Source of the DNA: Betaproteobacteria bacterium
GTDB lineage: Bacteria; Pseudomonadota; Gammaproteobacteria; Burkholderiales; SG8-41
NCBI GenBank assembly: GCA_021730905.1
Contig: JAKFYK010000043.1
Location: 1 to 64,000 of the forward strand
DNA: 64,000 bases
Reading direction: 5' to 3'
The notes below the pieces were generated by a model that did no database searches, was not told the DNA's origin, and saw nothing but the letters and a program-made list of their open reading frames with translations. Position numbers and translations under genes: made by a program. Shown piece after piece: positions 1 to 64,000 of the stretch. Numbering within the stretch: position 1 is the first letter of the stretch; each line of letters opens with the position of its first letter.

Positions 1-117
1 TTCGCTTGGTTGAACAAATACAAACGCGTGATCACCCGCTGGGATCGCCTGATCGATCATTTCAACGCCTTTGTTCATCTCGCCTGCTCTATGATTCTCA
101 TCCGTCGGTATTTATGA
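1..117 (+). mobile_element. C-terminal fragment of an IS5-family-like DDE transposase, truncated by the window edge
   Basis: Frame 1 reads FAWLNKYKRVITRWDRLIDHFNAFVHLACSMILIRRYL*, typical of the C-terminus of IS5-family transposases. Confidence 0.75.
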
Positions 118-141
118 AATGACTTCTAGTAATATTATTTC

Positions 142-1149
142 CTACTGAATTTTGATATCCGCGGCCTTCACCACGCCGCGCCACAGGGTTATTTCCTTGA
201 GGATTTGATCGTGCAGCGCTTCGGGCGTGCCGCCCGCGGGTGATACGCCGTCACCGCGCAAGCGGTCTTCCATCTCCTTGCTGCGGATGATTCTGGTGAT
301 TTCACCGTTCATGCGCTCGACCACCGCGCGCGGCAAACCCCTGGGCCCGATCAGCGCGTGCCAGTTGGACACGTCATAACCCGGCACACCAGCCTCGGCG
401 ATGGTGGGAATACCCGGCTCAGCGGCAATGCGTTTGCCGGTGGTCACTGCCAGTGCGCGGATGCGTCCCGCCTTCACCTGCGGCAATCCGGTCTGCGGCG
501 TCGCGAACACCAGCGAAATTTGTCCGGCCATGAGATCGGTCAGCGCAGGCGCACCGCCTTTGTAGGGGACATGCACCATCTGGATCCCCGCCCTATGCAA
601 AAACAGCGCGTTCGCCAGATGCACAATAGTGCCTTGCCCGGCGGAGCCATAGACGATTTGATCGGGCCGCGACTTGGCCAGCGCAATCAAATCGCGCAGC
701 GTTTTCGCCGGCACGGAGGGATGCACCACGGCAACCAGCGGACCGCGCGCCACCAGTATCACCGGCGTGAATTCATTGACCGGATCGAACTTGATGTTGT
801 AAAGACTCGGATTGATCGAGTAACTGGGCGTGACGAGATTGAAGGTATGGCCATCAGGCGCCGCCCGGATTCCGGCCTCGATGCCCAGCGTGCTGCCGCC
901 GCCTGCGCGATTCTCGACGATCACTTGCTGACCCAGTGTTTCCGTGAGTTTTTGCGCAAGCAGGCGCGCGATGAAATCGGTTCCGCCGCCTGCCGCGGTA
1001 GCGACGATGATGCGCACCGTTTTCGTGGGATACGCTGCTCCTGTCGCAGCGGTTTGCGCACGCGCCTCTGCGCCATGCAGCAGCGCCGCGCAACTCATCA
1101 CCACCACCGCGCAACTGACGCCGGTATTTGTTCTTATTGAATTATTCAA
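142..1149 (-). CDS. Bug/TctC family solute-binding protein
   Basis: YPTKTVRIIVATAAGGGTDFIARLLAQKL, VPYKGGAPALTDLMAGQ and ADIKIQ end; signal peptide; TTG start as called lies in an AT-rich motif, true start uncertain. Confidence 0.93.
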   Translation of the reverse strand: MNNSIRTNTGVSCAVVVMSCAALLHGAEARAQTAATGAAYPTKTVRIIVATAAGGGTDFIARLLAQKLTETLGQQVIVENRAGGGSTLGIEAGIRAAPDGHTFNLVTPSYSINPSLYNIKFDPVNEFTPVILVARGPLVAVVHPSVPAKTLRDLIALAKSRPDQIVYGSAGQGTIVHLANALFLHRAGIQMVHVPYKGGAPALTDLMAGQISLVFATPQTGLPQVKAGRIRALAVTTGKRIAAEPGIPTIAEAGVPGYDVSNWHALIGPRGLPRAVVERMNGEITRIIRSKEMEDRLRGDGVSPAGGTPEALHDQILKEITLWRGVVKAADIKIQ

Positions 1150-1150
1150 T
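1123..1150 (+). repeat. AT-rich dispersed motif, copy H
   Basis: ggtatttgttcttattgaattattcaat. Confidence 0.6.
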
Positions 1151-1289
1151 TCGTCCCTCTGCTTTCACACCGGCACTTTGTAGTTTCCCGTATCCTAGCC
1201 TCCCCGCGGCACGCATACAATCGCCATCATGTGCCGACGCGTCGATGCGCCTCGGTTATACTGCCCCCGGTTCTGGCTGACGCATCCAC

Positions 1290-2267
1290 ATGCTGCAACT
1301 CGAAATGTCCCACACATCGTTCTTGCGCTGCCTGCTTGCAGGCTTGGCGCTCGCCTGCGCTGGCGCGTACGCAGCGGATGTGGCCTACCCGACACGCCCG
1401 GTGCGCATGCTGGTCGGCTTCACGCCCGGCGGCACCAGCGATGTAGTGGCGCGCATTGTCGGCAAGAAGTTGGGCGACGCGTGGGGCCAGCAGTTCGTGG
1501 TGGACAACCGCGCCGGCGCCGGCGGCATCGTCGCCACGGAAATCACCGCACGTGCGGCGCCCGACGGGCACACGCTGTTTTTCGTGTCATCGAGTTTTTC
1601 CATGCAGCCCAGCGCCACACCGAATCTGCCCTACGACATACAGCGCGATTTCGCGCCGGTGACGCTCGCCGTATCATCGCCCTATGTGCTGGTGCTGCAT
1701 CCCTCGGTGGACGCTCGCAGCGTCAAGGAATTGATCGCACTCGCCAAGGCAAAACCCGGGCACCTTTCCAGCGCGACTGCGGGGCCGGGCAGCGCAATCC
1801 ACAGCACGGCGGAACTGTTCAACGCCATGGCGGGCGTCAACATTCTGTTGGTGCCGTACAAGGGTGCAGTGGGCATCACCGATTTGATTGCGGGACAAGT
1901 GCACACGTCGTTCGCCGGCTTTGTGCAAACCATGCCGCATGTGCGCGGCGGACGGCTGCGCGCGATTGCGGTATCGAGCGCACAGCGTTCGGCATTGCTG
2001 CCTGATCTGCCCACCGTCGCCGAGGCCGGCGTGCCGGGATACGACGTCACCGTGTGGTACGGACTGATCGCGCCCGCCAGCACGCCGCGCGCCATCATCG
2101 CCAAACTCAACGCGGGATTTGTGAAAACCATGCAGGCGTCGGAGGTGAGGCAAAATCTCACCGACCTCGGTGTCGATATCGTCGGCAACACGCCAGAGCA
2201 ATTTGCTGCGGTCATACGCGCCGATGCAGAGAAATGGATGCGGCTCGCGAAGACAAAAAGTCGTTAA
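1290..2267 (+). CDS. Bug/TctC family solute-binding protein
   Basis: YPTRPVRMLVGFTPGGTSDVVARIVGKKL, VPYKGAVGITDLIAGQ; signal peptide. Confidence 0.95.
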   Translation: MLQLEMSHTSFLRCLLAGLALACAGAYAADVAYPTRPVRMLVGFTPGGTSDVVARIVGKKLGDAWGQQFVVDNRAGAGGIVATEITARAAPDGHTLFFVSSSFSMQPSATPNLPYDIQRDFAPVTLAVSSPYVLVLHPSVDARSVKELIALAKAKPGHLSSATAGPGSAIHSTAELFNAMAGVNILLVPYKGAVGITDLIAGQVHTSFAGFVQTMPHVRGGRLRAIAVSSAQRSALLPDLPTVAEAGVPGYDVTVWYGLIAPASTPRAIIAKLNAGFVKTMQASEVRQNLTDLGVDIVGNTPEQFAAVIRADAEKWMRLAKTKSR

Positions 2268-2288
2268 TAAACAAATAGTTATATATCT
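2263..2288 (-). repeat. AT-rich dispersed motif, copy G (weak)
   Basis: reverse complement: gatatataactatttgtttattaac. Confidence 0.45.
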
Positions 2289-2301
2289 ACTCGGAGATGG
2301 C

Positions 2302-3090
2302 ATGAAATACGGACGCTTTGAACACCACGGCAAGACTTTCTTCGGCATGGTCGAAGGCGATCAGGTGATCGAACTTGAAGGCTCGATCTTCGGCAGCTAC
2401 AACCCCACCAGCACCAAGCACATGCTGTCGGCGCTGAAGACGTTAGTGCCATGCCAGCCCGCAAATTTTTACTGCGCCGGTATCAACTATCTCGCGCACA
2501 TCGAATGGGGTAACCAGCGCAAGGGCACCAACACCAAACCGCCGGCAAAAGCCGACATCGGCTACCGCTCGCCCAGCGCGCTGTGCGCCACCGGCGACAC
2601 CATCGTCATCCCCGCGGATTCGCCCGGCCCGGTGCAATACGAAGGCGAACTCGTCGCCGTGGTCGGCAAAAAAGCAAAGAATCTCACCGAAACCAATGCG
2701 CTGTCATGCATCCTCGGCTACACGCTGGGCAACGACGTCAGCGACCGCGGCTGGCAGGCATCCGACCGCACGCTGTGGCGCGCCAAGAACTGCGACAACT
2801 GGAAGCCGATGGGGCCGTTCATCACCACTGGCCTCGATCCGCTGGCGCTCACCATCAAAGTCAATCTCGACGGCAAGGAAGTCTCCAGCTACACCACCGA
2901 CAAAATGATTTTCTCGGCGCAGCACTACATCGCCAAAATCACCCAATACACCACGCTATGGCCCGGCGACGTGCTGTGGCTGGGCGTGGACAACGCCACC
3001 ATCCCTGATCTTGAAGATGGCATGGTGTGCGAGGTTATTCAGGATGATATTGGAGTGTTGCGGAATCCGGTTGCGCGGGCGAAGGCGTGA
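2302..3090 (+). CDS. Fumarylacetoacetate hydrolase family protein
   Basis: VQYEGELVAVVGKKAKNLTE, GYTLGNDVSDRGWQ, WKPMGPFITTGLDP, PGDVLWLGVDN typical of FAH fold; start moved to internal ATG. Confidence 0.9.
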   Translation: MKYGRFEHHGKTFFGMVEGDQVIELEGSIFGSYNPTSTKHMLSALKTLVPCQPANFYCAGINYLAHIEWGNQRKGTNTKPPAKADIGYRSPSALCATGDTIVIPADSPGPVQYEGELVAVVGKKAKNLTETNALSCILGYTLGNDVSDRGWQASDRTLWRAKNCDNWKPMGPFITTGLDPLALTIKVNLDGKEVSSYTTDKMIFSAQHYIAKITQYTTLWPGDVLWLGVDNATIPDLEDGMVCEVIQDDIGVLRNPVARAKA

Positions 3091-3143
3091 AGTTCAAAAG
3101 CGTTTTGCCACAGATGAACGCGGATAGAAACCTAAGGGTTGGC

Positions 3144-3229
3144 AGGGGGGGTTAGACGAAGTCATAACCCACCGGGTGTTGGAGATTGGGTCGTCAACGA
3201 CAGGTTACGCTGCACTAACCCGCCCTACT
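3144..3229. repeat. Dispersed-type inverted repeat (GGGTTAG...TAACCC arms)
   Basis: Arms aGGGGGGGTTAGacgaagtcaTAACCC and GGTTAcgctgcaCTAACCCGCCCTa are imperfect reverse complements. Confidence 0.55.
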
Positions 3230-3240
3230 TCGACTCTCGC

Positions 3241-4137
3241 TCACGCCGCGATCGCTACCCCTTCCTGCTCGCACGAGTTGGCCACATCGCTGATGGTCAC
3301 GCGCTGCATGTCGCGCACCCAGCGCAAATCGTCATAGTCCGTGCCGCGGTGCATGGTGCAGCGGTTGTCCCACATGATGAGTTCGTTGGGACGCCAGCGG
3401 TGCGTGTGGATAAACTGCGGCTGGGTCACGTGTGCGATCATGCTGTCGATCAAAGCGCGTCCTTCCTCGTCCGGCATGCCGAACACGCGTCCGGCATGGG
3501 ATGCTACGTACAGCGACTTGCGGCCGTTCTCCGGGATCGTTCGCACCAGCACCTGCGGCACCGCCGGCAAACGGCGCTTTTCGTCTTCGTTGAATTCGGT
3601 GAATCCGTTGCGCATGCGTGAATGCACAATCCAGTGCTCGGCCACCATGCCGTGCAGTTTTTTCTTTAGGTCATCAGATAACGCATCGTAGGCCGCGCGC
3701 TGGTCAGCGAACTGGGTATGCCCGCCGATGGGCGCGATGGTGCGCGAGTACAGCAGCGAACACAGGCTGGGGCGGAACTTGAACGAGCTGTCGGTGTGCC
3801 ACAGCTTGTTGCCGGCCTTGTACATGCGCTGGCGGCTGGTTTCGCCCCAGATTTTTCCCTGCGCATCGAGATTGGAAATATCGGCAAACGCGCCGCTGTA
3901 GCGCGTGGGCGTTGCTTTCGGATCGAGCGTGCGTTCGTTTTCGACCGGGCCGAATTTTTCCGAGAACGCCAGATGCTGTTCGGGCGTCAGATCCTGCCCC
4001 GGAAACACCAGCACCGCGTATTTCCAGAACGCCTGTTTGATCGCAGCAAAATCATCATCCGCTATGGGTTTGGAGAGATCCACATCGCCGATTTCAGCGG
4101 CGAAATTTTGAGTAACCGGAAAAATGGTGATCGTCAT
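3241..4137 (-). CDS. TauD/TfdA family Fe(II)/2-oxoglutarate dioxygenase
   Basis: LWHTDSSF motif, distal His in RWRPNELIMWDNRCTMHRGTDYD; start chosen at internal MTITIFPVT. Confidence 0.92.
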   Translation of the reverse strand: MTITIFPVTQNFAAEIGDVDLSKPIADDDFAAIKQAFWKYAVLVFPGQDLTPEQHLAFSEKFGPVENERTLDPKATPTRYSGAFADISNLDAQGKIWGETSRQRMYKAGNKLWHTDSSFKFRPSLCSLLYSRTIAPIGGHTQFADQRAAYDALSDDLKKKLHGMVAEHWIVHSRMRNGFTEFNEDEKRRLPAVPQVLVRTIPENGRKSLYVASHAGRVFGMPDEEGRALIDSMIAHVTQPQFIHTHRWRPNELIMWDNRCTMHRGTDYDDLRWVRDMQRVTISDVANSCEQEGVAIAA

Positions 4138-4172
4138 GATGATGTCTTTCTCAAGAAAAATGGCCGCACTAC

Positions 4173-5129
4173 TCAATCCCGCGGAATGTTCGTTTCAGCA
4201 ATGACACGCGCCCACGCCTGATATTGTTCTTTGGTATGCGCAGTCAGTTCCGCCGGCGTGGAGGTTTGCACTTCGACGCCCTGGCGTCCGATTTGCTCGC
4301 GCATGTCGGCACGCGACAGCAGTGTGTTGAGTTCACGCGATAGCCGCGCAACGATGTCGGCTTTGATCCCGGCCGGTCCGAATAAACCCACCCATGGCGT
4401 GATGGAAACACCCGGCATGCCGGCCTCGGCGACGGTGGGTAAATCCGGCGCGAGGGGACTCCTTTTGGGCGCCAGCACTGCCAGCATGCGCAGCCGGCCT
4501 GCACGCGCCTGCTCCAGCGCCGGCACCGGTGCCATAAACGCAAACTGTATGCGTCCGCCTATCAGATCGGCGGTGGTGGGCGCATCGCCCTTGTACGGCA
4601 CATGCGTAATGTCGAGCTTCGCTTGCTGCCGCAACTGCGCCGTTGCCACGATGCTGGTGGTGTTGCCGGTGCCGTAATTGAGCTTGCCCGGATTGGCGCG
4701 CGCATAGTCGATCAACTCGCCCAGCGACTTCGCAGGCACTGTGGGCGACACAAACAGAAAAAACGTGAAATGCCCCATCAGCCCGATGGCAGTGAAATCC
4801 TTCACCGGATCATAGGGCGGAACCTTGCGCAAAGCAGGCGCCGCCGACATCGGCGTATTGCTGCCGAAAAATACCGTGTGGCCATCGGGCGCGGCCTTGA
4901 TCACAATGCCGCCCGCCAGTGCGCCATCCGCGCCGGGGCGGTTATCCACCAGCCATTGCTGGCCCATCGCCTGCGTCATCTGCTGGCCCATGATGCGCGC
5001 GATGCCGTCCGCCGATCCGCCCGGCGGAAACGGCACGATGTAGCGAATCGGCCGGTTCGGATACTGCGAGTGCGCATACTGCGCCACGGTGAAAGCCAGC
5101 AATGCTGCAACGAAATAGACTATTCTCAT
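4173..5129 (-). CDS. Bug/TctC family solute-binding protein
   Basis: YPNRPIRYIVPFPPGGSADGIARIMGQQM; VPYKGDAPTTADLIGGRIQ; signal peptide. Confidence 0.95.
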   Translation of the reverse strand: MRIVYFVAALLAFTVAQYAHSQYPNRPIRYIVPFPPGGSADGIARIMGQQMTQAMGQQWLVDNRPGADGALAGGIVIKAAPDGHTVFFGSNTPMSAAPALRKVPPYDPVKDFTAIGLMGHFTFFLFVSPTVPAKSLGELIDYARANPGKLNYGTGNTTSIVATAQLRQQAKLDITHVPYKGDAPTTADLIGGRIQFAFMAPVPALEQARAGRLRMLAVLAPKRSPLAPDLPTVAEAGMPGVSITPWVGLFGPAGIKADIVARLSRELNTLLSRADMREQIGRQGVEVQTSTPAELTAHTKEQYQAWARVIAETNIPRD

Positions 5130-5186
5130 TGCTCCTCCGTTTGCTTTGATAACCGCCTGTTTTTGTTACGGGCAAATGCTGCCCGT

Positions 5187-6152
5187 TCAATCCACCTTCG
5201 CCCCCGACTCCTTGATCACCTTTGCCCACTTGGCGACTTCAACCTTGATGTACGCGGTGAACTGCTCCGGGGTGTTGCTGACCGGATCGAACCCCAGCAC
5301 CGACAGCCGCTCTTTCGAGTCTGGCATCACCACGATGGCGCCAATACTTTTATTCAGTTTATCGACAACGGCCCTGGGCGTGCCCGCCGGCGCGAAGTAC
5401 GCAATCCAGGTGTAATCCTCGTAGCCCGGAAAACCCTGCTCCGCCACGGTGCCGACATCGGGCAGCGACGGCATGCGCTGCGGGCTGGTGACGGCGACGG
5501 CGCGTACTTTTCCCGACTTGACGAGCGGGATCGACGGCGGCATCGCCGTCAATCCTATCGGCACTTGGCCCGATGCGGTGGCAAGTACCGCAGGCGTCGC
5601 GCCGTTGTAGGGCACGTGCTGGATATCGAGACCAGCCAACAGTTTCAGCAACCGTTCTCCGGTGAGGTGCGGCGTGCTGCCGGCACCGGCCGAGCCGTAC
5701 TGCAGTTTCTTCGTCTTGCCGAGCGCGATCAATTCCTTGAGATTGTTCGCCGGCGTCGACGGCGTGACGAAGATGATGTTCGGGCTGGTGCCGGCATTGA
5801 TGATGGGCGCGAAATCCCTGAACGCGTTGTAGCCAGGGTCTTTGTACAGGCTTACGCCCACCACGTACTGGCTGCTGTTGCAAAGCAGGGTGTGGCCGTC
5901 GGGCGTGGCGCTGACGGCGATGCGCGTGGCGAGCGTGCCGCCCGCGCCGGCACGGTTGTCCACCACGATGGATTGGCCCAGTTGCTCCGACAGCTTCTGT
6001 CCGACCAGGCGCGACATGACGTCGATCGGCCCGCCCGTCGGGCCTGCCGCGAGTATGCGTATGGTTTTATTGGGCCAGGCATCGGCAGCGAAACATGAGG
6101 TGCTGCACAGCGCAGCCGCAGCCCATACGACCCGTATCCAGTTCAAGCACAT
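5187..6152 (-). CDS. Bug/TctC family solute-binding protein
   Basis: WPNKTIRILAAGPTGGPIDVMSRLVGQKL; signal peptide from internal MCLNWIRVVWAAAALCSTSCFA. Confidence 0.94.
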   Translation of the reverse strand: MCLNWIRVVWAAAALCSTSCFAADAWPNKTIRILAAGPTGGPIDVMSRLVGQKLSEQLGQSIVVDNRAGAGGTLATRIAVSATPDGHTLLCNSSQYVVGVSLYKDPGYNAFRDFAPIINAGTSPNIIFVTPSTPANNLKELIALGKTKKLQYGSAGAGSTPHLTGERLLKLLAGLDIQHVPYNGATPAVLATASGQVPIGLTAMPPSIPLVKSGKVRAVAVTSPQRMPSLPDVGTVAEQGFPGYEDYTWIAYFAPAGTPRAVVDKLNKSIGAIVVMPDSKERLSVLGFDPVSNTPEQFTAYIKVEVAKWAKVIKESGAKVD

Positions 6153-6264
6153 GAAATCTCCCCCGGTGTCCGGCATGCGCGCCGTGGACATTGTATGCCA
6201 GACCACAGCCAGTTTGACACTGCCAGTGCGATCCCGTGTAATGGCCGGCGTTGAAGGAGAAAAC

Positions 6265-7206
6265 ATGTGGCGCTATCTTGTCGTACTCGCATCAGCCGTG
6301 CTGCTCGCAGGCGCCGCGCTCGCGCAGACCCGGCACACGCGCCCGATCCGCCTGATCGTTCCGTACGTGCCCGGCGGCGGCTCGGATACCATCGGGCGGC
6401 TGCTCGCGCCGTACATCACCGAAGAGTTCGGCCAGCAAGTGGTGATCGACAACCGCGGCGGCGCCAACAGCACCATCGGCACTCACCTGATCGCGCGTGC
6501 CGCGCCCGACGGCCACACCTTCGGCATGATCGATTCCGCGTTCGTGATCAATCCCGCCGTACAGCAGACACTGCCGTACGACACGCTGAAAGATTTCGCG
6601 CCGATCGCGCTGGTGCGCGCGGCGCCGCTGGTGCTGCTGGTGCATCCGTCGCTGCCAGCGGCAACGCTCAAGGACTTCATTGCCTACGCCAGGGTGCGGC
6701 CCGGCAAGCTCACTTACGGCTCAGCAGGCACGGGATCGGGGCAGCATCTCGCGGGCGCGCAGTTCCACAAAGCCGCCGCGCTCGACATCACGCATATTCC
6801 GTACAAAGGCAGCGGGCAGGCGATGGCCGATCTGCTGGGCGCGCAGATCTCGCTGATGTACATCACGCAGAGCGTGGCCAACCCGCATATCGCCGGCGGC
6901 AAGCTGCGCCCGCTCGCGATCAGCAGCGTCAAACGTTCGCGCTTCAATCCGGACATCATCACCTTTGCCGAAGCGGGCTTTCCGTCGGTCAATGCGGCGA
7001 CCATCAACGGCATCATCGCACCCGCGGGAACGCCGCGTGATGTGGTGCAGCGCTTGAATACCATGGTGGCGCGCGTGCTGAAAAGCCGTGAGCTTGAAAA
7101 GAAGCTGCCCGACCTCGAATTCGACGGCGAGGTGCTGACGCCGGAACAGTTCGGCGCATGGATACGCGCCGAAGTCGAAAAGTGGCATAAGCTTTTTAAA
7201 TCATAA
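6265..7206 (+). CDS. Bug/TctC family solute-binding protein
   Basis: TRPIRLIVPYVPGGGSDTIGRLLAPYI; IPYKGSGQAMADLLGAQ; start at MWRYLVVLASAVLLAGAALAQ. Confidence 0.95.
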   Translation: MWRYLVVLASAVLLAGAALAQTRHTRPIRLIVPYVPGGGSDTIGRLLAPYITEEFGQQVVIDNRGGANSTIGTHLIARAAPDGHTFGMIDSAFVINPAVQQTLPYDTLKDFAPIALVRAAPLVLLVHPSLPAATLKDFIAYARVRPGKLTYGSAGTGSGQHLAGAQFHKAAALDITHIPYKGSGQAMADLLGAQISLMYITQSVANPHIAGGKLRPLAISSVKRSRFNPDIITFAEAGFPSVNAATINGIIAPAGTPRDVVQRLNTMVARVLKSRELEKKLPDLEFDGEVLTPEQFGAWIRAEVEKWHKLFKS

Positions 7207-7216
7207 CCGGAATTTC

Positions 7217-7639
7217 ATGGATACCACACTCATCATCGTTTTACTGGGCGTTGCCCTGCTTGCCATCATTGCATTGCCTGGCTTGTTTCGAAAAAAAGGC
7301 GACGATAACAGTGCCGCGCCATCTCTCGAAAACCCGCGCGCAAACGCACCGGCGCCACAACCCGCAAAACTGACGACGCTGGACGAAATTCAGTCGCAGT
7401 GGTTCGCGCGCTGGTTATGCGAGCAGGCCCGCGCACAAACCGGTATTGATATGACGCGCGACCCGATGGCACTCACCCGCATCGGCGAAGCCGCGAAAAA
7501 AGCTCAGGCCGAAATAGATACCAACGGCCAAGCGGAAATTTCTCTGCCCTACATCGCCGCGGACTCCAGCGGCCCCAAACACTTCAATCTCAAGGTGACG
7601 CGCGAACAGTTGGCAAGCGTGCGGCAGCGCATGGCATAA
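7217..7639 (+). CDS. Small membrane-anchored protein with isolated Hsp70/DnaK nucleotide-binding-domain segment
   Basis: N-terminal TM helix (LIIVLLGVALLAIIALPGLF) then GIDMTRDPMALTRIGEAAKKAQAEIDTNGQAEISLPYIAADSSGPKHFNLKVTREQLASV, strongly resembling DnaK (..DP.A.[45 protein letters not shown]). Confidence 0.85.
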   Translation: MDTTLIIVLLGVALLAIIALPGLFRKKGDDNSAAPSLENPRANAPAPQPAKLTTLDEIQSQWFARWLCEQARAQTGIDMTRDPMALTRIGEAAKKAQAEIDTNGQAEISLPYIAADSSGPKHFNLKVTREQLASVRQRMA

Positions 7640-7644
7640 TTTAA

Positions 7645-7675
7645 TATAAGCATTTGTTTTTAAACAATTATTTAA
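7645..7675 (+). repeat. AT-rich dispersed motif, copy A
   Basis: ataagcatttgtttttaaacaattatttaag. Confidence 0.75.
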
Positions 7676-7765
7676 GTTAGCCGCGCTCCACATTGTCGTG
7701 CATTGTGCCTCCCGATGCGCGTGTGTAGCATGTTCCAGTCACATCAACCGTTTGAGGAGAATCTG

Positions 7766-8212
7766 ATGAGCGCCACGCTGTTTCACTTTTCATTCGCAGT
7801 TAATGATCTCGACCGCGCGCGCAAATTTTACGGCGAGATTCTGCAATGTCCCGAAGGCCGCAAGCTGAAAGGCCGGGTGGACTACAATTTCTTTGGCCAC
7901 CACATCGTGGCGCATCTCGCGCCCGAAGACGTGGTCGGCGACAAAGGCCGCAAGATCGGCGGCGCACTCGTCACGCCGCTGCGCCACTTTGGCGTGGTGA
8001 TGACGCTCGATGATTTCCAGAAAACTGCCCAGCGCGCGGAACAACTCGGCGCGGAATGGATCAACAAGCCCAGCATTACCCAAAAGGGCACGGTGCGCGA
8101 GCAAATGCTGATGACGCTCAGCGACGGTTGCGGCAACGCCATTGAGTTCAAGGGCCTCGCCAAAATTACCGACGTCTACGCGGTGAAAGAACACGAAACA
8201 GCGGCCGCATAG
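7766..8212 (+). CDS. VOC/glyoxalase family protein
   Basis: FHFSFAVNDLDRARKFYGEILQCPEGRK ... DGCGNAIEFKGL. Confidence 0.9.
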   Translation: MSATLFHFSFAVNDLDRARKFYGEILQCPEGRKLKGRVDYNFFGHHIVAHLAPEDVVGDKGRKIGGALVTPLRHFGVVMTLDDFQKTAQRAEQLGAEWINKPSITQKGTVREQMLMTLSDGCGNAIEFKGLAKITDVYAVKEHETAAA

Positions 8213-8373
8213 CAAAGCGCTGAACAGCCTGCAGACGCTGTGCAACACGGCGGTTGCTTCACTCGTGTCGTGTACGGCCCGCTGGCCCGTGCGCAGCAGT
8301 ATCCGACCGGGCACGATCCACTACGCATCGTCCGGCAGCAGCCCCGGGCACATCGAATAATTGGGGAGCCCTC

Positions 8374-9066
8374 ATGCTGCTCGGACGCGGAATCATGATC
8401 AACTGGAACAATGTCGCCCCGGAACATCGCGCGGCGTACGACGCCTGGCACTGCGGCGAGCACATGGTGGGGCGGCTGACGATTCCCGGGTTTTTGCGCG
8501 GCCGGCGTTACATTGCAGCAATCCCCGAACAGGCGCGGCGCAATTTTCTGACGATGTATGAAGTCATGGATCTTGAGGTACTGACCGGCGCCGACTATCT
8601 CGCCAAGGCCAATAACCCCAGTCCGCTCACCCTGCGCACCACGCCTCTGGTTCGCGACAGCGTGCGCGGCCTGGCGCGCGTGCGCGCCTCGCACGGCCTG
8701 GGCACGGGCGGCTGCGCACTGACGCTGCGCTTTGATCCGCATCCCGGCGCTGAAGACGCGCTTGAGCACCATCTTGCACAGCAGGCATTGCCGCAAATCG
8801 CGCAACGACCCGACATCGCGGGCGCGCATCTCATCGTGGCAGACCGTGCAGCAAGCAGCATGACGCCCGTGGAGCGCCAGGGCCGCCCGACCACGCTACC
8901 CAACTGGATCGTGCTCATCGAGGGCTTTACCGTCGATGCAGTGAATGCTGCGGGCAGCAACGAGCTTGCGGACAGCATGCTGCACGCCAAAGGTTGTGCG
9001 GACAGTGTGGAACGCGATGTCTACCGGCTGCAATTCATGCTGGCGAGTACGGGAGCACGCCACTAG
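8374..9066 (+). CDS. Conserved protein, possible dimeric alpha-beta barrel (EthD-like)
   Basis: Intact ORF; internal ATG after in-frame upstream extension; HCGEHMVGRLTIPGFLRGRRYIA resembles EthD-like proteins (tentative). Confidence 0.6.
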   Translation: MLLGRGIMINWNNVAPEHRAAYDAWHCGEHMVGRLTIPGFLRGRRYIAAIPEQARRNFLTMYEVMDLEVLTGADYLAKANNPSPLTLRTTPLVRDSVRGLARVRASHGLGTGGCALTLRFDPHPGAEDALEHHLAQQALPQIAQRPDIAGAHLIVADRAASSMTPVERQGRPTTLPNWIVLIEGFTVDAVNAAGSNELADSMLHAKGCADSVERDVYRLQFMLASTGARH

Positions 9067-9109
9067 CGAAAGTGTTCCAGCTGGCGGTCGGAACCTGCCC
9101 TCGAATGCA

Positions 9110-10159
9110 TTACACCCCGACCTTGCGCTGAAATTGCGGCGCAACTTTCTGCATAAAGAGCCTGATGCTGTTCGCTGCCACCTCGTACGGCATCGGTCCG
9201 AGTCGGAACACCAGGATCAGGCCGCCGACACCGATCTTGTCGATCTCTGCCAGCGCCTCGCACACCGTGGCCGGTGAACCGCACAGCAGCGAATGCTGTT
9301 TCTGATTGCGCGCGGCGGGCGCGGTTTCCTGTTTAAGCAGCAAGCCCTGCTCCGCATAGACTTTTTTGCGCATCGCTTCGCGAAACGCCTGCTGGGTTTC
9401 AAACGCAGGCAGCGCCAAACGCTCGGCCTCGGCATCCGTCTCGCCCACAAAGATATTGCGCCACACCCAGGTGTTATCGACGTTGCGCGCGATGGTCGCC
9501 TCATCGAACCCGCAATCACGCTGCGTCTTGCGATATAAATCCATGCGGTGCTTGGTGACCTCGTTCGACTGAATGTTCATCAGGAACGGCCGGCCCTCGC
9601 GCGCCATGCCGAGCATGGCTTCTTCGCTGGAGCAGGCACGCACGATAGCGGGGTGCGGCCTGGTGTACGGACGCGGGCGCAGCAGCGGCAGCTTGATATC
9701 CCAGTATTTGCCCTTGTGCGCGTAGTTCTCGGTGGTCCAGGCCTTGATCATGATCTCTTCGGCTTCAATCAGGCGCTCATAAGCCTCGGCAGGATCGATG
9801 CCGTAACCCTGATAGTCATAAATGTTGTACGCGGTGCCGCGTCCCAGGCCGACGATGAGGCGGCCCTTGCTGATGTTGTCGATCAGCGCCATCTGTTCGG
9901 CCATGCGGACCGGATGATGCAGCGACATCTGCGCCACCGCGAAACCGATGTGTATTTGTTTCGTGCACGCTGCAAGTGCCGCGGCAAACGTTACCGGATC
10001 AACATAAGCGCAGATGCCGTCGAAATGATGTTCTGCCAGCCACAGCATGTCCATGCCGAGTTCATCGCAAAGCTGTGCCTCGCGCAGTGTCTCGCTGATG
10101 ATCTGCTGGTCACGGCTCGCGTCCATCGATGCGGGGAACAGAAAATTGCTGAATTTCAT
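9110..10159 (-). CDS. LLM-class flavin-dependent oxidoreductase (luciferase-like)
   Basis: MLWLAEHHFDGICAYVDPVTFAAALAACTKQIHIGFAVAQMSLHHPVRMAEQMALIDNISKGRLIVGLGRG. Confidence 0.93.
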   Translation of the reverse strand: MKFSNFLFPASMDASRDQQIISETLREAQLCDELGMDMLWLAEHHFDGICAYVDPVTFAAALAACTKQIHIGFAVAQMSLHHPVRMAEQMALIDNISKGRLIVGLGRGTAYNIYDYQGYGIDPAEAYERLIEAEEIMIKAWTTENYAHKGKYWDIKLPLLRPRPYTRPHPAIVRACSSEEAMLGMAREGRPFLMNIQSNEVTKHRMDLYRKTQRDCGFDEATIARNVDNTWVWRNIFVGETDAEAERLALPAFETQQAFREAMRKKVYAEQGLLLKQETAPAARNQKQHSLLCGSPATVCEALAEIDKIGVGGLILVFRLGPMPYEVAANSIRLFMQKVAPQFQRKVGV

Positions 10160-10201
10160 GAATGATCCTTGGTCGTTTATTTCTCGTTGATACGGGCCGC
10201 A

Positions 10202-11200
10202 CTATTCAACGCGTATGTTCGCCGTCTTCACCAGCTTGCGCCATTTGTCGATTTCGCTGCGTATCAGTTTGTCGAATTCGGCAGGCGTGACATTCGCGGC
10301 ATCCAGCCCCTGAACAGCAAGCACATTGATCATCGCCGGTTGTGCCAGCACCTTGGCAATTTCGCGGCGCAGATACTCGACGATGGCGGCGGGCGTTTTT
10401 GCCGGCACTACGATGCCTTGCCAGTTCTCGACCTCAAAACCAGGCACGCCGGCTTCTGCAATGGTGGGCGTTTCCGCCACGACTTTCGCGCGCTTCGCGC
10501 TGGTGACCCCCAGCGCGCGCAGCTTTCCGGATTTCACATGCGGCAATGGGGGCGGCATGGTGCTGAACATGATCTGCACCTGTCCCGCCATCAGTTCTGT
10601 AATGGCGGGCGCTGTGCCTTTGTAGGCGACATGCACGATATTGACGCCCGTCGTGTGCTTGAACAATTCGCCAGTGAGATGCAGCGACGAGCCAGTTCCG
10701 GCCGAGCCGTAGTTAAGCGCGCCCGGCTTCGCGCGCGCCGCCGCGAGCAGTTCTTTTACCGATGCCGGCGCGGCCGGATGCGCAACGAGTATGAATGGGG
10801 AGGTGGCAAGCAGCGACACCGCAGCAAAGTCGCGCGGCGGGTCATACGGATTGTTGGGCCGCAGCGCGGGGTTATGCGCGAGGCTGCCGAGGCTGCCGAG
10901 AAACAGCGTATAGCCGTTGGGATCGGAGGTGGCAGCAATCTGCCCGCCCACCATGCCGCCCGCGCCGCCGCGATTGTCGACGATCACCTGCTGGCCGATG
11001 GCTTCCGCAAGACGCTGCCCGACCGCGCGCGCCAGAATGTCATTGCCGCCCCCTGGAGGAAACGGCACGATCAAACGCAGCGGGCGATCCGGGTACGCCT
11101 TCGGTTGTGCCAACGCGCACGTTGTGAACGCGCAGCACAGCGCCAATGTTACACCGGCTACTCCGCGCGGATACCGGCTTCGCGTGCGACTCTTGTCCAT
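10202..11200 (-). CDS. Bug/TctC family solute-binding protein
   Basis: YPDRPLRLIVPFPPGGGNDILARAVGQRL; VAYKGTAPAITELMAGQ; signal peptide. Confidence 0.95.
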   Translation of the reverse strand: MDKSRTRSRYPRGVAGVTLALCCAFTTCALAQPKAYPDRPLRLIVPFPPGGGNDILARAVGQRLAEAIGQQVIVDNRGGAGGMVGGQIAATSDPNGYTLFLGSLGSLAHNPALRPNNPYDPPRDFAAVSLLATSPFILVAHPAAPASVKELLAAARAKPGALNYGSAGTGSSLHLTGELFKHTTGVNIVHVAYKGTAPAITELMAGQVQIMFSTMPPPLPHVKSGKLRALGVTSAKRAKVVAETPTIAEAGVPGFEVENWQGIVVPAKTPAAIVEYLRREIAKVLAQPAMINVLAVQGLDAANVTPAEFDKLIRSEIDKWRKLVKTANIRVE

Positions 11201-12144
11201 TTTTCAATCTCCGACTGAATGACCTTTGTATAGGCTGCGCTCGACAGCGGCCACGGCTCAGCACCCTCCGCGGCAAGGCGCTGCGCGGAATCTGGCTGCG
11301 TGATGATGCCGCTGATCTCGGTGTTGAGTTTGCCGACGATGGGTGCAGGCACGCCCGCCGGCGCGAGCATGCCCCACCAAGTGGCGATTTCGTAGCCTGG
11401 CGCACCGGATTCGGCAATGGTCGGCACGTTAGGCAGCAACGATGAACGTTTGGTACTGGTGATGCCCAGTGCCTTCACCTTGCCGGCGCGCACTTGCGCG
11501 AGCGACAGCGGCATGGTGCCCCACATCATGCTGATCTGTCCCGCCATCACGTCGGTCAACGCCGGCGCGCCGCCTTTGTATGGCACATGCGTGAGTTGCA
11601 CGCCGGCGGTACGCGCAAACAACGCGCCGCCGAAATGATTGATGCCGCCGGTACCCGCCGAAGAATATGTCAGCGCATTCGGCTTCGATTTCGCAAGATC
11701 AATCAACTCTTTCACACCATTTGCCGCGAACGACGGATGTGCCACCAGCACCAGCGGCCCCGCGCCGAGCATCGCAATCGGCGTGAACGACTTCACCGGA
11801 TCGTACGGCAGCTTGTTGTAAACGGCGGCACTCATGGCATGCGACACCGACATCAGCAGTAGCGTATGCCCGTCGGCATTTGCCTTGGCCGTGAGATCAC
11901 CGCCGATAATGCCATTGGCGCCCGGCCGGTTGTCGACCACGATTTGCTGGCCGAAGCGCTCGCCGAGTTTGAGTCCCACGAAACGCGCGAGCGTGTCGTT
12001 GCTGCTGCCCGGCAGGAAGCCGACGATGATGCGGATGGGGCGCGACGGATAGTTCTGCTGCGCCATCGCCAGTGGCGACAACAGGGTGCCGGACAGTGCA
12101 AGCGCCAGCACAGCGGCGAAACGGACAGGCAGGGTGATACGCAT
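11158..12144 (-). CDS. Bug/TctC family solute-binding protein
   Basis: YPSRPIRIIVGFLPGSSNDTLARFVGLKL; VPYKGGAPALTDVMAGQ; signal peptide. Confidence 0.95.
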   Translation of the reverse strand: MRITLPVRFAAVLALALSGTLLSPLAMAQQNYPSRPIRIIVGFLPGSSNDTLARFVGLKLGERFGQQIVVDNRPGANGIIGGDLTAKANADGHTLLLMSVSHAMSAAVYNKLPYDPVKSFTPIAMLGAGPLVLVAHPSFAANGVKELIDLAKSKPNALTYSSAGTGGINHFGGALFARTAGVQLTHVPYKGGAPALTDVMAGQISMMWGTMPLSLAQVRAGKVKALGITSTKRSSLLPNVPTIAESGAPGYEIATWWGMLAPAGVPAPIVGKLNTEISGIITQPDSAQRLAAEGAEPWPLSSAAYTKVIQSEIEKWTRVAREAGIRAE

Positions 12145-12251
12145 GTTTTACGGGCTCTCATGGTCGATGAAACAGGATGCCATCGAACGCAAGCATGGAT
12201 TATGCCGGTTGTCGGTACCTCTGCGCGACGGGGTCGCGCAGCCGCTTGCAT

Positions 12252-13529
12252 TTATTTGCGCATCTGTTCCTCGAACCACGGAAATGCGCTAGTCACCGTC
12301 GGCAGTCCCACCGGCATCGCGCGCTTCACTCGCGAAGGATTGAGATCGCGCAGCGACGTCGCACCGATCAGCCCCATGGTCGAGCGAATCTCCAGCGCCA
12401 GCAATTCCAGCATGCGCTGCACGCCGGCCTCACCACCCGCGGCGAGCGCGTAACCCATCAGCTTGCCGACGCCGACCGCGCGCGCGCCGAGCGAAACTGC
12501 TTTCACCACGTCACTGCCGCGTAGCACGCCGCCGTCGATCACCACTTCCGCGCGCCCGCGCACCGCGTTGACCACCTCCGGCAGTACGTCGAGTGTGCCT
12601 TCGCCCTGATCGAGCTGGCGCCCGCCGTGGTTGGAGATGTACACCACGTCAGCGCCGTGCTCAACGGCGAGACGCGCATCCTCGGCGGTGGCGATGCCCT
12701 TGAGGATCAGCGGCAGCTTGATGTATTCCTTCATCCACACCACATCGTTCCAGTTGAGCCGTGCCTGGTGGCTCTGGTCGTCGCCGGCGCCGCCGCGCTC
12801 GAAACCGCCGATCAGATCGCGTTCGCGCCGCGAGTAATAGTTGCGGTCCACTGTCACACACAGCGCGCGATAGCCCGCGGCTTTCACGCGGTCGAGCCGG
12901 TCGGCCACCCATTTGCGGTCGGAGGTGATGTAGAGCTGGTAGATCAGCGGATGCTTTGCCGCCTTGGCTGCTGCCACGAAGCCCGGCCGCACATTGCTGG
13001 CGCAGATGGCCGTGGTGCCCGCAGCTTCGGCGCCGCGCACCACCGCGACGATGCCCTGCGGATGCGCCTGTCCGGTGTAGCCGCCGACCGGGCACACGAA
13101 CACCGGCAGCTCAAGTTTCTGACCGAGAAATGTGGTACTGATGTCCACGCTCTCGACATTGATCAGCACGCGCTGGCGCAGCGCCAGGCTTTCGTACGCC
13201 ATGCGGTTGCGGCGTATCGTGGTTTCCGAATCCGAACCGCCGGTGAGGTGCGTCCACAGTTCCGGCTTGAGATTGCGCTTGGCGGCAAGCACAATCTCCT
13301 GCAGCGTCCTGAAGTCGCCGTTTTCCGGAGGAGCAACCGGCGCTGCCTTGGGTTTGGGCGATTCGGTCTGCGCGACCCGCAGCGGTTCATGAGCCGTAAC
13401 GGACAGGGCGTCGGCGCGGGATTGTTTTGCGAATAACGCTGCCGGCAAGCCGGCAGCACTGGCCAAAGAAAGGTTCCTCAGAAACGAGCGGCGGTTGCCG
13501 GGCTTGAGTTCGAGCGGCGTTGCTTCCAT
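12252..13529 (-). CDS. FMN-dependent alpha-hydroxy-acid oxidizing protein with Tat-like N-terminus
   Basis: LILKGIATAEDARLAVEHGADVVYISNHGGRQLDQGEGTLDVLPEVV; N-terminus RRSFLRNLSLASAAGLPAALFA. Confidence 0.92.
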   Translation of the reverse strand: MEATPLELKPGNRRSFLRNLSLASAAGLPAALFAKQSRADALSVTAHEPLRVAQTESPKPKAAPVAPPENGDFRTLQEIVLAAKRNLKPELWTHLTGGSDSETTIRRNRMAYESLALRQRVLINVESVDISTTFLGQKLELPVFVCPVGGYTGQAHPQGIVAVVRGAEAAGTTAICASNVRPGFVAAAKAAKHPLIYQLYITSDRKWVADRLDRVKAAGYRALCVTVDRNYYSRRERDLIGGFERGGAGDDQSHQARLNWNDVVWMKEYIKLPLILKGIATAEDARLAVEHGADVVYISNHGGRQLDQGEGTLDVLPEVVNAVRGRAEVVIDGGVLRGSDVVKAVSLGARAVGVGKLMGYALAAGGEAGVQRMLELLALEIRSTMGLIGATSLRDLNPSRVKRAMPVGLPTVTSAFPWFEEQMRK

Positions 13530-13708
13530 GGTGTTCTCCTTTGAATGGTGTGCAATATGCATCAGCAGTTTGGCGTTCACCGATGCAAAGTGATCGATAC
13601 CGGTTTTTTGTGACGGAGTGCTTTTTATGCTTTCTTTTACGGGCTGTTGCTGTCGGCAAACCGATGAGTGCGATAATCCGTTCTCCCGAAATCGAGAGGG
13701 AAGACATC

Positions 13709-14689
13709 GTGTGTAAAGATAAACCGAATCGGGCATTGGCGTTTGTGTTTTGCGGAATCGCCGGATTGGCCATGGTGAATGCCTCCGCGCAGCCATTCCC
13801 CACCCGCCCCGTGCGCCTGGTCGTGCCCTATCCCCCTGGCGGCGCCAACGATACCGTGGTGCGCCTGCTCGCGCCCAAAGTCACCGAGCAACTGGGCCAG
13901 CAATTCGTGGTGGATAACCGCGGTGGCGGGAATACGATTATCGGTTCCGAACTGGTGGCAAAGGCCGCGCCCGATGGCTACACGCTGCTGATCGTCGCCG
14001 CGGGCCACGCAGTGAATCCGGCCCTGTATACGAAACTGCCGTACGACACCGCGCGCGATTTCGCGCAGGTGGTATTGCTCGGCGATGGCGCGTACGTGCT
14101 GGTAGCGCATCCGTCGGCGGGCGTTTCCACGGTGCCCGAACTGATTGCAGCGGCCAAAGCAAAGCCGGGGCAGATGGCGTATGCATCGTCGAGTATCGGC
14201 AATCTGACGCATCTCGCGGCGGAACTGTTCAACGCGATGGCGGGGGTGAAGATGCTGCATGTGCCGTACAAAGGCGGCGGGCCGGCGATGCTGGATTTGC
14301 TCGGCGGACGGGTCGCGGTATTTTTTTCCACAGTGGCGGTGGCACGGCCGCACATACAATCGGGCAAGATCAGAGGGCTGGGTGTCACAACGGGCAAGCG
14401 CAGCGCAGCGCTGCCGAATCAGCCGACCATCGCCGAAGCCGGTTTGCCCGGTTATGATGTGAGCGGCTGGTACGGCGTGGTGGCACCTGCGAAAACACCG
14501 CGCGCGGTGATCGAGCGCATCAACGGCGCGATGCGTGTCGCGCTACGGCAGCCCGACATCAAGGACAAACTGCTCGCGGTGGGTGTGGAAGCCAGCGATG
14601 CCAGTGTCGAGCAGTTCGACAAACTGGTGCGCGCTGAGTTGGTGAAGTGGGACAGGGTTGCCAAACCGTTGGGCATCACACCCGAGTAA
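13709..14689 (+). CDS. Bug/TctC family solute-binding protein
   Basis: FPTRPVRLVVPYPPGGANDTVVRLLAPKV; VPYKGGGPAMLDLLGGR; GTG start chosen to give a signal peptide. Confidence 0.93.
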   Translation: MCKDKPNRALAFVFCGIAGLAMVNASAQPFPTRPVRLVVPYPPGGANDTVVRLLAPKVTEQLGQQFVVDNRGGGNTIIGSELVAKAAPDGYTLLIVAAGHAVNPALYTKLPYDTARDFAQVVLLGDGAYVLVAHPSAGVSTVPELIAAAKAKPGQMAYASSSIGNLTHLAAELFNAMAGVKMLHVPYKGGGPAMLDLLGGRVAVFFSTVAVARPHIQSGKIRGLGVTTGKRSAALPNQPTIAEAGLPGYDVSGWYGVVAPAKTPRAVIERINGAMRVALRQPDIKDKLLAVGVEASDASVEQFDKLVRAELVKWDRVAKPLGITPE

Positions 14690-14710
14690 TTGCAATATTT
14701 GCCCGCCGTT

Positions 14711-14743
14711 AATAAGCATATGTTTTTATTGAATATTTTTTGT
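14711..14743 (+). repeat. AT-rich dispersed motif, copy B
   Basis: aataagcatatgtttttattgaatattttttgt. Confidence 0.65.
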
Positions 14744-14775
14744 AACGCTATCCGCGTCTACGGCAAGGCCTAGCG

Positions 14776-15972
14776 TTGCCGAATTCCTCGCTTACCGGCA
14801 CCGCCCTCGACCACCGCGCCCTCAACGCGCTGTTTATAGCCGCGGCGTTCGTGATTGCTGGCGGCATTCATTACCAGACGCCGATGCTGGCGACGATAGC
14901 CGCCGAATTTCAGGCAAGTCCCGCGGCCGTGGGCTGGATACCCACGCTGTCGTTCGGCGGCATGCTGGTGGGCGTTGCGCTGCTGGTGCCGCTGGGTGAT
15001 CGCATCGACAAACGCTGGCTCATCATCAGCATGATCACGACGCTCGGGGTGGCGCAGGTGGTGATGTCAGTTGCACCGTCGATCACGGTGCTGGCGGCGG
15101 CGAGTCTGGTTACCGGCATTTGTTCGTCGGTGGGGCTGGTGTTCATCTCCATCGTGGTTGAAATCGCGCCGCACCAGCACCGCGGCCGCGCGGTAGGCAC
15201 GCAACTGATGGCGATGTTCATCGGCATACTGTTCGCACGCATTGCCGGCGGCCTGATCGCCACGCACCTGGGCTGGCGCTGGAGCTACGTGTTCTCGACC
15301 GGCATGCACCTTATGCTGGTTCTCGCGCTGCTGGCACGGTTGCCGCACACGCGCGCGACCACGCAGATGGCGTATCGCGATTTGCTGTGGTCGATCTTCA
15401 CCATCTTTCGCCAGCACGGCAATGTGCGGCGCGCGGTGGCCATACAATTTTTGCTCGGCATTTGCTACGGCGGATTCTGGGCGGTAGTCGCTCCCATGCT
15501 GGCAACGCTGCATCACGTGGGTCCGACCGAAGCCGGCTTCATGGGCATACCGGGCGCGGCAGGCATACTGGTGGCACGGCCGGCGGGGCGCTGGATGGAT
15601 CGCTCGGGCGCGGTGCCGGTGGTGACTACGGGCGTATGTATCATGATTGCGGCGTGGCTCGCGTTCGGATTCGCGGCAACATCGATCGTATTCGTAGTGG
15701 CTGGCGCGATTTTGCTCGACTGCGGCTTGCGCACCGCGATGGTGGCGAACCAGACGCTGGTCAACGCATCAGTGCCCGATTCACGCGCGCGCGCCAACAC
15801 CATCTTCGGCATGCATGTGTGGTGCGGCAACGCAGTAGGCGCGTTTCTCACCAGCACTGCATTCGCGCTCTACGGCTGGCTGGCGGTGTGCGCGATTGCG
15901 ATGACGGCTTCGGTATTTGCCTTGCTGATTCATTGGGGCGTGGTGCCAATAGGCCGCGCAAAGGCCGCCTGA
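14776..15972 (+). CDS. MFS transporter
   Basis: About 12 hydrophobic segments; ATIAAEFQASPAAVGWIPTLSFGGMLVGVALLVPLGDRIDKR. Confidence 0.9.
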   Translation: MPNSSLTGTALDHRALNALFIAAAFVIAGGIHYQTPMLATIAAEFQASPAAVGWIPTLSFGGMLVGVALLVPLGDRIDKRWLIISMITTLGVAQVVMSVAPSITVLAAASLVTGICSSVGLVFISIVVEIAPHQHRGRAVGTQLMAMFIGILFARIAGGLIATHLGWRWSYVFSTGMHLMLVLALLARLPHTRATTQMAYRDLLWSIFTIFRQHGNVRRAVAIQFLLGICYGGFWAVVAPMLATLHHVGPTEAGFMGIPGAAGILVARPAGRWMDRSGAVPVVTTGVCIMIAAWLAFGFAATSIVFVVAGAILLDCGLRTAMVANQTLVNASVPDSRARANTIFGMHVWCGNAVGAFLTSTAFALYGWLAVCAIAMTASVFALLIHWGVVPIGRAKAA

Positions 15973-16112
15973 ATAGATAGGGCGGCATGGACCGACAAAG
16001 TGGTGCGGCGCCTGCTGCACGCACCCGGTTCGCCCAGTGCTGCCCGGCGCATCAGGCCGCCGGTTAGCTGACGGGTATTAAAGTGCCATAGTCATACCGT
16101 ACGGCCAGGCGA

Positions 16113-18392
16113 TCAGCTCCCAGCGTCGAGCGCAGCAAGCACCTTGGGCGGCGACATCGGCAGTTCGGTCATGCGCTTACCCGTGGCACTGTGGATAGCG
16201 TTGGCGACCGCCGCCATCGGCGGTACGATGTTGGCCTCGGCCACGCCCTTCACACCGTACGGGTGGTTCGGGTTTGGCACTTCGACCAGTATGGATTCGA
16301 TCATCGGTAAATCCGAAGCAACCGGCATGCGATAGTCGAGGAAGCCAGCGTTCTCAAGCCGTCCCAACTTGTCGTAGATATATTCTTCATTCAACGCCCA
16401 GCCGATGCCCTGCACCACGCCGCCATGGATTTGACCTTCGCAATAGCTCGGATGAATGGCGCGACCTACATCCTGCGCCGCCACGAAACGCAGAATTTTG
16501 ACATAACCCGTTTCGGGATCGACCTCGACATCACAAAACTGCGCGGAGAACCCGGGCCCTTGGCCTTCGGCGTTGATTGACGCCGCTGCTACGATCGGGC
16601 CGCCGGTGGCCGTGCGTTTGGCGGCGATGGCTTTGAGCGGCATCGGCTCAAACTCGCCGGCGTGTTTGCCCGCGGGCCTGGCACTACCGTCCTCCCAGAT
16701 CACGTCTGCACGGTCTATCTTCCACAACTTCGCCACGCGCGCACACATGTCGTCGATGACTTTATTGCAGGCGTTGATTACCGTCATGCCGGTGGCGAAG
16801 GTCACGCGCGAGCCGCCGGTGGCCTGGGTGTAGCCGACCGAGTTGGTGTCAGCGATGATCGGCCGCACGCGGTCGTATTCGATGCCCAGTGTTTCTGCAG
16901 CCATTTGCGCGGTCGAGGCACGCGAGCCGCCGATGTCGGGGCTGCCGGTCGCGACGACCACCGTGCCGTCTTCATTCACATTTACAGTCGCGCTCGATTC
17001 GCCGCCGCCATTAAACCAGTAGCCTACCGCTATTCCGCGCCCCTGATTCTTGCCGAGTGGCTTGGTGTAGCCGGGATGATTCTGCAGCGCCTGCAGCGTT
17101 TCGGCAAAACCGGCGTGATTAAGCTTGGTTCCAAACACCGTCGGCGTACCCACCTTGGCGATGTTCTTCAGCCGGAATTGCAAGGGGTCCATGCCGATGC
17201 GCCGCGCAGCCAGATCCATCGTACTCTCGACGGCAAAGGCAGAGATCGGCGAACCCGGTGCGCGATAGGCTACCGTTTTCGGACGATTGCACACCACGTC
17301 GTAACCTACCGTTTGCACATTCGCGATATCGTACGGCGCGAAGCCGCACATGCAGCCGTTCATCACCGGCGAGCCGGGGAAGGCGCCAGCCTGATATTTG
17401 AACAAACCATGCGCCGCGACTATCTTGCCGTCGCGCATCACGCCAATTTTGATCGTCATAGAAGCGCCGGACGTCGGCCCGGTAGCCTTGAACACATCCT
17501 CGCGGCTCATCATGATCTTCACCGGATGACCCGTCTTGCGCGACAGCGCTACCGCGATCGGTTCTACGTAGACCACCGTCTTGCCACCGAATGCGCCGCC
17601 GATTTCGGCGGGATGCACTCTGAGATCACCGGTTTTCATACCCAGCAGCCGCACCGTGAACGTGCGCACAACAAAGTGGCCCTGGCTGGCCGACCACAAT
17701 TCGGCCTGCCCGTCCGCGTCCGCGCGTGCCAGACACGATTGCGGCTCGATATAACCTTGGTGCACCGGCGCGGTTTTGAAACTCGCCTCGATCACTTCAT
17801 CGGCCGTCGCAAACGCCGCATCCGGATCGCCGATCTTGAACCCCAGCTTTTTGGAGATATTCGAAGGCTTTGCCGGCGGCGGTTCGATGCCGCGCGTAAT
17901 CATGTCTTCAAACAGCAGCGGCGCATCGGGTTTCATCGCCTCGTCCACATCGATCACATGCGGCAGCACTTCGTAATCGACTTCAATCAGCTTCAGCGCC
18001 TCGGCTGCGATGGCCGGCGTCGTGGCGGCCACGGCAGCCAGCGGATGCCCTTCGAACAGTACCTTCTCGCGCGCCATGATGTTGCGCGTCATGTGCCAGA
18101 AATTGACTGCCACCCGTTCGGGGCCTATGTATTCAAATTTCTGATCGGGAATGTCAGCCGCGGTGATCACGGTCTTGACGCCGGGCAGCGCCAGCGCTTT
18201 CGTCGCGTCGATCTTGCGGATGCGCGCATGCGCATGCGGCGAGCGCAGGATTTTGCCCCACAGCATGCCGGGCAACGTGAAGTCTGCGCCGTATTGCGCG
18301 GTGCCCGTGACCTTGGGCACGCCGTCGGGACGATCCGGGCGGGTGCCGACAACTTTGAGTTTCTTTTCCGTAACGACTGCGCTCATGATCAA
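16113..18392 (-). CDS. Xanthine dehydrogenase family protein, molybdopterin-binding subunit (CoxL/CutL-like fold)
   Basis: RPDRPDGVPKVTGTAQYGADFTLPGMLWGKILRSPHAHARI; GGAFGGKT; AYRAPGSP loop; GVKGVAEANIVPP. Confidence 0.95.
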   Translation of the reverse strand: MIMSAVVTEKKLKVVGTRPDRPDGVPKVTGTAQYGADFTLPGMLWGKILRSPHAHARIRKIDATKALALPGVKTVITAADIPDQKFEYIGPERVAVNFWHMTRNIMAREKVLFEGHPLAAVAATTPAIAAEALKLIEVDYEVLPHVIDVDEAMKPDAPLLFEDMITRGIEPPPAKPSNISKKLGFKIGDPDAAFATADEVIEASFKTAPVHQGYIEPQSCLARADADGQAELWSASQGHFVVRTFTVRLLGMKTGDLRVHPAEIGGAFGGKTVVYVEPIAVALSRKTGHPVKIMMSREDVFKATGPTSGASMTIKIGVMRDGKIVAAHGLFKYQAGAFPGSPVMNGCMCGFAPYDIANVQTVGYDVVCNRPKTVAYRAPGSPISAFAVESTMDLAARRIGMDPLQFRLKNIAKVGTPTVFGTKLNHAGFAETLQALQNHPGYTKPLGKNQGRGIAVGYWFNGGGESSATVNVNEDGTVVVATGSPDIGGSRASTAQMAAETLGIEYDRVRPIIADTNSVGYTQATGGSRVTFATGMTVINACNKVIDDMCARVAKLWKIDRADVIWEDGSARPAGKHAGEFEPMPLKAIAAKRTATGGPIVAAASINAEGQGPGFSAQFCDVEVDPETGYVKILRFVAAQDVGRAIHPSYCEGQIHGGVVQGIGWALNEEYIYDKLGRLENAGFLDYRMPVASDLPMIESILVEVPNPNHPYGVKGVAEANIVPPMAAVANAIHSATGKRMTELPMSPPKVLAALDAGS

Positions 18393-18865
18393 GCCCTCCG
18401 CAATTCACTGGCGGCATCGAGCACCGCCTCAATGATCTGGTTATACCCCGTGCAACGGCACAAATTGCCCGCCAGCCAATAGCGCGTTTCTTCTTCGGTC
18501 GGGTTCGGTTTGTGGTCAAGCAATGTCTTCGCCGCCACCAGCATGCCCGGCGTGCAGATGCCGCATTGCAGCGCCGCGTGCTCAATGAATTTGCGCTGCA
18601 ACACATGCAACTTCTCGCCGTTGGCGATGCCCTCGACGGTTGTGATCGACTTGCCCTGCGCCTCGACGCCGAGAAACAGGCACGAGCACATCATGCGCCC
18701 ATCGACATTGACCGTGCACGCGCCGCAGTCGCCGGTGCCGCACCCTTCCTTGGTGCCGGTGAGATGCAGTTCATCGCGCAGCACTTCCAGCAGCGTCTGG
18801 CGCGATTCGCACAAAAACTCAACCGCATTGCCGTTGAGCGTGGTGACTACATGTTGCCTGGCCAT
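18389..18865 (-). CDS. (2Fe-2S)-binding subunit of XDH/CoxS type
   Basis: GCGTGDCGACTV and CGICTPGM...CRCTGYNQI double 2Fe-2S motifs. Confidence 0.96.
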   Translation of the reverse strand: MARQHVVTTLNGNAVEFLCESRQTLLEVLRDELHLTGTKEGCGTGDCGACTVNVDGRMMCSCLFLGVEAQGKSITTVEGIANGEKLHVLQRKFIEHAALQCGICTPGMLVAAKTLLDHKPNPTEEETRYWLAGNLCRCTGYNQIIEAVLDAASELRRA

Positions 18866-19737
18866 CAGTTTGTCCTCCGTGCTCTGTCGAGCGCAATGGC
18901 AGCAGCGCGTTTTGCCATCACGCCGCTCACCTTGATTCGATATGCCTTGGTGCCGCGCTTGTCGTCGATGGGGCGGCAGGCTGCGCTCACCGCAGCACCC
19001 ATGCGTTCGAGCGCGGCAGCGTCAACCGTGGTGCCGATCAGCGCGGCGGCTGCCTCCGACACCAGCAAGGCGCGCTCGGCCACTGCGCCGACGCAAACCC
19101 GCGCCTGGCTGCACACACCTTTTGCATCCAGCACGAGATTGATCCCGGCGCCGACGACCGCGATATCCATCTCGGTGCGTGGAATAAAACGAAGATAGGC
19201 ATCGCCCGCGCGCGCGGGGCGCGGCGGCAACAGGAACGAGGCGACAATTTCGCCTTTGGTCAGCGAGGTCTTGCCTGGCCCCGTGGCGATATCTTCGACT
19301 TTGGCCTCGCGCCTGCCGCCGGGTCCGACAATGCTCGCGGTCGCACCCGCGGCGATCAGGGCGGGAACGCTGTCTGCCGCCGGTGAAGCATTGCACAGAT
19401 TACCGCCCACGCTGGCACGCCCTTTGATCTGATACGAGCCGATGAGCATGGCCGCTTCAGTCAGGCCCGGCCACGCCTGCGAGAAGGCCTTATGCTCATG
19501 CAGTTCCATGCAGGTAACGGCCGCGCCGAAACGAAAGCCGCCGCTTTCGGCGACAATCGACGTCATCTCGGGGATGCCTTTGATATCGACCAGCAGTTCA
19601 GGCTCAACACGGCCGGTACGCATCTGGATCAGCAGGTCAGTGCCGCCGGCCAGCAATCTGGCCACTCCTTTCGCGCCCGAGAGCAGCGCAACCGCCGCGT
19701 CCAGTGTCTTCGGCGCCTCAAACCGCATTTCGCTCAT
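18865..19737 (-). CDS. FAD-binding subunit of XDH/CoxM type
   Basis: AKGVARLLAGGTDLLIQMRTG; RASVGGNLCNASPAADSVPALIA. Confidence 0.94.
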   Translation of the reverse strand: MSEMRFEAPKTLDAAVALLSGAKGVARLLAGGTDLLIQMRTGRVEPELLVDIKGIPEMTSIVAESGGFRFGAAVTCMELHEHKAFSQAWPGLTEAAMLIGSYQIKGRASVGGNLCNASPAADSVPALIAAGATASIVGPGGRREAKVEDIATGPGKTSLTKGEIVASFLLPPRPARAGDAYLRFIPRTEMDIAVVGAGINLVLDAKGVCSQARVCVGAVAERALLVSEAAAALIGTTVDAAALERMGAAVSAACRPIDDKRGTKAYRIKVSGVMAKRAAAIALDRARRTN

Positions 19738-19906
19738 TTTGCTTCCTCGACAATTGTGAAATTCCTGAATGGTGCAGGACTCGGATGGCACTACCACTGT
19801 CCATTGTAGCAACGATCACGGAATCTGTTTGCTTGAACGTAACAAATCGTGAGAACCCGATGACAGGTAGTACCGGACAATAACTACGTCGTAAAAATCA
19901 AAACTC

Positions 19907-19986
19907 TCCCCACCCCCACCCTAACCCTCCCCCTGAAGGGGGGAATAGCGTTCCTCCCTTTCAAGGGGGAGGCTAGGAGGGGGATG
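19907..19986. repeat. GC-rich intergenic inverted repeat (REP-like)
   Basis: ccccacccccaccctaaccctccccctgaagggggg ... cctccctttcaagggggaggctaggagggggatgg, arms near reverse-complementary. Confidence 0.65.
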
Positions 19987-20051
19987 GAATAACTATCGGA
20001 GACTACTGAATGCATTGTAAGAATTCCGCACTTCCTTACCCATGAGCGTAG

Positions 20052-20795
20052 CTAAACGCGCCCGCTATCCATCAAAATCGTTTGACCGGTAACACTATCG
20101 CTGCGGCAGAACGTCAGCAATTGCTCAGCCACATCGTCCTTGTCCACAGTACGGCGCAGCAGCGTCCTGTCGGCAGCCCCGGCCGCATAAGCAGGCGACC
20201 AATTGGCGCTCATGCGCGTACCCTCCATAAAGCCCGGCGCGATGGCATTCACCGTCACCGCCGGCGCGAGCGCTACCGCCATGCACTTGGTGAGGTGAAT
20301 CATGCCCGCCTTGGAAACAGCATAGGCGATGCTGCTGCCGCGCGGGACGATGCCCGCCCCGGAGGAAATATTGACAATCCGACCCTGGCCTTGCGCTTTC
20401 ATCAACGGCGCGACGGCCTTGATACAGTTGAAGGTGCCTGTCAGATTGGTCGCCATGATGTGATTCCAAAGCTCGAGCGTGAGGCTGTCCAGATCGGCAA
20501 ATGCAACTTCCTTGTTGAAAGCAGCATCGTTCACCAATATGTCAACGCGCCCAAACTCCTCCCTGGCATGTTCGACCATGCGCGTCACCGCCGCCGGGTC
20601 GGTCACATCGGCGCGCACTGCAATCGCACGCACACCCAGCTTCAGCAGGTCCTCGACTACGCCCCTCGCCTTGGCTTCCGATTCGGCGTAGTTCACCACC
20701 ACGTTGACACCGTTCAGCGCCAGCGCGCGACAGATGCGCTGTCCCAATCCGCCGCTGCCGCCGGTAACGATAGCTGCACAACCTTTGAGTTCCAT
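20052..20795 (-). CDS. SDR family oxidoreductase
   Basis: VTGGSGGLGQRICRAL, NDAAFN, YAVSKAG motif. Confidence 0.95.
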   Translation of the reverse strand: MELKGCAAIVTGGSGGLGQRICRALALNGVNVVVNYAESEAKARGVVEDLLKLGVRAIAVRADVTDPAAVTRMVEHAREEFGRVDILVNDAAFNKEVAFADLDSLTLELWNHIMATNLTGTFNCIKAVAPLMKAQGQGRIVNISSGAGIVPRGSSIAYAVSKAGMIHLTKCMAVALAPAVTVNAIAPGFMEGTRMSANWSPAYAAGAADRTLLRRTVDKDDVAEQLLTFCRSDSVTGQTILMDSGRV

Positions 20796-20908
20796 CGGGC
20801 AATTCCTTGGGAGAAGCGGGTTTCGAAATAAAGTCGATGCACGAAAAGTGCCTTATTGCGGATGTTCGGGTGCCGGAAACTGCGTCCGGCCGATTTATGA
20901 AATGAGTT

Positions 20909-21883
20909 CTAGTCGATCCGCAAATTGGCCTGCTTGATCACCTTCGCCCATTTGTCGACTTCCGCGCGCACGAACACCAGAAACTCGGCCGGCGGCGTAC
21001 CCACCGGTTCGTTGCCCGCCTTGACCAGTTTTTCCTTGATGTCGGGACTGTGTAATGCGCGCCGCGATTCCTCGTGCAGCCGGCGCACGATGTCCTGCGG
21101 CGTGTTCGCCGGCGCATAAAAGCCGTACCAGCCCGTCACGCTGTAGCCGGGTATGCCTGCTTCGGCGACCGTCATCACGCTCGGCAACTCTGCAAACCGG
21201 TGGTTCCCGGTAACCGCAACGGCGCGCAGCTTGCCCGCCTTGACCGGGCCCACCAGTCCGATGGTGCTGGCGAACACGAACTCCACTTCGCCGCCCATCA
21301 CCGCGATCATCGCAGGGCTGGCGCCCTTGAACGGAATATGCAGCCAGCGTATGCCCGACATCGATTGCAGCAGCTCGCCTGCAAGATGATTGATGCCGCC
21401 CGCGCCGGAGGTGCCGTAGGTCAACTGGCCGGGACGCGCTTTTGCCAGTGCGATCAGTTCCTTCGCCGACCGCACCGGCACCGAAGGATGACTCGCCAGC
21501 ATGAACTGCCCGCTCGCCAGTTGCGTGATAAAGGCGAAATCCTTGAAGGTGTCGTACGGCATCTTCGAGCGCATGCTCGGATTGATGGAGAATTCGGGCG
21601 ACGTGATAAGCAGCGTGTGCCCGTCAGGCGCCGCTTTCGCCACCAGGTCGGCGCCGATCAGGCCGCCGCTGCCCGCGCGGTTTTCGACCACATAAGTGCC
21701 GCCGATTTGTTCCGGAAATTTTGCCGCAAGAAAACGCGCCACGGTGTCGTTGCCGCCGCCGGGCGCGAACGGCGAGATGATGCGCACCGTGCGCGAAGGC
21801 CAGTTTTGCGCGGCAACGGGCGCCGCGGCCGTGATTGCAAACAGCGCGACAACGATAGGCGGCACGATCAAGATGTTTGTCAT
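20909..21883 (-). CDS. Bug/TctC family solute-binding protein
   Basis: WPSRTVRIISPFAPGGGNDTVARFLAAKF; signal peptide. Confidence 0.95.
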   Translation of the reverse strand: MTNILIVPPIVVALFAITAAAPVAAQNWPSRTVRIISPFAPGGGNDTVARFLAAKFPEQIGGTYVVENRAGSGGLIGADLVAKAAPDGHTLLITSPEFSINPSMRSKMPYDTFKDFAFITQLASGQFMLASHPSVPVRSAKELIALAKARPGQLTYGTSGAGGINHLAGELLQSMSGIRWLHIPFKGASPAMIAVMGGEVEFVFASTIGLVGPVKAGKLRAVAVTGNHRFAELPSVMTVAEAGIPGYSVTGWYGFYAPANTPQDIVRRLHEESRRALHSPDIKEKLVKAGNEPVGTPPAEFLVFVRAEVDKWAKVIKQANLRID

Positions 21884-21913
21884 AGGCAGTCCTGATTATC
21901 ACTACAAAAAATA

Positions 21914-22924
21914 TTATTCTACTTTCGCGCCGGAAATTTTCACGACCTTGGCCCATTTGTCGCGTTCGTTGCGCAGTAGCGCATCGAAATCGCTCGCGGA
22001 GCCGCCTGCGAGATCCATGCCGAGCGCGGCGTAGCGCTCGCGCAGATCGGGCAGCACGCGGTTCATCGTACTGTTCAGGCGTTCGATAACAGCTCTGGGT
22101 GTTTTCGCGGGGGCAGCCATGCCGTACCAGCCCACGACTTCGTAGCCCGGCACACCCGCCTCGCCGATGGTGGGGATGTCCGGCGCCAGCGGCGTGCGCT
22201 TCGCGCCCGTCACGGCGATGGTCTTCAGCCGCCCAGCTTTCGCGTGAGGAATGATCACGCCGCTGGTGAACGACACTTGCACTTCGCCGGCGATCAGCGC
22301 GCTCAGTGAAGGCGCGCCGCCTTTGTACGGGATGTGCGTCATCTCGATGCCGGCCATGGTTTTGAACAACTCCCCCGACAGATGATTGGCGCTGCCGATG
22401 CCGGACGATGCATACGACAAACGCGGATTGCGCGCCTTCGCGACGGCAATCAGCTCTTTTACCGAAGCGGCCGGCACGGCGTTGCTGACGGACAGATAGT
22501 ATTGCGCATGCACGATTTGTCCGACGCCGGCGAAGTCGCGGATCGCGTCGTACAGCACGTTGCGATACAGGCTGGGATTGATGACGTGCGTCGGCGTCAC
22601 AGTGATCAGCGTGTAGCCATCCGGCGCGGCACGCGCCGTCATTTCACCCGCGACACTGCCGCCGGCGCTGGGCCGGTTATCGACCACGAACGATTGTCCC
22701 AGCGTGTCGGCGAGTTTCTGCGTCATGAGGCGCGCCACGGAGTCGGTGCCACCGCCGGGCGCGAGGCCAACCAGCACGCGCACCGGGCGTTCCGGATAAG
22801 CTTGTCCTGAGCTTGTCGAAGCGGCCTGTCCTGAGCCCGCCGCAACAGTTTGCGCCATCGCATCTGAGGTGATCGCTGTGCAACCCCATACGACGGCCAC
22901 TGCAAAACTAAAACCCGATTTCAT
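21914..22924 (-). CDS. Bug/TctC family solute-binding protein
   Basis: YPERPVRVLVGLAPGGGTDSVARLMTQKL; linker AAGSGQAASTSSGQA encoded by repeat. Confidence 0.95.
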   Translation of the reverse strand: MKSGFSFAVAVVWGCTAITSDAMAQTVAAGSGQAASTSSGQAYPERPVRVLVGLAPGGGTDSVARLMTQKLADTLGQSFVVDNRPSAGGSVAGEMTARAAPDGYTLITVTPTHVINPSLYRNVLYDAIRDFAGVGQIVHAQYYLSVSNAVPAASVKELIAVAKARNPRLSYASSGIGSANHLSGELFKTMAGIEMTHIPYKGGAPSLSALIAGEVQVSFTSGVIIPHAKAGRLKTIAVTGAKRTPLAPDIPTIGEAGVPGYEVVGWYGMAAPAKTPRAVIERLNSTMNRVLPDLRERYAALGMDLAGGSASDFDALLRNERDKWAKVVKISGAKVE

Positions 22925-23033
22925 CACTCCTCCCGGTTGACGCTTATGACCATCAACAGCGCGACATTTCTGTTCCGCCAAGAACGCATGCTACACCCGC
23001 GATGCCATGCTATTTCCCCATCATCACACATAA

Positions 23034-23065
23034 CATAAGTATTTGTTTTTAAACGTTTTTATAAT
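23034..23065 (+). repeat. AT-rich dispersed motif, copy C
   Basis: cataagtatttgtttttaaacgtttttataat. Confidence 0.75.
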
Positions 23066-23146
23066 TCGCGCTTTAGCAGGCCCTGTAACGATCCAAAGCA
23101 AGGAAAATAATGCCTGCCGATGCGGACTATCACACAAGGAGCGTAG

Positions 23147-23514
23147 ATGAAAAACCTCATTGCGGTTGCCGTGATAGCTGCCCCTGGTATCACGACAACA
23201 CTATACGCGCAGCCCGGCTCAGGACAGGCGTGGCCAGCGCGGCCCGTGCGCCTGCTGCTGCCTTATGCACCGGGCGGCGGCGTCGATATCGTCGCGCGCA
23301 CGCTCGCGCAAAAACGCTCTGAACAATTGGGTTCATCGTTTGTGGTTGAGAATCGGCCCGGCGGCACCGGCATCGTCGCCACCGAGTTGGTAGCGCGCAG
23401 CGCGCCGGCAACGAACTGGTGATGAGTTCGCCGGAAGACTTTGCCATCTTCATGCGCGCCGAAATCGCGAAATGGACAAAGGTGGTTAAAGCGTCGAATA
23501 TGCGGTTTGAATGA
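23147..23514 (+). pseudogene. Bug/TctC gene with large internal deletion and frameshift
   Basis: N-terminus MKNLIAVAV...WPARPVRLLLPYAPGGGVDIVARTLAQKRSEQLGSSFVVENRPGGTGIVATELVARSAP joined directly, in another frame, to C-terminus ...SPEDFAIFMRAEIAKWTKVVKASNMRFE*. Confidence 0.9.
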
Positions 23515-23550
23515 TGGGTAGATTACCGAAGGTATTGAGAGGATATTGAA

Positions 23551-24624
23551 ATGCGCATGCGCAATTGGTTGGTGACGGGATCGGTGATTGCGATACTTGG
23601 CTGCGGCGTGGCGGTAACGCGCCCGCTGCCCGACCCGCGCCTGGATCGCTGGGGCGTGAAAGACATGGATCCCGTCATTGCAATGCAGACCACCGATGCG
23701 GCGTGCGAAAGTACCACGCTGGTTTCGACCGGCGGCGCATTCCCCAAAAATCCGCAAACGCTGGCGATACGCTGGACGGGCTTTGCCAATTTCGAACTGG
23801 TGTACAACGGCCAGATTATTTTGCTCGACGCTTATTTCGATCGCGGCAGCGTGTTTCCGCCGCTGGGCTTCACGGCGGCAGATGTGAAGAAGGCCGACGT
23901 GATGCTGATCGGGCACGGCCATGTCGATCACATGTCCGATGCGGCGTCGGTGGGAACCCGCACCGGCGCGGTGATCGTCGGCGCGCCGGTGACCACGGAA
24001 AAACTGCTCACGCAGGGTGTCGATCCCAATAAGGTGCGCACGGTCAACGGGCGCGGCGGCGAAGTGCTTAAGTTCAATGGCTTCACGGTGGAGCCGATAC
24101 TCGGCCGTCACGGCGAGCCGCCGCCGAAAGTAGTTGCCGCGTTTCGGCAGGCGCTCGGCGAAACCACCACGCCGCCCACCAAAGACCAGCTTGCCGAGTT
24201 GATGGCGATACGCGCGCGAGGAACGTCCGACAAACGCGTTATCACCGAAGGAACCATCGCGTATTTGATCACGCTGGATAATGGTTTTCGCATCATGTAC
24301 CGCGATAGCGGTGGCGTGGTGACCGAGTATGAACAGGCCGCGATGGACAGGGTCGGCGGCGTGGATGTGGCGCTGGTGGCGGTGTCGGCCGCGGTGATAA
24401 ACACGCTCACGGTGCAGCGCGCGCTCGAACACATGCGCGCGTACCGGCCGGATGTGTATATCCCCAATCATCACGACGCATCTTTCAACACGCTGTGGCG
24501 CGCCACCGAGCCGTTGTTTCAGGCAATGAAAGACGAAAACCCGAAACTCATCACGGTGTCGAAAGGCTATCGCGAGCCGGTGTGTTTCAATACCGAGTAC
24601 AACCTGCAGCGGCGGCGAAAATAA
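23551..24624 (+). CDS. MBL-fold metallo-hydrolase
   Basis: LIGHGHVDHMSD metal-binding motif (HxHxDH); N-terminal hydrophobic segment. Confidence 0.88.
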   Translation: MRMRNWLVTGSVIAILGCGVAVTRPLPDPRLDRWGVKDMDPVIAMQTTDAACESTTLVSTGGAFPKNPQTLAIRWTGFANFELVYNGQIILLDAYFDRGSVFPPLGFTAADVKKADVMLIGHGHVDHMSDAASVGTRTGAVIVGAPVTTEKLLTQGVDPNKVRTVNGRGGEVLKFNGFTVEPILGRHGEPPPKVVAAFRQALGETTTPPTKDQLAELMAIRARGTSDKRVITEGTIAYLITLDNGFRIMYRDSGGVVTEYEQAAMDRVGGVDVALVAVSAAVINTLTVQRALEHMRAYRPDVYIPNHHDASFNTLWRATEPLFQAMKDENPKLITVSKGYREPVCFNTEYNLQRRRK

Positions 24625-24766
24625 CCCGGCTGCACGAGAGTGGATATCCGAAAAATCAGCCAGAATTTGTACGGTCATCGACGGGTCGCAGCCCAAAGCG
24701 GTAGTAGCTCTAATGTGGAAGCAGACGCTCAACGTTTGAATTAGGCGGCAACGTGAATATCACGCG

Positions 24767-25252
24767 CTATTTCTCGAAGCAGAGCCAAATGCCCTTCTTC
24801 CATGCTCGTAAGCCCTTCTTGGCGGACACGACATCAAAGCCTGGCAGACGTTTAGCAAGGACGCGCATCACCTGTCTTTTGTGTGGCCATTCGGCCGCCA
24901 GCTCGATTTGCTCGCCGTTGAGCGTGTAAACGATCCATTTGGACACAATGCCCGAATCAAAATCCGCTAGTTCGCGGGCAAGCTGGACCCCGGTTATTTC
25001 GTCCAGTCGGATGACTCTTTTTTGACCAAACGCGACATATTCGATGGCGTCGTCTGAAATAGTCATCGACGTATAGTCAACGGGCTTTCTTAGGTCGATG
25101 TATAGACAGATCCCGATTGCAGTGAGGAACACCGTCCACAATCCAACCTCATATTCAGGCCACAGCTTTCCGATGACAAAGACTATTGTGGTTGCCACCA
25201 CGACAGCGAAGCAGGGAAACAGTATTGCCGCTCGCCCGGATAAGCGAAACAT
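24767..25252 (-). CDS. Hypothetical membrane protein (two N-terminal TM segments)
   Basis: AAILFPCFAVVVATTIVFVIGKLWPEYEVGLWTVFLTAIGICLYI; ORF flanked by 10-bp inverted repeats. Confidence 0.65.
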   Translation of the reverse strand: MFRLSGRAAILFPCFAVVVATTIVFVIGKLWPEYEVGLWTVFLTAIGICLYIDLRKPVDYTSMTISDDAIEYVAFGQKRVIRLDEITGVQLARELADFDSGIVSKWIVYTLNGEQIELAAEWPHKRQVMRVLAKRLPGFDVVSAKKGLRAWKKGIWLCFEK

Positions 25253-25353
25253 TGGCCTGCCGCCTAACGTCCGCGTTTTGCCGCACCAGGCTGAGCGTGC
25301 AGCGGCGAGACGTAAGTGTCGGCCAACAAAGCGCAGTCAGGTTTCAACCGCAT

Positions 25354-25956
25354 CTACTCGTTCCCCCGCACGTCGACCAGCCCGCGCAGCGGGCTGTACA
25401 CGTAGCGCATATCGGTGCCGCGGCCGCGCCCTTCCATGAACAGCCAGTGGAAACGCAGCGAGTGCGGCACGCCGTTGTAGACGAAGTCAATCTCCTCGAT
25501 CGTCACTTTGAGCGGCCGCTTGCCGCGCGCGCAGTCGAGCTGATACTCGCGCACCTCGCCCTGCTTCCAGCGGCCGAGCGGAAATTTCACCTCGCCACGG
25601 CAGCCAAGTTGCGGATAGCGCGAGTCGAAGACGCGGCCAAGGCCTGTCATGTCGTCGCGGATGGCGAAGCGCTGGAGCTTGTCGCGGTTCAGGCGCTCGT
25701 AGACCTGGATACCGTTCCAGATCGTCGGCCCCTTGATGTTCTTGTCTCCTCGCTGTCCGAATTCGAGCGCCGCGGGCGCCATGCGAATCTCCTGCGTGCC
25801 GTCCCAAGGCGCCCCGGTCCAGAGCTCGACGGGAATGAAACGCGTGCGCGTCGCCGGATCGTAAGCGCGCTGCCACGCCGGCCAGTCGTCCGCGCGAGCC
25901 GCGCCCGCGAGCGCGAGACAGAGCGCGATCAGCAGGAGAGTTTTTTCTTTCGGCAA
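25354..25956 (-). CDS. Hypothetical secreted protein
   Basis: Signal peptide MPKEKTLLLIALCLALAGAARA; intact 200-aa ORF. Confidence 0.65.
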   Translation of the reverse strand: MPKEKTLLLIALCLALAGAARADDWPAWQRAYDPATRTRFIPVELWTGAPWDGTQEIRMAPAALEFGQRGDKNIKGPTIWNGIQVYERLNRDKLQRFAIRDDMTGLGRVFDSRYPQLGCRGEVKFPLGRWKQGEVREYQLDCARGKRPLKVTIEEIDFVYNGVPHSLRFHWLFMEGRGRGTDMRYVYSPLRGLVDVRGNE

Positions 25957-26105
25957 TCGGTGCCCTTCAGCCGCAGATTGTTGGCAGCGCGACGCTCATC
26001 ACGGTTGAGACCCAACGTGGAGGTTTGCGGCGCAGCGGACCGGATCGCAAATGAAGCGACGCGCTTGCTGCCGCGTCCGGCAACACCGCCATGTTAGAAG
26101 GCAAT

Positions 26106-26414
26106 TTAGTCACCAATGAACTTAACATACGTATGGACTTGCCCTTCGGTGCTCTCAATGAGAGAAATTAATTCTTCACCATGCGGCTTAGCTTGCGGGT
26201 GGGAGCACTTCTGTACGGCGGTCATGAGTTCCCCGAGCAGCGCCGGAATCTGAAGCTGATTAAATGTGGCGTCGCCAACGGGATCGATGAACCTCAAACA
26301 GACAGTGCTACCGTCGTTATGGGGCGGCAGCAGCTTTACTACGAGGGACCGAGGGTCCAAGAGCCGGGGGATGACATCGCCACGCTCGTCTTGAACCTGC
26401 ACGTTGATCCCCAT
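26106..26414 (-). CDS. Hypothetical protein, 102 aa
   Basis: Intact ORF with non-shadow amino-acid composition; repeat-rich upstream region. Confidence 0.5.
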   Translation of the reverse strand: MGINVQVQDERGDVIPRLLDPRSLVVKLLPPHNDGSTVCLRFIDPVGDATFNQLQIPALLGELMTAVQKCSHPQAKPHGEELISLIESTEGQVHTYVKFIGD

Positions 26415-26437
26415 GTTTTTTGCCTTCTAACTCAATA

Positions 26438-26488
26438 TAGACCGCACCGGTTTGCGGTCTAACTTGGCCGTCTGCGGTCTAACCTGGC
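26438..26488. promoter_or_regulatory. Inverted plus direct repeat, operator-like
   Basis: tagaccgca (26438-26446) / tgcggtcta (26453-26461); direct repeat tgcggtctaacYtggcc at 26453-26469 and 26472-26488; just upstream of the 26414 start. Confidence 0.5.
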
Positions 26489-26694
26489 CTTAAAACTCAC
26501 GGAAATTCCTTTCGCAACAATAATTTTCCGCACTATTATTGTATAAAAATCCATGCATAAGTAATCCGACAAAGCCGGCATGACCATCTCAATATCACCC
26601 CTTGTAGAGTGCGTCGGAAAGCCTTCGGACAAAGTGTGCCATATTTGCTTTCCTGTATGGTGGCCCTCAAGCATTCGCGCGTGCGAACGACCGA

Positions 26695-27390
26695 TCAGCC
26701 GTCTGCCGGTTCCAACCCCCTCGACTTGAACACTCGCGCCGCCGCTGGTGACCGCAAGAAATCGAGCAGCGCCTGCGCGAGTTGCGGTTCTTTCGCATCG
26801 GTAAAAACACCGGCGGTTCCCACTGTGATGCTCTGGATTTCCGCAGGCAACGGACCCGCGTAATCCACGCCTGCCACCGCCATGATTTCCGGAATCTGCT
26901 GCACGGCAATCTCGGCTTCACCGCTCACCACAAACTCGGCGATGAGTCCGCCAGAGCGGGTTTTCGCCTTGGCTTTGATGGGTTCCGCGATACCCAGCTT
27001 TTCAATCAAACCAGCGAAATAAATACCGCTCGCGCCTTCGGTGGTGTACGCAACTGATTTTGCGTTCAGCAGCGCGCGCTTGAACGATTCAACGCTGCTC
27101 AAGTCCGGCCTGGGTGCGCCCGCAAGCACGCCGACGCCGATGCCGTTGCGCGTGAGCACGCGCACGCTGGCGGGCACGGTGTAGCCGAGCTTGACCACCT
27201 GATCCATCACGCCCGATCCGATCAGGCCGAGATCGGCGGTTCTGCCGGCCTTGACTTCGCGCAGCATCACTTGCGCGGGGGCGTATATCACATCGACTTT
27301 GCAGCCATGCGCGCGCTCGAACTGCGGCAAGAGTTCGATGAGGGACGCCGACATGCCGTTGCCCGAATAGACTCTGACGGTGGCAGTCAT
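26695..27390 (-). CDS. ModA-like substrate-binding-domain protein lacking an obvious signal peptide
   Basis: MTATVRVYSGNGMSASLIELLPQFERAHGCKVDVIYAPAQVMLREVKAGRTADLGLIGSGVMDQ. Confidence 0.8.
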   Translation of the reverse strand: MTATVRVYSGNGMSASLIELLPQFERAHGCKVDVIYAPAQVMLREVKAGRTADLGLIGSGVMDQVVKLGYTVPASVRVLTRNGIGVGVLAGAPRPDLSSVESFKRALLNAKSVAYTTEGASGIYFAGLIEKLGIAEPIKAKAKTRSGGLIAEFVVSGEAEIAVQQIPEIMAVAGVDYAGPLPAEIQSITVGTAGVFTDAKEPQLAQALLDFLRSPAAARVFKSRGLEPADG

Positions 27391-27776
27391 GACAGTCCAA
27401 GCTCCCTGAAGGCCTCGCGCGCGATGCGAAAGCTGTCTTCGGCGGCAGCGACGCCGCAATAGACGGCGGTTTGCAACAGCACCTCGCCGATTTCGTCCTG
27501 CGTGAGGCCGTTGTTGATGGCGGCTTTGACATGCAGCTTGAGCTCATGCGGCCGGTTGAGCGCGGTCAGCATCGCAAGATTGGCGATGCTGCGGCACTTG
27601 CGTGAAAGTCCGGGACGCGCCCAGATTTTGCTCCATATATATTCCGACAGCCGCGTTTTCGGCAGCGACAGCGCACCGACGTCATATGATGACTTCGCGT
27701 ACGCCGCACCCAGCACCTCCAGGCGTACCTGCTGGCCCTTCGCCAGCTCGCTGGGTTCAAGCAGTGGTTCATTCAT
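27387..27776 (-). CDS. Carboxymuconolactone decarboxylase family protein
   Basis: WARPGLSRKCRSIANLAMLTALNRPHELKLHVKAAINNGLTQDEIGEVLLQTAVYCG. Confidence 0.93.
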   Translation of the reverse strand: MNEPLLEPSELAKGQQVRLEVLGAAYAKSSYDVGALSLPKTRLSEYIWSKIWARPGLSRKCRSIANLAMLTALNRPHELKLHVKAAINNGLTQDEIGEVLLQTAVYCGVAAAEDSFRIAREAFRELGLS

Positions 27777-27786
27777 GGCGCACACC

Positions 27787-28188
27787 TTATGTCGAGGGGA
27801 CGGCCGCAGTTGCGACATCTGCGGCCGCAAACACTTCACGCATGCAACGAAACGCCTCGACCGCCGCCGGCGCGCCGCAGTACACATTCGCTTGCAGCAG
27901 CGTTTCCATGATCTCTTCGCGCGTGACGCCGTTGCTCAACGCCGCACGCATGTGCGTTTTCAGTTCGTTCGGCCGGTTGAGCGCGGTGAGCATGCCGATG
28001 GTGAGCAGGCAGCGCACGCGCGTTTCCAGCCCGGGCCTTGCCCACACCGCGCCCCACACGTATTCGTTGACAACTTCCTGAAACGGCTGCGTGAATTTAT
28101 CGACGCTTTTGTAGGTCTGCTCAACCTGTGCGGCGCCGAGCACTTTCTTGCGCATGGCGAGGCCGCGTTCGTGCAGTTCGGTGGTCAT
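27787..28188 (-). CDS. Carboxymuconolactone decarboxylase family protein (paralog of neighbour)
   Basis: WARPGLETRVRCLLTIGMLTALNRPNELKTHMRAALSNGVTREEIMETLLQANVYCG. Confidence 0.93.
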   Translation of the reverse strand: MTTELHERGLAMRKKVLGAAQVEQTYKSVDKFTQPFQEVVNEYVWGAVWARPGLETRVRCLLTIGMLTALNRPNELKTHMRAALSNGVTREEIMETLLQANVYCGAPAAVEAFRCMREVFAAADVATAAVPST

Positions 28189-28285
28189 GGATTGCTCCTC
28201 TGTGGTTCGCGTTTGGAAAGCGTCAGTGTAGCAGTAGAATGACGGCAACTTTCGCCAGCCACAGTTGATTTACAAGAGGGTTCAC

Positions 28286-29074
28286 ATGCCGGCATTCGAC
28301 ACCTACGCCCACAACTACCGCTTCATGAAACTCACCCGGCAGGACGGCGTGCTGCAAGTGACGCTGCACACTGACGGCGGCCCGCTGCGCTGGAACCTCG
28401 ACGCGCAGGCCGAATTCGCGCAGGCGTTCGCCGACATCGGCGCGGACCGCGACAATCGCATTGTTATCCTCACCGGCACAGGCGACGAGTTCAGCGGCCC
28501 GCGTCTCGACCCGGACGCGCCGTTTTTTCATGGCGCGCAATTGACGCCCGGCGGCATCCACCACGTGTTCGTCAACGCCCGGCGCATGGTCAACGCGCAT
28601 CTGAATATCGAAGTGCCGATGATTGCCGTGGTGAACGGGCCGGCGAAGCGCCATGCCGATCTGGCGCTGATGTGCGACATCGTGCTCGCGGCCGACGATG
28701 CCACTTTTGAGGACACCGCGCACTTTCACAATGGCGGCATCGTGCCCGGCGACGGCATCAACGTGGTGTACACCATGCTGATGGGGCTGAATCGCGCGCG
28801 CTATTTGATGCTGACCGGACAGGTGTTGAGCGCGAAAGAAGCGAAGGACATGGGACTGGTGGCGGAGTTGCTGCCGCGCGACAAATTGCTGCCGCGCGCG
28901 TGGGAACTGGCGCGGCAATTATCGAAGAAATCCGACATGCTGCTGCGCTACACGCGCGCGGTGCTCACGCACCCGCTGCGCAAATTGCTCGACGAGAGCA
29001 TGCCGTTTTCTCTGGCGATGGAAGCGTTGTCCACGCTGGACAAGGGAGAACAGCGGGGGCGGCAGGGTCAATAA
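28286..29074 (+). CDS. Enoyl-CoA hydratase/isomerase family protein
   Basis: NRIVILTGTGDEFSG, VNGPAKRHADLALMCDIVLAADDA. Confidence 0.88.
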   Translation: MPAFDTYAHNYRFMKLTRQDGVLQVTLHTDGGPLRWNLDAQAEFAQAFADIGADRDNRIVILTGTGDEFSGPRLDPDAPFFHGAQLTPGGIHHVFVNARRMVNAHLNIEVPMIAVVNGPAKRHADLALMCDIVLAADDATFEDTAHFHNGGIVPGDGINVVYTMLMGLNRARYLMLTGQVLSAKEAKDMGLVAELLPRDKLLPRAWELARQLSKKSDMLLRYTRAVLTHPLRKLLDESMPFSLAMEALSTLDKGEQRGRQGQ

Positions 29075-29087
29075 CAGAAGCAGCCCA

Positions 29088-29840
29088 TCAAAACATCATT
29101 TGCCCGCCGTTGATCTGTATCGATTGCCCGCTGAGATAGCTCGACGCCGGCCCGCATAGAAAGCGAATCACCGACGCGATTTCTTCGGCGTCGCCCTTGC
29201 GGCCCAGCGGAATCATGGCATCGCCCAACGGCGCGGTACGGCCGGATGCGCGCACGGTGTTCATCTGTCCCGGTGCGATGCAGTTAGCGCGAATGTTGCG
29301 GTCGCCGAACTCGCGCGCGATGCCGCGCGTGAAGCCCACCAAGCCATGCTTGGCCACCGAGCCGTGGATGCGTTTTTTCGCGCCGGACAGCGACATCATG
29401 CCGCCGAGCGTGACGATGCTGCCGCCGCCATTCGCGATCATCGAGGGTATGCAAGCCTGCGCCAGATAAAACGCGCCATCGAGGGTAATCGACAACGGCA
29501 CGCGCCACTCGTCATAGCTCAGTTCCAGAAACGGCTTCTCGGTGCGCACCGAGGCATTGAGCACCAGAAAATCCACACGTCCGAATTTTTGCACCACGCT
29601 ATCCACCATGCTCTTGGCAGCTTTTGCGTCAGCAATATCTGCGACATAAACCTCGGCCTGGCCGCCCGCGGCGCGGATTTCCTCGGCAACTTTCTTTGCA
29701 TCGTCCACCGAATGGCGCGTATTCACGGCAACCGCCGCGCCCGCCTTGGCCAGTTCCAGTGCGGTGGCGCGCCCGATATTTTTTGCTGCACCGGTGATCA
29801 ATGCGACTTTGCCTGCGAGTTCCTTATTACTTTCCGCCAT
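29088..29840 (-). CDS. SDR family oxidoreductase
   Basis: ALITGAAKNIGRATALELAKAGAAV; LNASVRT; SSYLSGQSIQINGGQ. Confidence 0.93.
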   Translation of the reverse strand: MAESNKELAGKVALITGAAKNIGRATALELAKAGAAVAVNTRHSVDDAKKVAEEIRAAGGQAEVYVADIADAKAAKSMVDSVVQKFGRVDFLVLNASVRTEKPFLELSYDEWRVPLSITLDGAFYLAQACIPSMIANGGGSIVTLGGMMSLSGAKKRIHGSVAKHGLVGFTRGIAREFGDRNIRANCIAPGQMNTVRASGRTAPLGDAMIPLGRKGDAEEIASVIRFLCGPASSYLSGQSIQINGGQMMF

Positions 29841-29892
29841 TTTGTTCTCCAAAAGTTGTTCAATTCAAATTGTCGCTTTGTCTGCCTGTAAA

Positions 29893-31290
29893 TCAGGATC
29901 GCTTTGCAAGCTGGTCCAGTAGAGGCCGTATGCTTGGGAGTGTCTCGATTTCCAGCAGCATTTGCGCCGTTCGCCTGGCCACGTCCGTCCCCACGACCTC
30001 CCCCGCGTTGCGCACGTACTTCTCCACTACCTGCGACGGCGGCACCGGTCGCCTGTGATCGCCCAGCGGTATTTCGATGGGTTGCAAGGTTGTCTTCCCC
30101 TTGGCCACGATCACCAGCGCGCCCAGCGGCCCCTGATCGGTGGCCGAGGAAGGATCTTCCAGCGTCCTGAATTTCCCCAGGTGGCGCTTTATATCCGGGC
30201 GGTTGAATGCTTCGTTCGAAAACGTTTTCTTGATCACCTCACCATCGAGGATCGCGCACGCCACCGGGTACTCGTAGCCGAACTTGCCCGAAAACTCCCC
30301 CGTCGGCCGCACCCGGAAGTACGGCTGCAAATGCGGCACACGAATCTCCACCGAGGTGAGGTCTTCCAGCCGCAACCCGGTCTGTTCACGAAACCGCAAC
30401 GCGGCGTCGATGGCGCCCTGCGCTATGTAGCCGCAGGGATATTTTTTCAGGCGCCAAGTATCGGCGATGTGCCACTGACCCAGCTCCGCCGTGGCCTTGC
30501 CGATATCAACACCTTCCATGCGGTTCGCCGCAACGACAGCTTGAATATAGCCGAGAGGCGCATCGAGCGCGTCAGGGTTGGCCTCGAACCCACTGGCGGC
30601 CAGCTCCGCCGCCATCACGCCGGCCTGCGACGCGATGCCGCCGTGCAGCGGTTTGGTGTGAGTGCCGAAATTGCCGGTGATCCCGCCTGCTTGCGAGGCC
30701 GCGATGCCCCACGCATGGCGCTGCTGCAAGGCACTGAGGCCCAACAACCTGCCGGATACGGTTGCGGAAGTAAGCGGCCCGAACATGGCCGTGCTGTGCA
30801 AACCATGAAATTGGTCGGCACGCCGCGGGACAATGCGCGAAAGCGCTTCGCCGACTTCGTAGCCCGCAATGTACGCCTCAAGGAGTTCGCGCCCGCTGCG
30901 ATGCTGCGTTTCACCGGTCGCCAGCATGGCCGGCACCAACACCACGCTCGGATGCCCGAAGCTGGAGCAATCATCAAAGTCCAGCGTGTGTCCCAGGGTT
31001 CCGTTGACCAGTGCCGCCAGCCAGGTGGAAGTCTTTCGCGGCGTGCCCAGCACCGTGGCCTCATTGGCAGTGCACCGATTGACCATGTTCTGCACCTTGA
31101 CCCCTGGATCTTCGCCCACGCCGGCGAGAGCAACGCCAATCTGGTCAAGAATGGCCAGCTTCGCTACATCAATATCGCGCTTCGGAACTTTGTCCAAAGA
31201 TACGCCCTTCACAAATTCCGCCAAAGTCTGTCCGAATTCCACGTTACGGCCCCTCACTGTTGCCAGGATTCGCGTCCGATTTCGTAACAA
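29893..31290 (-). CDS. MmgE/PrpD family protein
   Basis: AALVNGTLGHTLDFDDCSSFGHPSVVLVPAMLATGE; HGGIASQAGVMAAELA. Confidence 0.93.
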   Translation of the reverse strand: MLRNRTRILATVRGRNVEFGQTLAEFVKGVSLDKVPKRDIDVAKLAILDQIGVALAGVGEDPGVKVQNMVNRCTANEATVLGTPRKTSTWLAALVNGTLGHTLDFDDCSSFGHPSVVLVPAMLATGETQHRSGRELLEAYIAGYEVGEALSRIVPRRADQFHGLHSTAMFGPLTSATVSGRLLGLSALQQRHAWGIAASQAGGITGNFGTHTKPLHGGIASQAGVMAAELAASGFEANPDALDAPLGYIQAVVAANRMEGVDIGKATAELGQWHIADTWRLKKYPCGYIAQGAIDAALRFREQTGLRLEDLTSVEIRVPHLQPYFRVRPTGEFSGKFGYEYPVACAILDGEVIKKTFSNEAFNRPDIKRHLGKFRTLEDPSSATDQGPLGALVIVAKGKTTLQPIEIPLGDHRRPVPPSQVVEKYVRNAGEVVGTDVARRTAQMLLEIETLPSIRPLLDQLAKRS

Positions 31291-31350
31291 TCACGGCCGG
31301 ACTATACTATGGCCATCGGTAAAAAATCCGCTGACAATCGAGGAATTCAC

Positions 31351-32208
31351 ATGATGTACACCACTTTCGAAGCACGCCCGATCGCGGGCACCATAGGCGC
31401 GGAGATATACGGCGCCCATCTCAAGGACCACGGAAACGAGACGATGTGGAATGAGTTGGAGCGCGCGTTGCTGGAGTTCAAGGTGATCGCCGTGCGCGGA
31501 CAGGATCTTTCACCAGCCGATCAATTGGCTGCAGCCAAACACTTCGGCGAGCCGAATTTTTATCCGTTCGCCAAGGGCATGGACGAAATTCCGCAGATGA
31601 CACGCGTCATCAAGGAACCGCACGAGCGCGAAAATTTTGGCAACGACTGGCATTCCGATACACCCTATCTCGCCGAACCGCCGCGCATCACCACGCTTTA
31701 CTCGGTAGAGACGCCACCCAAGGGCGGCGACACGCTATACGCCAACACGCAGGTGGCTTATGAAGAACTCTCTGCCGGCACCAGGAAAATGATCGATGGC
31801 GTGATCGGTGTGTTCAGCGCGAGTCTCAAGCACAAGCCGGGCGGCGACCGTGCCGCGCATCACCGGCGCATCACGACCATGCCGGTGACCAATTCCGAAA
31901 ATGCCGACCGTTTCGAATCAAAGCATCCGATCGTGCGCACGCATCCGCAAACCGGCAAGAAAGCGTTGTATTGCAGCTCACTGCACACGCTGCGCCTCGA
32001 CGACATGACCGAACGCGAAAGCCGGCCCGTCATCAACATGCTGAACGATCACGCGATTACCCCGGAATTCACCTGCCGCGTGCGCTGGGAACCCGGCCAA
32101 CTGACGATCTGGGACAACCGCTGCACCATGCACAACGCGATCAACGATTATCACGGCACGCGGCGTGAAATGCGGCGGCTGACGGTGGGGCCGGAAAAAC
32201 CAGTTTAG
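31351..32208 (+). CDS. TauD/TfdA family dioxygenase
   Basis: NDWHSDTPYLAEPPRITTLYSVETPPKGGDTLYAN; WEPGQLTIWDNRCTMHNAINDY. Confidence 0.94.
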   Translation: MMYTTFEARPIAGTIGAEIYGAHLKDHGNETMWNELERALLEFKVIAVRGQDLSPADQLAAAKHFGEPNFYPFAKGMDEIPQMTRVIKEPHERENFGNDWHSDTPYLAEPPRITTLYSVETPPKGGDTLYANTQVAYEELSAGTRKMIDGVIGVFSASLKHKPGGDRAAHHRRITTMPVTNSENADRFESKHPIVRTHPQTGKKALYCSSLHTLRLDDMTERESRPVINMLNDHAITPEFTCRVRWEPGQLTIWDNRCTMHNAINDYHGTRREMRRLTVGPEKPV

Positions 32209-32222
32209 CAATACAAGCTTGC

Positions 32223-32255
32223 AATAAAAAGGGGGGGACACCCCGCCTTTTTATT
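32223..32255. terminator. Bidirectional Rho-independent terminator
   Basis: aataaaaaggggggg aca ccccgcctttttatt between convergent genes. Confidence 0.85.
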
Positions 32256-32267
32256 TAGCCGACGGCA

Positions 32268-33332
32268 TCAACCACCCAGTACGGCCGGCGAAGCCTTCAT
32301 CTTGCCAGTTTCCACACTCAGCACCGCCTGCACCAGCTTTTCATTCGCGGGTGTCGCGATGCCGACTTCCTTGCCCTTGCGCACGATCAAACCGTTCATG
32401 AATTCGATTTCGGTCTTGCGGCCTTTTTCCATATCCTGCGCCATCGACGGACGCTGAATATTCGCGCGCGGGTTGGCTGCTTTGCGGGTCTTCATGATCT
32501 GCTCCACTTCCGCCAGCACAATTGAATCGCCGGCACTCGCTTTTTCGAGTTGATCCGGCATGAACTTGCCCATTTTTTCGAGCTTTAATCCGAGCGCGCG
32601 ACCCACGCGTATCGATTCGCCGGCCACCTGAATCGCAAACCGGCGGATGGTGTCGTTATTATCACAAGCGGCGCCGGTCAAACCCGTGGATGCGCAGATG
32701 CCGTTGCTCATGCCATTTTGGGTGAGCTTGGTCCAGCGTTCCCCCTGCAGATTGGTGGTGGCCTTGGCGCTGTCGATGTTCGAAAACATTTTGACCAGCT
32801 CATTCACGCGGTCGGTAATGCGGCCATCGATTTCACCCACGCGGAACACGGTGTGTGTTGCTCCGCCTTTTTCCGCCATGCGGCGAATGCGCCCGGGTCC
32901 GTAAAGTTCCACTGAAATCGATGAGGCGATGGTGCCCACCGTGCGCTCCTTGCCCACGATGGCGGCGATGGTGTCCTCGTTCCAGCAATTTTGCAGCGAC
33001 ACCATGAATCCGTCTTTCGCCAGATAGGGCGCGATGGCTTTGGTGACGCGTTCCGTGTCGTACGATTTCACCGTGATAAAGATGATGTCGAACGGCGGCT
33101 GGTTCTTCAGCGTATCGAGATCCTTGTAGTGCAGCGTCTTTGCCGTCTTGACAACAAACTTTTCCGGATCCGTCACGCCGTCGAGATCCAGCCCCTTGGC
33201 GCGTATGGTCTCGATATGTTCCGGCCAGAAATCAATCAGCGTGACGTCTTCGCCATTGTGCGCGAAATAGCCGCCGGCATAACCGCCAAGTGCGCCTGCT
33301 CCCATCATTGCCATGCGTTTGCCCATTTTCAT
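32268..33332 (-). CDS. 2-dehydropantoate 2-reductase family (ApbA/PanE-like)
   Basis: MAMMGAGALGGYAGGYFAHNGEDVTLIDFWPEHIETIRAKGL; KLTQNGMSNGICASTG. Confidence 0.9.
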   Translation of the reverse strand: MKMGKRMAMMGAGALGGYAGGYFAHNGEDVTLIDFWPEHIETIRAKGLDLDGVTDPEKFVVKTAKTLHYKDLDTLKNQPPFDIIFITVKSYDTERVTKAIAPYLAKDGFMVSLQNCWNEDTIAAIVGKERTVGTIASSISVELYGPGRIRRMAEKGGATHTVFRVGEIDGRITDRVNELVKMFSNIDSAKATTNLQGERWTKLTQNGMSNGICASTGLTGAACDNNDTIRRFAIQVAGESIRVGRALGLKLEKMGKFMPDQLEKASAGDSIVLAEVEQIMKTRKAANPRANIQRPSMAQDMEKGRKTEIEFMNGLIVRKGKEVGIATPANEKLVQAVLSVETGKMKASPAVLGG

Positions 33333-33346
33333 CTCCTCAGTAAAAT

Positions 33347-34312
33347 TCAGTCTGCCCGTGCGCCGGAGTCCTTCACCGGCTTTGCCCAGCGATTGTAATC
33401 GTCGCGCAGCATTTTCGTGGTTTCCGCAATTGAAGTCGCAATGACTTCCGCGCCGTCTGCCGCCATGCGCGCGTTGACTTCCGGGTCTTTCAGCTTGCGC
33501 ACGATTTCGGCATTAAGTTTTTCAACCACCGCGCGCGGCGTGCCCGTCGGAGCCACGATGACATAAAACGACTCTACTGCGTAGCCTGGCAATCCCGATT
33601 CTGCAATCGTCGGCACTTCGGGCATTGGTGTATAACGTTTCGCGCTGCTCATCGCCAGCCCCCGCAGCCGCCCGGAGCGCACATGCGGCAGTGCGGGCAC
33701 CACACTGGAAAAGCGAAACTGTATCGCGCCGGCCAGCAAATCGACGGTTGCGGGTGCCGCGCCTTTGTATGGAATGTGCACGATGTCGATACCCGCAAGA
33801 CTGCCGAACAGCACGCCCGCGAGATGTCCCGATGAACCGCTGCCCGATGAGCTGTAGTTCATTTTTCCCGGATTGGCTTTCGCATAGACGATCAGTTCCT
33901 TGACGTTGGCGGCAGGAATTTTCGGATGCATAACCAGAAAATAAGGTGAATTGGTCGGCGCCGTCACCGGCAAAAAATCCTTGAACGGGTCATAACGCAG
34001 CTTGGCATACAGATGCGGGTTGATGGTCAGCACCGCGCTCGGCGTGACGAACAGCGTGTAGCCGTCCGGCGCCGCCTTCGCCACCAGTTCCGCGCCGAGA
34101 TTGCCGCCGGAACTGGGCCGGTTATCCACTACCACCGGTTGTCCCCAGCTTTCATTGAGCTTCTGTCCGATGACGCGCGCCAGCGTATCGCTGCCGCCGC
34201 CGGGAGCGTAAGGTGTAATCAAACGTATCGGCTTGGTAGGATACATTTGCGCCGTGGCAACCGTGCCGACGCCTGCGGATAAAACTGCCGCAATCAATCT
34301 CGCAGAAATCAT
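33347..34312 (-). CDS. Bug/TctC family solute-binding protein
   Basis: YPTKPIRLITPYAPGGGSDTLARVIGQKL; IPYKGAAPATVDLLAG. Confidence 0.95.
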   Translation of the reverse strand: MISARLIAAVLSAGVGTVATAQMYPTKPIRLITPYAPGGGSDTLARVIGQKLNESWGQPVVVDNRPSSGGNLGAELVAKAAPDGYTLFVTPSAVLTINPHLYAKLRYDPFKDFLPVTAPTNSPYFLVMHPKIPAANVKELIVYAKANPGKMNYSSSGSGSSGHLAGVLFGSLAGIDIVHIPYKGAAPATVDLLAGAIQFRFSSVVPALPHVRSGRLRGLAMSSAKRYTPMPEVPTIAESGLPGYAVESFYVIVAPTGTPRAVVEKLNAEIVRKLKDPEVNARMAADGAEVIATSIAETTKMLRDDYNRWAKPVKDSGARAD

Positions 34313-35670
34313 TTTGCCAAATGCCCTATGATTTTAGCGAGATTGCCCGCCGTTTCGAAATTCTGCAGCAAGCCGTAAAGCTCTTTTGCTTTCGCCGCAC
34401 CCAGCACCGGCGTCACCAGACCGTCGAATTTTCCCCACACTTCGTCTTCGCTCATGGGATTGTCGGCGTGGCCGAGCACAATGTTCGTATCAGCATGCAG
34501 CGGCTTTGCTTCGCCCTCGACGTAGACATCCAGGTGCGCCTCGTACTGCGGTTGGTCGGGCACCACTTCGACCTCGGTCACCGCTGCGATTTGTTTTAAT
34601 GCGGCATCCTGTTTCAACTTGTCAGTGAAATCGGACGCCACCAGCCGATAGCCGGTCAACCCCATCGCCATGCAATAGCGCACGCTGAATTTGTGTTCGA
34701 GCGGCGTTTGCGGATTCAGTTTATTCGCCACCACCACCACGTTGGGATGCACCCTGGCGTGAACTTTGGTGATTTTTCTCCCGCCTACCAGCGGCGCGAG
34801 TTTGCGCGAGGTTTGTATCGACGCATGCGTGGCACGGCAACTGGCGTAGGGCTTGAAGCCATTCCTTTTTAATTCCCAAGTGCTGAAATCCATAGGCGGC
34901 ACTTCGACTTTGCGATCCTGTATGAACGCATCAAGCAGGCCCTTCTCCAGTTCCAGCAACTGCGTCGCTGAATGAAAACCTTCTTTCGCGAGTTCCGCCG
35001 CGAGGATGCCGTCCATTGCCGCCTTGCCGCCGTGAAACGGTTTCGAGTGCGTGCCGAACGAACCCACCAGACCGCCCGCCGTCGTTACCGCGGCACCCAC
35101 TGCGTATTCGGTTTGCCGCGGCGTCAGTCGCATCAGCACCGATGCCACCACCGCCGCGCCCACGCGCCCGAACACCGACGTCGGATGCAGGCCGCGCCGA
35201 TGCAGGCTGCGCCCCACGCCCGGCGGGCCGCCGCCGCCGAGCCGCGCCATCACCTCGAATCCGGTGATGAATGCTGCCAGCGTGTCTTTCTCGCTGCTGC
35301 CCAGTTGCCCGGCGAGTGCCAACGCCGTGGTTCCGCATACGCAACTGATGTGCCCCGCGCCCATCTGGTGCGAATCGTCGTAATCCATCGCGTGCGCCAT
35401 GGTACCGTTGGCGAGCGCTGCAAACGCGGGTGAGGTGCGTCCGCCGAGAAAGATCTGCGCATTGCCGCGTGCGCCCCAGCCTTCGACCACGCGCCGCACC
35501 GGACGCACGCATTCTTCGTCCCACGCGCCGATGGCACACCCCATCACGTCGATCAGTGCAAGTTTTGCGGCCGCCAACACATCCGCGGGGAATTCGCGCG
35601 TCAGCGCGCCTGCCGCATAGGCAGCAATTTGTTGACTGCGGGTCGTTGTAATTTCCGCCGGTGCGTTCAT
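34309..35670 (-). CDS. MmgE/PrpD family protein
   Basis: ALANGTMAHAMDYDDSHQMGAGHISC; KPFHGGKAAMDGILAAELA. Confidence 0.93.
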   Translation of the reverse strand: MNAPAEITTTRSQQIAAYAAGALTREFPADVLAAAKLALIDVMGCAIGAWDEECVRPVRRVVEGWGARGNAQIFLGGRTSPAFAALANGTMAHAMDYDDSHQMGAGHISCVCGTTALALAGQLGSSEKDTLAAFITGFEVMARLGGGGPPGVGRSLHRRGLHPTSVFGRVGAAVVASVLMRLTPRQTEYAVGAAVTTAGGLVGSFGTHSKPFHGGKAAMDGILAAELAKEGFHSATQLLELEKGLLDAFIQDRKVEVPPMDFSTWELKRNGFKPYASCRATHASIQTSRKLAPLVGGRKITKVHARVHPNVVVVANKLNPQTPLEHKFSVRYCMAMGLTGYRLVASDFTDKLKQDAALKQIAAVTEVEVVPDQPQYEAHLDVYVEGEAKPLHADTNIVLGHADNPMSEDEVWGKFDGLVTPVLGAAKAKELYGLLQNFETAGNLAKIIGHLAK

Positions 35671-35818
35671 GGTAGCTCCTGTGGATCGCCAGCCTGTTGT
35701 CGGGCGCAAATCTTAAGGCGAAACCCCATCGCCCGTCCATGCCGCGACACAGCGCGATCGAATGTCATGTGATGGACGCACGCATCGGTTCTGTATTTTG
35801 GGTTACGATCACGCCACG

Positions 35819-36796
35819 ATGAAAATCCCATTGCTGGCTGTTCTATTGTTGGCCTTCACCCTCACGCCGGCGACGCGTCCGGCGCATGCACAGACCTGGC
35901 CTAACAAACCGATACGCGTGGTTGCGTCGGTGCCTGCGGGCGGCACGCCTGACGTGGTAGCGCGCATGATAACGCCGGGCATGTCGGCAGCACTGGGCCA
36001 GCAATTGATAATCGATAACCGCGGCGGCGCCAGTGGCCTGATCGGTGCAGAGCTGGTCGCGCGCGCAGCGCCAGACGGTTACACCCTGTTTTTCACCAGC
36101 GCGGGCGCCGTCACCATCGTGCCCCATATGCAGAAGAAGATGCCCTATGACCCCATGCGGGATTTCGCGCCGGTGAGCATGGTATGTTTCGGGCCGTTTC
36201 TGCTGATCACCCATCCTTCGGTGGCAGTGAAAAGCGTCAAGGACCTTATGGCCCTCGCTCAGGCGCAACCGGGAAAACTGAATTACGCCTCCGCGGGCAG
36301 CGGCGCGCCGAATCATCTGGCGATGGAACTGTTCAAAAACATGGCGGGCATCAACATTACGCATGTGCCCTACAAAGGCGCGCCACAGGCGGTAACCGAC
36401 GTGATTGGCAACAACGGTGTGCAATTGACATTCAACTCGATTCCGCCGGTGATACAGCACATCAAGGGAGGGCGGTTGCGGTTGCTCGGCGTCTCGAGCG
36501 CAAAACGTTCGTCGCAGTTGCCCGATGTGCCGACGATCAGCGAGGCCGGGGTGCCCGGTTACGACGTCAACACCTGGTTCGGCATGCTGGCCCCGGCGCA
36601 AATGCCCAAGGACATCATCGCGCGGTTACACAGCACATTATCAAAAGTGGTGCACGCGCCGGAACTCAAATCCCAATTTGAAGGGCTGGGCTACGACGCA
36701 GTGGCCAGCACGCCGGCGGAGTTCGGCGCTTACCTGCGCGCGGAGCACGAGAAATACGGCAAAGTCGTCAAGCTCGTTGGCGCCAAAATCGAATAA
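35819..36796 (+). CDS. Bug/TctC family solute-binding protein
   Basis: WPNKPIRVVASVPAGGTPDVVARMITPGM; VPYKGAPQAVTDVIG. Confidence 0.95.
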   Translation: MKIPLLAVLLLAFTLTPATRPAHAQTWPNKPIRVVASVPAGGTPDVVARMITPGMSAALGQQLIIDNRGGASGLIGAELVARAAPDGYTLFFTSAGAVTIVPHMQKKMPYDPMRDFAPVSMVCFGPFLLITHPSVAVKSVKDLMALAQAQPGKLNYASAGSGAPNHLAMELFKNMAGINITHVPYKGAPQAVTDVIGNNGVQLTFNSIPPVIQHIKGGRLRLLGVSSAKRSSQLPDVPTISEAGVPGYDVNTWFGMLAPAQMPKDIIARLHSTLSKVVHAPELKSQFEGLGYDAVASTPAEFGAYLRAEHEKYGKVVKLVGAKIE

Positions 36797-36820
36797 CACT
36801 TAAATCTAGAGACGCCGATC

Positions 36821-38566
36821 ATGCCTGACTACAAGTCAGAAATCCGCGACAACATGCGCATCGACTGGGATGTGCCCATCATCATGGATGACGGGCTGGT
36901 GCTGCGCGCTGACGTGTTTCGCCCGGTAGCAGAAGGCAAATATCCGGCACTGGTGAGTTACGGCCCGTATGGCAAGGGCCTCGCGTTTCAGGACGGCTAT
37001 AAAACCGCGTGGGAGATCATGTGCCGCGAAAACCCCGACGCGGTCGCCAACAGCACCAACAAATACCAGAACTGGGAAGTGGTCGATCCCGAAAAATGGG
37101 TCCCTGATGGCTATGTATGCGTGCGCGTGGATTCGCGTGGCGCGGGGCGTTCGCCGGGTTATCTGTGCCACAACGACGCGAGAGAGAACAAGGATTTTCA
37201 CGATTGCATCGAATGGGCCGCGGCACAGCCGTGGTGCAGCGGTAAGGTTGGACTCAACGGCATTTCGTACTACGCCTCGAACCAGTGGCGCGCGGCAGCA
37301 ACGCAGCCGCCGCATCTCGCCGCGATTTGCGTATGGGAAGGCTGGGTCGATAACTATCGCGACTCCACGCACCACGGCGGCATCATCTGCGTGTTCCGCA
37401 AGAACTGGCAGGAAATGCAGGTAAAAACCGTGCAGCATGGCGTAGGCGAACACGGCACGCGCAGCAAACTGACCGGCGAACTCGCCTGCGGCCCGGAAAC
37501 ACTGAGCGACGCAGAGTTGGTGAAAAATCGGGAAGACATGTGGGCCAATCTGCTCAAGAACACGATGGACGGCCCGTATTACCGCGAACGCAGTGGCGAT
37601 CTGTCAAAAGTGAAAGTGCCGCTGTTGTCGGCTGCGAACTGGGGCGGGCAGGGTTTGCATCCGCGCGGCAACTTTGAAGGGTACGCGCGCGCGGCGTCAC
37701 AACAGAAATGGCTGGAAGCGCACGGCGGCTCGCACTGGGCGCCGTTTTACACCGACTACGGCGTCGGTTTGCAGAAAAAATTCTTCGATTACTTTCTCAA
37801 GGGCAAGCAGAACGGCTGGGACAAACAACCCAAGGTGCAATTGCAGATTCGCCATCCGGGTGAAAAATTCGTGCAGCGCCATGAAAACGAATGGCCGATT
37901 GCGCGCACGCAATGGACGAACTTTTATCTCGACGGCGAAAAACTCGCTCTCGGCACCTTAAAAAATAATTCAATTAAAACAAATACTTACGATATGATGG
38001 GTGATGGCATCACCTTCTCCACGCCGCCACTGGAAAAAGAAACCGAAATCACCGGCCCGTCAGCGCTGAAACTGTTTATCTCGTCTTCCACCCGCGACGC
38101 GGATTTGTTTGTGATCCTGCGCGTGTTCGATACGCAGGACAAGGAAGTCTTGTTTCAGGGAGCGCTCGATCCCAAGACGCCGATCGCGCAGGGCTGGCTG
38201 CGCGCGTCGCACCGCAAGCTCGACAAAACATTGAGTCTGCCGTACCGCCCGTACCACACCCACGACGAAAAGCAACCGCTGACACCGGGCGAGGTTTACG
38301 AACTCGATATCGAAATCTGGCCGACCTGCATCGTCGTTCCCAAAGGCTGCCGCGTCGCGCTCACCATCCGCGGCAAGGATTACGATCACGGTCAATCAGC
38401 GGCTTCGCTTTCCAACATGAAAAATCCGATGAGCGGCTGCGGCCCCTTCATGCACGACGACCCGGTAGACCGCCCGCCGGAAATCTTCGGCGGCAAGGTC
38501 ACGCTGCACTTCGGCCCGCAGCATCCGGCGGCGGTGTTGCTGCCGATTATTCCTGCAAAATCCTGA
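36821..38566 (+). CDS. CocE/NonD family hydrolase (X-Pro dipeptidyl-peptidase-like)
   Basis: MDDGLVLRADVFRP; RVDSRGAGRSPGY; GKVGLNGISYYASNQW nucleophile elbow; GDGITFSTPPLEKETEITGPSALKL. Confidence 0.95.
   Translation: MPDYKSEIRDNMRIDWDVPIIMDDGLVLRADVFRPVAEGKYPALVSYGPYGKGLAFQDGYKTAWEIMCRENPDAVANSTNKYQNWEVVDPEKWVPDGYVCVRVDSRGAGRSPGYLCHNDARENKDFHDCIEWAAAQPWCSGKVGLNGISYYASNQWRAAATQPPHLAAICVWEGWVDNYRDSTHHGGIICVFRKNWQEMQVKTVQHGVGEHGTRSKLTGELACGPETLSDAELVKNREDMWANLLKNTMDGPYYRERSGDLSKVKVPLLSAANWGGQGLHPRGNFEGYARAASQQKWLEAHGGSHWAPFYTDYGVGLQKKFFDYFLKGKQNGWDKQPKVQLQIRHPGEKFVQRHENEWPIARTQWTNFYLDGEKLALGTLKNNSIKTNTYDMMGDGITFSTPPLEKETEITGPSALKLFISSSTRDADLFVILRVFDTQDKEVLFQGALDPKTPIAQGWLRASHRKLDKTLSLPYRPYHTHDEKQPLTPGEVYELDIEIWPTCIVVPKGCRVALTIRGKDYDHGQSAASLSNMKNPMSGCGPFMHDDPVDRPPEIFGGKVTLHFGPQHPAAVLLPIIPAKS
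37958..37990 (-). repeat. AT-rich dispersed motif, copy E (inside CocE/NonD CDS)
   Basis: reverse complement: gtaagtatttgttttaattgaattattttttaa. Confidence 0.7.
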
Positions 38567-39529
38567 TTACTGCGGCTGTATATTCGCCGCCTTCGCCACC
38601 GCCACATATCGCTCGTAATCCTCTTTCAGAAACTTCGCGAATTCCTCCGGCGTGCTGCCCACCGCTTCGAGGTTAAGCTGGGTAAAGCGTTCGAGCACGT
38701 CTTTCGATTGCACCATCTGCTTCACCGCTGCATTGAGCTTGTCCACGATAGGCCGCGGCATGCCGCGCGGCCCATAAAGACCGTACCAGCCGGTGGATTC
38801 GTAGCCCTTGACGCCAGATTCATCCACCGTCGGTACGTTGGGCAATTGCGGTGAGCGCTTGAGCCCCGTAAATGCCAGCGGACGCAGCCGGCCGGCCTGC
38901 ACCAGCGGCACCACCACCGGGCTGGGGCCGAACATCATCGGCACCTGGCCGCCGATCAGGTCGCTGATCGCGGGGCCTGCACTTCTGTAAGGCACGTGCG
39001 TGAGCTTGACGCCGGTCATCGCCTGAAACTGCTCGCCGGCGATATGGGTGGAATTGCCCCAGCCCGCCGAGACGTAAATCATCTTGCCCGGATTGGCCTT
39101 GGCGAAATCAATCAGTTGTTGCAGCGTGTTGATCTGCACCGACGGGTGCACCACGATCACCAGCCCGCTGGAATTGCAGATGTGGCTGATCGGCGTGAAG
39201 TCGCGGAACGTGTCGTACGGCAATTTTTTATACACCACCGGATTGATGGTGTGACCACCGGCAGTAGTGAGCAGCGTGTAGCCGTCGGACGGCGCTCTGG
39301 ATACGACTTCGGTGCCGATGATGTAGTTGGCGCCCGGACGGTTATCGACCACCACATTTTGCCCGAGATAGGCGCCGAGTTTTTGCGCCGTAATGCGCCC
39401 GACCACATCGACCGCGCCGCCGGGCGCGACCGGAACCACGAGTCGGACCGGGCGGTCGGGATAGGCCGCAACGCACATCTGCGCGGCAAGTAACAACACG
39501 ATTGCGGAAAACAACCTGGAGAATTTCAA
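38567..39529 (-). CDS. Bug/TctC family solute-binding protein
   Basis: YPDRPVRLVVPVAPGGAVDVVGRITAQKL; VPYRSAGPAISDLIGGQ. Confidence 0.95.
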   Translation of the reverse strand: MKFSRLFSAIVLLLAAQMCVAAYPDRPVRLVVPVAPGGAVDVVGRITAQKLGAYLGQNVVVDNRPGANYIIGTEVVSRAPSDGYTLLTTAGGHTINPVVYKKLPYDTFRDFTPISHICNSSGLVIVVHPSVQINTLQQLIDFAKANPGKMIYVSAGWGNSTHIAGEQFQAMTGVKLTHVPYRSAGPAISDLIGGQVPMMFGPSPVVVPLVQAGRLRPLAFTGLKRSPQLPNVPTVDESGVKGYESTGWYGLYGPRGMPRPIVDKLNAAVKQMVQSKDVLERFTQLNLEAVGSTPEEFAKFLKEDYERYVAVAKAANIQPQ

Positions 39530-39611
39530 GCTTTCCCTCCCCTTAGTGCTGGACTACCCGCGAGCCGCCATTGACCCGTTCACTTATTCACTCGTTCACC
39601 CGTTCACGGGG

Positions 39612-41291
39612 TCACGACGGCATCCACGGCATCGGCGCCTGCGACGCGAACTCGGTGCGGCAATCAATCACCGCTGGCAGATCGGATGCCATCGCCTGCT
39701 CGAAGGCCTTCTTGAAATCCTGCGGTTTATCGACAACCACGCCGAAGCCGCCGAACGCGCGCGCGATCTGCGCGAAATCGGTTTCGAGAAACTCGTAACA
39801 CTCGTCCCTGCGATTGGGTTCCGGCGTATTGCTGTAGGCGATGGAGAGGTTCTTCACGCCCTGCGCGAGACATTTGTTGTTGTTGACGATGGTGACGGTC
39901 TTGATGCCGCGGCGGCGTGCGGTTTCCAGTTCCGGCAGGTGATAATAAAAACCGCCATCGCCGGTGAAGCAGAATACCGGCTTGTCGGGCGCGCCGCACT
40001 TGCCGCCCAGCGCCGCCGGGAATGACCAGCCGAGCGAGCCCGCGGCGCGGAAATAGCGCTGCGCTGGATGGTTGAAATACACCATGGTATTGGTCCACAG
40101 CGCGGCAAAGCCGGTGTCGGCGAACAGGATCGCGTCTTTCGGCAGCAGCTCGGTAAGTTCGCGGCAAATGCGTCCGGGATTCATCGGCACGGCATCGGAA
40201 TTGCGCAGCTTGTCGACCTCGGCACGCCAGTCGGTGACATATTTTCGCGCAGCGGCGAGCCACGCGTCGTGCTTTGCGGGCGCTACGGCGGCGGTAATCG
40301 CTTCCACCGCCGTGCGCACGTCGGCGAGCACGCCAATCACGCCGGAGTAGTTGCGGCCGATTTCCACCGGGTCAATATCGATCTGGATGATGGGCGTGCC
40401 GTCCTTCGGCATTTTGTAGTAACCGGTGGTGTGGTCGCTGGTGTTGCTGCCGGCGTAGATCACCAGATCGGCATCCGTCACCACCTGATTGCCACAGGTG
40501 CGCCCGTAGAGTCCCATGGTGCCGTGGAACAGCGGATGTTCCTCGACCATGATCGACTTGGCATCGGGTGTGGCCACCACCGACGCCTGAATTTTTTCCG
40601 CAAGCTTCGCTATCGCCGCGCCCGCATCGGAAATAATCGCGCCGCGATCGGCAACGATCACCGGCTTTTGCGATTTCGCGATGGCCGCCACCGCGCGCTG
40701 CACCGCCGCCGCATCGGGCGCCGGACGAAATGCCGGGTAACGCGTGTGCGCCTCGTCGGGCAACACGTCGAATTCACCGGTGAGGTGCGTGATCGCATCG
40801 CCGGTCAATCCTGCCATGTCGATATGCACCGGCCGCGGCGTGCCGGTGGTCGCCTCGCGGAACGCCTGGCGCATCACCTGCTGCATCTGACCCAGCACAT
40901 CGATCTCGCCGTGAAACTTGGTCACCGCTGCGTAAAGCGACGGATGTTCGACTTCCTGATAGGCATTGCGATACTGGAACTCCGGCACGTGACGGCCGCT
41001 GATCGCCACCACCGGCGAATGGCCGAGATACGGATCCTGCATGCCCGACGCCAGATTGGCGGCGCCCACCGATTGCGCCATGCACACGCCCGGTCGCCCC
41101 GAGGTACGCGCATAGCCGTCGGCCATGTACGCCACGCCCTTCTCGGAGTGGCCGAGGATGCGCTTGATGCCGGTATCTTCCATTTCGGCGAGCGCGCGCC
41201 GCAGCACCGCATCCATGAAAAACAGGTGTGTGACACCGTACGATTTAAGAATTTGGCCGAATAATCTCGCGCCGGTCATTTTTTGTGGCAT
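39612..41291 (-). CDS. Thiamine-pyrophosphate-dependent enzyme (acetolactate synthase-like)
   Basis: HSEKGVAYMADGYARTSGRPGVCMAQSVGAANLASG; FTGDGGFYYHLPELETARRRGIKTVTIVNNN TPP-binding motif. Confidence 0.93.
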   Translation of the reverse strand: MPQKMTGARLFGQILKSYGVTHLFFMDAVLRRALAEMEDTGIKRILGHSEKGVAYMADGYARTSGRPGVCMAQSVGAANLASGMQDPYLGHSPVVAISGRHVPEFQYRNAYQEVEHPSLYAAVTKFHGEIDVLGQMQQVMRQAFREATTGTPRPVHIDMAGLTGDAITHLTGEFDVLPDEAHTRYPAFRPAPDAAAVQRAVAAIAKSQKPVIVADRGAIISDAGAAIAKLAEKIQASVVATPDAKSIMVEEHPLFHGTMGLYGRTCGNQVVTDADLVIYAGSNTSDHTTGYYKMPKDGTPIIQIDIDPVEIGRNYSGVIGVLADVRTAVEAITAAVAPAKHDAWLAAARKYVTDWRAEVDKLRNSDAVPMNPGRICRELTELLPKDAILFADTGFAALWTNTMVYFNHPAQRYFRAAGSLGWSFPAALGGKCGAPDKPVFCFTGDGGFYYHLPELETARRRGIKTVTIVNNNKCLAQGVKNLSIAYSNTPEPNRRDECYEFLETDFAQIARAFGGFGVVVDKPQDFKKAFEQAMASDLPAVIDCRTEFASQAPMPWMPS

Positions 41292-41377
41292 TGCATTTCT
41301 CCCTTTTAGCTGCGGCCGATGATACCGCGGACGATTTCACATACATCATCACGCGCTGTTTCACTGCGGCGATAATT

Positions 41378-41413
41378 TATAAAATATCATTTTAAAACAA
41401 ATACTTATATACA
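41378..41413 (-). repeat. AT-rich dispersed motif, copy D
   Basis: reverse complement: tatataagtatttgttttaaaatgatattttataaa. Confidence 0.75.
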
Positions 41414-41430
41414 AACATCGTAGGGTTCCG

Positions 41431-42219
41431 TCACGCACCACGCAAAAAAGGAATTACCGTTTGGACGAAAAGCTCGGGCGATTGCGCGTGCATGAAATGC
41501 CCGGAATCAGCCTCAACGTAACGCGCGCCGGGAATCAACTTCGACAGTTCCTGCACCATCGCCGGCGTGCGCAGCGAGTCGTGCTTGCAGCCTATCGACA
41601 GCGTGGGACAGGAAATTTTCCCCAATTCAGTATCGACTTCCATATCAAGCAGCATGCGATTGATCGCCGCGAAACTTTGCGGGTCGTTGGTCATCCAGCG
41701 CGCACGGTAGTTTTCAAAGCGTTCTCTATTGCCGCGCAGAACTTCCGGATACGAGCGATCGAGGCTCGCCTGCGCCTGCGGGCGCATGCCGGTGCGTTCG
41801 ACCTCTGCCGCTCGCGCGACCATGTGCGGGCGCGTCGCCGGACTCGAGCGCGTGACGAGACTTTGCACCACCAGTCGCGCCACTCGCGCAGGATGGCGTG
41901 CCGCAAACGCGGCGGCGATGCCCGCGCCCAGCGCAGAACCAACCACATGACACGGCGTTTTGATCGCCAGCGCATCGAGCAGCGCGGCAATATCCGCCAC
42001 CATATCGTCGAGCGCCAGCGTGCCGCTCACCTTCTCGGATTGTCCAAAACCTCGTTGATCGTAACGCAACGTGCGAAATTCGCGCTGGAACGCCGGTAGT
42101 GTTTCGTCCCAGCTATCGAGGCAGCCGCCCAGCTCATGCACCAATACAACCGTCTGCGCAGAGGACCCGCTCAGTTCGTAGCGCAAACTGACACCATTGA
42201 CGTCCAGCCATTTCATCAT
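41431..42219 (-). CDS. Alpha/beta hydrolase (3-oxoadipate enol-lactonase-like)
   Basis: VVLVHELGGCLDSWDETLPAFQREFRTLRYDQRGFGQSE; HVVGSALGAGIAAAFAARHP; GHFMHAQSPE. Confidence 0.9.
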   Translation of the reverse strand: MMKWLDVNGVSLRYELSGSSAQTVVLVHELGGCLDSWDETLPAFQREFRTLRYDQRGFGQSEKVSGTLALDDMVADIAALLDALAIKTPCHVVGSALGAGIAAAFAARHPARVARLVVQSLVTRSSPATRPHMVARAAEVERTGMRPQAQASLDRSYPEVLRGNRERFENYRARWMTNDPQSFAAINRMLLDMEVDTELGKISCPTLSIGCKHDSLRTPAMVQELSKLIPGARYVEADSGHFMHAQSPELFVQTVIPFLRGA

Positions 42220-42240
42220 TGTTGCCTCTCAACAGGTATG

Positions 42241-42297
42241 GCTTGCCTGCACTAAAAAGCCCAAGAACCTTCCTTGGGCCTTTTAGCAACGGCAAGC
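42241..42297 (-). terminator. Rho-independent terminator with outer inverted repeat, downstream of the DUF1080 pair
   Basis: ctaaaaagcccaag (42252-42265)/cttgggccttttag (42273-42286); outer arms gcttgcc/ggcaagc. Confidence 0.75.
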
Positions 42298-42329
42298 ATG
42301 CCGCCGCGCAATGCGCGGCGGGTTTCAAA

Positions 42330-42971
42330 CTAGAGGGGGCGCACCATCACCTTGCGCCACTTGATAATGCCACCGCCGTATTGCAGCGTGAACGGGCCGG
42401 CAGCAAAGGATTTGTCCTCGATGTCCGCAGTAACAACACCATTCATCTCCACGGTCAGGCGTGGCCCCTTGGCCGTGATCACGAAGGTGTTCCAGCGGTT
42501 CGCGGCCTTGGGCATCGGATTCACCTTGGCGAAGTTCACGATGGCGCCAGTACCGTATTCCGGGCCGGGACGCTTGTCGTAAATGTTCACTTCATAGGAA
42601 TTTTTCGAGGTAATGCTCTTGGGATTGGTGGCGCGGATGAAAATGCCGCTGTTGGCATCCTCGTCAGCCCAGAACTCGGCATAGATCTGGAAATCCCGGT
42701 AGGACTTCTTGGTCACCAGATGCGCCGTGCCCTTGCCGCTGTTCATGCGGTCGCCCTGGATCACACCGTGCATAGGCAGCCAGTTGGCGTCTCCCAGGCG
42801 GTTGAAATTCTCCAGGCCTTTTTCGCCGTCGACCAGCACTTCCCAGACCCGGGGATCGGGAGTGTACGGCACCCAGCCGAAAGGCTCCTGATTAAACGGC
42901 GTCATCGTGTTGCTGGAACAGCCGGCCAATATCAATGCAACTACAAACAGTCCTGCAGTAAATCGTTTCAT
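42330..42971 (-). CDS. DUF1080 (3-keto-disaccharide hydrolase-like) lipoprotein
   Basis: Lipobox LILAGCSS; YAEFWADEDANSGIFIRATNP; NTFVITAKGPRLTVEMNGV. Confidence 0.9.
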   Translation of the reverse strand: MKRFTAGLFVVALILAGCSSNTMTPFNQEPFGWVPYTPDPRVWEVLVDGEKGLENFNRLGDANWLPMHGVIQGDRMNSGKGTAHLVTKKSYRDFQIYAEFWADEDANSGIFIRATNPKSITSKNSYEVNIYDKRPGPEYGTGAIVNFAKVNPMPKAANRWNTFVITAKGPRLTVEMNGVVTADIEDKSFAAGPFTLQYGGGIIKWRKVMVRPL

Positions 42972-43006
42972 GGTGGCTCCTGTTAATCGATAAAAATGGA
43001 TGCGGG

Positions 43007-43603
43007 CTACAGCGGCTTGATCATGAGCTTGCGAAACTTGACGATACCGGCATTGTACTGAAGGCCGATCGGTCCGGCCGGAAACGTCTTGTTGTCGACT
43101 TCCACCGCCTTCTCGCCGTTCATTTCCACAATCATGCGCGGCCCTTTGACGGTGATGTAAAACGTGTTCCACTTGCCCGCGGCCTTGAACGTGGGCGCTG
43201 CCTTGGCGACATTGACCAGCGAGGCGGTGGGGAAAGGCGGGTTCTTGTCGAAAATCTGCACTTCGTAGCCGCCTTTGGTGTTGATCACCTTGGTGTTGGT
43301 GATGCGGTAAAAAACGCCGCTGTTGGCATCTTCATCCGCCCAGTACTCCACGTACATCTCGAAATCGGTGTACGATTTTTTTGAAAACAGGAAAGCGGCA
43401 TCCTTGTTGTTCTTGCGGTCGATCTGAATCGCGCCGTGCATGGCCAGCCAGTTGCCGTCTCCGGTGCGATTCCAGTTGTGCAGGCCATTCTCGCCATCAA
43501 TCAGCGTTTCCCAGCCGGGGCCGGACGGCGCCGGCGTGGCGCAACCGAACAAGGTGACTGCAACCACCAGCAACCCTGCGGTAATAGCGGAAAATCGCTT
43601 CAT
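43007..43603 (-). CDS. DUF1080 (3-keto-disaccharide hydrolase-like) lipoprotein
   Basis: VTLFGCATP lipobox; YVEYWADEDANSGVFYRITNT; paralog of neighbour. Confidence 0.9.
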   Translation of the reverse strand: MKRFSAITAGLLVVAVTLFGCATPAPSGPGWETLIDGENGLHNWNRTGDGNWLAMHGAIQIDRKNNKDAAFLFSKKSYTDFEMYVEYWADEDANSGVFYRITNTKVINTKGGYEVQIFDKNPPFPTASLVNVAKAAPTFKAAGKWNTFYITVKGPRMIVEMNGEKAVEVDNKTFPAGPIGLQYNAGIVKFRKLMIKPL

Positions 43604-43800
43604 GATGCTCTCCTGATATATGGATGGCCGGACACCTGACCCGGATTAACGATAGTTGTGTTTGGTCTCGACCGGACTGGAATCATGGTTCGACCCTCGG
43701 GCGCTCCCCTCGCCCTTTTCTGCAGACAGGATAGGGCACGCGGTACCCGACCGTCAAGGTTGACGGGTTCAACATTGCGCCATACCGCGCTGTCCTTGCC

Positions 43801-44811
43801 CTACTCGGCGGTTATGCCTGCGTCCCGGGCGACCTTGCTCCATTTTTTAAGTTCGGCCGCCAGATACACTGTGAATTTCTCCGGCGCGCCGCCCACGGGT
43901 TCGATGGCACCCTCGGCGAAGCGCTCCTTGACCGCGTTGTCGGCGAGCACGCGATTGAACTCTTCATTGATTTTTGTGACAACGGCGCCCGGTGTTTTGG
44001 CAGGCGCCCACAAGCCATACCATCCGCTGTATTCATAACCGGGCACGCCGGAGGCCGCGATGGTCGGCAGCTCGGGCATGATGCGCGAGCGCGCGGCCCC
44101 GGCCACCGCCAGCGCGCGCAAACGCCCCGCCCGCACGTACGGCAACAGCGAAGCCATATTGGCTATCACCATATGCACCTCGCCACCGAGCAGTGCCGTG
44201 GTGCTGGGTCCCGTGCCTTTGTACGGCACTTGCAGCAGAGTCACTTTCGCCTGCGCCTGAAACATCGCGCCCACCAGATGTCCCACCGAACCCGTGCCGC
44301 CGAAGCCATAGCGCAATTCGCCCGGCTTCGCTTTCGCCAGCGCGATCAACTCGGCAACGTTTTTCGCAGGCACCACCGGATGCACCGCCAGCAGGCTTGC
44401 CGTGTTGGCGATATGCACAATGGGCGCAAAGTCGTTCAGCGGATCGTACGGCAGCTTCGCGTAGATCGCAGGCGCGAATGCGAAATTGACCGTGGTCAGC
44501 AACAGCGTGTAGCCATCCGGCGCGGCTTTGGCAACGGCATTGATGCCGATGCGCGTGGCGCCGCCGCTGATGTTGTCGACCATCACCGTCTGCCCCCACG
44601 CTTCACCGGCTTTTTGCGCGGTGAGGCGTCCGATGAGATCCGTGCCGCCGCTGGGCGCGCTGGGCACGACAACCCGCACGGTTTTCACCGGATACGCCGT
44701 GGCAGACGCAGACTGCGCGGACGCATCGGCCATCCACCCGCAGGCGGCCGCACCTGCGGCCAACAGCATGCCATGCAAAAAACGTTTGCCAAATCGATGG
44801 CCCAATATCAT
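43801..44811 (-). CDS. Bug/TctC family solute-binding protein
   Basis: YPVKTVRVVVPSAPSGGTDLIGRLTAQKA; VPYKGTGPSTTALLGGE. Confidence 0.94.
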   Translation of the reverse strand: MILGHRFGKRFLHGMLLAAGAAACGWMADASAQSASATAYPVKTVRVVVPSAPSGGTDLIGRLTAQKAGEAWGQTVMVDNISGGATRIGINAVAKAAPDGYTLLLTTVNFAFAPAIYAKLPYDPLNDFAPIVHIANTASLLAVHPVVPAKNVAELIALAKAKPGELRYGFGGTGSVGHLVGAMFQAQAKVTLLQVPYKGTGPSTTALLGGEVHMVIANMASLLPYVRAGRLRALAVAGAARSRIMPELPTIAASGVPGYEYSGWYGLWAPAKTPGAVVTKINEEFNRVLADNAVKERFAEGAIEPVGGAPEKFTVYLAAELKKWSKVARDAGITAE

Positions 44812-44859
44812 GCGCTTCCTGTTCCTACGACAAATTTCGCATCGCAATGCCCGGCGGAT

Positions 44860-45852
44860 TCAGTCCGCGCGCGCGCCGGAAATCTTGATGATACGTGCCC
44901 ATTTTGCGAGATCGTCGCGTATCTGCGCGCGAAATTGTTCGGGCGTATTCCCAATCGGCGTCGCGCCGAGGCTGGCAATGCGGCTGCGCATGTCGGGCGT
45001 GTTAAGCACCTGCAGCGCATCGGCGTGGATTTTTTTCAGCAGATCAGGCGCAACCGCCGCCGGCGCTACCAGCCCAAACCACGAGATTGCCTCGTAGCCG
45101 GCCAGTCCCGATTCGGCCACTGTCGGAAATTCAGGGAACTGCGGCAAGCGTTGCAGCGTAGTCACTGCGATGATCTTCATGCGGCCCACCTTTGCCTGAG
45201 GCAACACCGCGGTGGTAGTGGTAAAAATCATCGACACTTCGCCCGACACCACCGCCAGCGTAGCCGGCGCGGCGCCCTTGAAAGGCACATGCGTGATGCG
45301 CACGCCACCGCCCATCGTTTTCAGCAACTCGCCCGCGAGATGCCCCGGCGATCCCGCACCGTTGGAGGCAAAAGTAAGTTGATCAGGCCGCGCCCGCGCC
45401 AACGCGATCAGTTCCTTGACGTTGAGCGCGGGCACCGACGGGTGCAGCGCAATCACATTCGGTACTGCTGCCGCATTGATGATCGGCGCGAAATCCTTTA
45501 TGGGATCGTACGGTAACTTCGCATGAAGTCCCGGCACTATCGTCAGCGGCGCGCCCGATCCCATCAGCAGCGTGTAGCCATCGGGTGCTGCTTTCGCGCC
45601 GAGTTCGGTGCCGATAATGCCGCCCGCACCCGGACGGTTATCGATAATGATTTGCTGACTCCAGATTTCCGATAGCTTCACACTCAGCATGCGTGCCAGC
45701 GTTTCAGTGCTGCCGCCGGGCGGGAAAGGCACGATAAGGCGCACGGTTTTTACTGGGTACGCCTGTCCTGCGCCTGTCGAAGCGGTCTGCGCACCCGCGG
45801 ACGTGGCTGCAAGCAATGCCGCGGCCGCCGCCCAAAGTCCATATCGCAACAT
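44860..45852 (-). CDS. Bug/TctC family solute-binding protein
   Basis: YPVKTVRLIVPFPPGGSTETLARMLSVKL; VPFKGAAPATLAVVSGE; linker ASTGAGQA encoded by repeat. Confidence 0.94.
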   Translation of the reverse strand: MLRYGLWAAAAALLAATSAGAQTASTGAGQAYPVKTVRLIVPFPPGGSTETLARMLSVKLSEIWSQQIIIDNRPGAGGIIGTELGAKAAPDGYTLLMGSGAPLTIVPGLHAKLPYDPIKDFAPIINAAAVPNVIALHPSVPALNVKELIALARARPDQLTFASNGAGSPGHLAGELLKTMGGGVRITHVPFKGAAPATLAVVSGEVSMIFTTTTAVLPQAKVGRMKIIAVTTLQRLPQFPEFPTVAESGLAGYEAISWFGLVAPAAVAPDLLKKIHADALQVLNTPDMRSRIASLGATPIGNTPEQFRAQIRDDLAKWARIIKISGARAD

Positions 45853-46001
45853 GCGTATCCCCGTTCGAGAGTCAACGAGCGCCGATTCTAGCAGCGCAAC
45901 GCACAGCGATGGAGACGTTTGACACGCGCGATTGAAATCCATTACCGTGAACGCGCCCCGCTTAACCGACGCTTGACCCATTTTTCCTATAGGACATTCT
46001 C

Positions 46002-46568
46002 ATGGCACGCATACCCATCTTCAACGAACAGAGTGACTTCAATCCCGTCCAGCGCCGCGTGGTTGACGGCATACTGGGCCGCCGCGGCGGACGCATCCCG
46101 GGGCCGTACCGGTTGTCGCTGCACGCGCCGGAAGTCACCGAGGTATGGCATCCGCTGGGTGAAAAGCTGCGGCTCAACAGTTGCTTTCCGTTGCATCAAT
46201 CGGAGTTCGCAATCATCATCACCGCGCGCTGCTGGGATTGCGACTACGTGTTCAATGCGCACAAGAAAATCGCCACCGACGCAGGCCTCGCTCAAAGCAT
46301 CGTCGATGCGATGGTGCGCAACGAACGCCCCAAGTTCGACAAGCCCGAAGAAGAAGCGATTTACGATTACGGCACCGAACTGTTCCGAAATCACGCCATC
46401 AGCGACAAATCCTACCATCGTGCCAAGGATTTTTTCGGCATACCCGCGGTCGTCGAACTCGGCTGCCTGATGGGCTACTACGGCATGGTCGCCATGACCT
46501 TGCTCGCCCACGAGATGCCGCTGCAGGAAGGCGCGGTCATACTGCAGGGCAAGGTCAACGGTAAATAA
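46002..46568 (+). CDS. Carboxymuconolactone decarboxylase/AhpD-like family protein
   Basis: SEFAIIITARCWDCDYVFNAHKKIATDAGL; AVVELGCLMGYYGMVAMTL. Confidence 0.75.
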   Translation: MARIPIFNEQSDFNPVQRRVVDGILGRRGGRIPGPYRLSLHAPEVTEVWHPLGEKLRLNSCFPLHQSEFAIIITARCWDCDYVFNAHKKIATDAGLAQSIVDAMVRNERPKFDKPEEEAIYDYGTELFRNHAISDKSYHRAKDFFGIPAVVELGCLMGYYGMVAMTLLAHEMPLQEGAVILQGKVNGK

Positions 46569-46579
46569 CCGCCGCCGTC

Positions 46580-47560
46580 ATGCGCCGCAGTGGCCTGCTC
46601 CTGATCATCTTCTCGGCATGCGCGCTGGCGGGGATCGCGCACGCGCAAGCCTGGAAGCCCGCAAAGCCGGTGGAACTCGTGTCGGGCTCCGCAGCAGGCG
46701 CGGCCTCCGACACCGCCTTGCGCGCGGTCGAACGCCTGCTGCAGGAAAAAAAACTGGTCGATGTGGCCACCACCATCGTCAACAAGCCCGGCGGCGGCGG
46801 CACCGTCGGCTGGACCTATCTCACTCAGCAGCCGGCGGACGGACATCATCTGACACTGTTGATCGGCAACCTGGTGAGCAATTACATCACCGGAAGCAGC
46901 ACGCTGTCGCACAACGATTTCGCGTGCACGGCGCAGATTTTCAGTGAAGTGACCGCGGTGGCGGTGCGCGCGGACTCACCCCTGCGCAACGCGAAGGATC
47001 TGCTGGCGAAACTGAAGGCCGATCCGTCATCGATCAGCGTCGCGGTCGGTACCGCGTTCGGCGGCTCCGGGCACATCGCGCTGGCGCTCGCCGCCAAGGG
47101 TGCTGGCGCCGACCCGAGGAAAATGCGTGCGCTGGTGTTTCCCGGCGTGTCGCAGGGCTTCGCGGCGCTCTACGGCGGGCATATCGACGTGGTTGCCAAT
47201 CCGCATTCCAGTTTTGCCGCACCGCTGAAAGAAGGCCGCGTGCGTGTGCTGGCAATCGCGGCTCCACAGCGCCTCGGCGGTGACTTTGCCGCCGTGCCGA
47301 CGTGGAAAGAACTTGGTATCGACGCCACCGTGGAAGCCTTTCGCGCCATCGCCGGACCGAAGAACATGGGCGCGGCGCAGGTGGCGTTCTGGGAAGGCGC
47401 GCTGCGCAAAATGGTGGAAACGCCGGAGTGGAAACAGGTGGTCGACAATCGCTCGTGGGTAGACAGATTCGCGGGCGCAGAGGGCTGCAAGGCTGCGTTC
47501 AAAATACAGTACGACCAGATGCACATCGGTTTGACGGAACTGGGCCTGGCCAAGCGTTAG
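46580..47560 (+). CDS. Divergent Bug/TctC family solute-binding protein
   Basis: WKPAKPVELVSGSAAGAASDTALRAVERLLQEKKLVDVATTIVNKPGGGGTVGW; signal peptide. Confidence 0.9.
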   Translation: MRRSGLLLIIFSACALAGIAHAQAWKPAKPVELVSGSAAGAASDTALRAVERLLQEKKLVDVATTIVNKPGGGGTVGWTYLTQQPADGHHLTLLIGNLVSNYITGSSTLSHNDFACTAQIFSEVTAVAVRADSPLRNAKDLLAKLKADPSSISVAVGTAFGGSGHIALALAAKGAGADPRKMRALVFPGVSQGFAALYGGHIDVVANPHSSFAAPLKEGRVRVLAIAAPQRLGGDFAAVPTWKELGIDATVEAFRAIAGPKNMGAAQVAFWEGALRKMVETPEWKQVVDNRSWVDRFAGAEGCKAAFKIQYDQMHIGLTELGLAKR

Positions 47561-47574
47561 CCGCGCCCCCGCCT

Positions 47575-48549
47575 GTGAATATCACCGTCCTCGACGACTA
47601 CACCGATCTTGTGCGCACGCTGGCGTGCGTATCCACACTCCGCGAGCACCCGCTCACCGTGTACACCGACTGCGAACGCAATCTCGATGTGCTCGCGGAT
47701 CGCCTCAAGGACACCGACGTGCTGGTGCTGCTGCGCGAACGCATGCGAGTGAGCGCTGAACTGATCACGCGCCTGCCGCGGCTGAAAATGATCACGCTGA
47801 ACGGTCCGTATCCGCATGTTGATGTCGATGCCTGCACTGCGCGCGGCATCCTTGTGTGCTCGGAACACGCGCGCACCTCGTACGCGACGGCGGAACTGAC
47901 GTGGGGGCTGATCATCGCCGCGATGCGCGACATTCCGCGGCAAATGATGCGGCTGAAGAACGGACAATGGCAGAACCGCACGGGCATGGGGCTGCGCGGC
48001 CGCACGCTGGGCATTTACGGTTATGGCCGCATCGGCAAGCAGGTCGCGGGGTACGGCAAGGCGTTCGGCATGGCCGTGCTGGTATGGTCGCGCGAGAACG
48101 CGCGGGCGCAGGCCCAATCCGATGGTTACGAGGTCGCGGCGACGCGCGAGGCCCTGTTTGACGAGGCCGACGTGTTGTCGGTGCATGTGCGGCTGCTGCC
48201 GGAAACACGCGGTCTGGTCACCGCGGCCGACCTGGCGCGCATGAAACCGACGGCGGTGTTCGTGAACACCAGCCGCGCAGAACTGGTGGCCGGCGGCGCA
48301 TTGGTGGCCGCGCTGCATGCCGGTCGTCCGGGGGCTGCTGCGGTGGACGTTTATGAAAACGAGCCAATGACGAACGCAAACGATCCGCTGCTGCAACTCG
48401 ACAACGTCGTCGCCACGCCGCATCTGGGTTACATGGAGCACGATCAAATGGAAAATTATTTCAGCGATCAGTTCAGGCGCGTACTGGCGTATGCGATGGG
48501 CAAACCGTACGGCGTGGTGAATCCCGCCGCATTGGATGTAAAGCGTTGA
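47575..48549 (+). CDS. D-2-hydroxyacid dehydrogenase family protein
   Basis: GRTLGIYGYGRIGKQVAGYGKAFGMAVLVWSRENA; VFVNTSRAELV; DVYENEPM; GTG start chosen. Confidence 0.9.
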   Translation: MNITVLDDYTDLVRTLACVSTLREHPLTVYTDCERNLDVLADRLKDTDVLVLLRERMRVSAELITRLPRLKMITLNGPYPHVDVDACTARGILVCSEHARTSYATAELTWGLIIAAMRDIPRQMMRLKNGQWQNRTGMGLRGRTLGIYGYGRIGKQVAGYGKAFGMAVLVWSRENARAQAQSDGYEVAATREALFDEADVLSVHVRLLPETRGLVTAADLARMKPTAVFVNTSRAELVAGGALVAALHAGRPGAAAVDVYENEPMTNANDPLLQLDNVVATPHLGYMEHDQMENYFSDQFRRVLAYAMGKPYGVVNPAALDVKR

Positions 48550-48550
48550 T

Positions 48551-49516
48551 ATGCGGGCCGCACTCGCAACGTTGGCATGGTTTATCAGCGTGCTGGCACA
48601 CGCGCAGCCCGCGTGGCAGCCGCAACGTCAGATTGAACTCGTGGTGGGTTCAGGCGCCGGCGGCGGCAATGATCGCAACGCGCGCGCTCTGCAAAAAATA
48701 TTGTTTGAAAACAAATGGTTACAGAATGTCTCGGTCGTCAACAAAGTGGGCGGCGGCGGCGCGCTGGCTTACACTTACGTCAACCAGCATGTGAATGACG
48801 CGCACTATCTGGTGTTCGTGCGACAGGGATTTTTGTCGAATCACGTGCTGGGGCGCAGCGCGATTGGCCCGGCGGACATGAGCGCCCTTGCCATGCTGAC
48901 CAGCGAAGCGAGCGGGATCGCGGTGCGTGCCGGCAACACGGCGCTGAAATCACTGCCGGATGTTATGGAACGCCTGAAGCAGGACCCGCAATCGCTGACC
49001 ACGTCTCTTGGCAGCACGCGCGCCGGCACGCCGCACCTGATGCTGGGACTGCTGGCAAAGGCGGGCGGCATCGACGCGCGGCGGTTCAAGCTCGTCACTT
49101 TCAGCGGCGGCGCGGAATCGACCACGCAATTGCTCGGCGGCCACATTGACATGGCCGCGGTCAGCATCGACAACACGGCGCCGCATCACAAGAGCGGCGC
49201 ATTGCGCATCCTGGGCGTTTCCAGCGCCCAGCGCCTCGCCGCGCTGCCCGACGTGCCCACGTTCAGGGAGCAGGGCTACGACATCGTGATGGGTGGGTTC
49301 ACCATCGCCATGGGTCCGCGCGGACTGACACCGGCGCAGATCCAGTACTGGGAAAATCTGCTGGAGCGTGTATCCGGCAGCGCCGAATGGAAGCGCCTGC
49401 TGGCGGCCGATCTGCAGGATGTGGATTTCAAGAGATCGGCGGCGACACGCGAATATCTGCGGCAGCAATATGAATTGACACGCACTTTGCTGGCCGACAT
49501 CGGCATGACCAAATAG
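48551..49516 (+). CDS. Divergent Bug/TctC family solute-binding protein
   Basis: WQPQRQIELVVGSGAGGGNDRNARALQKILFENKWLQNVSVVNKVGGGGALAY; signal peptide. Confidence 0.9.
   Translation: MRAALATLAWFISVLAHAQPAWQPQRQIELVVGSGAGGGNDRNARALQKILFENKWLQNVSVVNKVGGGGALAYTYVNQHVNDAHYLVFVRQGFLSNHVLGRSAIGPADMSALAMLTSEASGIAVRAGNTALKSLPDVMERLKQDPQSLTTSLGSTRAGTPHLMLGLLAKAGGIDARRFKLVTFSGGAESTTQLLGGHIDMAAVSIDNTAPHHKSGALRILGVSSAQRLAALPDVPTFREQGYDIVMGGFTIAMGPRGLTPAQIQYWENLLERVSGSAEWKRLLAADLQDVDFKRSAATREYLRQQYELTRTLLADIGMTK
48691..48722 (-). repeat. AT-rich dispersed motif, copy F (inside Bug CDS)
   Basis: reverse complement: gtaaccatttgttttcaaacaatattttttgc. Confidence 0.6.
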
Positions 49517-49519
49517 AGA

Positions 49520-50923
49520 ATGCTCCCTGTGAACGCCCACAAACCATCGACCATTTCACCCATCACCCAAACGCTCGCCGCCTATATCGCCGCCGCGCCA
49601 CGCAAAACCTTGCCGAAGGAAGTCGCCGAGAAAACCAAGCATCATGTCCTCGACACGATCGCTGCAATGGTCTCCGGCTCCAGGCTGCCACCGGGCAAAG
49701 CGGCACTCGCTTATGTCAAAACGCTCGGCGGCATGCAGCAAGCCACGGTCGTCGGCTCGCGCATAATGACGACGACCGTGAACGCCGCGCTCGCCAACGC
49801 GATGATGGCGCACGCCGACGAAACCGACGATTCGCACGCACCGTCGCTGATGCATCCGGGCTGCGCCATCGTTTCCGCTGCACTGGCGTTTGGCGAATTG
49901 CATCACCGCAACGGCAACACCCTGCTGCGCGCGGTGGCACTGGGCTACGACGTGGGTGCGCGCCTCAATATTTCCCTGGGAGAGTCGGCATTTCGCAGGG
50001 TCGGGCATTTGACGCACTGCTTCGGCCCCACATTCGGGTCTACCGCCGCCGGCGCAGCACTGTGCGGCTTCAATACGAAGCAGGTGCGCCATGCGCTCGC
50101 CTACGCCGCGCAGCAGGCGGGCGGACTGTCGAGCTACGCGCGCGACACTGGCCACATCGAAAAAGCGTTTGATTTTGGCGGCATGCCGGCGCGCAACGGC
50201 GTTACCGCGGTCACCATGGTTGCGGCGGGCTGCACCGCCACCGACGATATCCTGTTCGGCGAACGCGGTTTTTACGCGGCCTACGACGAATCCGCGCGCA
50301 TCGGCCGCGCGCCTGATCCGTCGGTACTGGCGCGCGATCTGGGCAAGCGCTATGAAATCATGCGCACCAATATCAAACGCTGGACCGTCGGCTCGCCGAT
50401 ACAGGCGCCGCTGGATTCGCTGCTGGAACTCATTCGTGCGCACCATATCACGGCCGACGACGTGGAAAAACTCGTGGTGCGCGTCTCGACCACCGGCGCC
50501 AACACCGTCGGCGACCGCGAAATGCCGGACATCTGCATGCAGCACATGTGCGCGGTGATGCTGCTCGACGGCATCGCCACCTTTGACTCCGCGCATGACG
50601 AGAAGCGCATGCGCAATCCCAAAGTCCTCGCCGTGCGCAAACGCATCGAACTCATTGGCGACGAAGCACTGCAAAAAAAACTGCCGCAGCGTCAAGGCAT
50701 CGTCGAAATCACCCTGAAGGATGGCCGCACGGTGCGTCACCACACCGAAGCCGTGCGCGGCACCGCGGACAATCCGATGACGCGCGCCGAAGTCGATGAA
50801 AAGTGCTATCACCTGATGGCGCCGGTGCTGGGCGCGAAAAAATCACGCGCACTGTGCAACGCGATCTGGAATCTGGAAAAACTCGCCGACGCGCGCAAAC
50901 TGCGCCCACTGTTGCGGGTGTAG
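49520..50923 (+). CDS. MmgE/PrpD family protein
   Basis: ALANAMMAHADETDDSHAPSLMHPGCAIVSAALAFGE; HIEKAFDFGGMPARNGVTA. Confidence 0.93.
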   Translation: MLPVNAHKPSTISPITQTLAAYIAAAPRKTLPKEVAEKTKHHVLDTIAAMVSGSRLPPGKAALAYVKTLGGMQQATVVGSRIMTTTVNAALANAMMAHADETDDSHAPSLMHPGCAIVSAALAFGELHHRNGNTLLRAVALGYDVGARLNISLGESAFRRVGHLTHCFGPTFGSTAAGAALCGFNTKQVRHALAYAAQQAGGLSSYARDTGHIEKAFDFGGMPARNGVTAVTMVAAGCTATDDILFGERGFYAAYDESARIGRAPDPSVLARDLGKRYEIMRTNIKRWTVGSPIQAPLDSLLELIRAHHITADDVEKLVVRVSTTGANTVGDREMPDICMQHMCAVMLLDGIATFDSAHDEKRMRNPKVLAVRKRIELIGDEALQKKLPQRQGIVEITLKDGRTVRHHTEAVRGTADNPMTRAEVDEKCYHLMAPVLGAKKSRALCNAIWNLEKLADARKLRPLLRV

Positions 50924-50932
50924 CCACAGCGG

Positions 50933-51328
50933 CTAAGTCATCAGCATCAGCACCCACATTACCGCAACCCGCAATACCGGCAACCCGCAAAGTATTTTTC
51001 TGCCGCGCGATTCGTGCGCGCGCCAGGCTGCGACAAACGCCGCCAGCGACGCGACCGCTGCCGTGACCGCAAGACCCGCAACCCATAAGAAGACGGCGAT
51101 GCCGTCGCCGATGGAATTCAGCGTATTCAGCATCGCGCCGAGGACATCCCGCACACTATTCGAAGTAGCGGCCGGTTTGCGCGGCAAATAAAACCAGCGG
51201 TACACCGGCGGCACCGGCGGGATCGCCAGCGCGGCAACGATACCGATCCACAAAGACACTCTGCTTACCACGCGCGCAACCATGAATTTCCTTTTGGCAA
51301 CAGCATACACCGCGGCAAACAGCAGCAA
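50933..51328 (-). CDS. Hypothetical membrane protein
   Basis: Three to four hydrophobic segments; start uncertain (MVARVV possible). Confidence 0.5.
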   Translation of the reverse strand: MLLFAAVYAVAKRKFMVARVVSRVSLWIGIVAALAIPPVPPVYRWFYLPRKPAATSNSVRDVLGAMLNTLNSIGDGIAVFLWVAGLAVTAAVASLAAFVAAWRAHESRGRKILCGLPVLRVAVMWVLMLMT

Positions 51329-51357
51329 TCACGCGAGAGCGGATACAATCACAGCTT

Positions 51358-52629
51358 ATGTCCGAAGCACCCGCCCCGCCCGGGGAATCACGCGACCCGC
51401 CCAAGAGTTTCGCCGCGCTGCGCCATCCGCAGTACCGCATCTACTTTATCACCACCGCGCTGGCGATGATGGCGGACAACATCGAGCACGTCATCAGCTA
51501 CTGGGTGCTCTACCAAAAATTTCATTCGCCCACACTCGCGGGCATCGCGATACTCACGCACTGGCTGCCGTTTTTGTTGTTCTCGGTGTACTCCGGCGCG
51601 CTGGCCGACCGCTTCGACAACCGCCGCATCATTCAGTGGGCAATGCTGCTGTACATGGCAGCCTCGCTGGGCTGGGCATTGTTGTTTCTGACCGACACCA
51701 CGCAGCAGTGGCACGCGGTGGTGCTGCTCACCATTCACGGCATAGCCGGAGTGTTGTGGATACCGGCGAGTCAATTGCTGATACATGACATCGTCGGCGG
51801 CAAAAATCTGCAAAGTGCCGTGCGGCTCAATGCCACCAGCCGTCAGCTCGGTGTGTTGATGGGCCCGGCGGTGGGCGGCGCGCTGATGCTGATGTTTGGC
51901 GCGGCGGCGGGTTTGATTATCAACGTGATGATCTACCTGCCGCTCATCGTGTGGCTGTCGAAAACACCGCACGGCCAACGCAAGGCGCGCACCGCCGCCG
52001 AACAAAAAAGTGATGCGCGCGCCGGCGGACTCACCGACACCCTGGCAACGCTGCGCATGGCGCAAGGCAATCGCATACTGATCAGCATGATCGCGCTCGC
52101 GGGCGTGTCTTCGTTCTTTGTCGGCAATGCATTTCAGGCGCAGATGCCGGAGTTCGCGCACGACCTCGGCACCGAGAAAGCCGAGTTCTCCTACAGTGTG
52201 CTGCTCGCCGCCAACGCCGGGGGCGCTTTCATCGGCGGCATGATCCTCGAAGCGCGCGGCCTGTTGCAGGCCAACGCGCGCACCGCGATTATCCTCACCA
52301 TTCTGTGGTGCATTTCCATCGCCGGGTTCGCGATGACGGACAACTATCCGCTCGCAGCTGTGCTGATGTTCGTAGCAGGATTTCTGCAACTCGCCTACAA
52401 CTCGATGGCGCAAACGCTGGTGCAAATACATGCGCCGCCGCAACTGCGCGGCCGCATGATCGGCCTTTACAACATGTCGAACAACGGACTGCGCGCGTTC
52501 AGCGGCTTGACAGTCGGTTTGCTCGGCGCTGCCATCGGCATACACTGGTCGCTCGCCTTAAGCGCGCTGGTGTTGATGGTGATCGCAGGTATCTTGCTGG
52601 CGTTCTCGATGCGCGCGGAAAATAGATAG
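51358..52629 (+). CDS. MFS transporter
   Basis: Multi-TM; YSGALADRFDNRRIIQWAMLLYMAASL; MAQTLVQIHAPPQLRGRMIGLYNM (enterobactin-exporter-like MFS). Confidence 0.92.
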   Translation: MSEAPAPPGESRDPPKSFAALRHPQYRIYFITTALAMMADNIEHVISYWVLYQKFHSPTLAGIAILTHWLPFLLFSVYSGALADRFDNRRIIQWAMLLYMAASLGWALLFLTDTTQQWHAVVLLTIHGIAGVLWIPASQLLIHDIVGGKNLQSAVRLNATSRQLGVLMGPAVGGALMLMFGAAAGLIINVMIYLPLIVWLSKTPHGQRKARTAAEQKSDARAGGLTDTLATLRMAQGNRILISMIALAGVSSFFVGNAFQAQMPEFAHDLGTEKAEFSYSVLLAANAGGAFIGGMILEARGLLQANARTAIILTILWCISIAGFAMTDNYPLAAVLMFVAGFLQLAYNSMAQTLVQIHAPPQLRGRMIGLYNMSNNGLRAFSGLTVGLLGAAIGIHWSLALSALVLMVIAGILLAFSMRAENR

Positions 52630-52633
52630 TCCG

Positions 52634-55600
52634 ATGTTTCTACCCGATCATGAGAGCGGGCAGGAAACCCTTCCCCCTATTTGGTTTTGCCAAATAATTT
52701 TCCCTGTGTGCATCCTCGCCATCCAATGGCTGGTACTGATTTTACTGGTCTTCGCGCCACAGGCGTACGCGCAGAACCACGTCGCGCAGAATGCGCTTGA
52801 AACCGAGGCCATTGCAGCGTTAAAGGCCAAAGATCGCCCGCGTGCTATTGCGTTGCTGCTGGAACGTCTGCGCGTCACAGCCGAACTGCATGGCGAGTCA
52901 TCGCCTCAAGCCACCGCTGCGCGCAAAGACCTTGCCGACGTTCAGGATAACCACGCGGATGATCTGTTCCGTTTGGGCAAATACGCCGAAGCGCTACCGC
53001 TCTACCGGCAAGTGCTGACGGAACGGGAACGCCGCACTGGCAGCGAGTCGGCGGATAGCGCCATCAGTCTTAACGATATCGCCAAGACGCTCGCGAGATC
53101 GGGGCAATACGACGCAGCACTGCCGCTCTACCAGCGCGCACTCGCCATCGCAGAACACGTGCTGGGTCCTGAACATGCCACCACGGGTATCCGGCTGAAC
53201 AACCTCGCGCAGCTCTATGGCTCCATGGGCCAGTACGCCAGCGCCGAGCCGCTGCTTCTGCGCGCTCTGGCGATTGTCGAAAAGGCGCAAGGCCCCGCAC
53301 ACTCAGACACCGCCACCAGCCTCGGTAACCTTGCAGCGCTCTATCAAGCGATGGGTCAATACGCCAAGGCCGAGCCGCTGCTTTTGCGCGCGCTGGCGAT
53401 TGACGAAAAAGCCCAAGGTCCCGATCACCCGGATACCGGCGCCAGCCTCAACAACCTCGCGGCACTGTATCAATCGATGGGCCAGTACACCAAGGCCGAA
53501 CCGCTGCTCTTGCGCGCGCTGGCGATTGACGAAAAAGCCCAGGGCCCCGATCACCCGGATATCAGCATCCGCCTCAATAATCTCGCGGGTCTGTACCAAT
53601 CGATGGGGCTATTCGCCAAGGCCGAGCCGCTGTTCCTGCGCGCGCTGGCAATTGACGAAAAAGCCCAAGGCCCCAATCACCCGGATACCGGCACCAGTCT
53701 CAACAACCTCGCAGCGCTATACGAAGCGATGGGGCAATACGCCAGAGCCGAGCCGCTTTACCTGCGCGCGCTGGTCATTACCGAGAAAACGCGAGGCCCC
53801 GAACACCCGGCTACCGGGATCCGCTTGAACAACCTCGCGGCGCTATACCAGGCGATGGGACAATACGCCAAGGCCGAGGCGCGCTTTCTGCGCGCGCTGG
53901 CGATTGCCGAGAAGGCGCTAGGCTCCGAACACCCCGATACCGGCATCCGCCTCAATAACCTCGCAGCGCTGTACCGCGCAATGGGGCAAGACACCACGGC
54001 GGAACCGCTCTACCAGCGCGCGCTGGCGATTACGGAGAAAACGCTAGGCCCCGAACATCCGTCCACCGGCACCAGCCTCAACAACCTGGCGGGGCTGTAC
54101 CGATCGATGGAGCAATATGCCAGAGCCGAGCCACTCTACCTGCGTGCGCTGGCGATTGCCGAGCAGGCTCAGGGCGCCAACCATCCCGATACCGGCGGCG
54201 GCCTCAACAATCTCGCAGGGCTGTACCTATCGATGGATCAATACGCCAGGGCTGAGCCGCTCTACCTGCGCGCGCTGGCCATTGCCGAGAAGTCGCAAGG
54301 CCCGGAACACCCGCTCACCGGCGTCCATCTCAACAACCTCGCGCTGCTGTACCAATCGATGGCGCAAAACGCCAAAGCCCTGCCGCTTTATCAGCGCGCG
54401 CTGCTCATCGCCACCTACGCCGGAAGTCCGGAATCCGCGTGGCGAGTCCAGCACAACCTACGCGCCGTCTACGCTCTTGAGAAACAACCCGAGCTCGCAA
54501 TCTTCTTCGGCAAACAGGCGGTTAACACCCTGCAGGGTATGCGCGCCAATCTGTCACAACTTGATAGAGAACTGCAACGCGGGTTTCTAGCCAATAAGAC
54601 CAGTGTCTATCGCGATCTGGCCGACCTGCTGATTCAGCAAGGCCGCCTCGCCGAAGCCCAGCACGTGCTTGGCATGCTGAAAGAAGAAGAATTCTTCGAC
54701 TTCGTGCGCCGCACGGAATCGGATGATCCGCGTCAACGCAAAATCGCTTTCCAATCGCACGAACAACCGTGGCATGACCGACTGAACACGCTCACCGCAC
54801 GCGCAGGTAACGCCGCCACTGAACGCGCTGATTTGGAACGCAAGGCAAGACTGGGTTTAACCGAGGCCGAGAAATCGCGTTTAGCTCAATTGAACCGCGA
54901 AAAAGAAACGCTGACCACTGACCTGCGAAGCTACTACCGCGAAGTGGTCAATGCCTTCGCATCAACCAAGGACCAGGGAACCAGCGCGCCGGATGCCGTA
55001 GCCCAACTCAAGGCCACACAACAAACCCTGTCCACTCTCGGCGCCGGCAGCGTGCTGGTGCAGTACGTGTTATCCGGCAACCGGCTCAACATCATCTTCA
55101 CCACGGCCTCAACGCAGGTGGCACGGCAAATCGAGATCAAGTCCGCAGACCTCAATCAAAAAATAGAGTTCTTCCGTGTTACGCTACGCAATCCATCGAT
55201 CTCTGCGCTACCGATGGCGCAGGAACTCTACAAGCTGCTGATTGCGCCGATAGCGCATGACCTCAACGCCGCCAATGCCCGCACGTTAATGATCTCGCTC
55301 GACGGCACGCTGCGCTACATCCCGGTGTCCGCGCTGCACGACGGCAAGCAGTACTTGATCGAGCGTTACGATCTGTCGCTGTATACCGAGGTAACGAAAG
55401 ACAATCTCATTCACCGTCCCGGCAAAGACATGAGCATCGCGGGACTGGGACTCACCCGCCAGATTGAGGATTTCGATGCGCTGCCGGCCGTGAAAGCGGA
55501 ACTGAATTCCATCGTGCGCAACGGCACTCAGGGGCTGATCAAAGGTGAATTGCACTTCGATCAACAATTTAATATCGTCAACATCAAGCAAGCACTGAAG

Positions 55601-56119
55601 AACAAACATCCGCTGATCCATCTGGCGAGCCATTTTGTGTTTCGGCCCGGCAATGAATCGACTTCGTTTCTGCTGCTGGGGGATGGCGACCGGCTCACCT
55701 TGAGCCGTATCCGCGAAGAGAAGCTGGATTTCAGTCATGTCGATCTCGTCACGCTCTCAGCGTGTGATACCGGGGTCGGTGGAGAACGTTCCGCGCAAGG
55801 AGAAGAAGTCGAAGGCCTCGGCGCACTGGTGCAAAGGCAAGGCGCGAAGGGTGTGATTGCCACGCTGTGGCCGGTAGCGGATGAAAGCACAGGACTGTTG
55901 ATGCAGCACTTCTACCAACTGCGCGAAGAAAAGAAACTTTCGAAGGCCGATGCCTTGCGGCAGGCGCAACTGATGCTGGTCAAAGGTCAATTCGCGCCGG
56001 GCGCCAACAGCGCGCAGCGTGGGTTGGATACGCCAGCTTCGGCCACGCCTAAGCCCGCCACTCCGTATGCACATCCTTACTTTTGGGCGCCGTTTATTCT
56101 GATGGGGAATTGGCTATGA
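52634..56119 (+). CDS. TPR-CHAT domain protein with N-terminal signal/TM segment
   Basis: Hydrophobic N-terminus ending APQAYAQ; 11 tandem 42-aa TPRs; C-terminal CHAT with HLASHF (His) and TLSACDTGVGG (Cys), YAHPYFWAPFILMGNW end. Confidence 0.95.
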   Translation: MFLPDHESGQETLPPIWFCQIIFPVCILAIQWLVLILLVFAPQAYAQNHVAQNALETEAIAALKAKDRPRAIALLLERLRVTAELHGESSPQATAARKDLADVQDNHADDLFRLGKYAEALPLYRQVLTERERRTGSESADSAISLNDIAKTLARSGQYDAALPLYQRALAIAEHVLGPEHATTGIRLNNLAQLYGSMGQYASAEPLLLRALAIVEKAQGPAHSDTATSLGNLAALYQAMGQYAKAEPLLLRALAIDEKAQGPDHPDTGASLNNLAALYQSMGQYTKAEPLLLRALAIDEKAQGPDHPDISIRLNNLAGLYQSMGLFAKAEPLFLRALAIDEKAQGPNHPDTGTSLNNLAALYEAMGQYARAEPLYLRALVITEKTRGPEHPATGIRLNNLAALYQAMGQYAKAEARFLRALAIAEKALGSEHPDTGIRLNNLAALYRAMGQDTTAEPLYQRALAITEKTLGPEHPSTGTSLNNLAGLYRSMEQYARAEPLYLRALAIAEQAQGANHPDTGGGLNNLAGLYLSMDQYARAEPLYLRALAIAEKSQGPEHPLTGVHLNNLALLYQSMAQNAKALPLYQRALLIATYAGSPESAWRVQHNLRAVYALEKQPELAIFFGKQAVNTLQGMRANLSQLDRELQRGFLANKTSVYRDLADLLIQQGRLAEAQHVLGMLKEEEFFDFVRRTESDDPRQRKIAFQSHEQPWHDRLNTLTARAGNAATERADLERKARLGLTEAEKSRLAQLNREKETLTTDLRSYYREVVNAFASTKDQGTSAPDAVAQLKATQQTLSTLGAGSVLVQYVLSGNRLNIIFTTASTQVARQIEIKSADLNQKIEFFRVTLRNPSISALPMAQELYKLLIAPIAHDLNAANARTLMISLDGTLRYIPVSALHDGKQYLIERYDLSLYTEVTKDNLIHRPGKDMSIAGLGLTRQIEDFDALPAVKAELNSIVRNGTQGLIKGELHFDQQFNIVNIKQALKNKHPLIHLASHFVFRPGNESTSFLLLGDGDRLTLSRIREEKLDFSHVDLVTLSACDTGVGGERSAQGEEVEGLGALVQRQGAKGVIATLWPVADESTGLLMQHFYQLREEKKLSKADALRQAQLMLVKGQFAPGANSAQRGLDTPASATPKPATPYAHPYFWAPFILMGNWL
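52991..54376 (+). repeat. 11 tandem 126-bp repeats encoding kinesin-light-chain-type TPRs
   Basis: Unit AEPLYLRALAIAEKAQGPEHPDTGxxLNNLAALYxxMGQYAK repeated every 42 codons. Confidence 0.95.
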
Positions 56120-56280
56120 GACGGGGCCGCGCAGTATCCTCGACCGATGCGGCTCCTTTGTCACCGGCGTCCTGCGCAAAGTAGATGGGGTGAATCGCGA
56201 AAACCCAATGAATATTGCGAACGCCCGTCATTCGGTTCAGACTCCTCGCATGAGAATCGAAACGTAACAACGGATGTGCC

Positions 56281-57264
56281 ATGCCAGCTTCGTATCGATA
56301 TAGATTCGCAATCGCCGTATTGACAGGAATAGCGTTCGCCGCTGCGCCGGCTTTTGCGCAGCCCCAGCAGAAATTCCCCACCAAGCCCGTACGCATCGTT
56401 GCGTCAACGACGGCGGGCAGCCAGCCCGATGGCCTGGCGCGCTTCATCGCGCAGAAAATGAGCGAAAGCTGGGGTGTCCCGGTAATCACGGATAACCGGC
56501 CGGGCGGCAGCGGTACGCTGGCCGCGGCGCCGGTGGCCAAAGCCGCGCCGGACGGCTACACACTGCTATACGTGCTGCCCAATTTCATCATCAGCACGGG
56601 GATGCTGACGAGTCTGCCGTACGATCCGGTGAAGGATTTTACCGGCGTCGGAAATATCGGCGTCAGCACCAACATACTGGTCGCGGCGCCCTCGCTGGGG
56701 GTGAAGTCCGTTAAGGAGTTCAATGCGCTTGCGCTGGCTCAACCGGGGAAGATGATTTTTTCCACCAGCGCGGCGGGGAGTGCGGCACACTTGAGCGGCA
56801 TCCGCTTCAATATGGCCGCCGGCATCAAAGTCATACATGTGGCGTTCAAGGGCGGGCCGGATTCGATGATTGAGGTTTTAGGCGGACGCGCGCACTATCA
56901 CCTCGGCACACTGGGGGTGACGCTGCCCTTCATTAAGGAAGGAAAACTGACCGCGCTGGCGGTGACTACGCCACGCACACCCGTGTTGCCGGATGTGCCG
57001 TCGCTGGGTGAAATCTACGCCGAGTTTCAGCGGCCCGATACATCGCACGGTTTGCTGGTGCCCGCCGGCACGCCGCGCCCGATCATCCAGCAGATCAGCA
57101 AAGAGCTTTTGCGCATCCTCGCCCTGCCCGAGATGAAAGAACGCATGCAGGCCATCGGCTTTGTTGCCACGCCGGGCGGGCCCGAGGAATACGACAAAAT
57201 ACTGCGCGCGCAGATCGAATCGATGTCCAAACTAGTCCGCGACGCCGGCCTGCGGGGCAAATGA
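56281..57264 (+). CDS. Bug/TctC family solute-binding protein
   Basis: FPTKPVRIVASTTAGSQPDGLARFIAQKM; signal peptide. Confidence 0.94.
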   Translation: MPASYRYRFAIAVLTGIAFAAAPAFAQPQQKFPTKPVRIVASTTAGSQPDGLARFIAQKMSESWGVPVITDNRPGGSGTLAAAPVAKAAPDGYTLLYVLPNFIISTGMLTSLPYDPVKDFTGVGNIGVSTNILVAAPSLGVKSVKEFNALALAQPGKMIFSTSAAGSAAHLSGIRFNMAAGIKVIHVAFKGGPDSMIEVLGGRAHYHLGTLGVTLPFIKEGKLTALAVTTPRTPVLPDVPSLGEIYAEFQRPDTSHGLLVPAGTPRPIIQQISKELLRILALPEMKERMQAIGFVATPGGPEEYDKILRAQIESMSKLVRDAGLRGK

Positions 57265-57673
57265 CGAGTGTAATGGCAACACCAAGACCATCGCGGTGAT
57301 TGAAGAACCCGCGTTGGTCGACTTACCTGCGTGCCATCGATTATGTTTCAGACGTAGAATTCGCGTGTTTGCATTGCGTTGCATTCCGTTCACCAAGCCA
57401 TCGCGGCAACAACGGTCAGCACCTGCTTCCTGGCCGGTTAAATTACTTGGTCGAAAGCGGGCGCTGCTATTTGTCAGGTCAAGCTGCAACTTCTACGAAT
57501 AAGGTTTGGCATGTCATGCCGACAAAACCTTCTCTTTCTTGAGCCTCGCCTTCCCGATAATCTTCGCGTTGCGCGCAGTTTCGCTTTTGAGCAAGTTGTC
57601 GCATTCCGCCGCCGAGCCACGGGCATGCTAAAGTAGCGGCAAAACACGTAGACATTGTCCTGGGAGGAGTGCA

Positions 57674-58681
57674 ATGACACATTTCGCAATGGCTGCAAGC
57701 GGTACCGTGGTCTCGTTGCTTGCCTGCGCGGCGATGGCACAGACCGGCGCGGGATCGCAGAACCCTTCGACAAGCTCAGGACAGGGCTATCCGGTGCGCC
57801 CGATCCGTATCATCGTGCCCAACACCGCCGGCAGCGCGACCGACGGCGTAACGCGCATTGTTGCGCAGCGACTGACCGAAACCCTGGGCCAGCAGACGGT
57901 GGTGGACAACCGGGCGGGCGCCAGCGGCATCATCGGCCATGAAATCACCATGAATGCGGTGCCCGACGGATACACGGTACTGGTTTCCACTTCCGCGGGC
58001 CTGGTCATCAATCCGCTGCTGATCAAGGTGCCCTACGACGCACACCGCGATTTCACGCCGATTTCGCTCTTGGTGGTCAGTCCGCAGATGCTGGTCAGCC
58101 ACGCCGGGATGCCCGTGCGTAACGTCGACGAACTGGTTGCGCTTGCGCGCGCGAAACCCGGGCAGCTCAACTGCGCGTCTCCCGGCTTTGGCACGTCGAA
58201 CCACCTCGGCTGCGAAATGCTGAAGACCATGACCTCGGTGAATTTCCTGCACGTGCCTTACAAGGGAACCGCGCCCGCGATCACCGATGTGGTCGGCGGC
58301 CAGGTGCAGTTCATGTTCAACAGCATGCCGGCGGTCTACCCGCTCGCCAAGGCGGGCAAGCTGCGCGCGCTGGCGCACGGCGGTACCAAACGGTCGCCCG
58401 CAGCGCCCGAAGTGCCGACCGTGGCAGAAACGATTCCCGGATTTCAGTGCATCACCTGGTACGCGCTGTTCGGGCCGCGCGGTGTTCCGCCGGCGATCGT
58501 CGCCAGGCTGAATACAGAAGTGGTGAAAATGTTTGCCGATGCGCCATTCGCCCAGCGCATCGTCGATCAGGGCCAGGAGCCGCAAGCCACCACACCTGCG
58601 GAACTCACTGCATACGTGCGCGCCGAATCCAAGCGCTGGGCCGAGGTGATCAAGCGCGCGGGGCTCAAACCCGACCGCTGA
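57674..58681 (+). CDS. Bug/TctC family solute-binding protein
   Basis: YPVRPIRIIVPNTAGSATDGVTRIVAQRL; linker NPSTSSGQG encoded by repeat. Confidence 0.95.
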   Translation: MTHFAMAASGTVVSLLACAAMAQTGAGSQNPSTSSGQGYPVRPIRIIVPNTAGSATDGVTRIVAQRLTETLGQQTVVDNRAGASGIIGHEITMNAVPDGYTVLVSTSAGLVINPLLIKVPYDAHRDFTPISLLVVSPQMLVSHAGMPVRNVDELVALARAKPGQLNCASPGFGTSNHLGCEMLKTMTSVNFLHVPYKGTAPAITDVVGGQVQFMFNSMPAVYPLAKAGKLRALAHGGTKRSPAAPEVPTVAETIPGFQCITWYALFGPRGVPPAIVARLNTEVVKMFADAPFAQRIVDQGQEPQATTPAELTAYVRAESKRWAEVIKRAGLKPDR

Positions 58682-58763
58682 AATCGGCAGCCGACGAGGC
58701 TGCGAAGAAGAACATCTAACGCCAAGGACTCAAGTCCCTGCATCAAAACAGGAGAGTGAAAAC

Positions 58764-59732
58764 ATGTCGATAACGGTACTGCATCTGCTGCGCACTGCGG
58801 CCATCGGACTGGCGCTGACTGCGGCAGCATCGCACGCGCACGCACAAGGCTATCCCGAGCGGCCGATCGCGCTGCTGATTCCGTACACCGCGGGCGGCCC
58901 TACCGATATCTCTGCGCGCGTAGCGGCGGAATCCGTTTCGCGCGTACTCGGCAAGCGCATTACGGTGGATAACCGGCCCGGCGCCGGCGGCGCGCTGGCG
59001 GCATCCAACATGGCGCAAAGCGCCCGGCCTGACGGCTACACGCTGGCGGTTACGCCGATCACGGTGCTGCGACTGCCGCATATCAGCAATGTCGCGTTCA
59101 ACCCGATCACCGATCTCACCTGGATCATCAATCTCGCCGGTTACCAGTTCGGCGTCGTGGTGCGCGCGGATTCACCCTGGAAGACCTGGCAGGAGTTCAC
59201 GGCGTATGCCAAGGCCAATCCCGGCAAGGTCACTTACGCCTCACCCGGTTTCGGCACCACGCTGCACATCACGATGGAACAGATCGGCGAACGCGACGGC
59301 ATCAAGTGGACGCAGGTGCCGTTCAAAGGCACCGCGGACTCCATCGTTGCATTGCGCGGCGGGCACGTCATGGCACTCACTGGCAGCGTGCCGACTGAGC
59401 AGACCGAGGCCGGGATATTTCGCACGTTGGTGACTTGGGGCGAGCGTCGCCCCGCGCGTCATGCGAACGCGCCGACGCTGAAAGAACTCGGCTACGGCAT
59501 CGTCACCAATTCGCCTTATGGCGTGACCGGGCCAAAGGGCATGGACCCGGCGGTCGTCAAAATACTGCACGATGCCTTCAAGGGTGCGCTGGACGACCCG
59601 GCATTCCTGAAAACGCTGGACCGCCTCGGCCACGATCCTTTCTATATGAGCGGTGATGAGTATTTCAAATGGGCGCGCGAGAACTACGAAATCGAACGGC
59701 GCACCGTCGAGCGCCTGGGACTCAAGCAGTAG
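58764..59732 (+). CDS. Bug/TctC family solute-binding protein
   Basis: YPERPIALLIPYTAGGPTDISARVAAESV; VPFKGTADSIVALRGGH. Confidence 0.94.
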   Translation: MSITVLHLLRTAAIGLALTAAASHAHAQGYPERPIALLIPYTAGGPTDISARVAAESVSRVLGKRITVDNRPGAGGALAASNMAQSARPDGYTLAVTPITVLRLPHISNVAFNPITDLTWIINLAGYQFGVVVRADSPWKTWQEFTAYAKANPGKVTYASPGFGTTLHITMEQIGERDGIKWTQVPFKGTADSIVALRGGHVMALTGSVPTEQTEAGIFRTLVTWGERRPARHANAPTLKELGYGIVTNSPYGVTGPKGMDPAVVKILHDAFKGALDDPAFLKTLDRLGHDPFYMSGDEYFKWARENYEIERRTVERLGLKQ

Positions 59733-59798
59733 TAGCGCGCCGCAGCAGCAAAGGTGGAGTCGCGCACAGCATGTAGCGGCTGCCCCTTGGGGTTTGCC

Positions 59799-60779
59799 TC
59801 ATTCCAGGCGGACGTTCGCGGCGCGAACGATTTTCCCCCAGCGCTCGATTTCGAGGTCGATGAACGCGATGAATTCCTCAGGCGTGTTCGGTTTCGCAAG
59901 TTGCCCGCCCAAGTTTATGATGCGCTCGGCAAATTCGGGCTGCGCCATCAGGCCGCGCAGCGCGGTGGACCAGCGCTCGATGACGTCGCGCGGAGTGCCC
60001 GCCGGGGCGAACACCCCGAACCACGAACCGCTCTCGAATCCCGCAAGGCCCTGCTCGTGGATCGTCGGCAACTCCGGCATCTGCGGCACGCGCTGCATCG
60101 TGCCAACGCCCAGGGCGCGCAGCTTGCCCGAGCGGATGTAGGGTAGTACCGGGCCGATGCCGTCGAAGTTGGCATCGATGTGGCCGCCGATCAAATCGAT
60201 GATGGCCGGGCCGCTGCCCTTGTACGGCACGTGGATCATCTGGGCGCCGGTGGCGAGCTTGAAGCGCTCGATTGCCAGATGCTGCGTGCTGCCGACCCCT
60301 GAGGAAGCGACGCGCAATTGCCCTTTGCTTCTGCCCGCGACTGCGATAAATTCCTTGACCGTCCGCGCCGGCACCGACGGATGCACGACCAGTACCGTTG
60401 CCACGGATCCGGTCTGCGCGATCGGAGCAAAGTCCTTGCGCACGTCGTAGGGAAGCTTCGCGTACAGCGACGGCGCCACCGCGTTGGAGTTGTTGTGTCC
60501 CATGAGTAGCGTGTAGCCGTCGGGCTTCGCCTTCGCCACAACGTCTGCGCCGATGATGCCCGCGTTGCCGGAGCGATTGTCGATAACGATCGGCTGACCC
60601 ATGTTTGGCGCGAGGCGGTCGCCGATCTGGCGCGCGAGAATGTCGGTGAAGCCTCCCGGGGGAAAGCCGACAACCATGCGGATCGCGCGGTTCGGATAAG
60701 CCTGAGCGAAGACTGGAACCGCCTGCGCGATCCCGATCGCGGCAAAGGACAAAAGCGCTATGGCACGTGCATGGCTCAT
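59799..60779 (-). CDS. Bug/TctC family solute-binding protein
   Basis: YPNRAIRMVVGFPPGGFTDILARQIGDRL; VPYKGSGPAIIDLIGGH; start at MSHARA gives signal peptide. Confidence 0.94.
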   Translation of the reverse strand: MSHARAIALLSFAAIGIAQAVPVFAQAYPNRAIRMVVGFPPGGFTDILARQIGDRLAPNMGQPIVIDNRSGNAGIIGADVVAKAKPDGYTLLMGHNNSNAVAPSLYAKLPYDVRKDFAPIAQTGSVATVLVVHPSVPARTVKEFIAVAGRSKGQLRVASSGVGSTQHLAIERFKLATGAQMIHVPYKGSGPAIIDLIGGHIDANFDGIGPVLPYIRSGKLRALGVGTMQRVPQMPELPTIHEQGLAGFESGSWFGVFAPAGTPRDVIERWSTALRGLMAQPEFAERIINLGGQLAKPNTPEEFIAFIDLEIERWGKIVRAANVRLE

Positions 60780-60856
60780 TTCCATTCTCCGTGTAATCGT
60801 CGAAAACGGTTTGCGCTTCATTCCGTGTGCGCTCCCGCACGAATTCACAGGGCAGT

Positions 60857-60955
60857 CTACTCCTTCTTCAATTCGGCCTTCTCCGCAATTCGCGCGTAAC
60901 GCACAAATCAGGTAGTCCAGTTCATCCGGTGTCCGTGTCAGCCGCAGGCGTTTTT
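60857..60955 (-). pseudogene. 3' remnant of a Bug/TctC gene
   Basis: Minus strand encodes RTPDELDYLI (one frame) and RYARIAEKAELKKE* (another), matching the C-terminus of the Bug at 62188 (GTPEEFDRLI...RYARIAEKAGLKKE*). Confidence 0.85.
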
Positions 60956-61165
60956 CCAATCACACCGCCAGCGGGCGCGCGCTGGCGGGATCAAGAGCGG
61001 GGACTCCTTTTCGCATTCCACATTTTGAGACCAATATTGGGCCGGCATAGGGGTTGCAGCCAGCAGCAAAGCGGCTCTTGAAAGCCGATTTTCTGGCCAT
61101 ATTTGGCTTTCGAACGCCGCTGGATTGGCTGGCAGCACTTGGTTCAATGCGAAAGGAGGGTAGTC

Positions 61166-61606
61166 ATGTATCGATACTCGTACCCCGGCGATATGTTGGC
61201 TGAGCTGGACCGCATGCAGCGCGATGTACAACAACTTTTCGGCCAGGTCCCAAGCATCCGCAGCGCGGGACGCGGCAGTTATCCAGCCTTGAACGTGGGG
61301 GGCACACCGGAATCCGTGGAAATCTATGCCTTTGTCCCCGGCATGGATCCGTCCAGTATCGAGGTGAATCTTGAGCGGGGTGTGCTTACCGTAGCAGGCG
61401 AGCGTCCGCCTTCACTCCCGGCAGAAAGCGCTCAGGTGGCCGTGCACGTAAACGAACGTTTTGCGGGACACTTCAGTCGGGCGGTGAGCTTGCCCGACGA
61501 CCTCGATCCTAGCCAGGTAGCAGCCAAATACAACGATGGCGTGCTGCACATCAGCATCAAGCGCCGCGAATCGTTTCAGCCGCGCCGTGTGCAAGTCCAG
61601 AGTTAG
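61166..61606 (+). CDS. Hsp20/alpha-crystallin small heat-shock protein
   Basis: PALNVGGTPESVEIYAFVPGMDPSSIEVNLERGVLTVAGER; YNDGVLHISIKRRE; SD gaaaggaggg. Confidence 0.95.
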   Translation: MYRYSYPGDMLAELDRMQRDVQQLFGQVPSIRSAGRGSYPALNVGGTPESVEIYAFVPGMDPSSIEVNLERGVLTVAGERPPSLPAESAQVAVHVNERFAGHFSRAVSLPDDLDPSQVAAKYNDGVLHISIKRRESFQPRRVQVQS

Positions 61607-61622
61607 CCAAAGGAGACCAGCC

Positions 61623-62003
61623 ATGAGTGAGAGTAATGTGACAAGCAGGGAAAGAGACGCCGGGCGCGATGAGGCTGCGTTGTTGCCACCGGTCGACGTT
61701 ATCGAGGATGCCGAAGGAATCACCTTGTATGCCGACCTCCCCGGCGTAACCAAAGACCACATCAGCGTACGAGTCGAAACAGGCACGCTGACGATCGAGG
61801 GTGAAATCCGCTTGGTTGCCACGCAAGGAATTGAAGTTACCCACACAGAAGTGCCGCTGGCGCGCTTTCGGCGCGCATTTACACTGGGGCCCGAACTGAA
61901 CACCGAGAAAGTTGATGCCGAATTCCGGCAAGGCGTACTGAAGCTGCGGATCCCGAAAGCGGAGCACGCCAAGCCCCGCAAGATTGAAGTGCAGGTATCC
62001 TGA
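61623..62003 (+). CDS. Hsp20/alpha-crystallin small heat-shock protein
   Basis: PPVDVIEDAEGITLYADLPGVTKDHISVRVETGTLTIEGE; FRQGVLKLRIPKAEHAKPRKIEV. Confidence 0.95.
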   Translation: MSESNVTSRERDAGRDEAALLPPVDVIEDAEGITLYADLPGVTKDHISVRVETGTLTIEGEIRLVATQGIEVTHTEVPLARFRRAFTLGPELNTEKVDAEFRQGVLKLRIPKAEHAKPRKIEVQVS

Positions 62004-62187
62004 GGGGGGTGGTTCGCCCTCCCGTCGGCAGCAACGCCCAGTAGATGCGATCGCCCTGTTGGTCCGAAGCACCGGCTCCAGCAGGACGATCGAATGATCT
62101 TGCGCGAATAGCCGCCAGAAATCGGCAACGCTCCCGGCACTCACGCGTCAATAAGGATTGTCAAATCAAGCCGGGACTGCCACTGCC

Positions 62188-63189
62188 CTACTCTTTTTTC
62201 AAACCCGCCTTTTCCGCAATTCTCGCGTAACGCACCATTTCACTCTTGATCAGCCGGTCGAACTCTTCCGGAGTGCCCAGCCACGGATCAACGCCGGCGG
62301 CAGCGAAGCGCTCGCGCAAATCCGCCGCCTGCAGCGCCTTGGCGCATTCCTGGTACAGCCGCGTGATGATCTCATTGGGCGTTTTTGCCGGCGCCAGCAT
62401 GCCGTACCAGATCGACATGGTGAATTGCGGCATGCCGGCTTCTTTCGAGGTCGGCACATCGGGCAGCGGCCCCACGCGCTTTTCCGACAGCACCGCCAGC
62501 GGACGCACCCGGCCGGTGCGGATATACGGCATTGCCGAGGCAACCGAGACAATGACCTGATCCACTTCACCGCCCATCAGCGCCACCGCCGCCAGCGTCG
62601 CACCCTTGTACGGGACGTGCAACATGTCAATTTTTTCCAGCGTTTTAAGCAGCTCGTTGGCGAGGTGATTGGTGGTGCCGGGGCCGCCGGAACCGTAATT
62701 GAGTTTGCCCGGCTGCTTGCGCGCGAGATCGACAAACTGGCGCAGCGTTTTTGCCGGCACCGCAGGATGCACCAGCACCACGTTTTCTATCGCCGCCAGC
62801 CGCGCAATCGGTGCGAGGTCTTTCACGTCGTAACCGGTGTTGTGGTACAGCGATGGACTCAACGCTATCGACGGCGAGGTGGTCATGATGTTGTAGCCGT
62901 CGGGCGGCGCTTTTGCCGCCAGCGCTATGCCCAGATTGCCGCCGGCACCCACGCGGTTGTCGGCAATCACGGCAACGCCGAGTTGCTCGGACAGTTTCTG
63001 CCCCACCGCGCGGCCGACGATATCGCTCGGTGAACCCGGCGGAAATGGCAGCACCATGCGTATCGGTTTTGCGGGATAGGCCGGTCCTGAGCCTGTCGAA
63101 GCGGATTGCGCCAGCACGGCGGTACAGGGCAGCGCAAGCAGGCCAGCGGCGATCATGATGCGGAAGCAGAACATAACTTTTTTCTCCAT
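62188..63189 (-). CDS. Bug/TctC family solute-binding protein
   Basis: YPAKPIRMVLPFPPGSPSDIVGRAVGQKL; linker ASTGSGPA encoded by repeat. Confidence 0.95.
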   Translation of the reverse strand: MEKKVMFCFRIMIAAGLLALPCTAVLAQSASTGSGPAYPAKPIRMVLPFPPGSPSDIVGRAVGQKLSEQLGVAVIADNRVGAGGNLGIALAAKAPPDGYNIMTTSPSIALSPSLYHNTGYDVKDLAPIARLAAIENVVLVHPAVPAKTLRQFVDLARKQPGKLNYGSGGPGTTNHLANELLKTLEKIDMLHVPYKGATLAAVALMGGEVDQVIVSVASAMPYIRTGRVRPLAVLSEKRVGPLPDVPTSKEAGMPQFTMSIWYGMLAPAKTPNEIITRLYQECAKALQAADLRERFAAAGVDPWLGTPEEFDRLIKSEMVRYARIAEKAGLKKE

Positions 63190-63273
63190 CGGTAGCGGAC
63201 GAAGTGTAATGTAAAATTGTGATGGCGATTGCCGTCATATGCGGCATTATGTTGGTGCAGCGTCCGGCGAGAA

Positions 63274-63312
63274 TCCCCCACCCTAGCCCTCCACCGCAAG
63301 CAGGGGAGGGGA
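63274..63312. repeat. GC-rich intergenic repeat related to the one at 19907
   Basis: tcccccaccctagccctccaccgcaagcaggggaggggatc. Confidence 0.55.
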
Positions 63313-63333
63313 TCATATCGAGGTCCGTTAGCA

Positions 63334-64000
63334 ATGAAAATCACCAAAGTCGAAACCATCGTCGTCAACACGCCGATGATCATCCCCGGCAAGATTTTGC
63401 CCAAGGCGAGCGGCGTCGCGCGCACCAGCATCGACACGCTGCTGGTGCGCATCGACACGGATGAGGGCATCAGCGGCTGGGGCGAAGGTTTCGGCCATCG
63501 TATTTGGTCCGCGACCAAAGCGGTGATCGATACGTTTCTTGGCCAGATGTGCGTGGGACGCGATCCGACGCAAATCGCGAAACTGGTGGACGATTTGCAA
63601 CGCAACCTCGCCGGCGTGGGACGCAACGGCCCGGCGATGTTTGCGCTCTCCGCCATCGACATCGCCTTGTGGGATATCGCCGGCAAAGTAGCAGGCTTGC
63701 CGCTGTATCGATTGCTCGGCGGGTCGCCGCGCAAGGAACTGCCCGCCTACGCCAGTCTCTTACGCTACGGCGACGCGAAAGAAGTCGCGATGTATGCCGA
63801 GCGCGCATTGAAACGCGGCTACAAGCATATGAAGCTGCATGAGATCACCGAAGCACCGGTAAAAGCCGCGCGCAAGGTCGCGGGACCGGACATTCCCATC
63901 ATGATCGACTGCAACTGCCCGTGGACGGTGGATCAGGCAATAGACATGGCGCGCGTGCTCGCGCCCTACAACCCGAAGTGGCTCGAAGAACCCGTCTGGC
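63334..64000 (+). CDS. Mandelate racemase/muconate lactonizing enzyme (enolase superfamily), truncated by window end
   Basis: MKITKVETIVV...RIDTDEGISGWGEG; SAIDIALWDIAGKVAGLPLYRLLGG; KHMKLHE; MIDCNCPW. Confidence 0.93.
   Translation, partial: MKITKVETIVVNTPMIIPGKILPKASGVARTSIDTLLVRIDTDEGISGWGEGFGHRIWSATKAVIDTFLGQMCVGRDPTQIAKLVDDLQRNLAGVGRNGPAMFALSAIDIALWDIAGKVAGLPLYRLLGGSPRKELPAYASLLRYGDAKEVAMYAERALKRGYKHMKLHEITEAPVKAARKVAGPDIPIMIDCNCPWTVDQAIDMARVLAPYNPKWLEEPVW

What the first reader, a model, noticed from the sequence alone, without database searches (positions are those of the whole stretch)
1123..48722. Dispersed AT-rich motif of about 30 bp (ATAAGYATTTGTTTTNAAANNATNTTTTTT) in a GC-rich region, at least 8 copies
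Copies at 1123, 2263, 7645, 14711, 23034, 37958(-), 41378(-) and 48691(-) share a core such as ATAAGYATTTGTTTT plus an AT-rich tail. Copies A and C share 20 bp with one mismatch. In this GC-rich sequence such similarity is unlikely by chance. Copies A and F contain TTGTTT-NN-AAACAA, a near-palindrome. It matches no repeat family I recognise. It could be an operator, a promoter-associated element, a nucleoid-protein nucleation site, or a miniature mobile element.
Basis: seen in the sequence. Interest (0 to 1): 0.8.

Follow-up and report, generated by a model that had tools for sequence, protein, structure and literature searches.

The report
Genome-wide array of IHF bend sites
A roughly 37-base AT-rich sequence repeated about 700 times around this uncultured betaproteobacterial genome is a very strong form of the known docking site for the DNA-bending protein IHF; such a dense, spread-out and evolutionarily preserved set is unusual and suggests that it helps fold the chromosome.

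Summary
The host genome has 690 matches to an 18-base core against 3 in a reversed-pattern control. The motif is ~37 bp, asymmetric, with no conserved flanks: WWWWtrTAASTATTTGTTTTTAWWNaWTATTTTTW. Seven of the eight listed copies are strong; the copy at 1123 is weak.

Read on the other strand it is A-tract, 8 bp, WA[A/T]CAA-N4-TTR: the geometry of a strong integration host factor (IHF) site, as in lambda H'. A matrix built only from these Burkholderiales sites puts cosB I1 and two pL-upstream sites on top in phage lambda, and the ilvPG IHF site on top in 50 kb of E. coli. A genome in another family carries a dialect that is exactly WATCAANNNNTTR.

Sites are conserved at orthologous positions, even inside a coding gene, where they override codon usage. 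They occupy operon-internal gaps in both orientations and are mildly over-dispersed, so they look like chromosome-architecture sites rather than promoters, operators or mobile elements. In this family, motif-rich genomes encode IhfA and IhfB but no HU. Binding is inferred, not shown; the architectural role is the weaker step. New variant of a known kind.

The parts
   Evidence: below the reliable range of the matrix
2249..2290 (-). IHF-type site, 39.5 bits, between codirectional genes 1290-2267(+) and 2302-3090(+), overlapping the end of the first
   Evidence: gene calls
7638..7679 (+). IHF-type site, 56.8 bits, between 7451-7639(+) and 7730-8212(+)
14704..14745 (+). IHF-type site, 44.7 bits, between 13772-14689(+) and 14776-15972(+)
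23027..23068 (+). IHF-type site, 49.1 bits, in a large gap between 21914-22783(-) and 23551-24624(+) as called
37957..37998 (-). IHF-type site, 54.7 bits, inside the S15 peptidase gene 36821-38566(+); kept above 28 bits in 9 of 10 congeneric orthologues
41375..41416 (-). IHF-type site, 56.9 bits, between 39612-41216(-) and 41431-42219(-); conserved in L115 (46 bits)
48689..48730 (-). IHF-type site, 45.0 bits, inside the TctC-type receptor gene 48551-49516(+)

Best explanation
IHF would bind it asymmetrically and fold it by about 160 degrees. The roughly 700 copies, about one per 6-7 kb, lie in both orientations, in operon-internal and other gaps and sometimes inside genes. They act mainly as fixed bend points that organise the nucleoid (pinning plectonemes or limiting the spread of supercoils), in a lineage whose only DNABII proteins are IhfA and IhfB. 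Shown: copy number, motif, IHF-like anatomy, recovery of known IHF sites, vertical conservation, DNA-level constraint inside a gene, placement and spacing, and the DNABII gene content of relatives. Inferred: binding by IHF, and the architectural role.
For: Anatomy: the reverse complement of the G416 dialect is AAAATA-N8-AATCAA-N4-TTA, lambda H' is AAAAAA-N8-TATCAA-N4-TTG; published IHF sites are 35 bp with the consensus on one side and an A-tract on the other (PMC8421141); WAWCAA is an observed footprint consensus in E. coli (PMC8407004). Blind recovery: top three lambda hits at pL -180, cosB I1 and near pL -86, with H2 and H' in the top ten; shuffled lambda tops average 10, 6 and 4 bits against 26.6. 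The single outlier in 50 kb of E. coli lies upstream of ilvL. Protein: 16 of 16 motif-rich genomes of the family that were checked have exactly two DNABII genes; those typed are IhfA and IhfB. Selection: orthologous conservation and GC3 of 0.13-0.47 inside the intragenic site against 0.70-0.79 in the rest of the gene. Placement without regard to gene orientation and in operon gaps; fewer close pairs (<2 kb: 12 against 20.9, P 0.006) and fewer gaps >15 kb (7 against 11.8, P 0.02) than a gap-based null.
Against: The host assembly yielded no DNABII gene at all (91.7% complete), so its IHF is inferred from congeners. HU loss is neither sufficient (g4 lacks both HU and motif) nor required (G416 has HU-type genes and the motif). 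IHF is present in genomes without the motif, so IHF alone does not explain it. The oriC and osmY sites of E. coli were not recovered and dps and pspA only weakly. The N4 positions, free in the E. coli consensus, are conserved here. The evenness of spacing is modest, and its overall coefficient of variation is not below the null.
Confidence: 0.7

Rival explanations
1. The sites are IHF sites, but ordinary regulatory ones: IHF acts as a global transcription factor that bends promoter regions of several hundred operons.
For: Strong preference for gaps upstream of at least one gene; convergent gaps rarely occupied (5 of 67, against 90 of 350 codirectional). The recovered reference sites at ilvPG and pL are regulatory.
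Against: 24% of 20-60 bp codirectional gaps carry a site, none of 14 divergent gaps below 120 bp do; both orientations equally; no fixed distance to start codons; intragenic sites conserved.
Confidence: 0.2
2. The motif is a DNA uptake sequence of a naturally competent lineage, spread by biased uptake and recombination.
For: Hundreds of copies on both strands, clade dialects, vertical conservation, mild over-dispersion, location in permissive regions, all known of uptake sequences (PMC2397512).
Against: IHF anatomy and blind recovery of IHF sites are unexplained. The ComP-type pilin family PF16732 does not discriminate carriers from non-carriers. The motif is far longer and more AT-rich than known uptake cores.
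Confidence: 0.07
3. The sites are bound by a different, unidentified protein whose AT-rich site resembles an IHF site.
For: The four N positions are conserved here and the total information exceeds that of E. coli sites; IHF is present also in genomes without the motif.
Against: The match extends over consensus, A-tract, spacer and length, and the matrix ranks known IHF sites first in two unrelated test sequences.
Confidence: 0.08
4. A miniature mobile element or REP/RIB-type repeat dispersed by transposition.
For: Hundreds of near-identical copies; patchy distribution.
Against: Sequence conservation ends within a few bases on both sides; the intragenic copy arose by substitution without a net insertion; positions are inherited vertically.
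Confidence: 0.02

Closest known systems
Strong IHF sites of phage lambda and E. coli (attP H' and H2, cosB I1, pL upstream, ilvPG)
   Same: A-tract, 8-bp spacer, WA[T/A]CAA, N4, TTR, about 35 bp; recovered by the matrix
   Different: Known sites are few per genome and score far lower on this matrix (ilvPG 18.0, best lambda 26.6, host median 36.8); host dialect has A for T in WATCAA and conserved N4
RIB elements / BIME-1 of E. coli (IHF-binding repeats)
   Same: Many dispersed chromosomal IHF-binding copies (PMC2817692)
   Different: RIBs are IHF sites between REP palindromes, described at 3' ends of transcription units; here flanks are not conserved and convergent gaps are avoided
DNA uptake sequences of Neisseriaceae and Pasteurellaceae
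   Same: Copy number, both strands, clade dialects, conserved positions, wide spacing
   Different: IHF anatomy here; no discriminating uptake receptor found; uptake not testable with these tools

Membership tests
IHF binding site | WATCAANNNNTTR core | tested here: met
   Exact in the G416 dialect; one substitution (WAACAA) in the host dialect, which is also present in the recovered E. coli ilvPG site and within the footprint consensus WAWCAACnnnTT
IHF binding site | A-tract on the far side, at the spacing of lambda H' | tested here: met
   6-bp A-tract and 8-bp spacer in both
IHF binding site | site length about 35 bp, asymmetric | tested here: met
   information spans about 37 bp, not palindromic; 35 bp published
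IHF binding site | model ranks experimentally known IHF sites first | tested here: met
   lambda top three and ilvPG; E. coli oriC and osmY not recovered, dps and pspA only weakly
IHF binding site | IhfA and IhfB encoded | tested here: inconclusive
   Yes in congeners; not found in the incomplete host assembly
IHF binding site | bound and bent by IHF | not testable with these tools
   needs gel shift, footprint or ChIP
RIB / BIME-1 | flanking REP palindromes | tested here: not met
   no conserved sequence in 60 bp on either side
DNA uptake sequence | hundreds of copies, both strands, dialects among relatives | tested here: met
DNA uptake sequence | specific uptake of motif-bearing DNA through a dedicated pilin receptor | not testable with these tools
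   ComP_DUS family present with and without the motif
Miniature mobile element | clean insertion relative to an empty orthologous site | tested here: not met
   S15 gene orthologues show substitution, no net insertion

The most novel reading that the evidence does not exclude
In a lineage without HU, IHF has become the chromosome's architectural protein in a sequence-programmed way: several hundred to about a thousand near-optimal bend sites, roughly evenly spread and maintained by selection even against codon usage, encode the folding or topological domains of the nucleoid in the DNA sequence.
Probability: 0.35. Interest if true: 0.8.

Novelty: new variant of a known kind. Interest (0 to 1): 0.62.

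Why it matters
IHF is usually described as binding a few hundred sites specifically and the rest of the chromosome non-specifically, and its role in folding the nucleoid is debated. A clade in which near-optimal IHF sites are written into the chromosome every 5-7 kb and kept by selection, with losses (G010, G014) and dialect shifts (g6, g7, f25) among relatives, makes that role testable by comparison: which sites exist, where, and what changes when they are lost. It also shows a chromosomal DNA-binding site imposing sequence constraint inside a coding gene.

Tried and rejected
ComP-type uptake receptor as the driver: PF16732 is present regardless of the motif. G177 as an independent carrier: its copies belong to an unrelated longer repeat. 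HU loss as the sole cause: HU-less g4 genomes lack the motif, and G416 has both HU-type genes and the motif. IhfA residue 56 (Asp in E. coli; Leu, Ile or Val in g1) as the cause of the WAACAA dialect: G020 has Asp with the WAACAA dialect, so not supported. RNA-level function: no strand preference, and no Rfam family or tRNA in the window. Clustering or strong periodicity: not seen; only mild over-dispersion once gap positions are allowed for. A class-wide scan of 274 genomes (two of them from the same order) with a longer dialect-tolerant pattern found no further rich genome. A first attempt to hand in this report was malformed.

Full report
Observation. The window (60.5% G+C) lies in a 5.1 Mb, 182-contig genome. 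Its relatives by name are uncultured betaproteobacterial MAGs. Seven of the eight listed copies are strong; the one at 1123 is weak and the one at 2263 is on the minus strand. Genome-wide, TAASTATTTGTTTTTAWW with up to two mismatches occurs 690 times against 3 for the reversed pattern. In 855 kb an iterated matrix finds 138 sites, 118 of them above 35 bits; Markov sequence gives none above 12. The reversed real sequence gives some scores in the 20s and 30s but none at 38 or more, against 112 real. The consensus is WWWWtrTAASTATTTGTTTTTAWWNaWTATTTTTW, about 37 bp; nothing is conserved beyond it on either side.

Distribution. Thirteen of the 14 genomes of the genus (the host included) carry about 220 to 1,100 sites; G010 carries 16, with decayed tails. 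Genera g6 (726) and g7 (135-310) of the same family carry many and g8 few (24-61); g3, g4, g5 and g9 have essentially none, and g2 has few, decayed copies. Of 399 genomes drawn from the order, only one outside the family, G416, is rich (123 hits), and it carries a dialect, TAASTATTTGATTWTATTNAATATTTT, with the same flanks and tail. In the g6 genome G018 most copies read TAAGTTATTGTTTTTA; the g7 genome G019 mixes TTTGTTTT and TTTGATTT. A class-wide scan found no other rich genome.

Identity. The reverse complement of the G416 dialect is AAAATA-N8-AATCAA-ATAS-TTA. Lambda H' is AAAAAA-N8-TATCAA-TTTG-TTG. The published IHF consensus is WATCARNNNNTTR on one side of a 35-bp site, with an A-tract on the other side in most of the strongest sites (PMC8421141). 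In the host dialect the T of WATCAA is A; genome footprinting in E. coli gives WAWCAACnnnTT in unsynchronised cells (PMC8407004). As a blind test I scanned phage lambda with a matrix built only from Burkholderiales sites. The best hit is 35741-35782 and the third 35642-35683, both upstream of pL. I recall IHF sites at about -180 and -86 there from established knowledge; that IHF stimulates pL is documented by the title of a reference seen. The second hit is 65-106; cosB I1 is bp 65-90 (PMC4856287). H2 and H' follow within the top ten; shuffled lambda gives much lower tops. In E. coli 3905000-3954900 one hit stands out (18.0; next 8.2), at 3950175-3950216 upstream of ilvL; the IHF-dependent ilvPG promoter lies there (title of a reference; ilvG is a named IHF site in PMC8407004). 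It too has AACAA. Three further 50 kb pieces gave no hit above 11.5; the dps and pspA upstream regions held weak hits, and the oriC and osmY sites were not recovered. The median host site scores 36.8 on the same scale. I conclude that the motif is a very strong IHF-type site.

The protein. Motif-rich genomes of the family encode exactly two DNABII proteins (16 of 16 checked: ten in g1, one in g6, five in g7). Those read are IhfA and IhfB by alignment; the pair of G004 exceeds the curated NCBIfam cut-offs and has E. coli IHF chains as nearest solved structures. HU is absent there. Genomes of the family with an HU-type gene (typed in G015; inferred from the Pfam score in G017, G022, G023, G028, G029, G033 and G034) have 0-5 sites. 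The association is not strict: g4 lacks both HU and motif, G416 has both, and the genomes are not phylogenetically independent. The host assembly itself (91.7% complete) yielded no DNABII gene, so its IHF is inferred from congeners.

Selection and placement. Sites are found at the same place and in the same orientation in relatives at about 80% DNA identity, where the surrounding intergenic DNA often no longer aligns. Losses are by decay or, in one case (G004), a short deletion. The copy at 37957 lies within an S15-peptidase gene. Nine of ten close orthologues keep it above 28 bits and the tenth is degraded to 13; more distant orthologues lack it and show no net insertion. Inside the site GC3 is 0.13-0.47 against 0.70-0.79 in the rest of the gene; the distant orthologues have 0.60-0.87 there. 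So the DNA motif is held at the expense of codon usage. Of 135 placed sites in the sample, 115 are intergenic by my own simple gene calls. Codirectional gaps are occupied in 90 of 350 cases (24% even at 20-60 bp), divergent in 18 of 94 (0 of 14 under 120 bp), convergent in 5 of 67. Orientation relative to flanking codirectional genes is 51 against 40. In about ten cases the TAA of the motif is the stop codon of the upstream gene. Close pairs and long empty stretches are somewhat rarer than a gap-based null predicts.

Interpretation. Placement follows free space rather than promoters, orientation is random, and positions are conserved. I therefore favour a chromosome-architecture role: fixed IHF bends every 5-7 kb. 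IHF is reported to pin plectonemes and to be able to divide DNA into topological domains (PMC9519438 abstract), and about 600 BIMEs have been proposed as domain barriers in E. coli (PMC6907758). A purely regulatory role and a DNA-uptake role remain possible but explain fewer of the facts.

Novelty. IHF sites and IHF-binding repeats (RIBs; PMC2817692) are known. I found no report of hundreds of flank-free, near-optimal IHF sites maintained through a clade, but the paper search was limited to open-licence papers. Hence: new variant of a known kind.

Noticed in passing
L276 (G010:C113:278-1144): The one congener that has lost the motif (G010) carries a third, divergent IhfB-like DNABII gene on a 6.5 kb contig.
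   Followed up: partly
IhfA of G001, G003, G004, G005, G010 (L258, L257, L254, L256, L268): The Asp of the E. coli LRDK stretch near the DNA-contacting arm is Leu, Ile or Val in g1 IhfA. It does not track the WAACAA dialect in g8.
   Followed up: partly
L077 1340-1780, L071 4810-5070, L068 13700-14000: Other dispersed repeats sit beside motif sites in relatives: hairpins of the type TTCCCGCGAAAGCGGGAA and AATCTGCGTTAATCTGCGTCAA-type repeats. They are rare in the host sample and absent from the window.
   Followed up: partly
L195-L221, odd numbers (G177): An unrelated repeat of more than 60 bp (ACCACGAATGACACGAATGTTCACGAATGAACACAAATAGTTAAC) with at least 20 copies in one genome of family f15.
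   Followed up: no
window 52706-56119: Long protein with about ten TPR_12 stretches and a C-terminal CHAT protease-like domain.
   Followed up: no
G000 whole assembly: No DNABII gene (PF00216) was found in the host assembly although all 36 other genomes checked had at least one; probably an assembly gap.
   Followed up: partly
loci L112, L113, L114, L116, L120, L128, L167: Several MAG records titled 'Bordetella parapertussis' carry genes 78-91% identical to this uncultured betaproteobacterium; the titles look unreliable.
   Followed up: no
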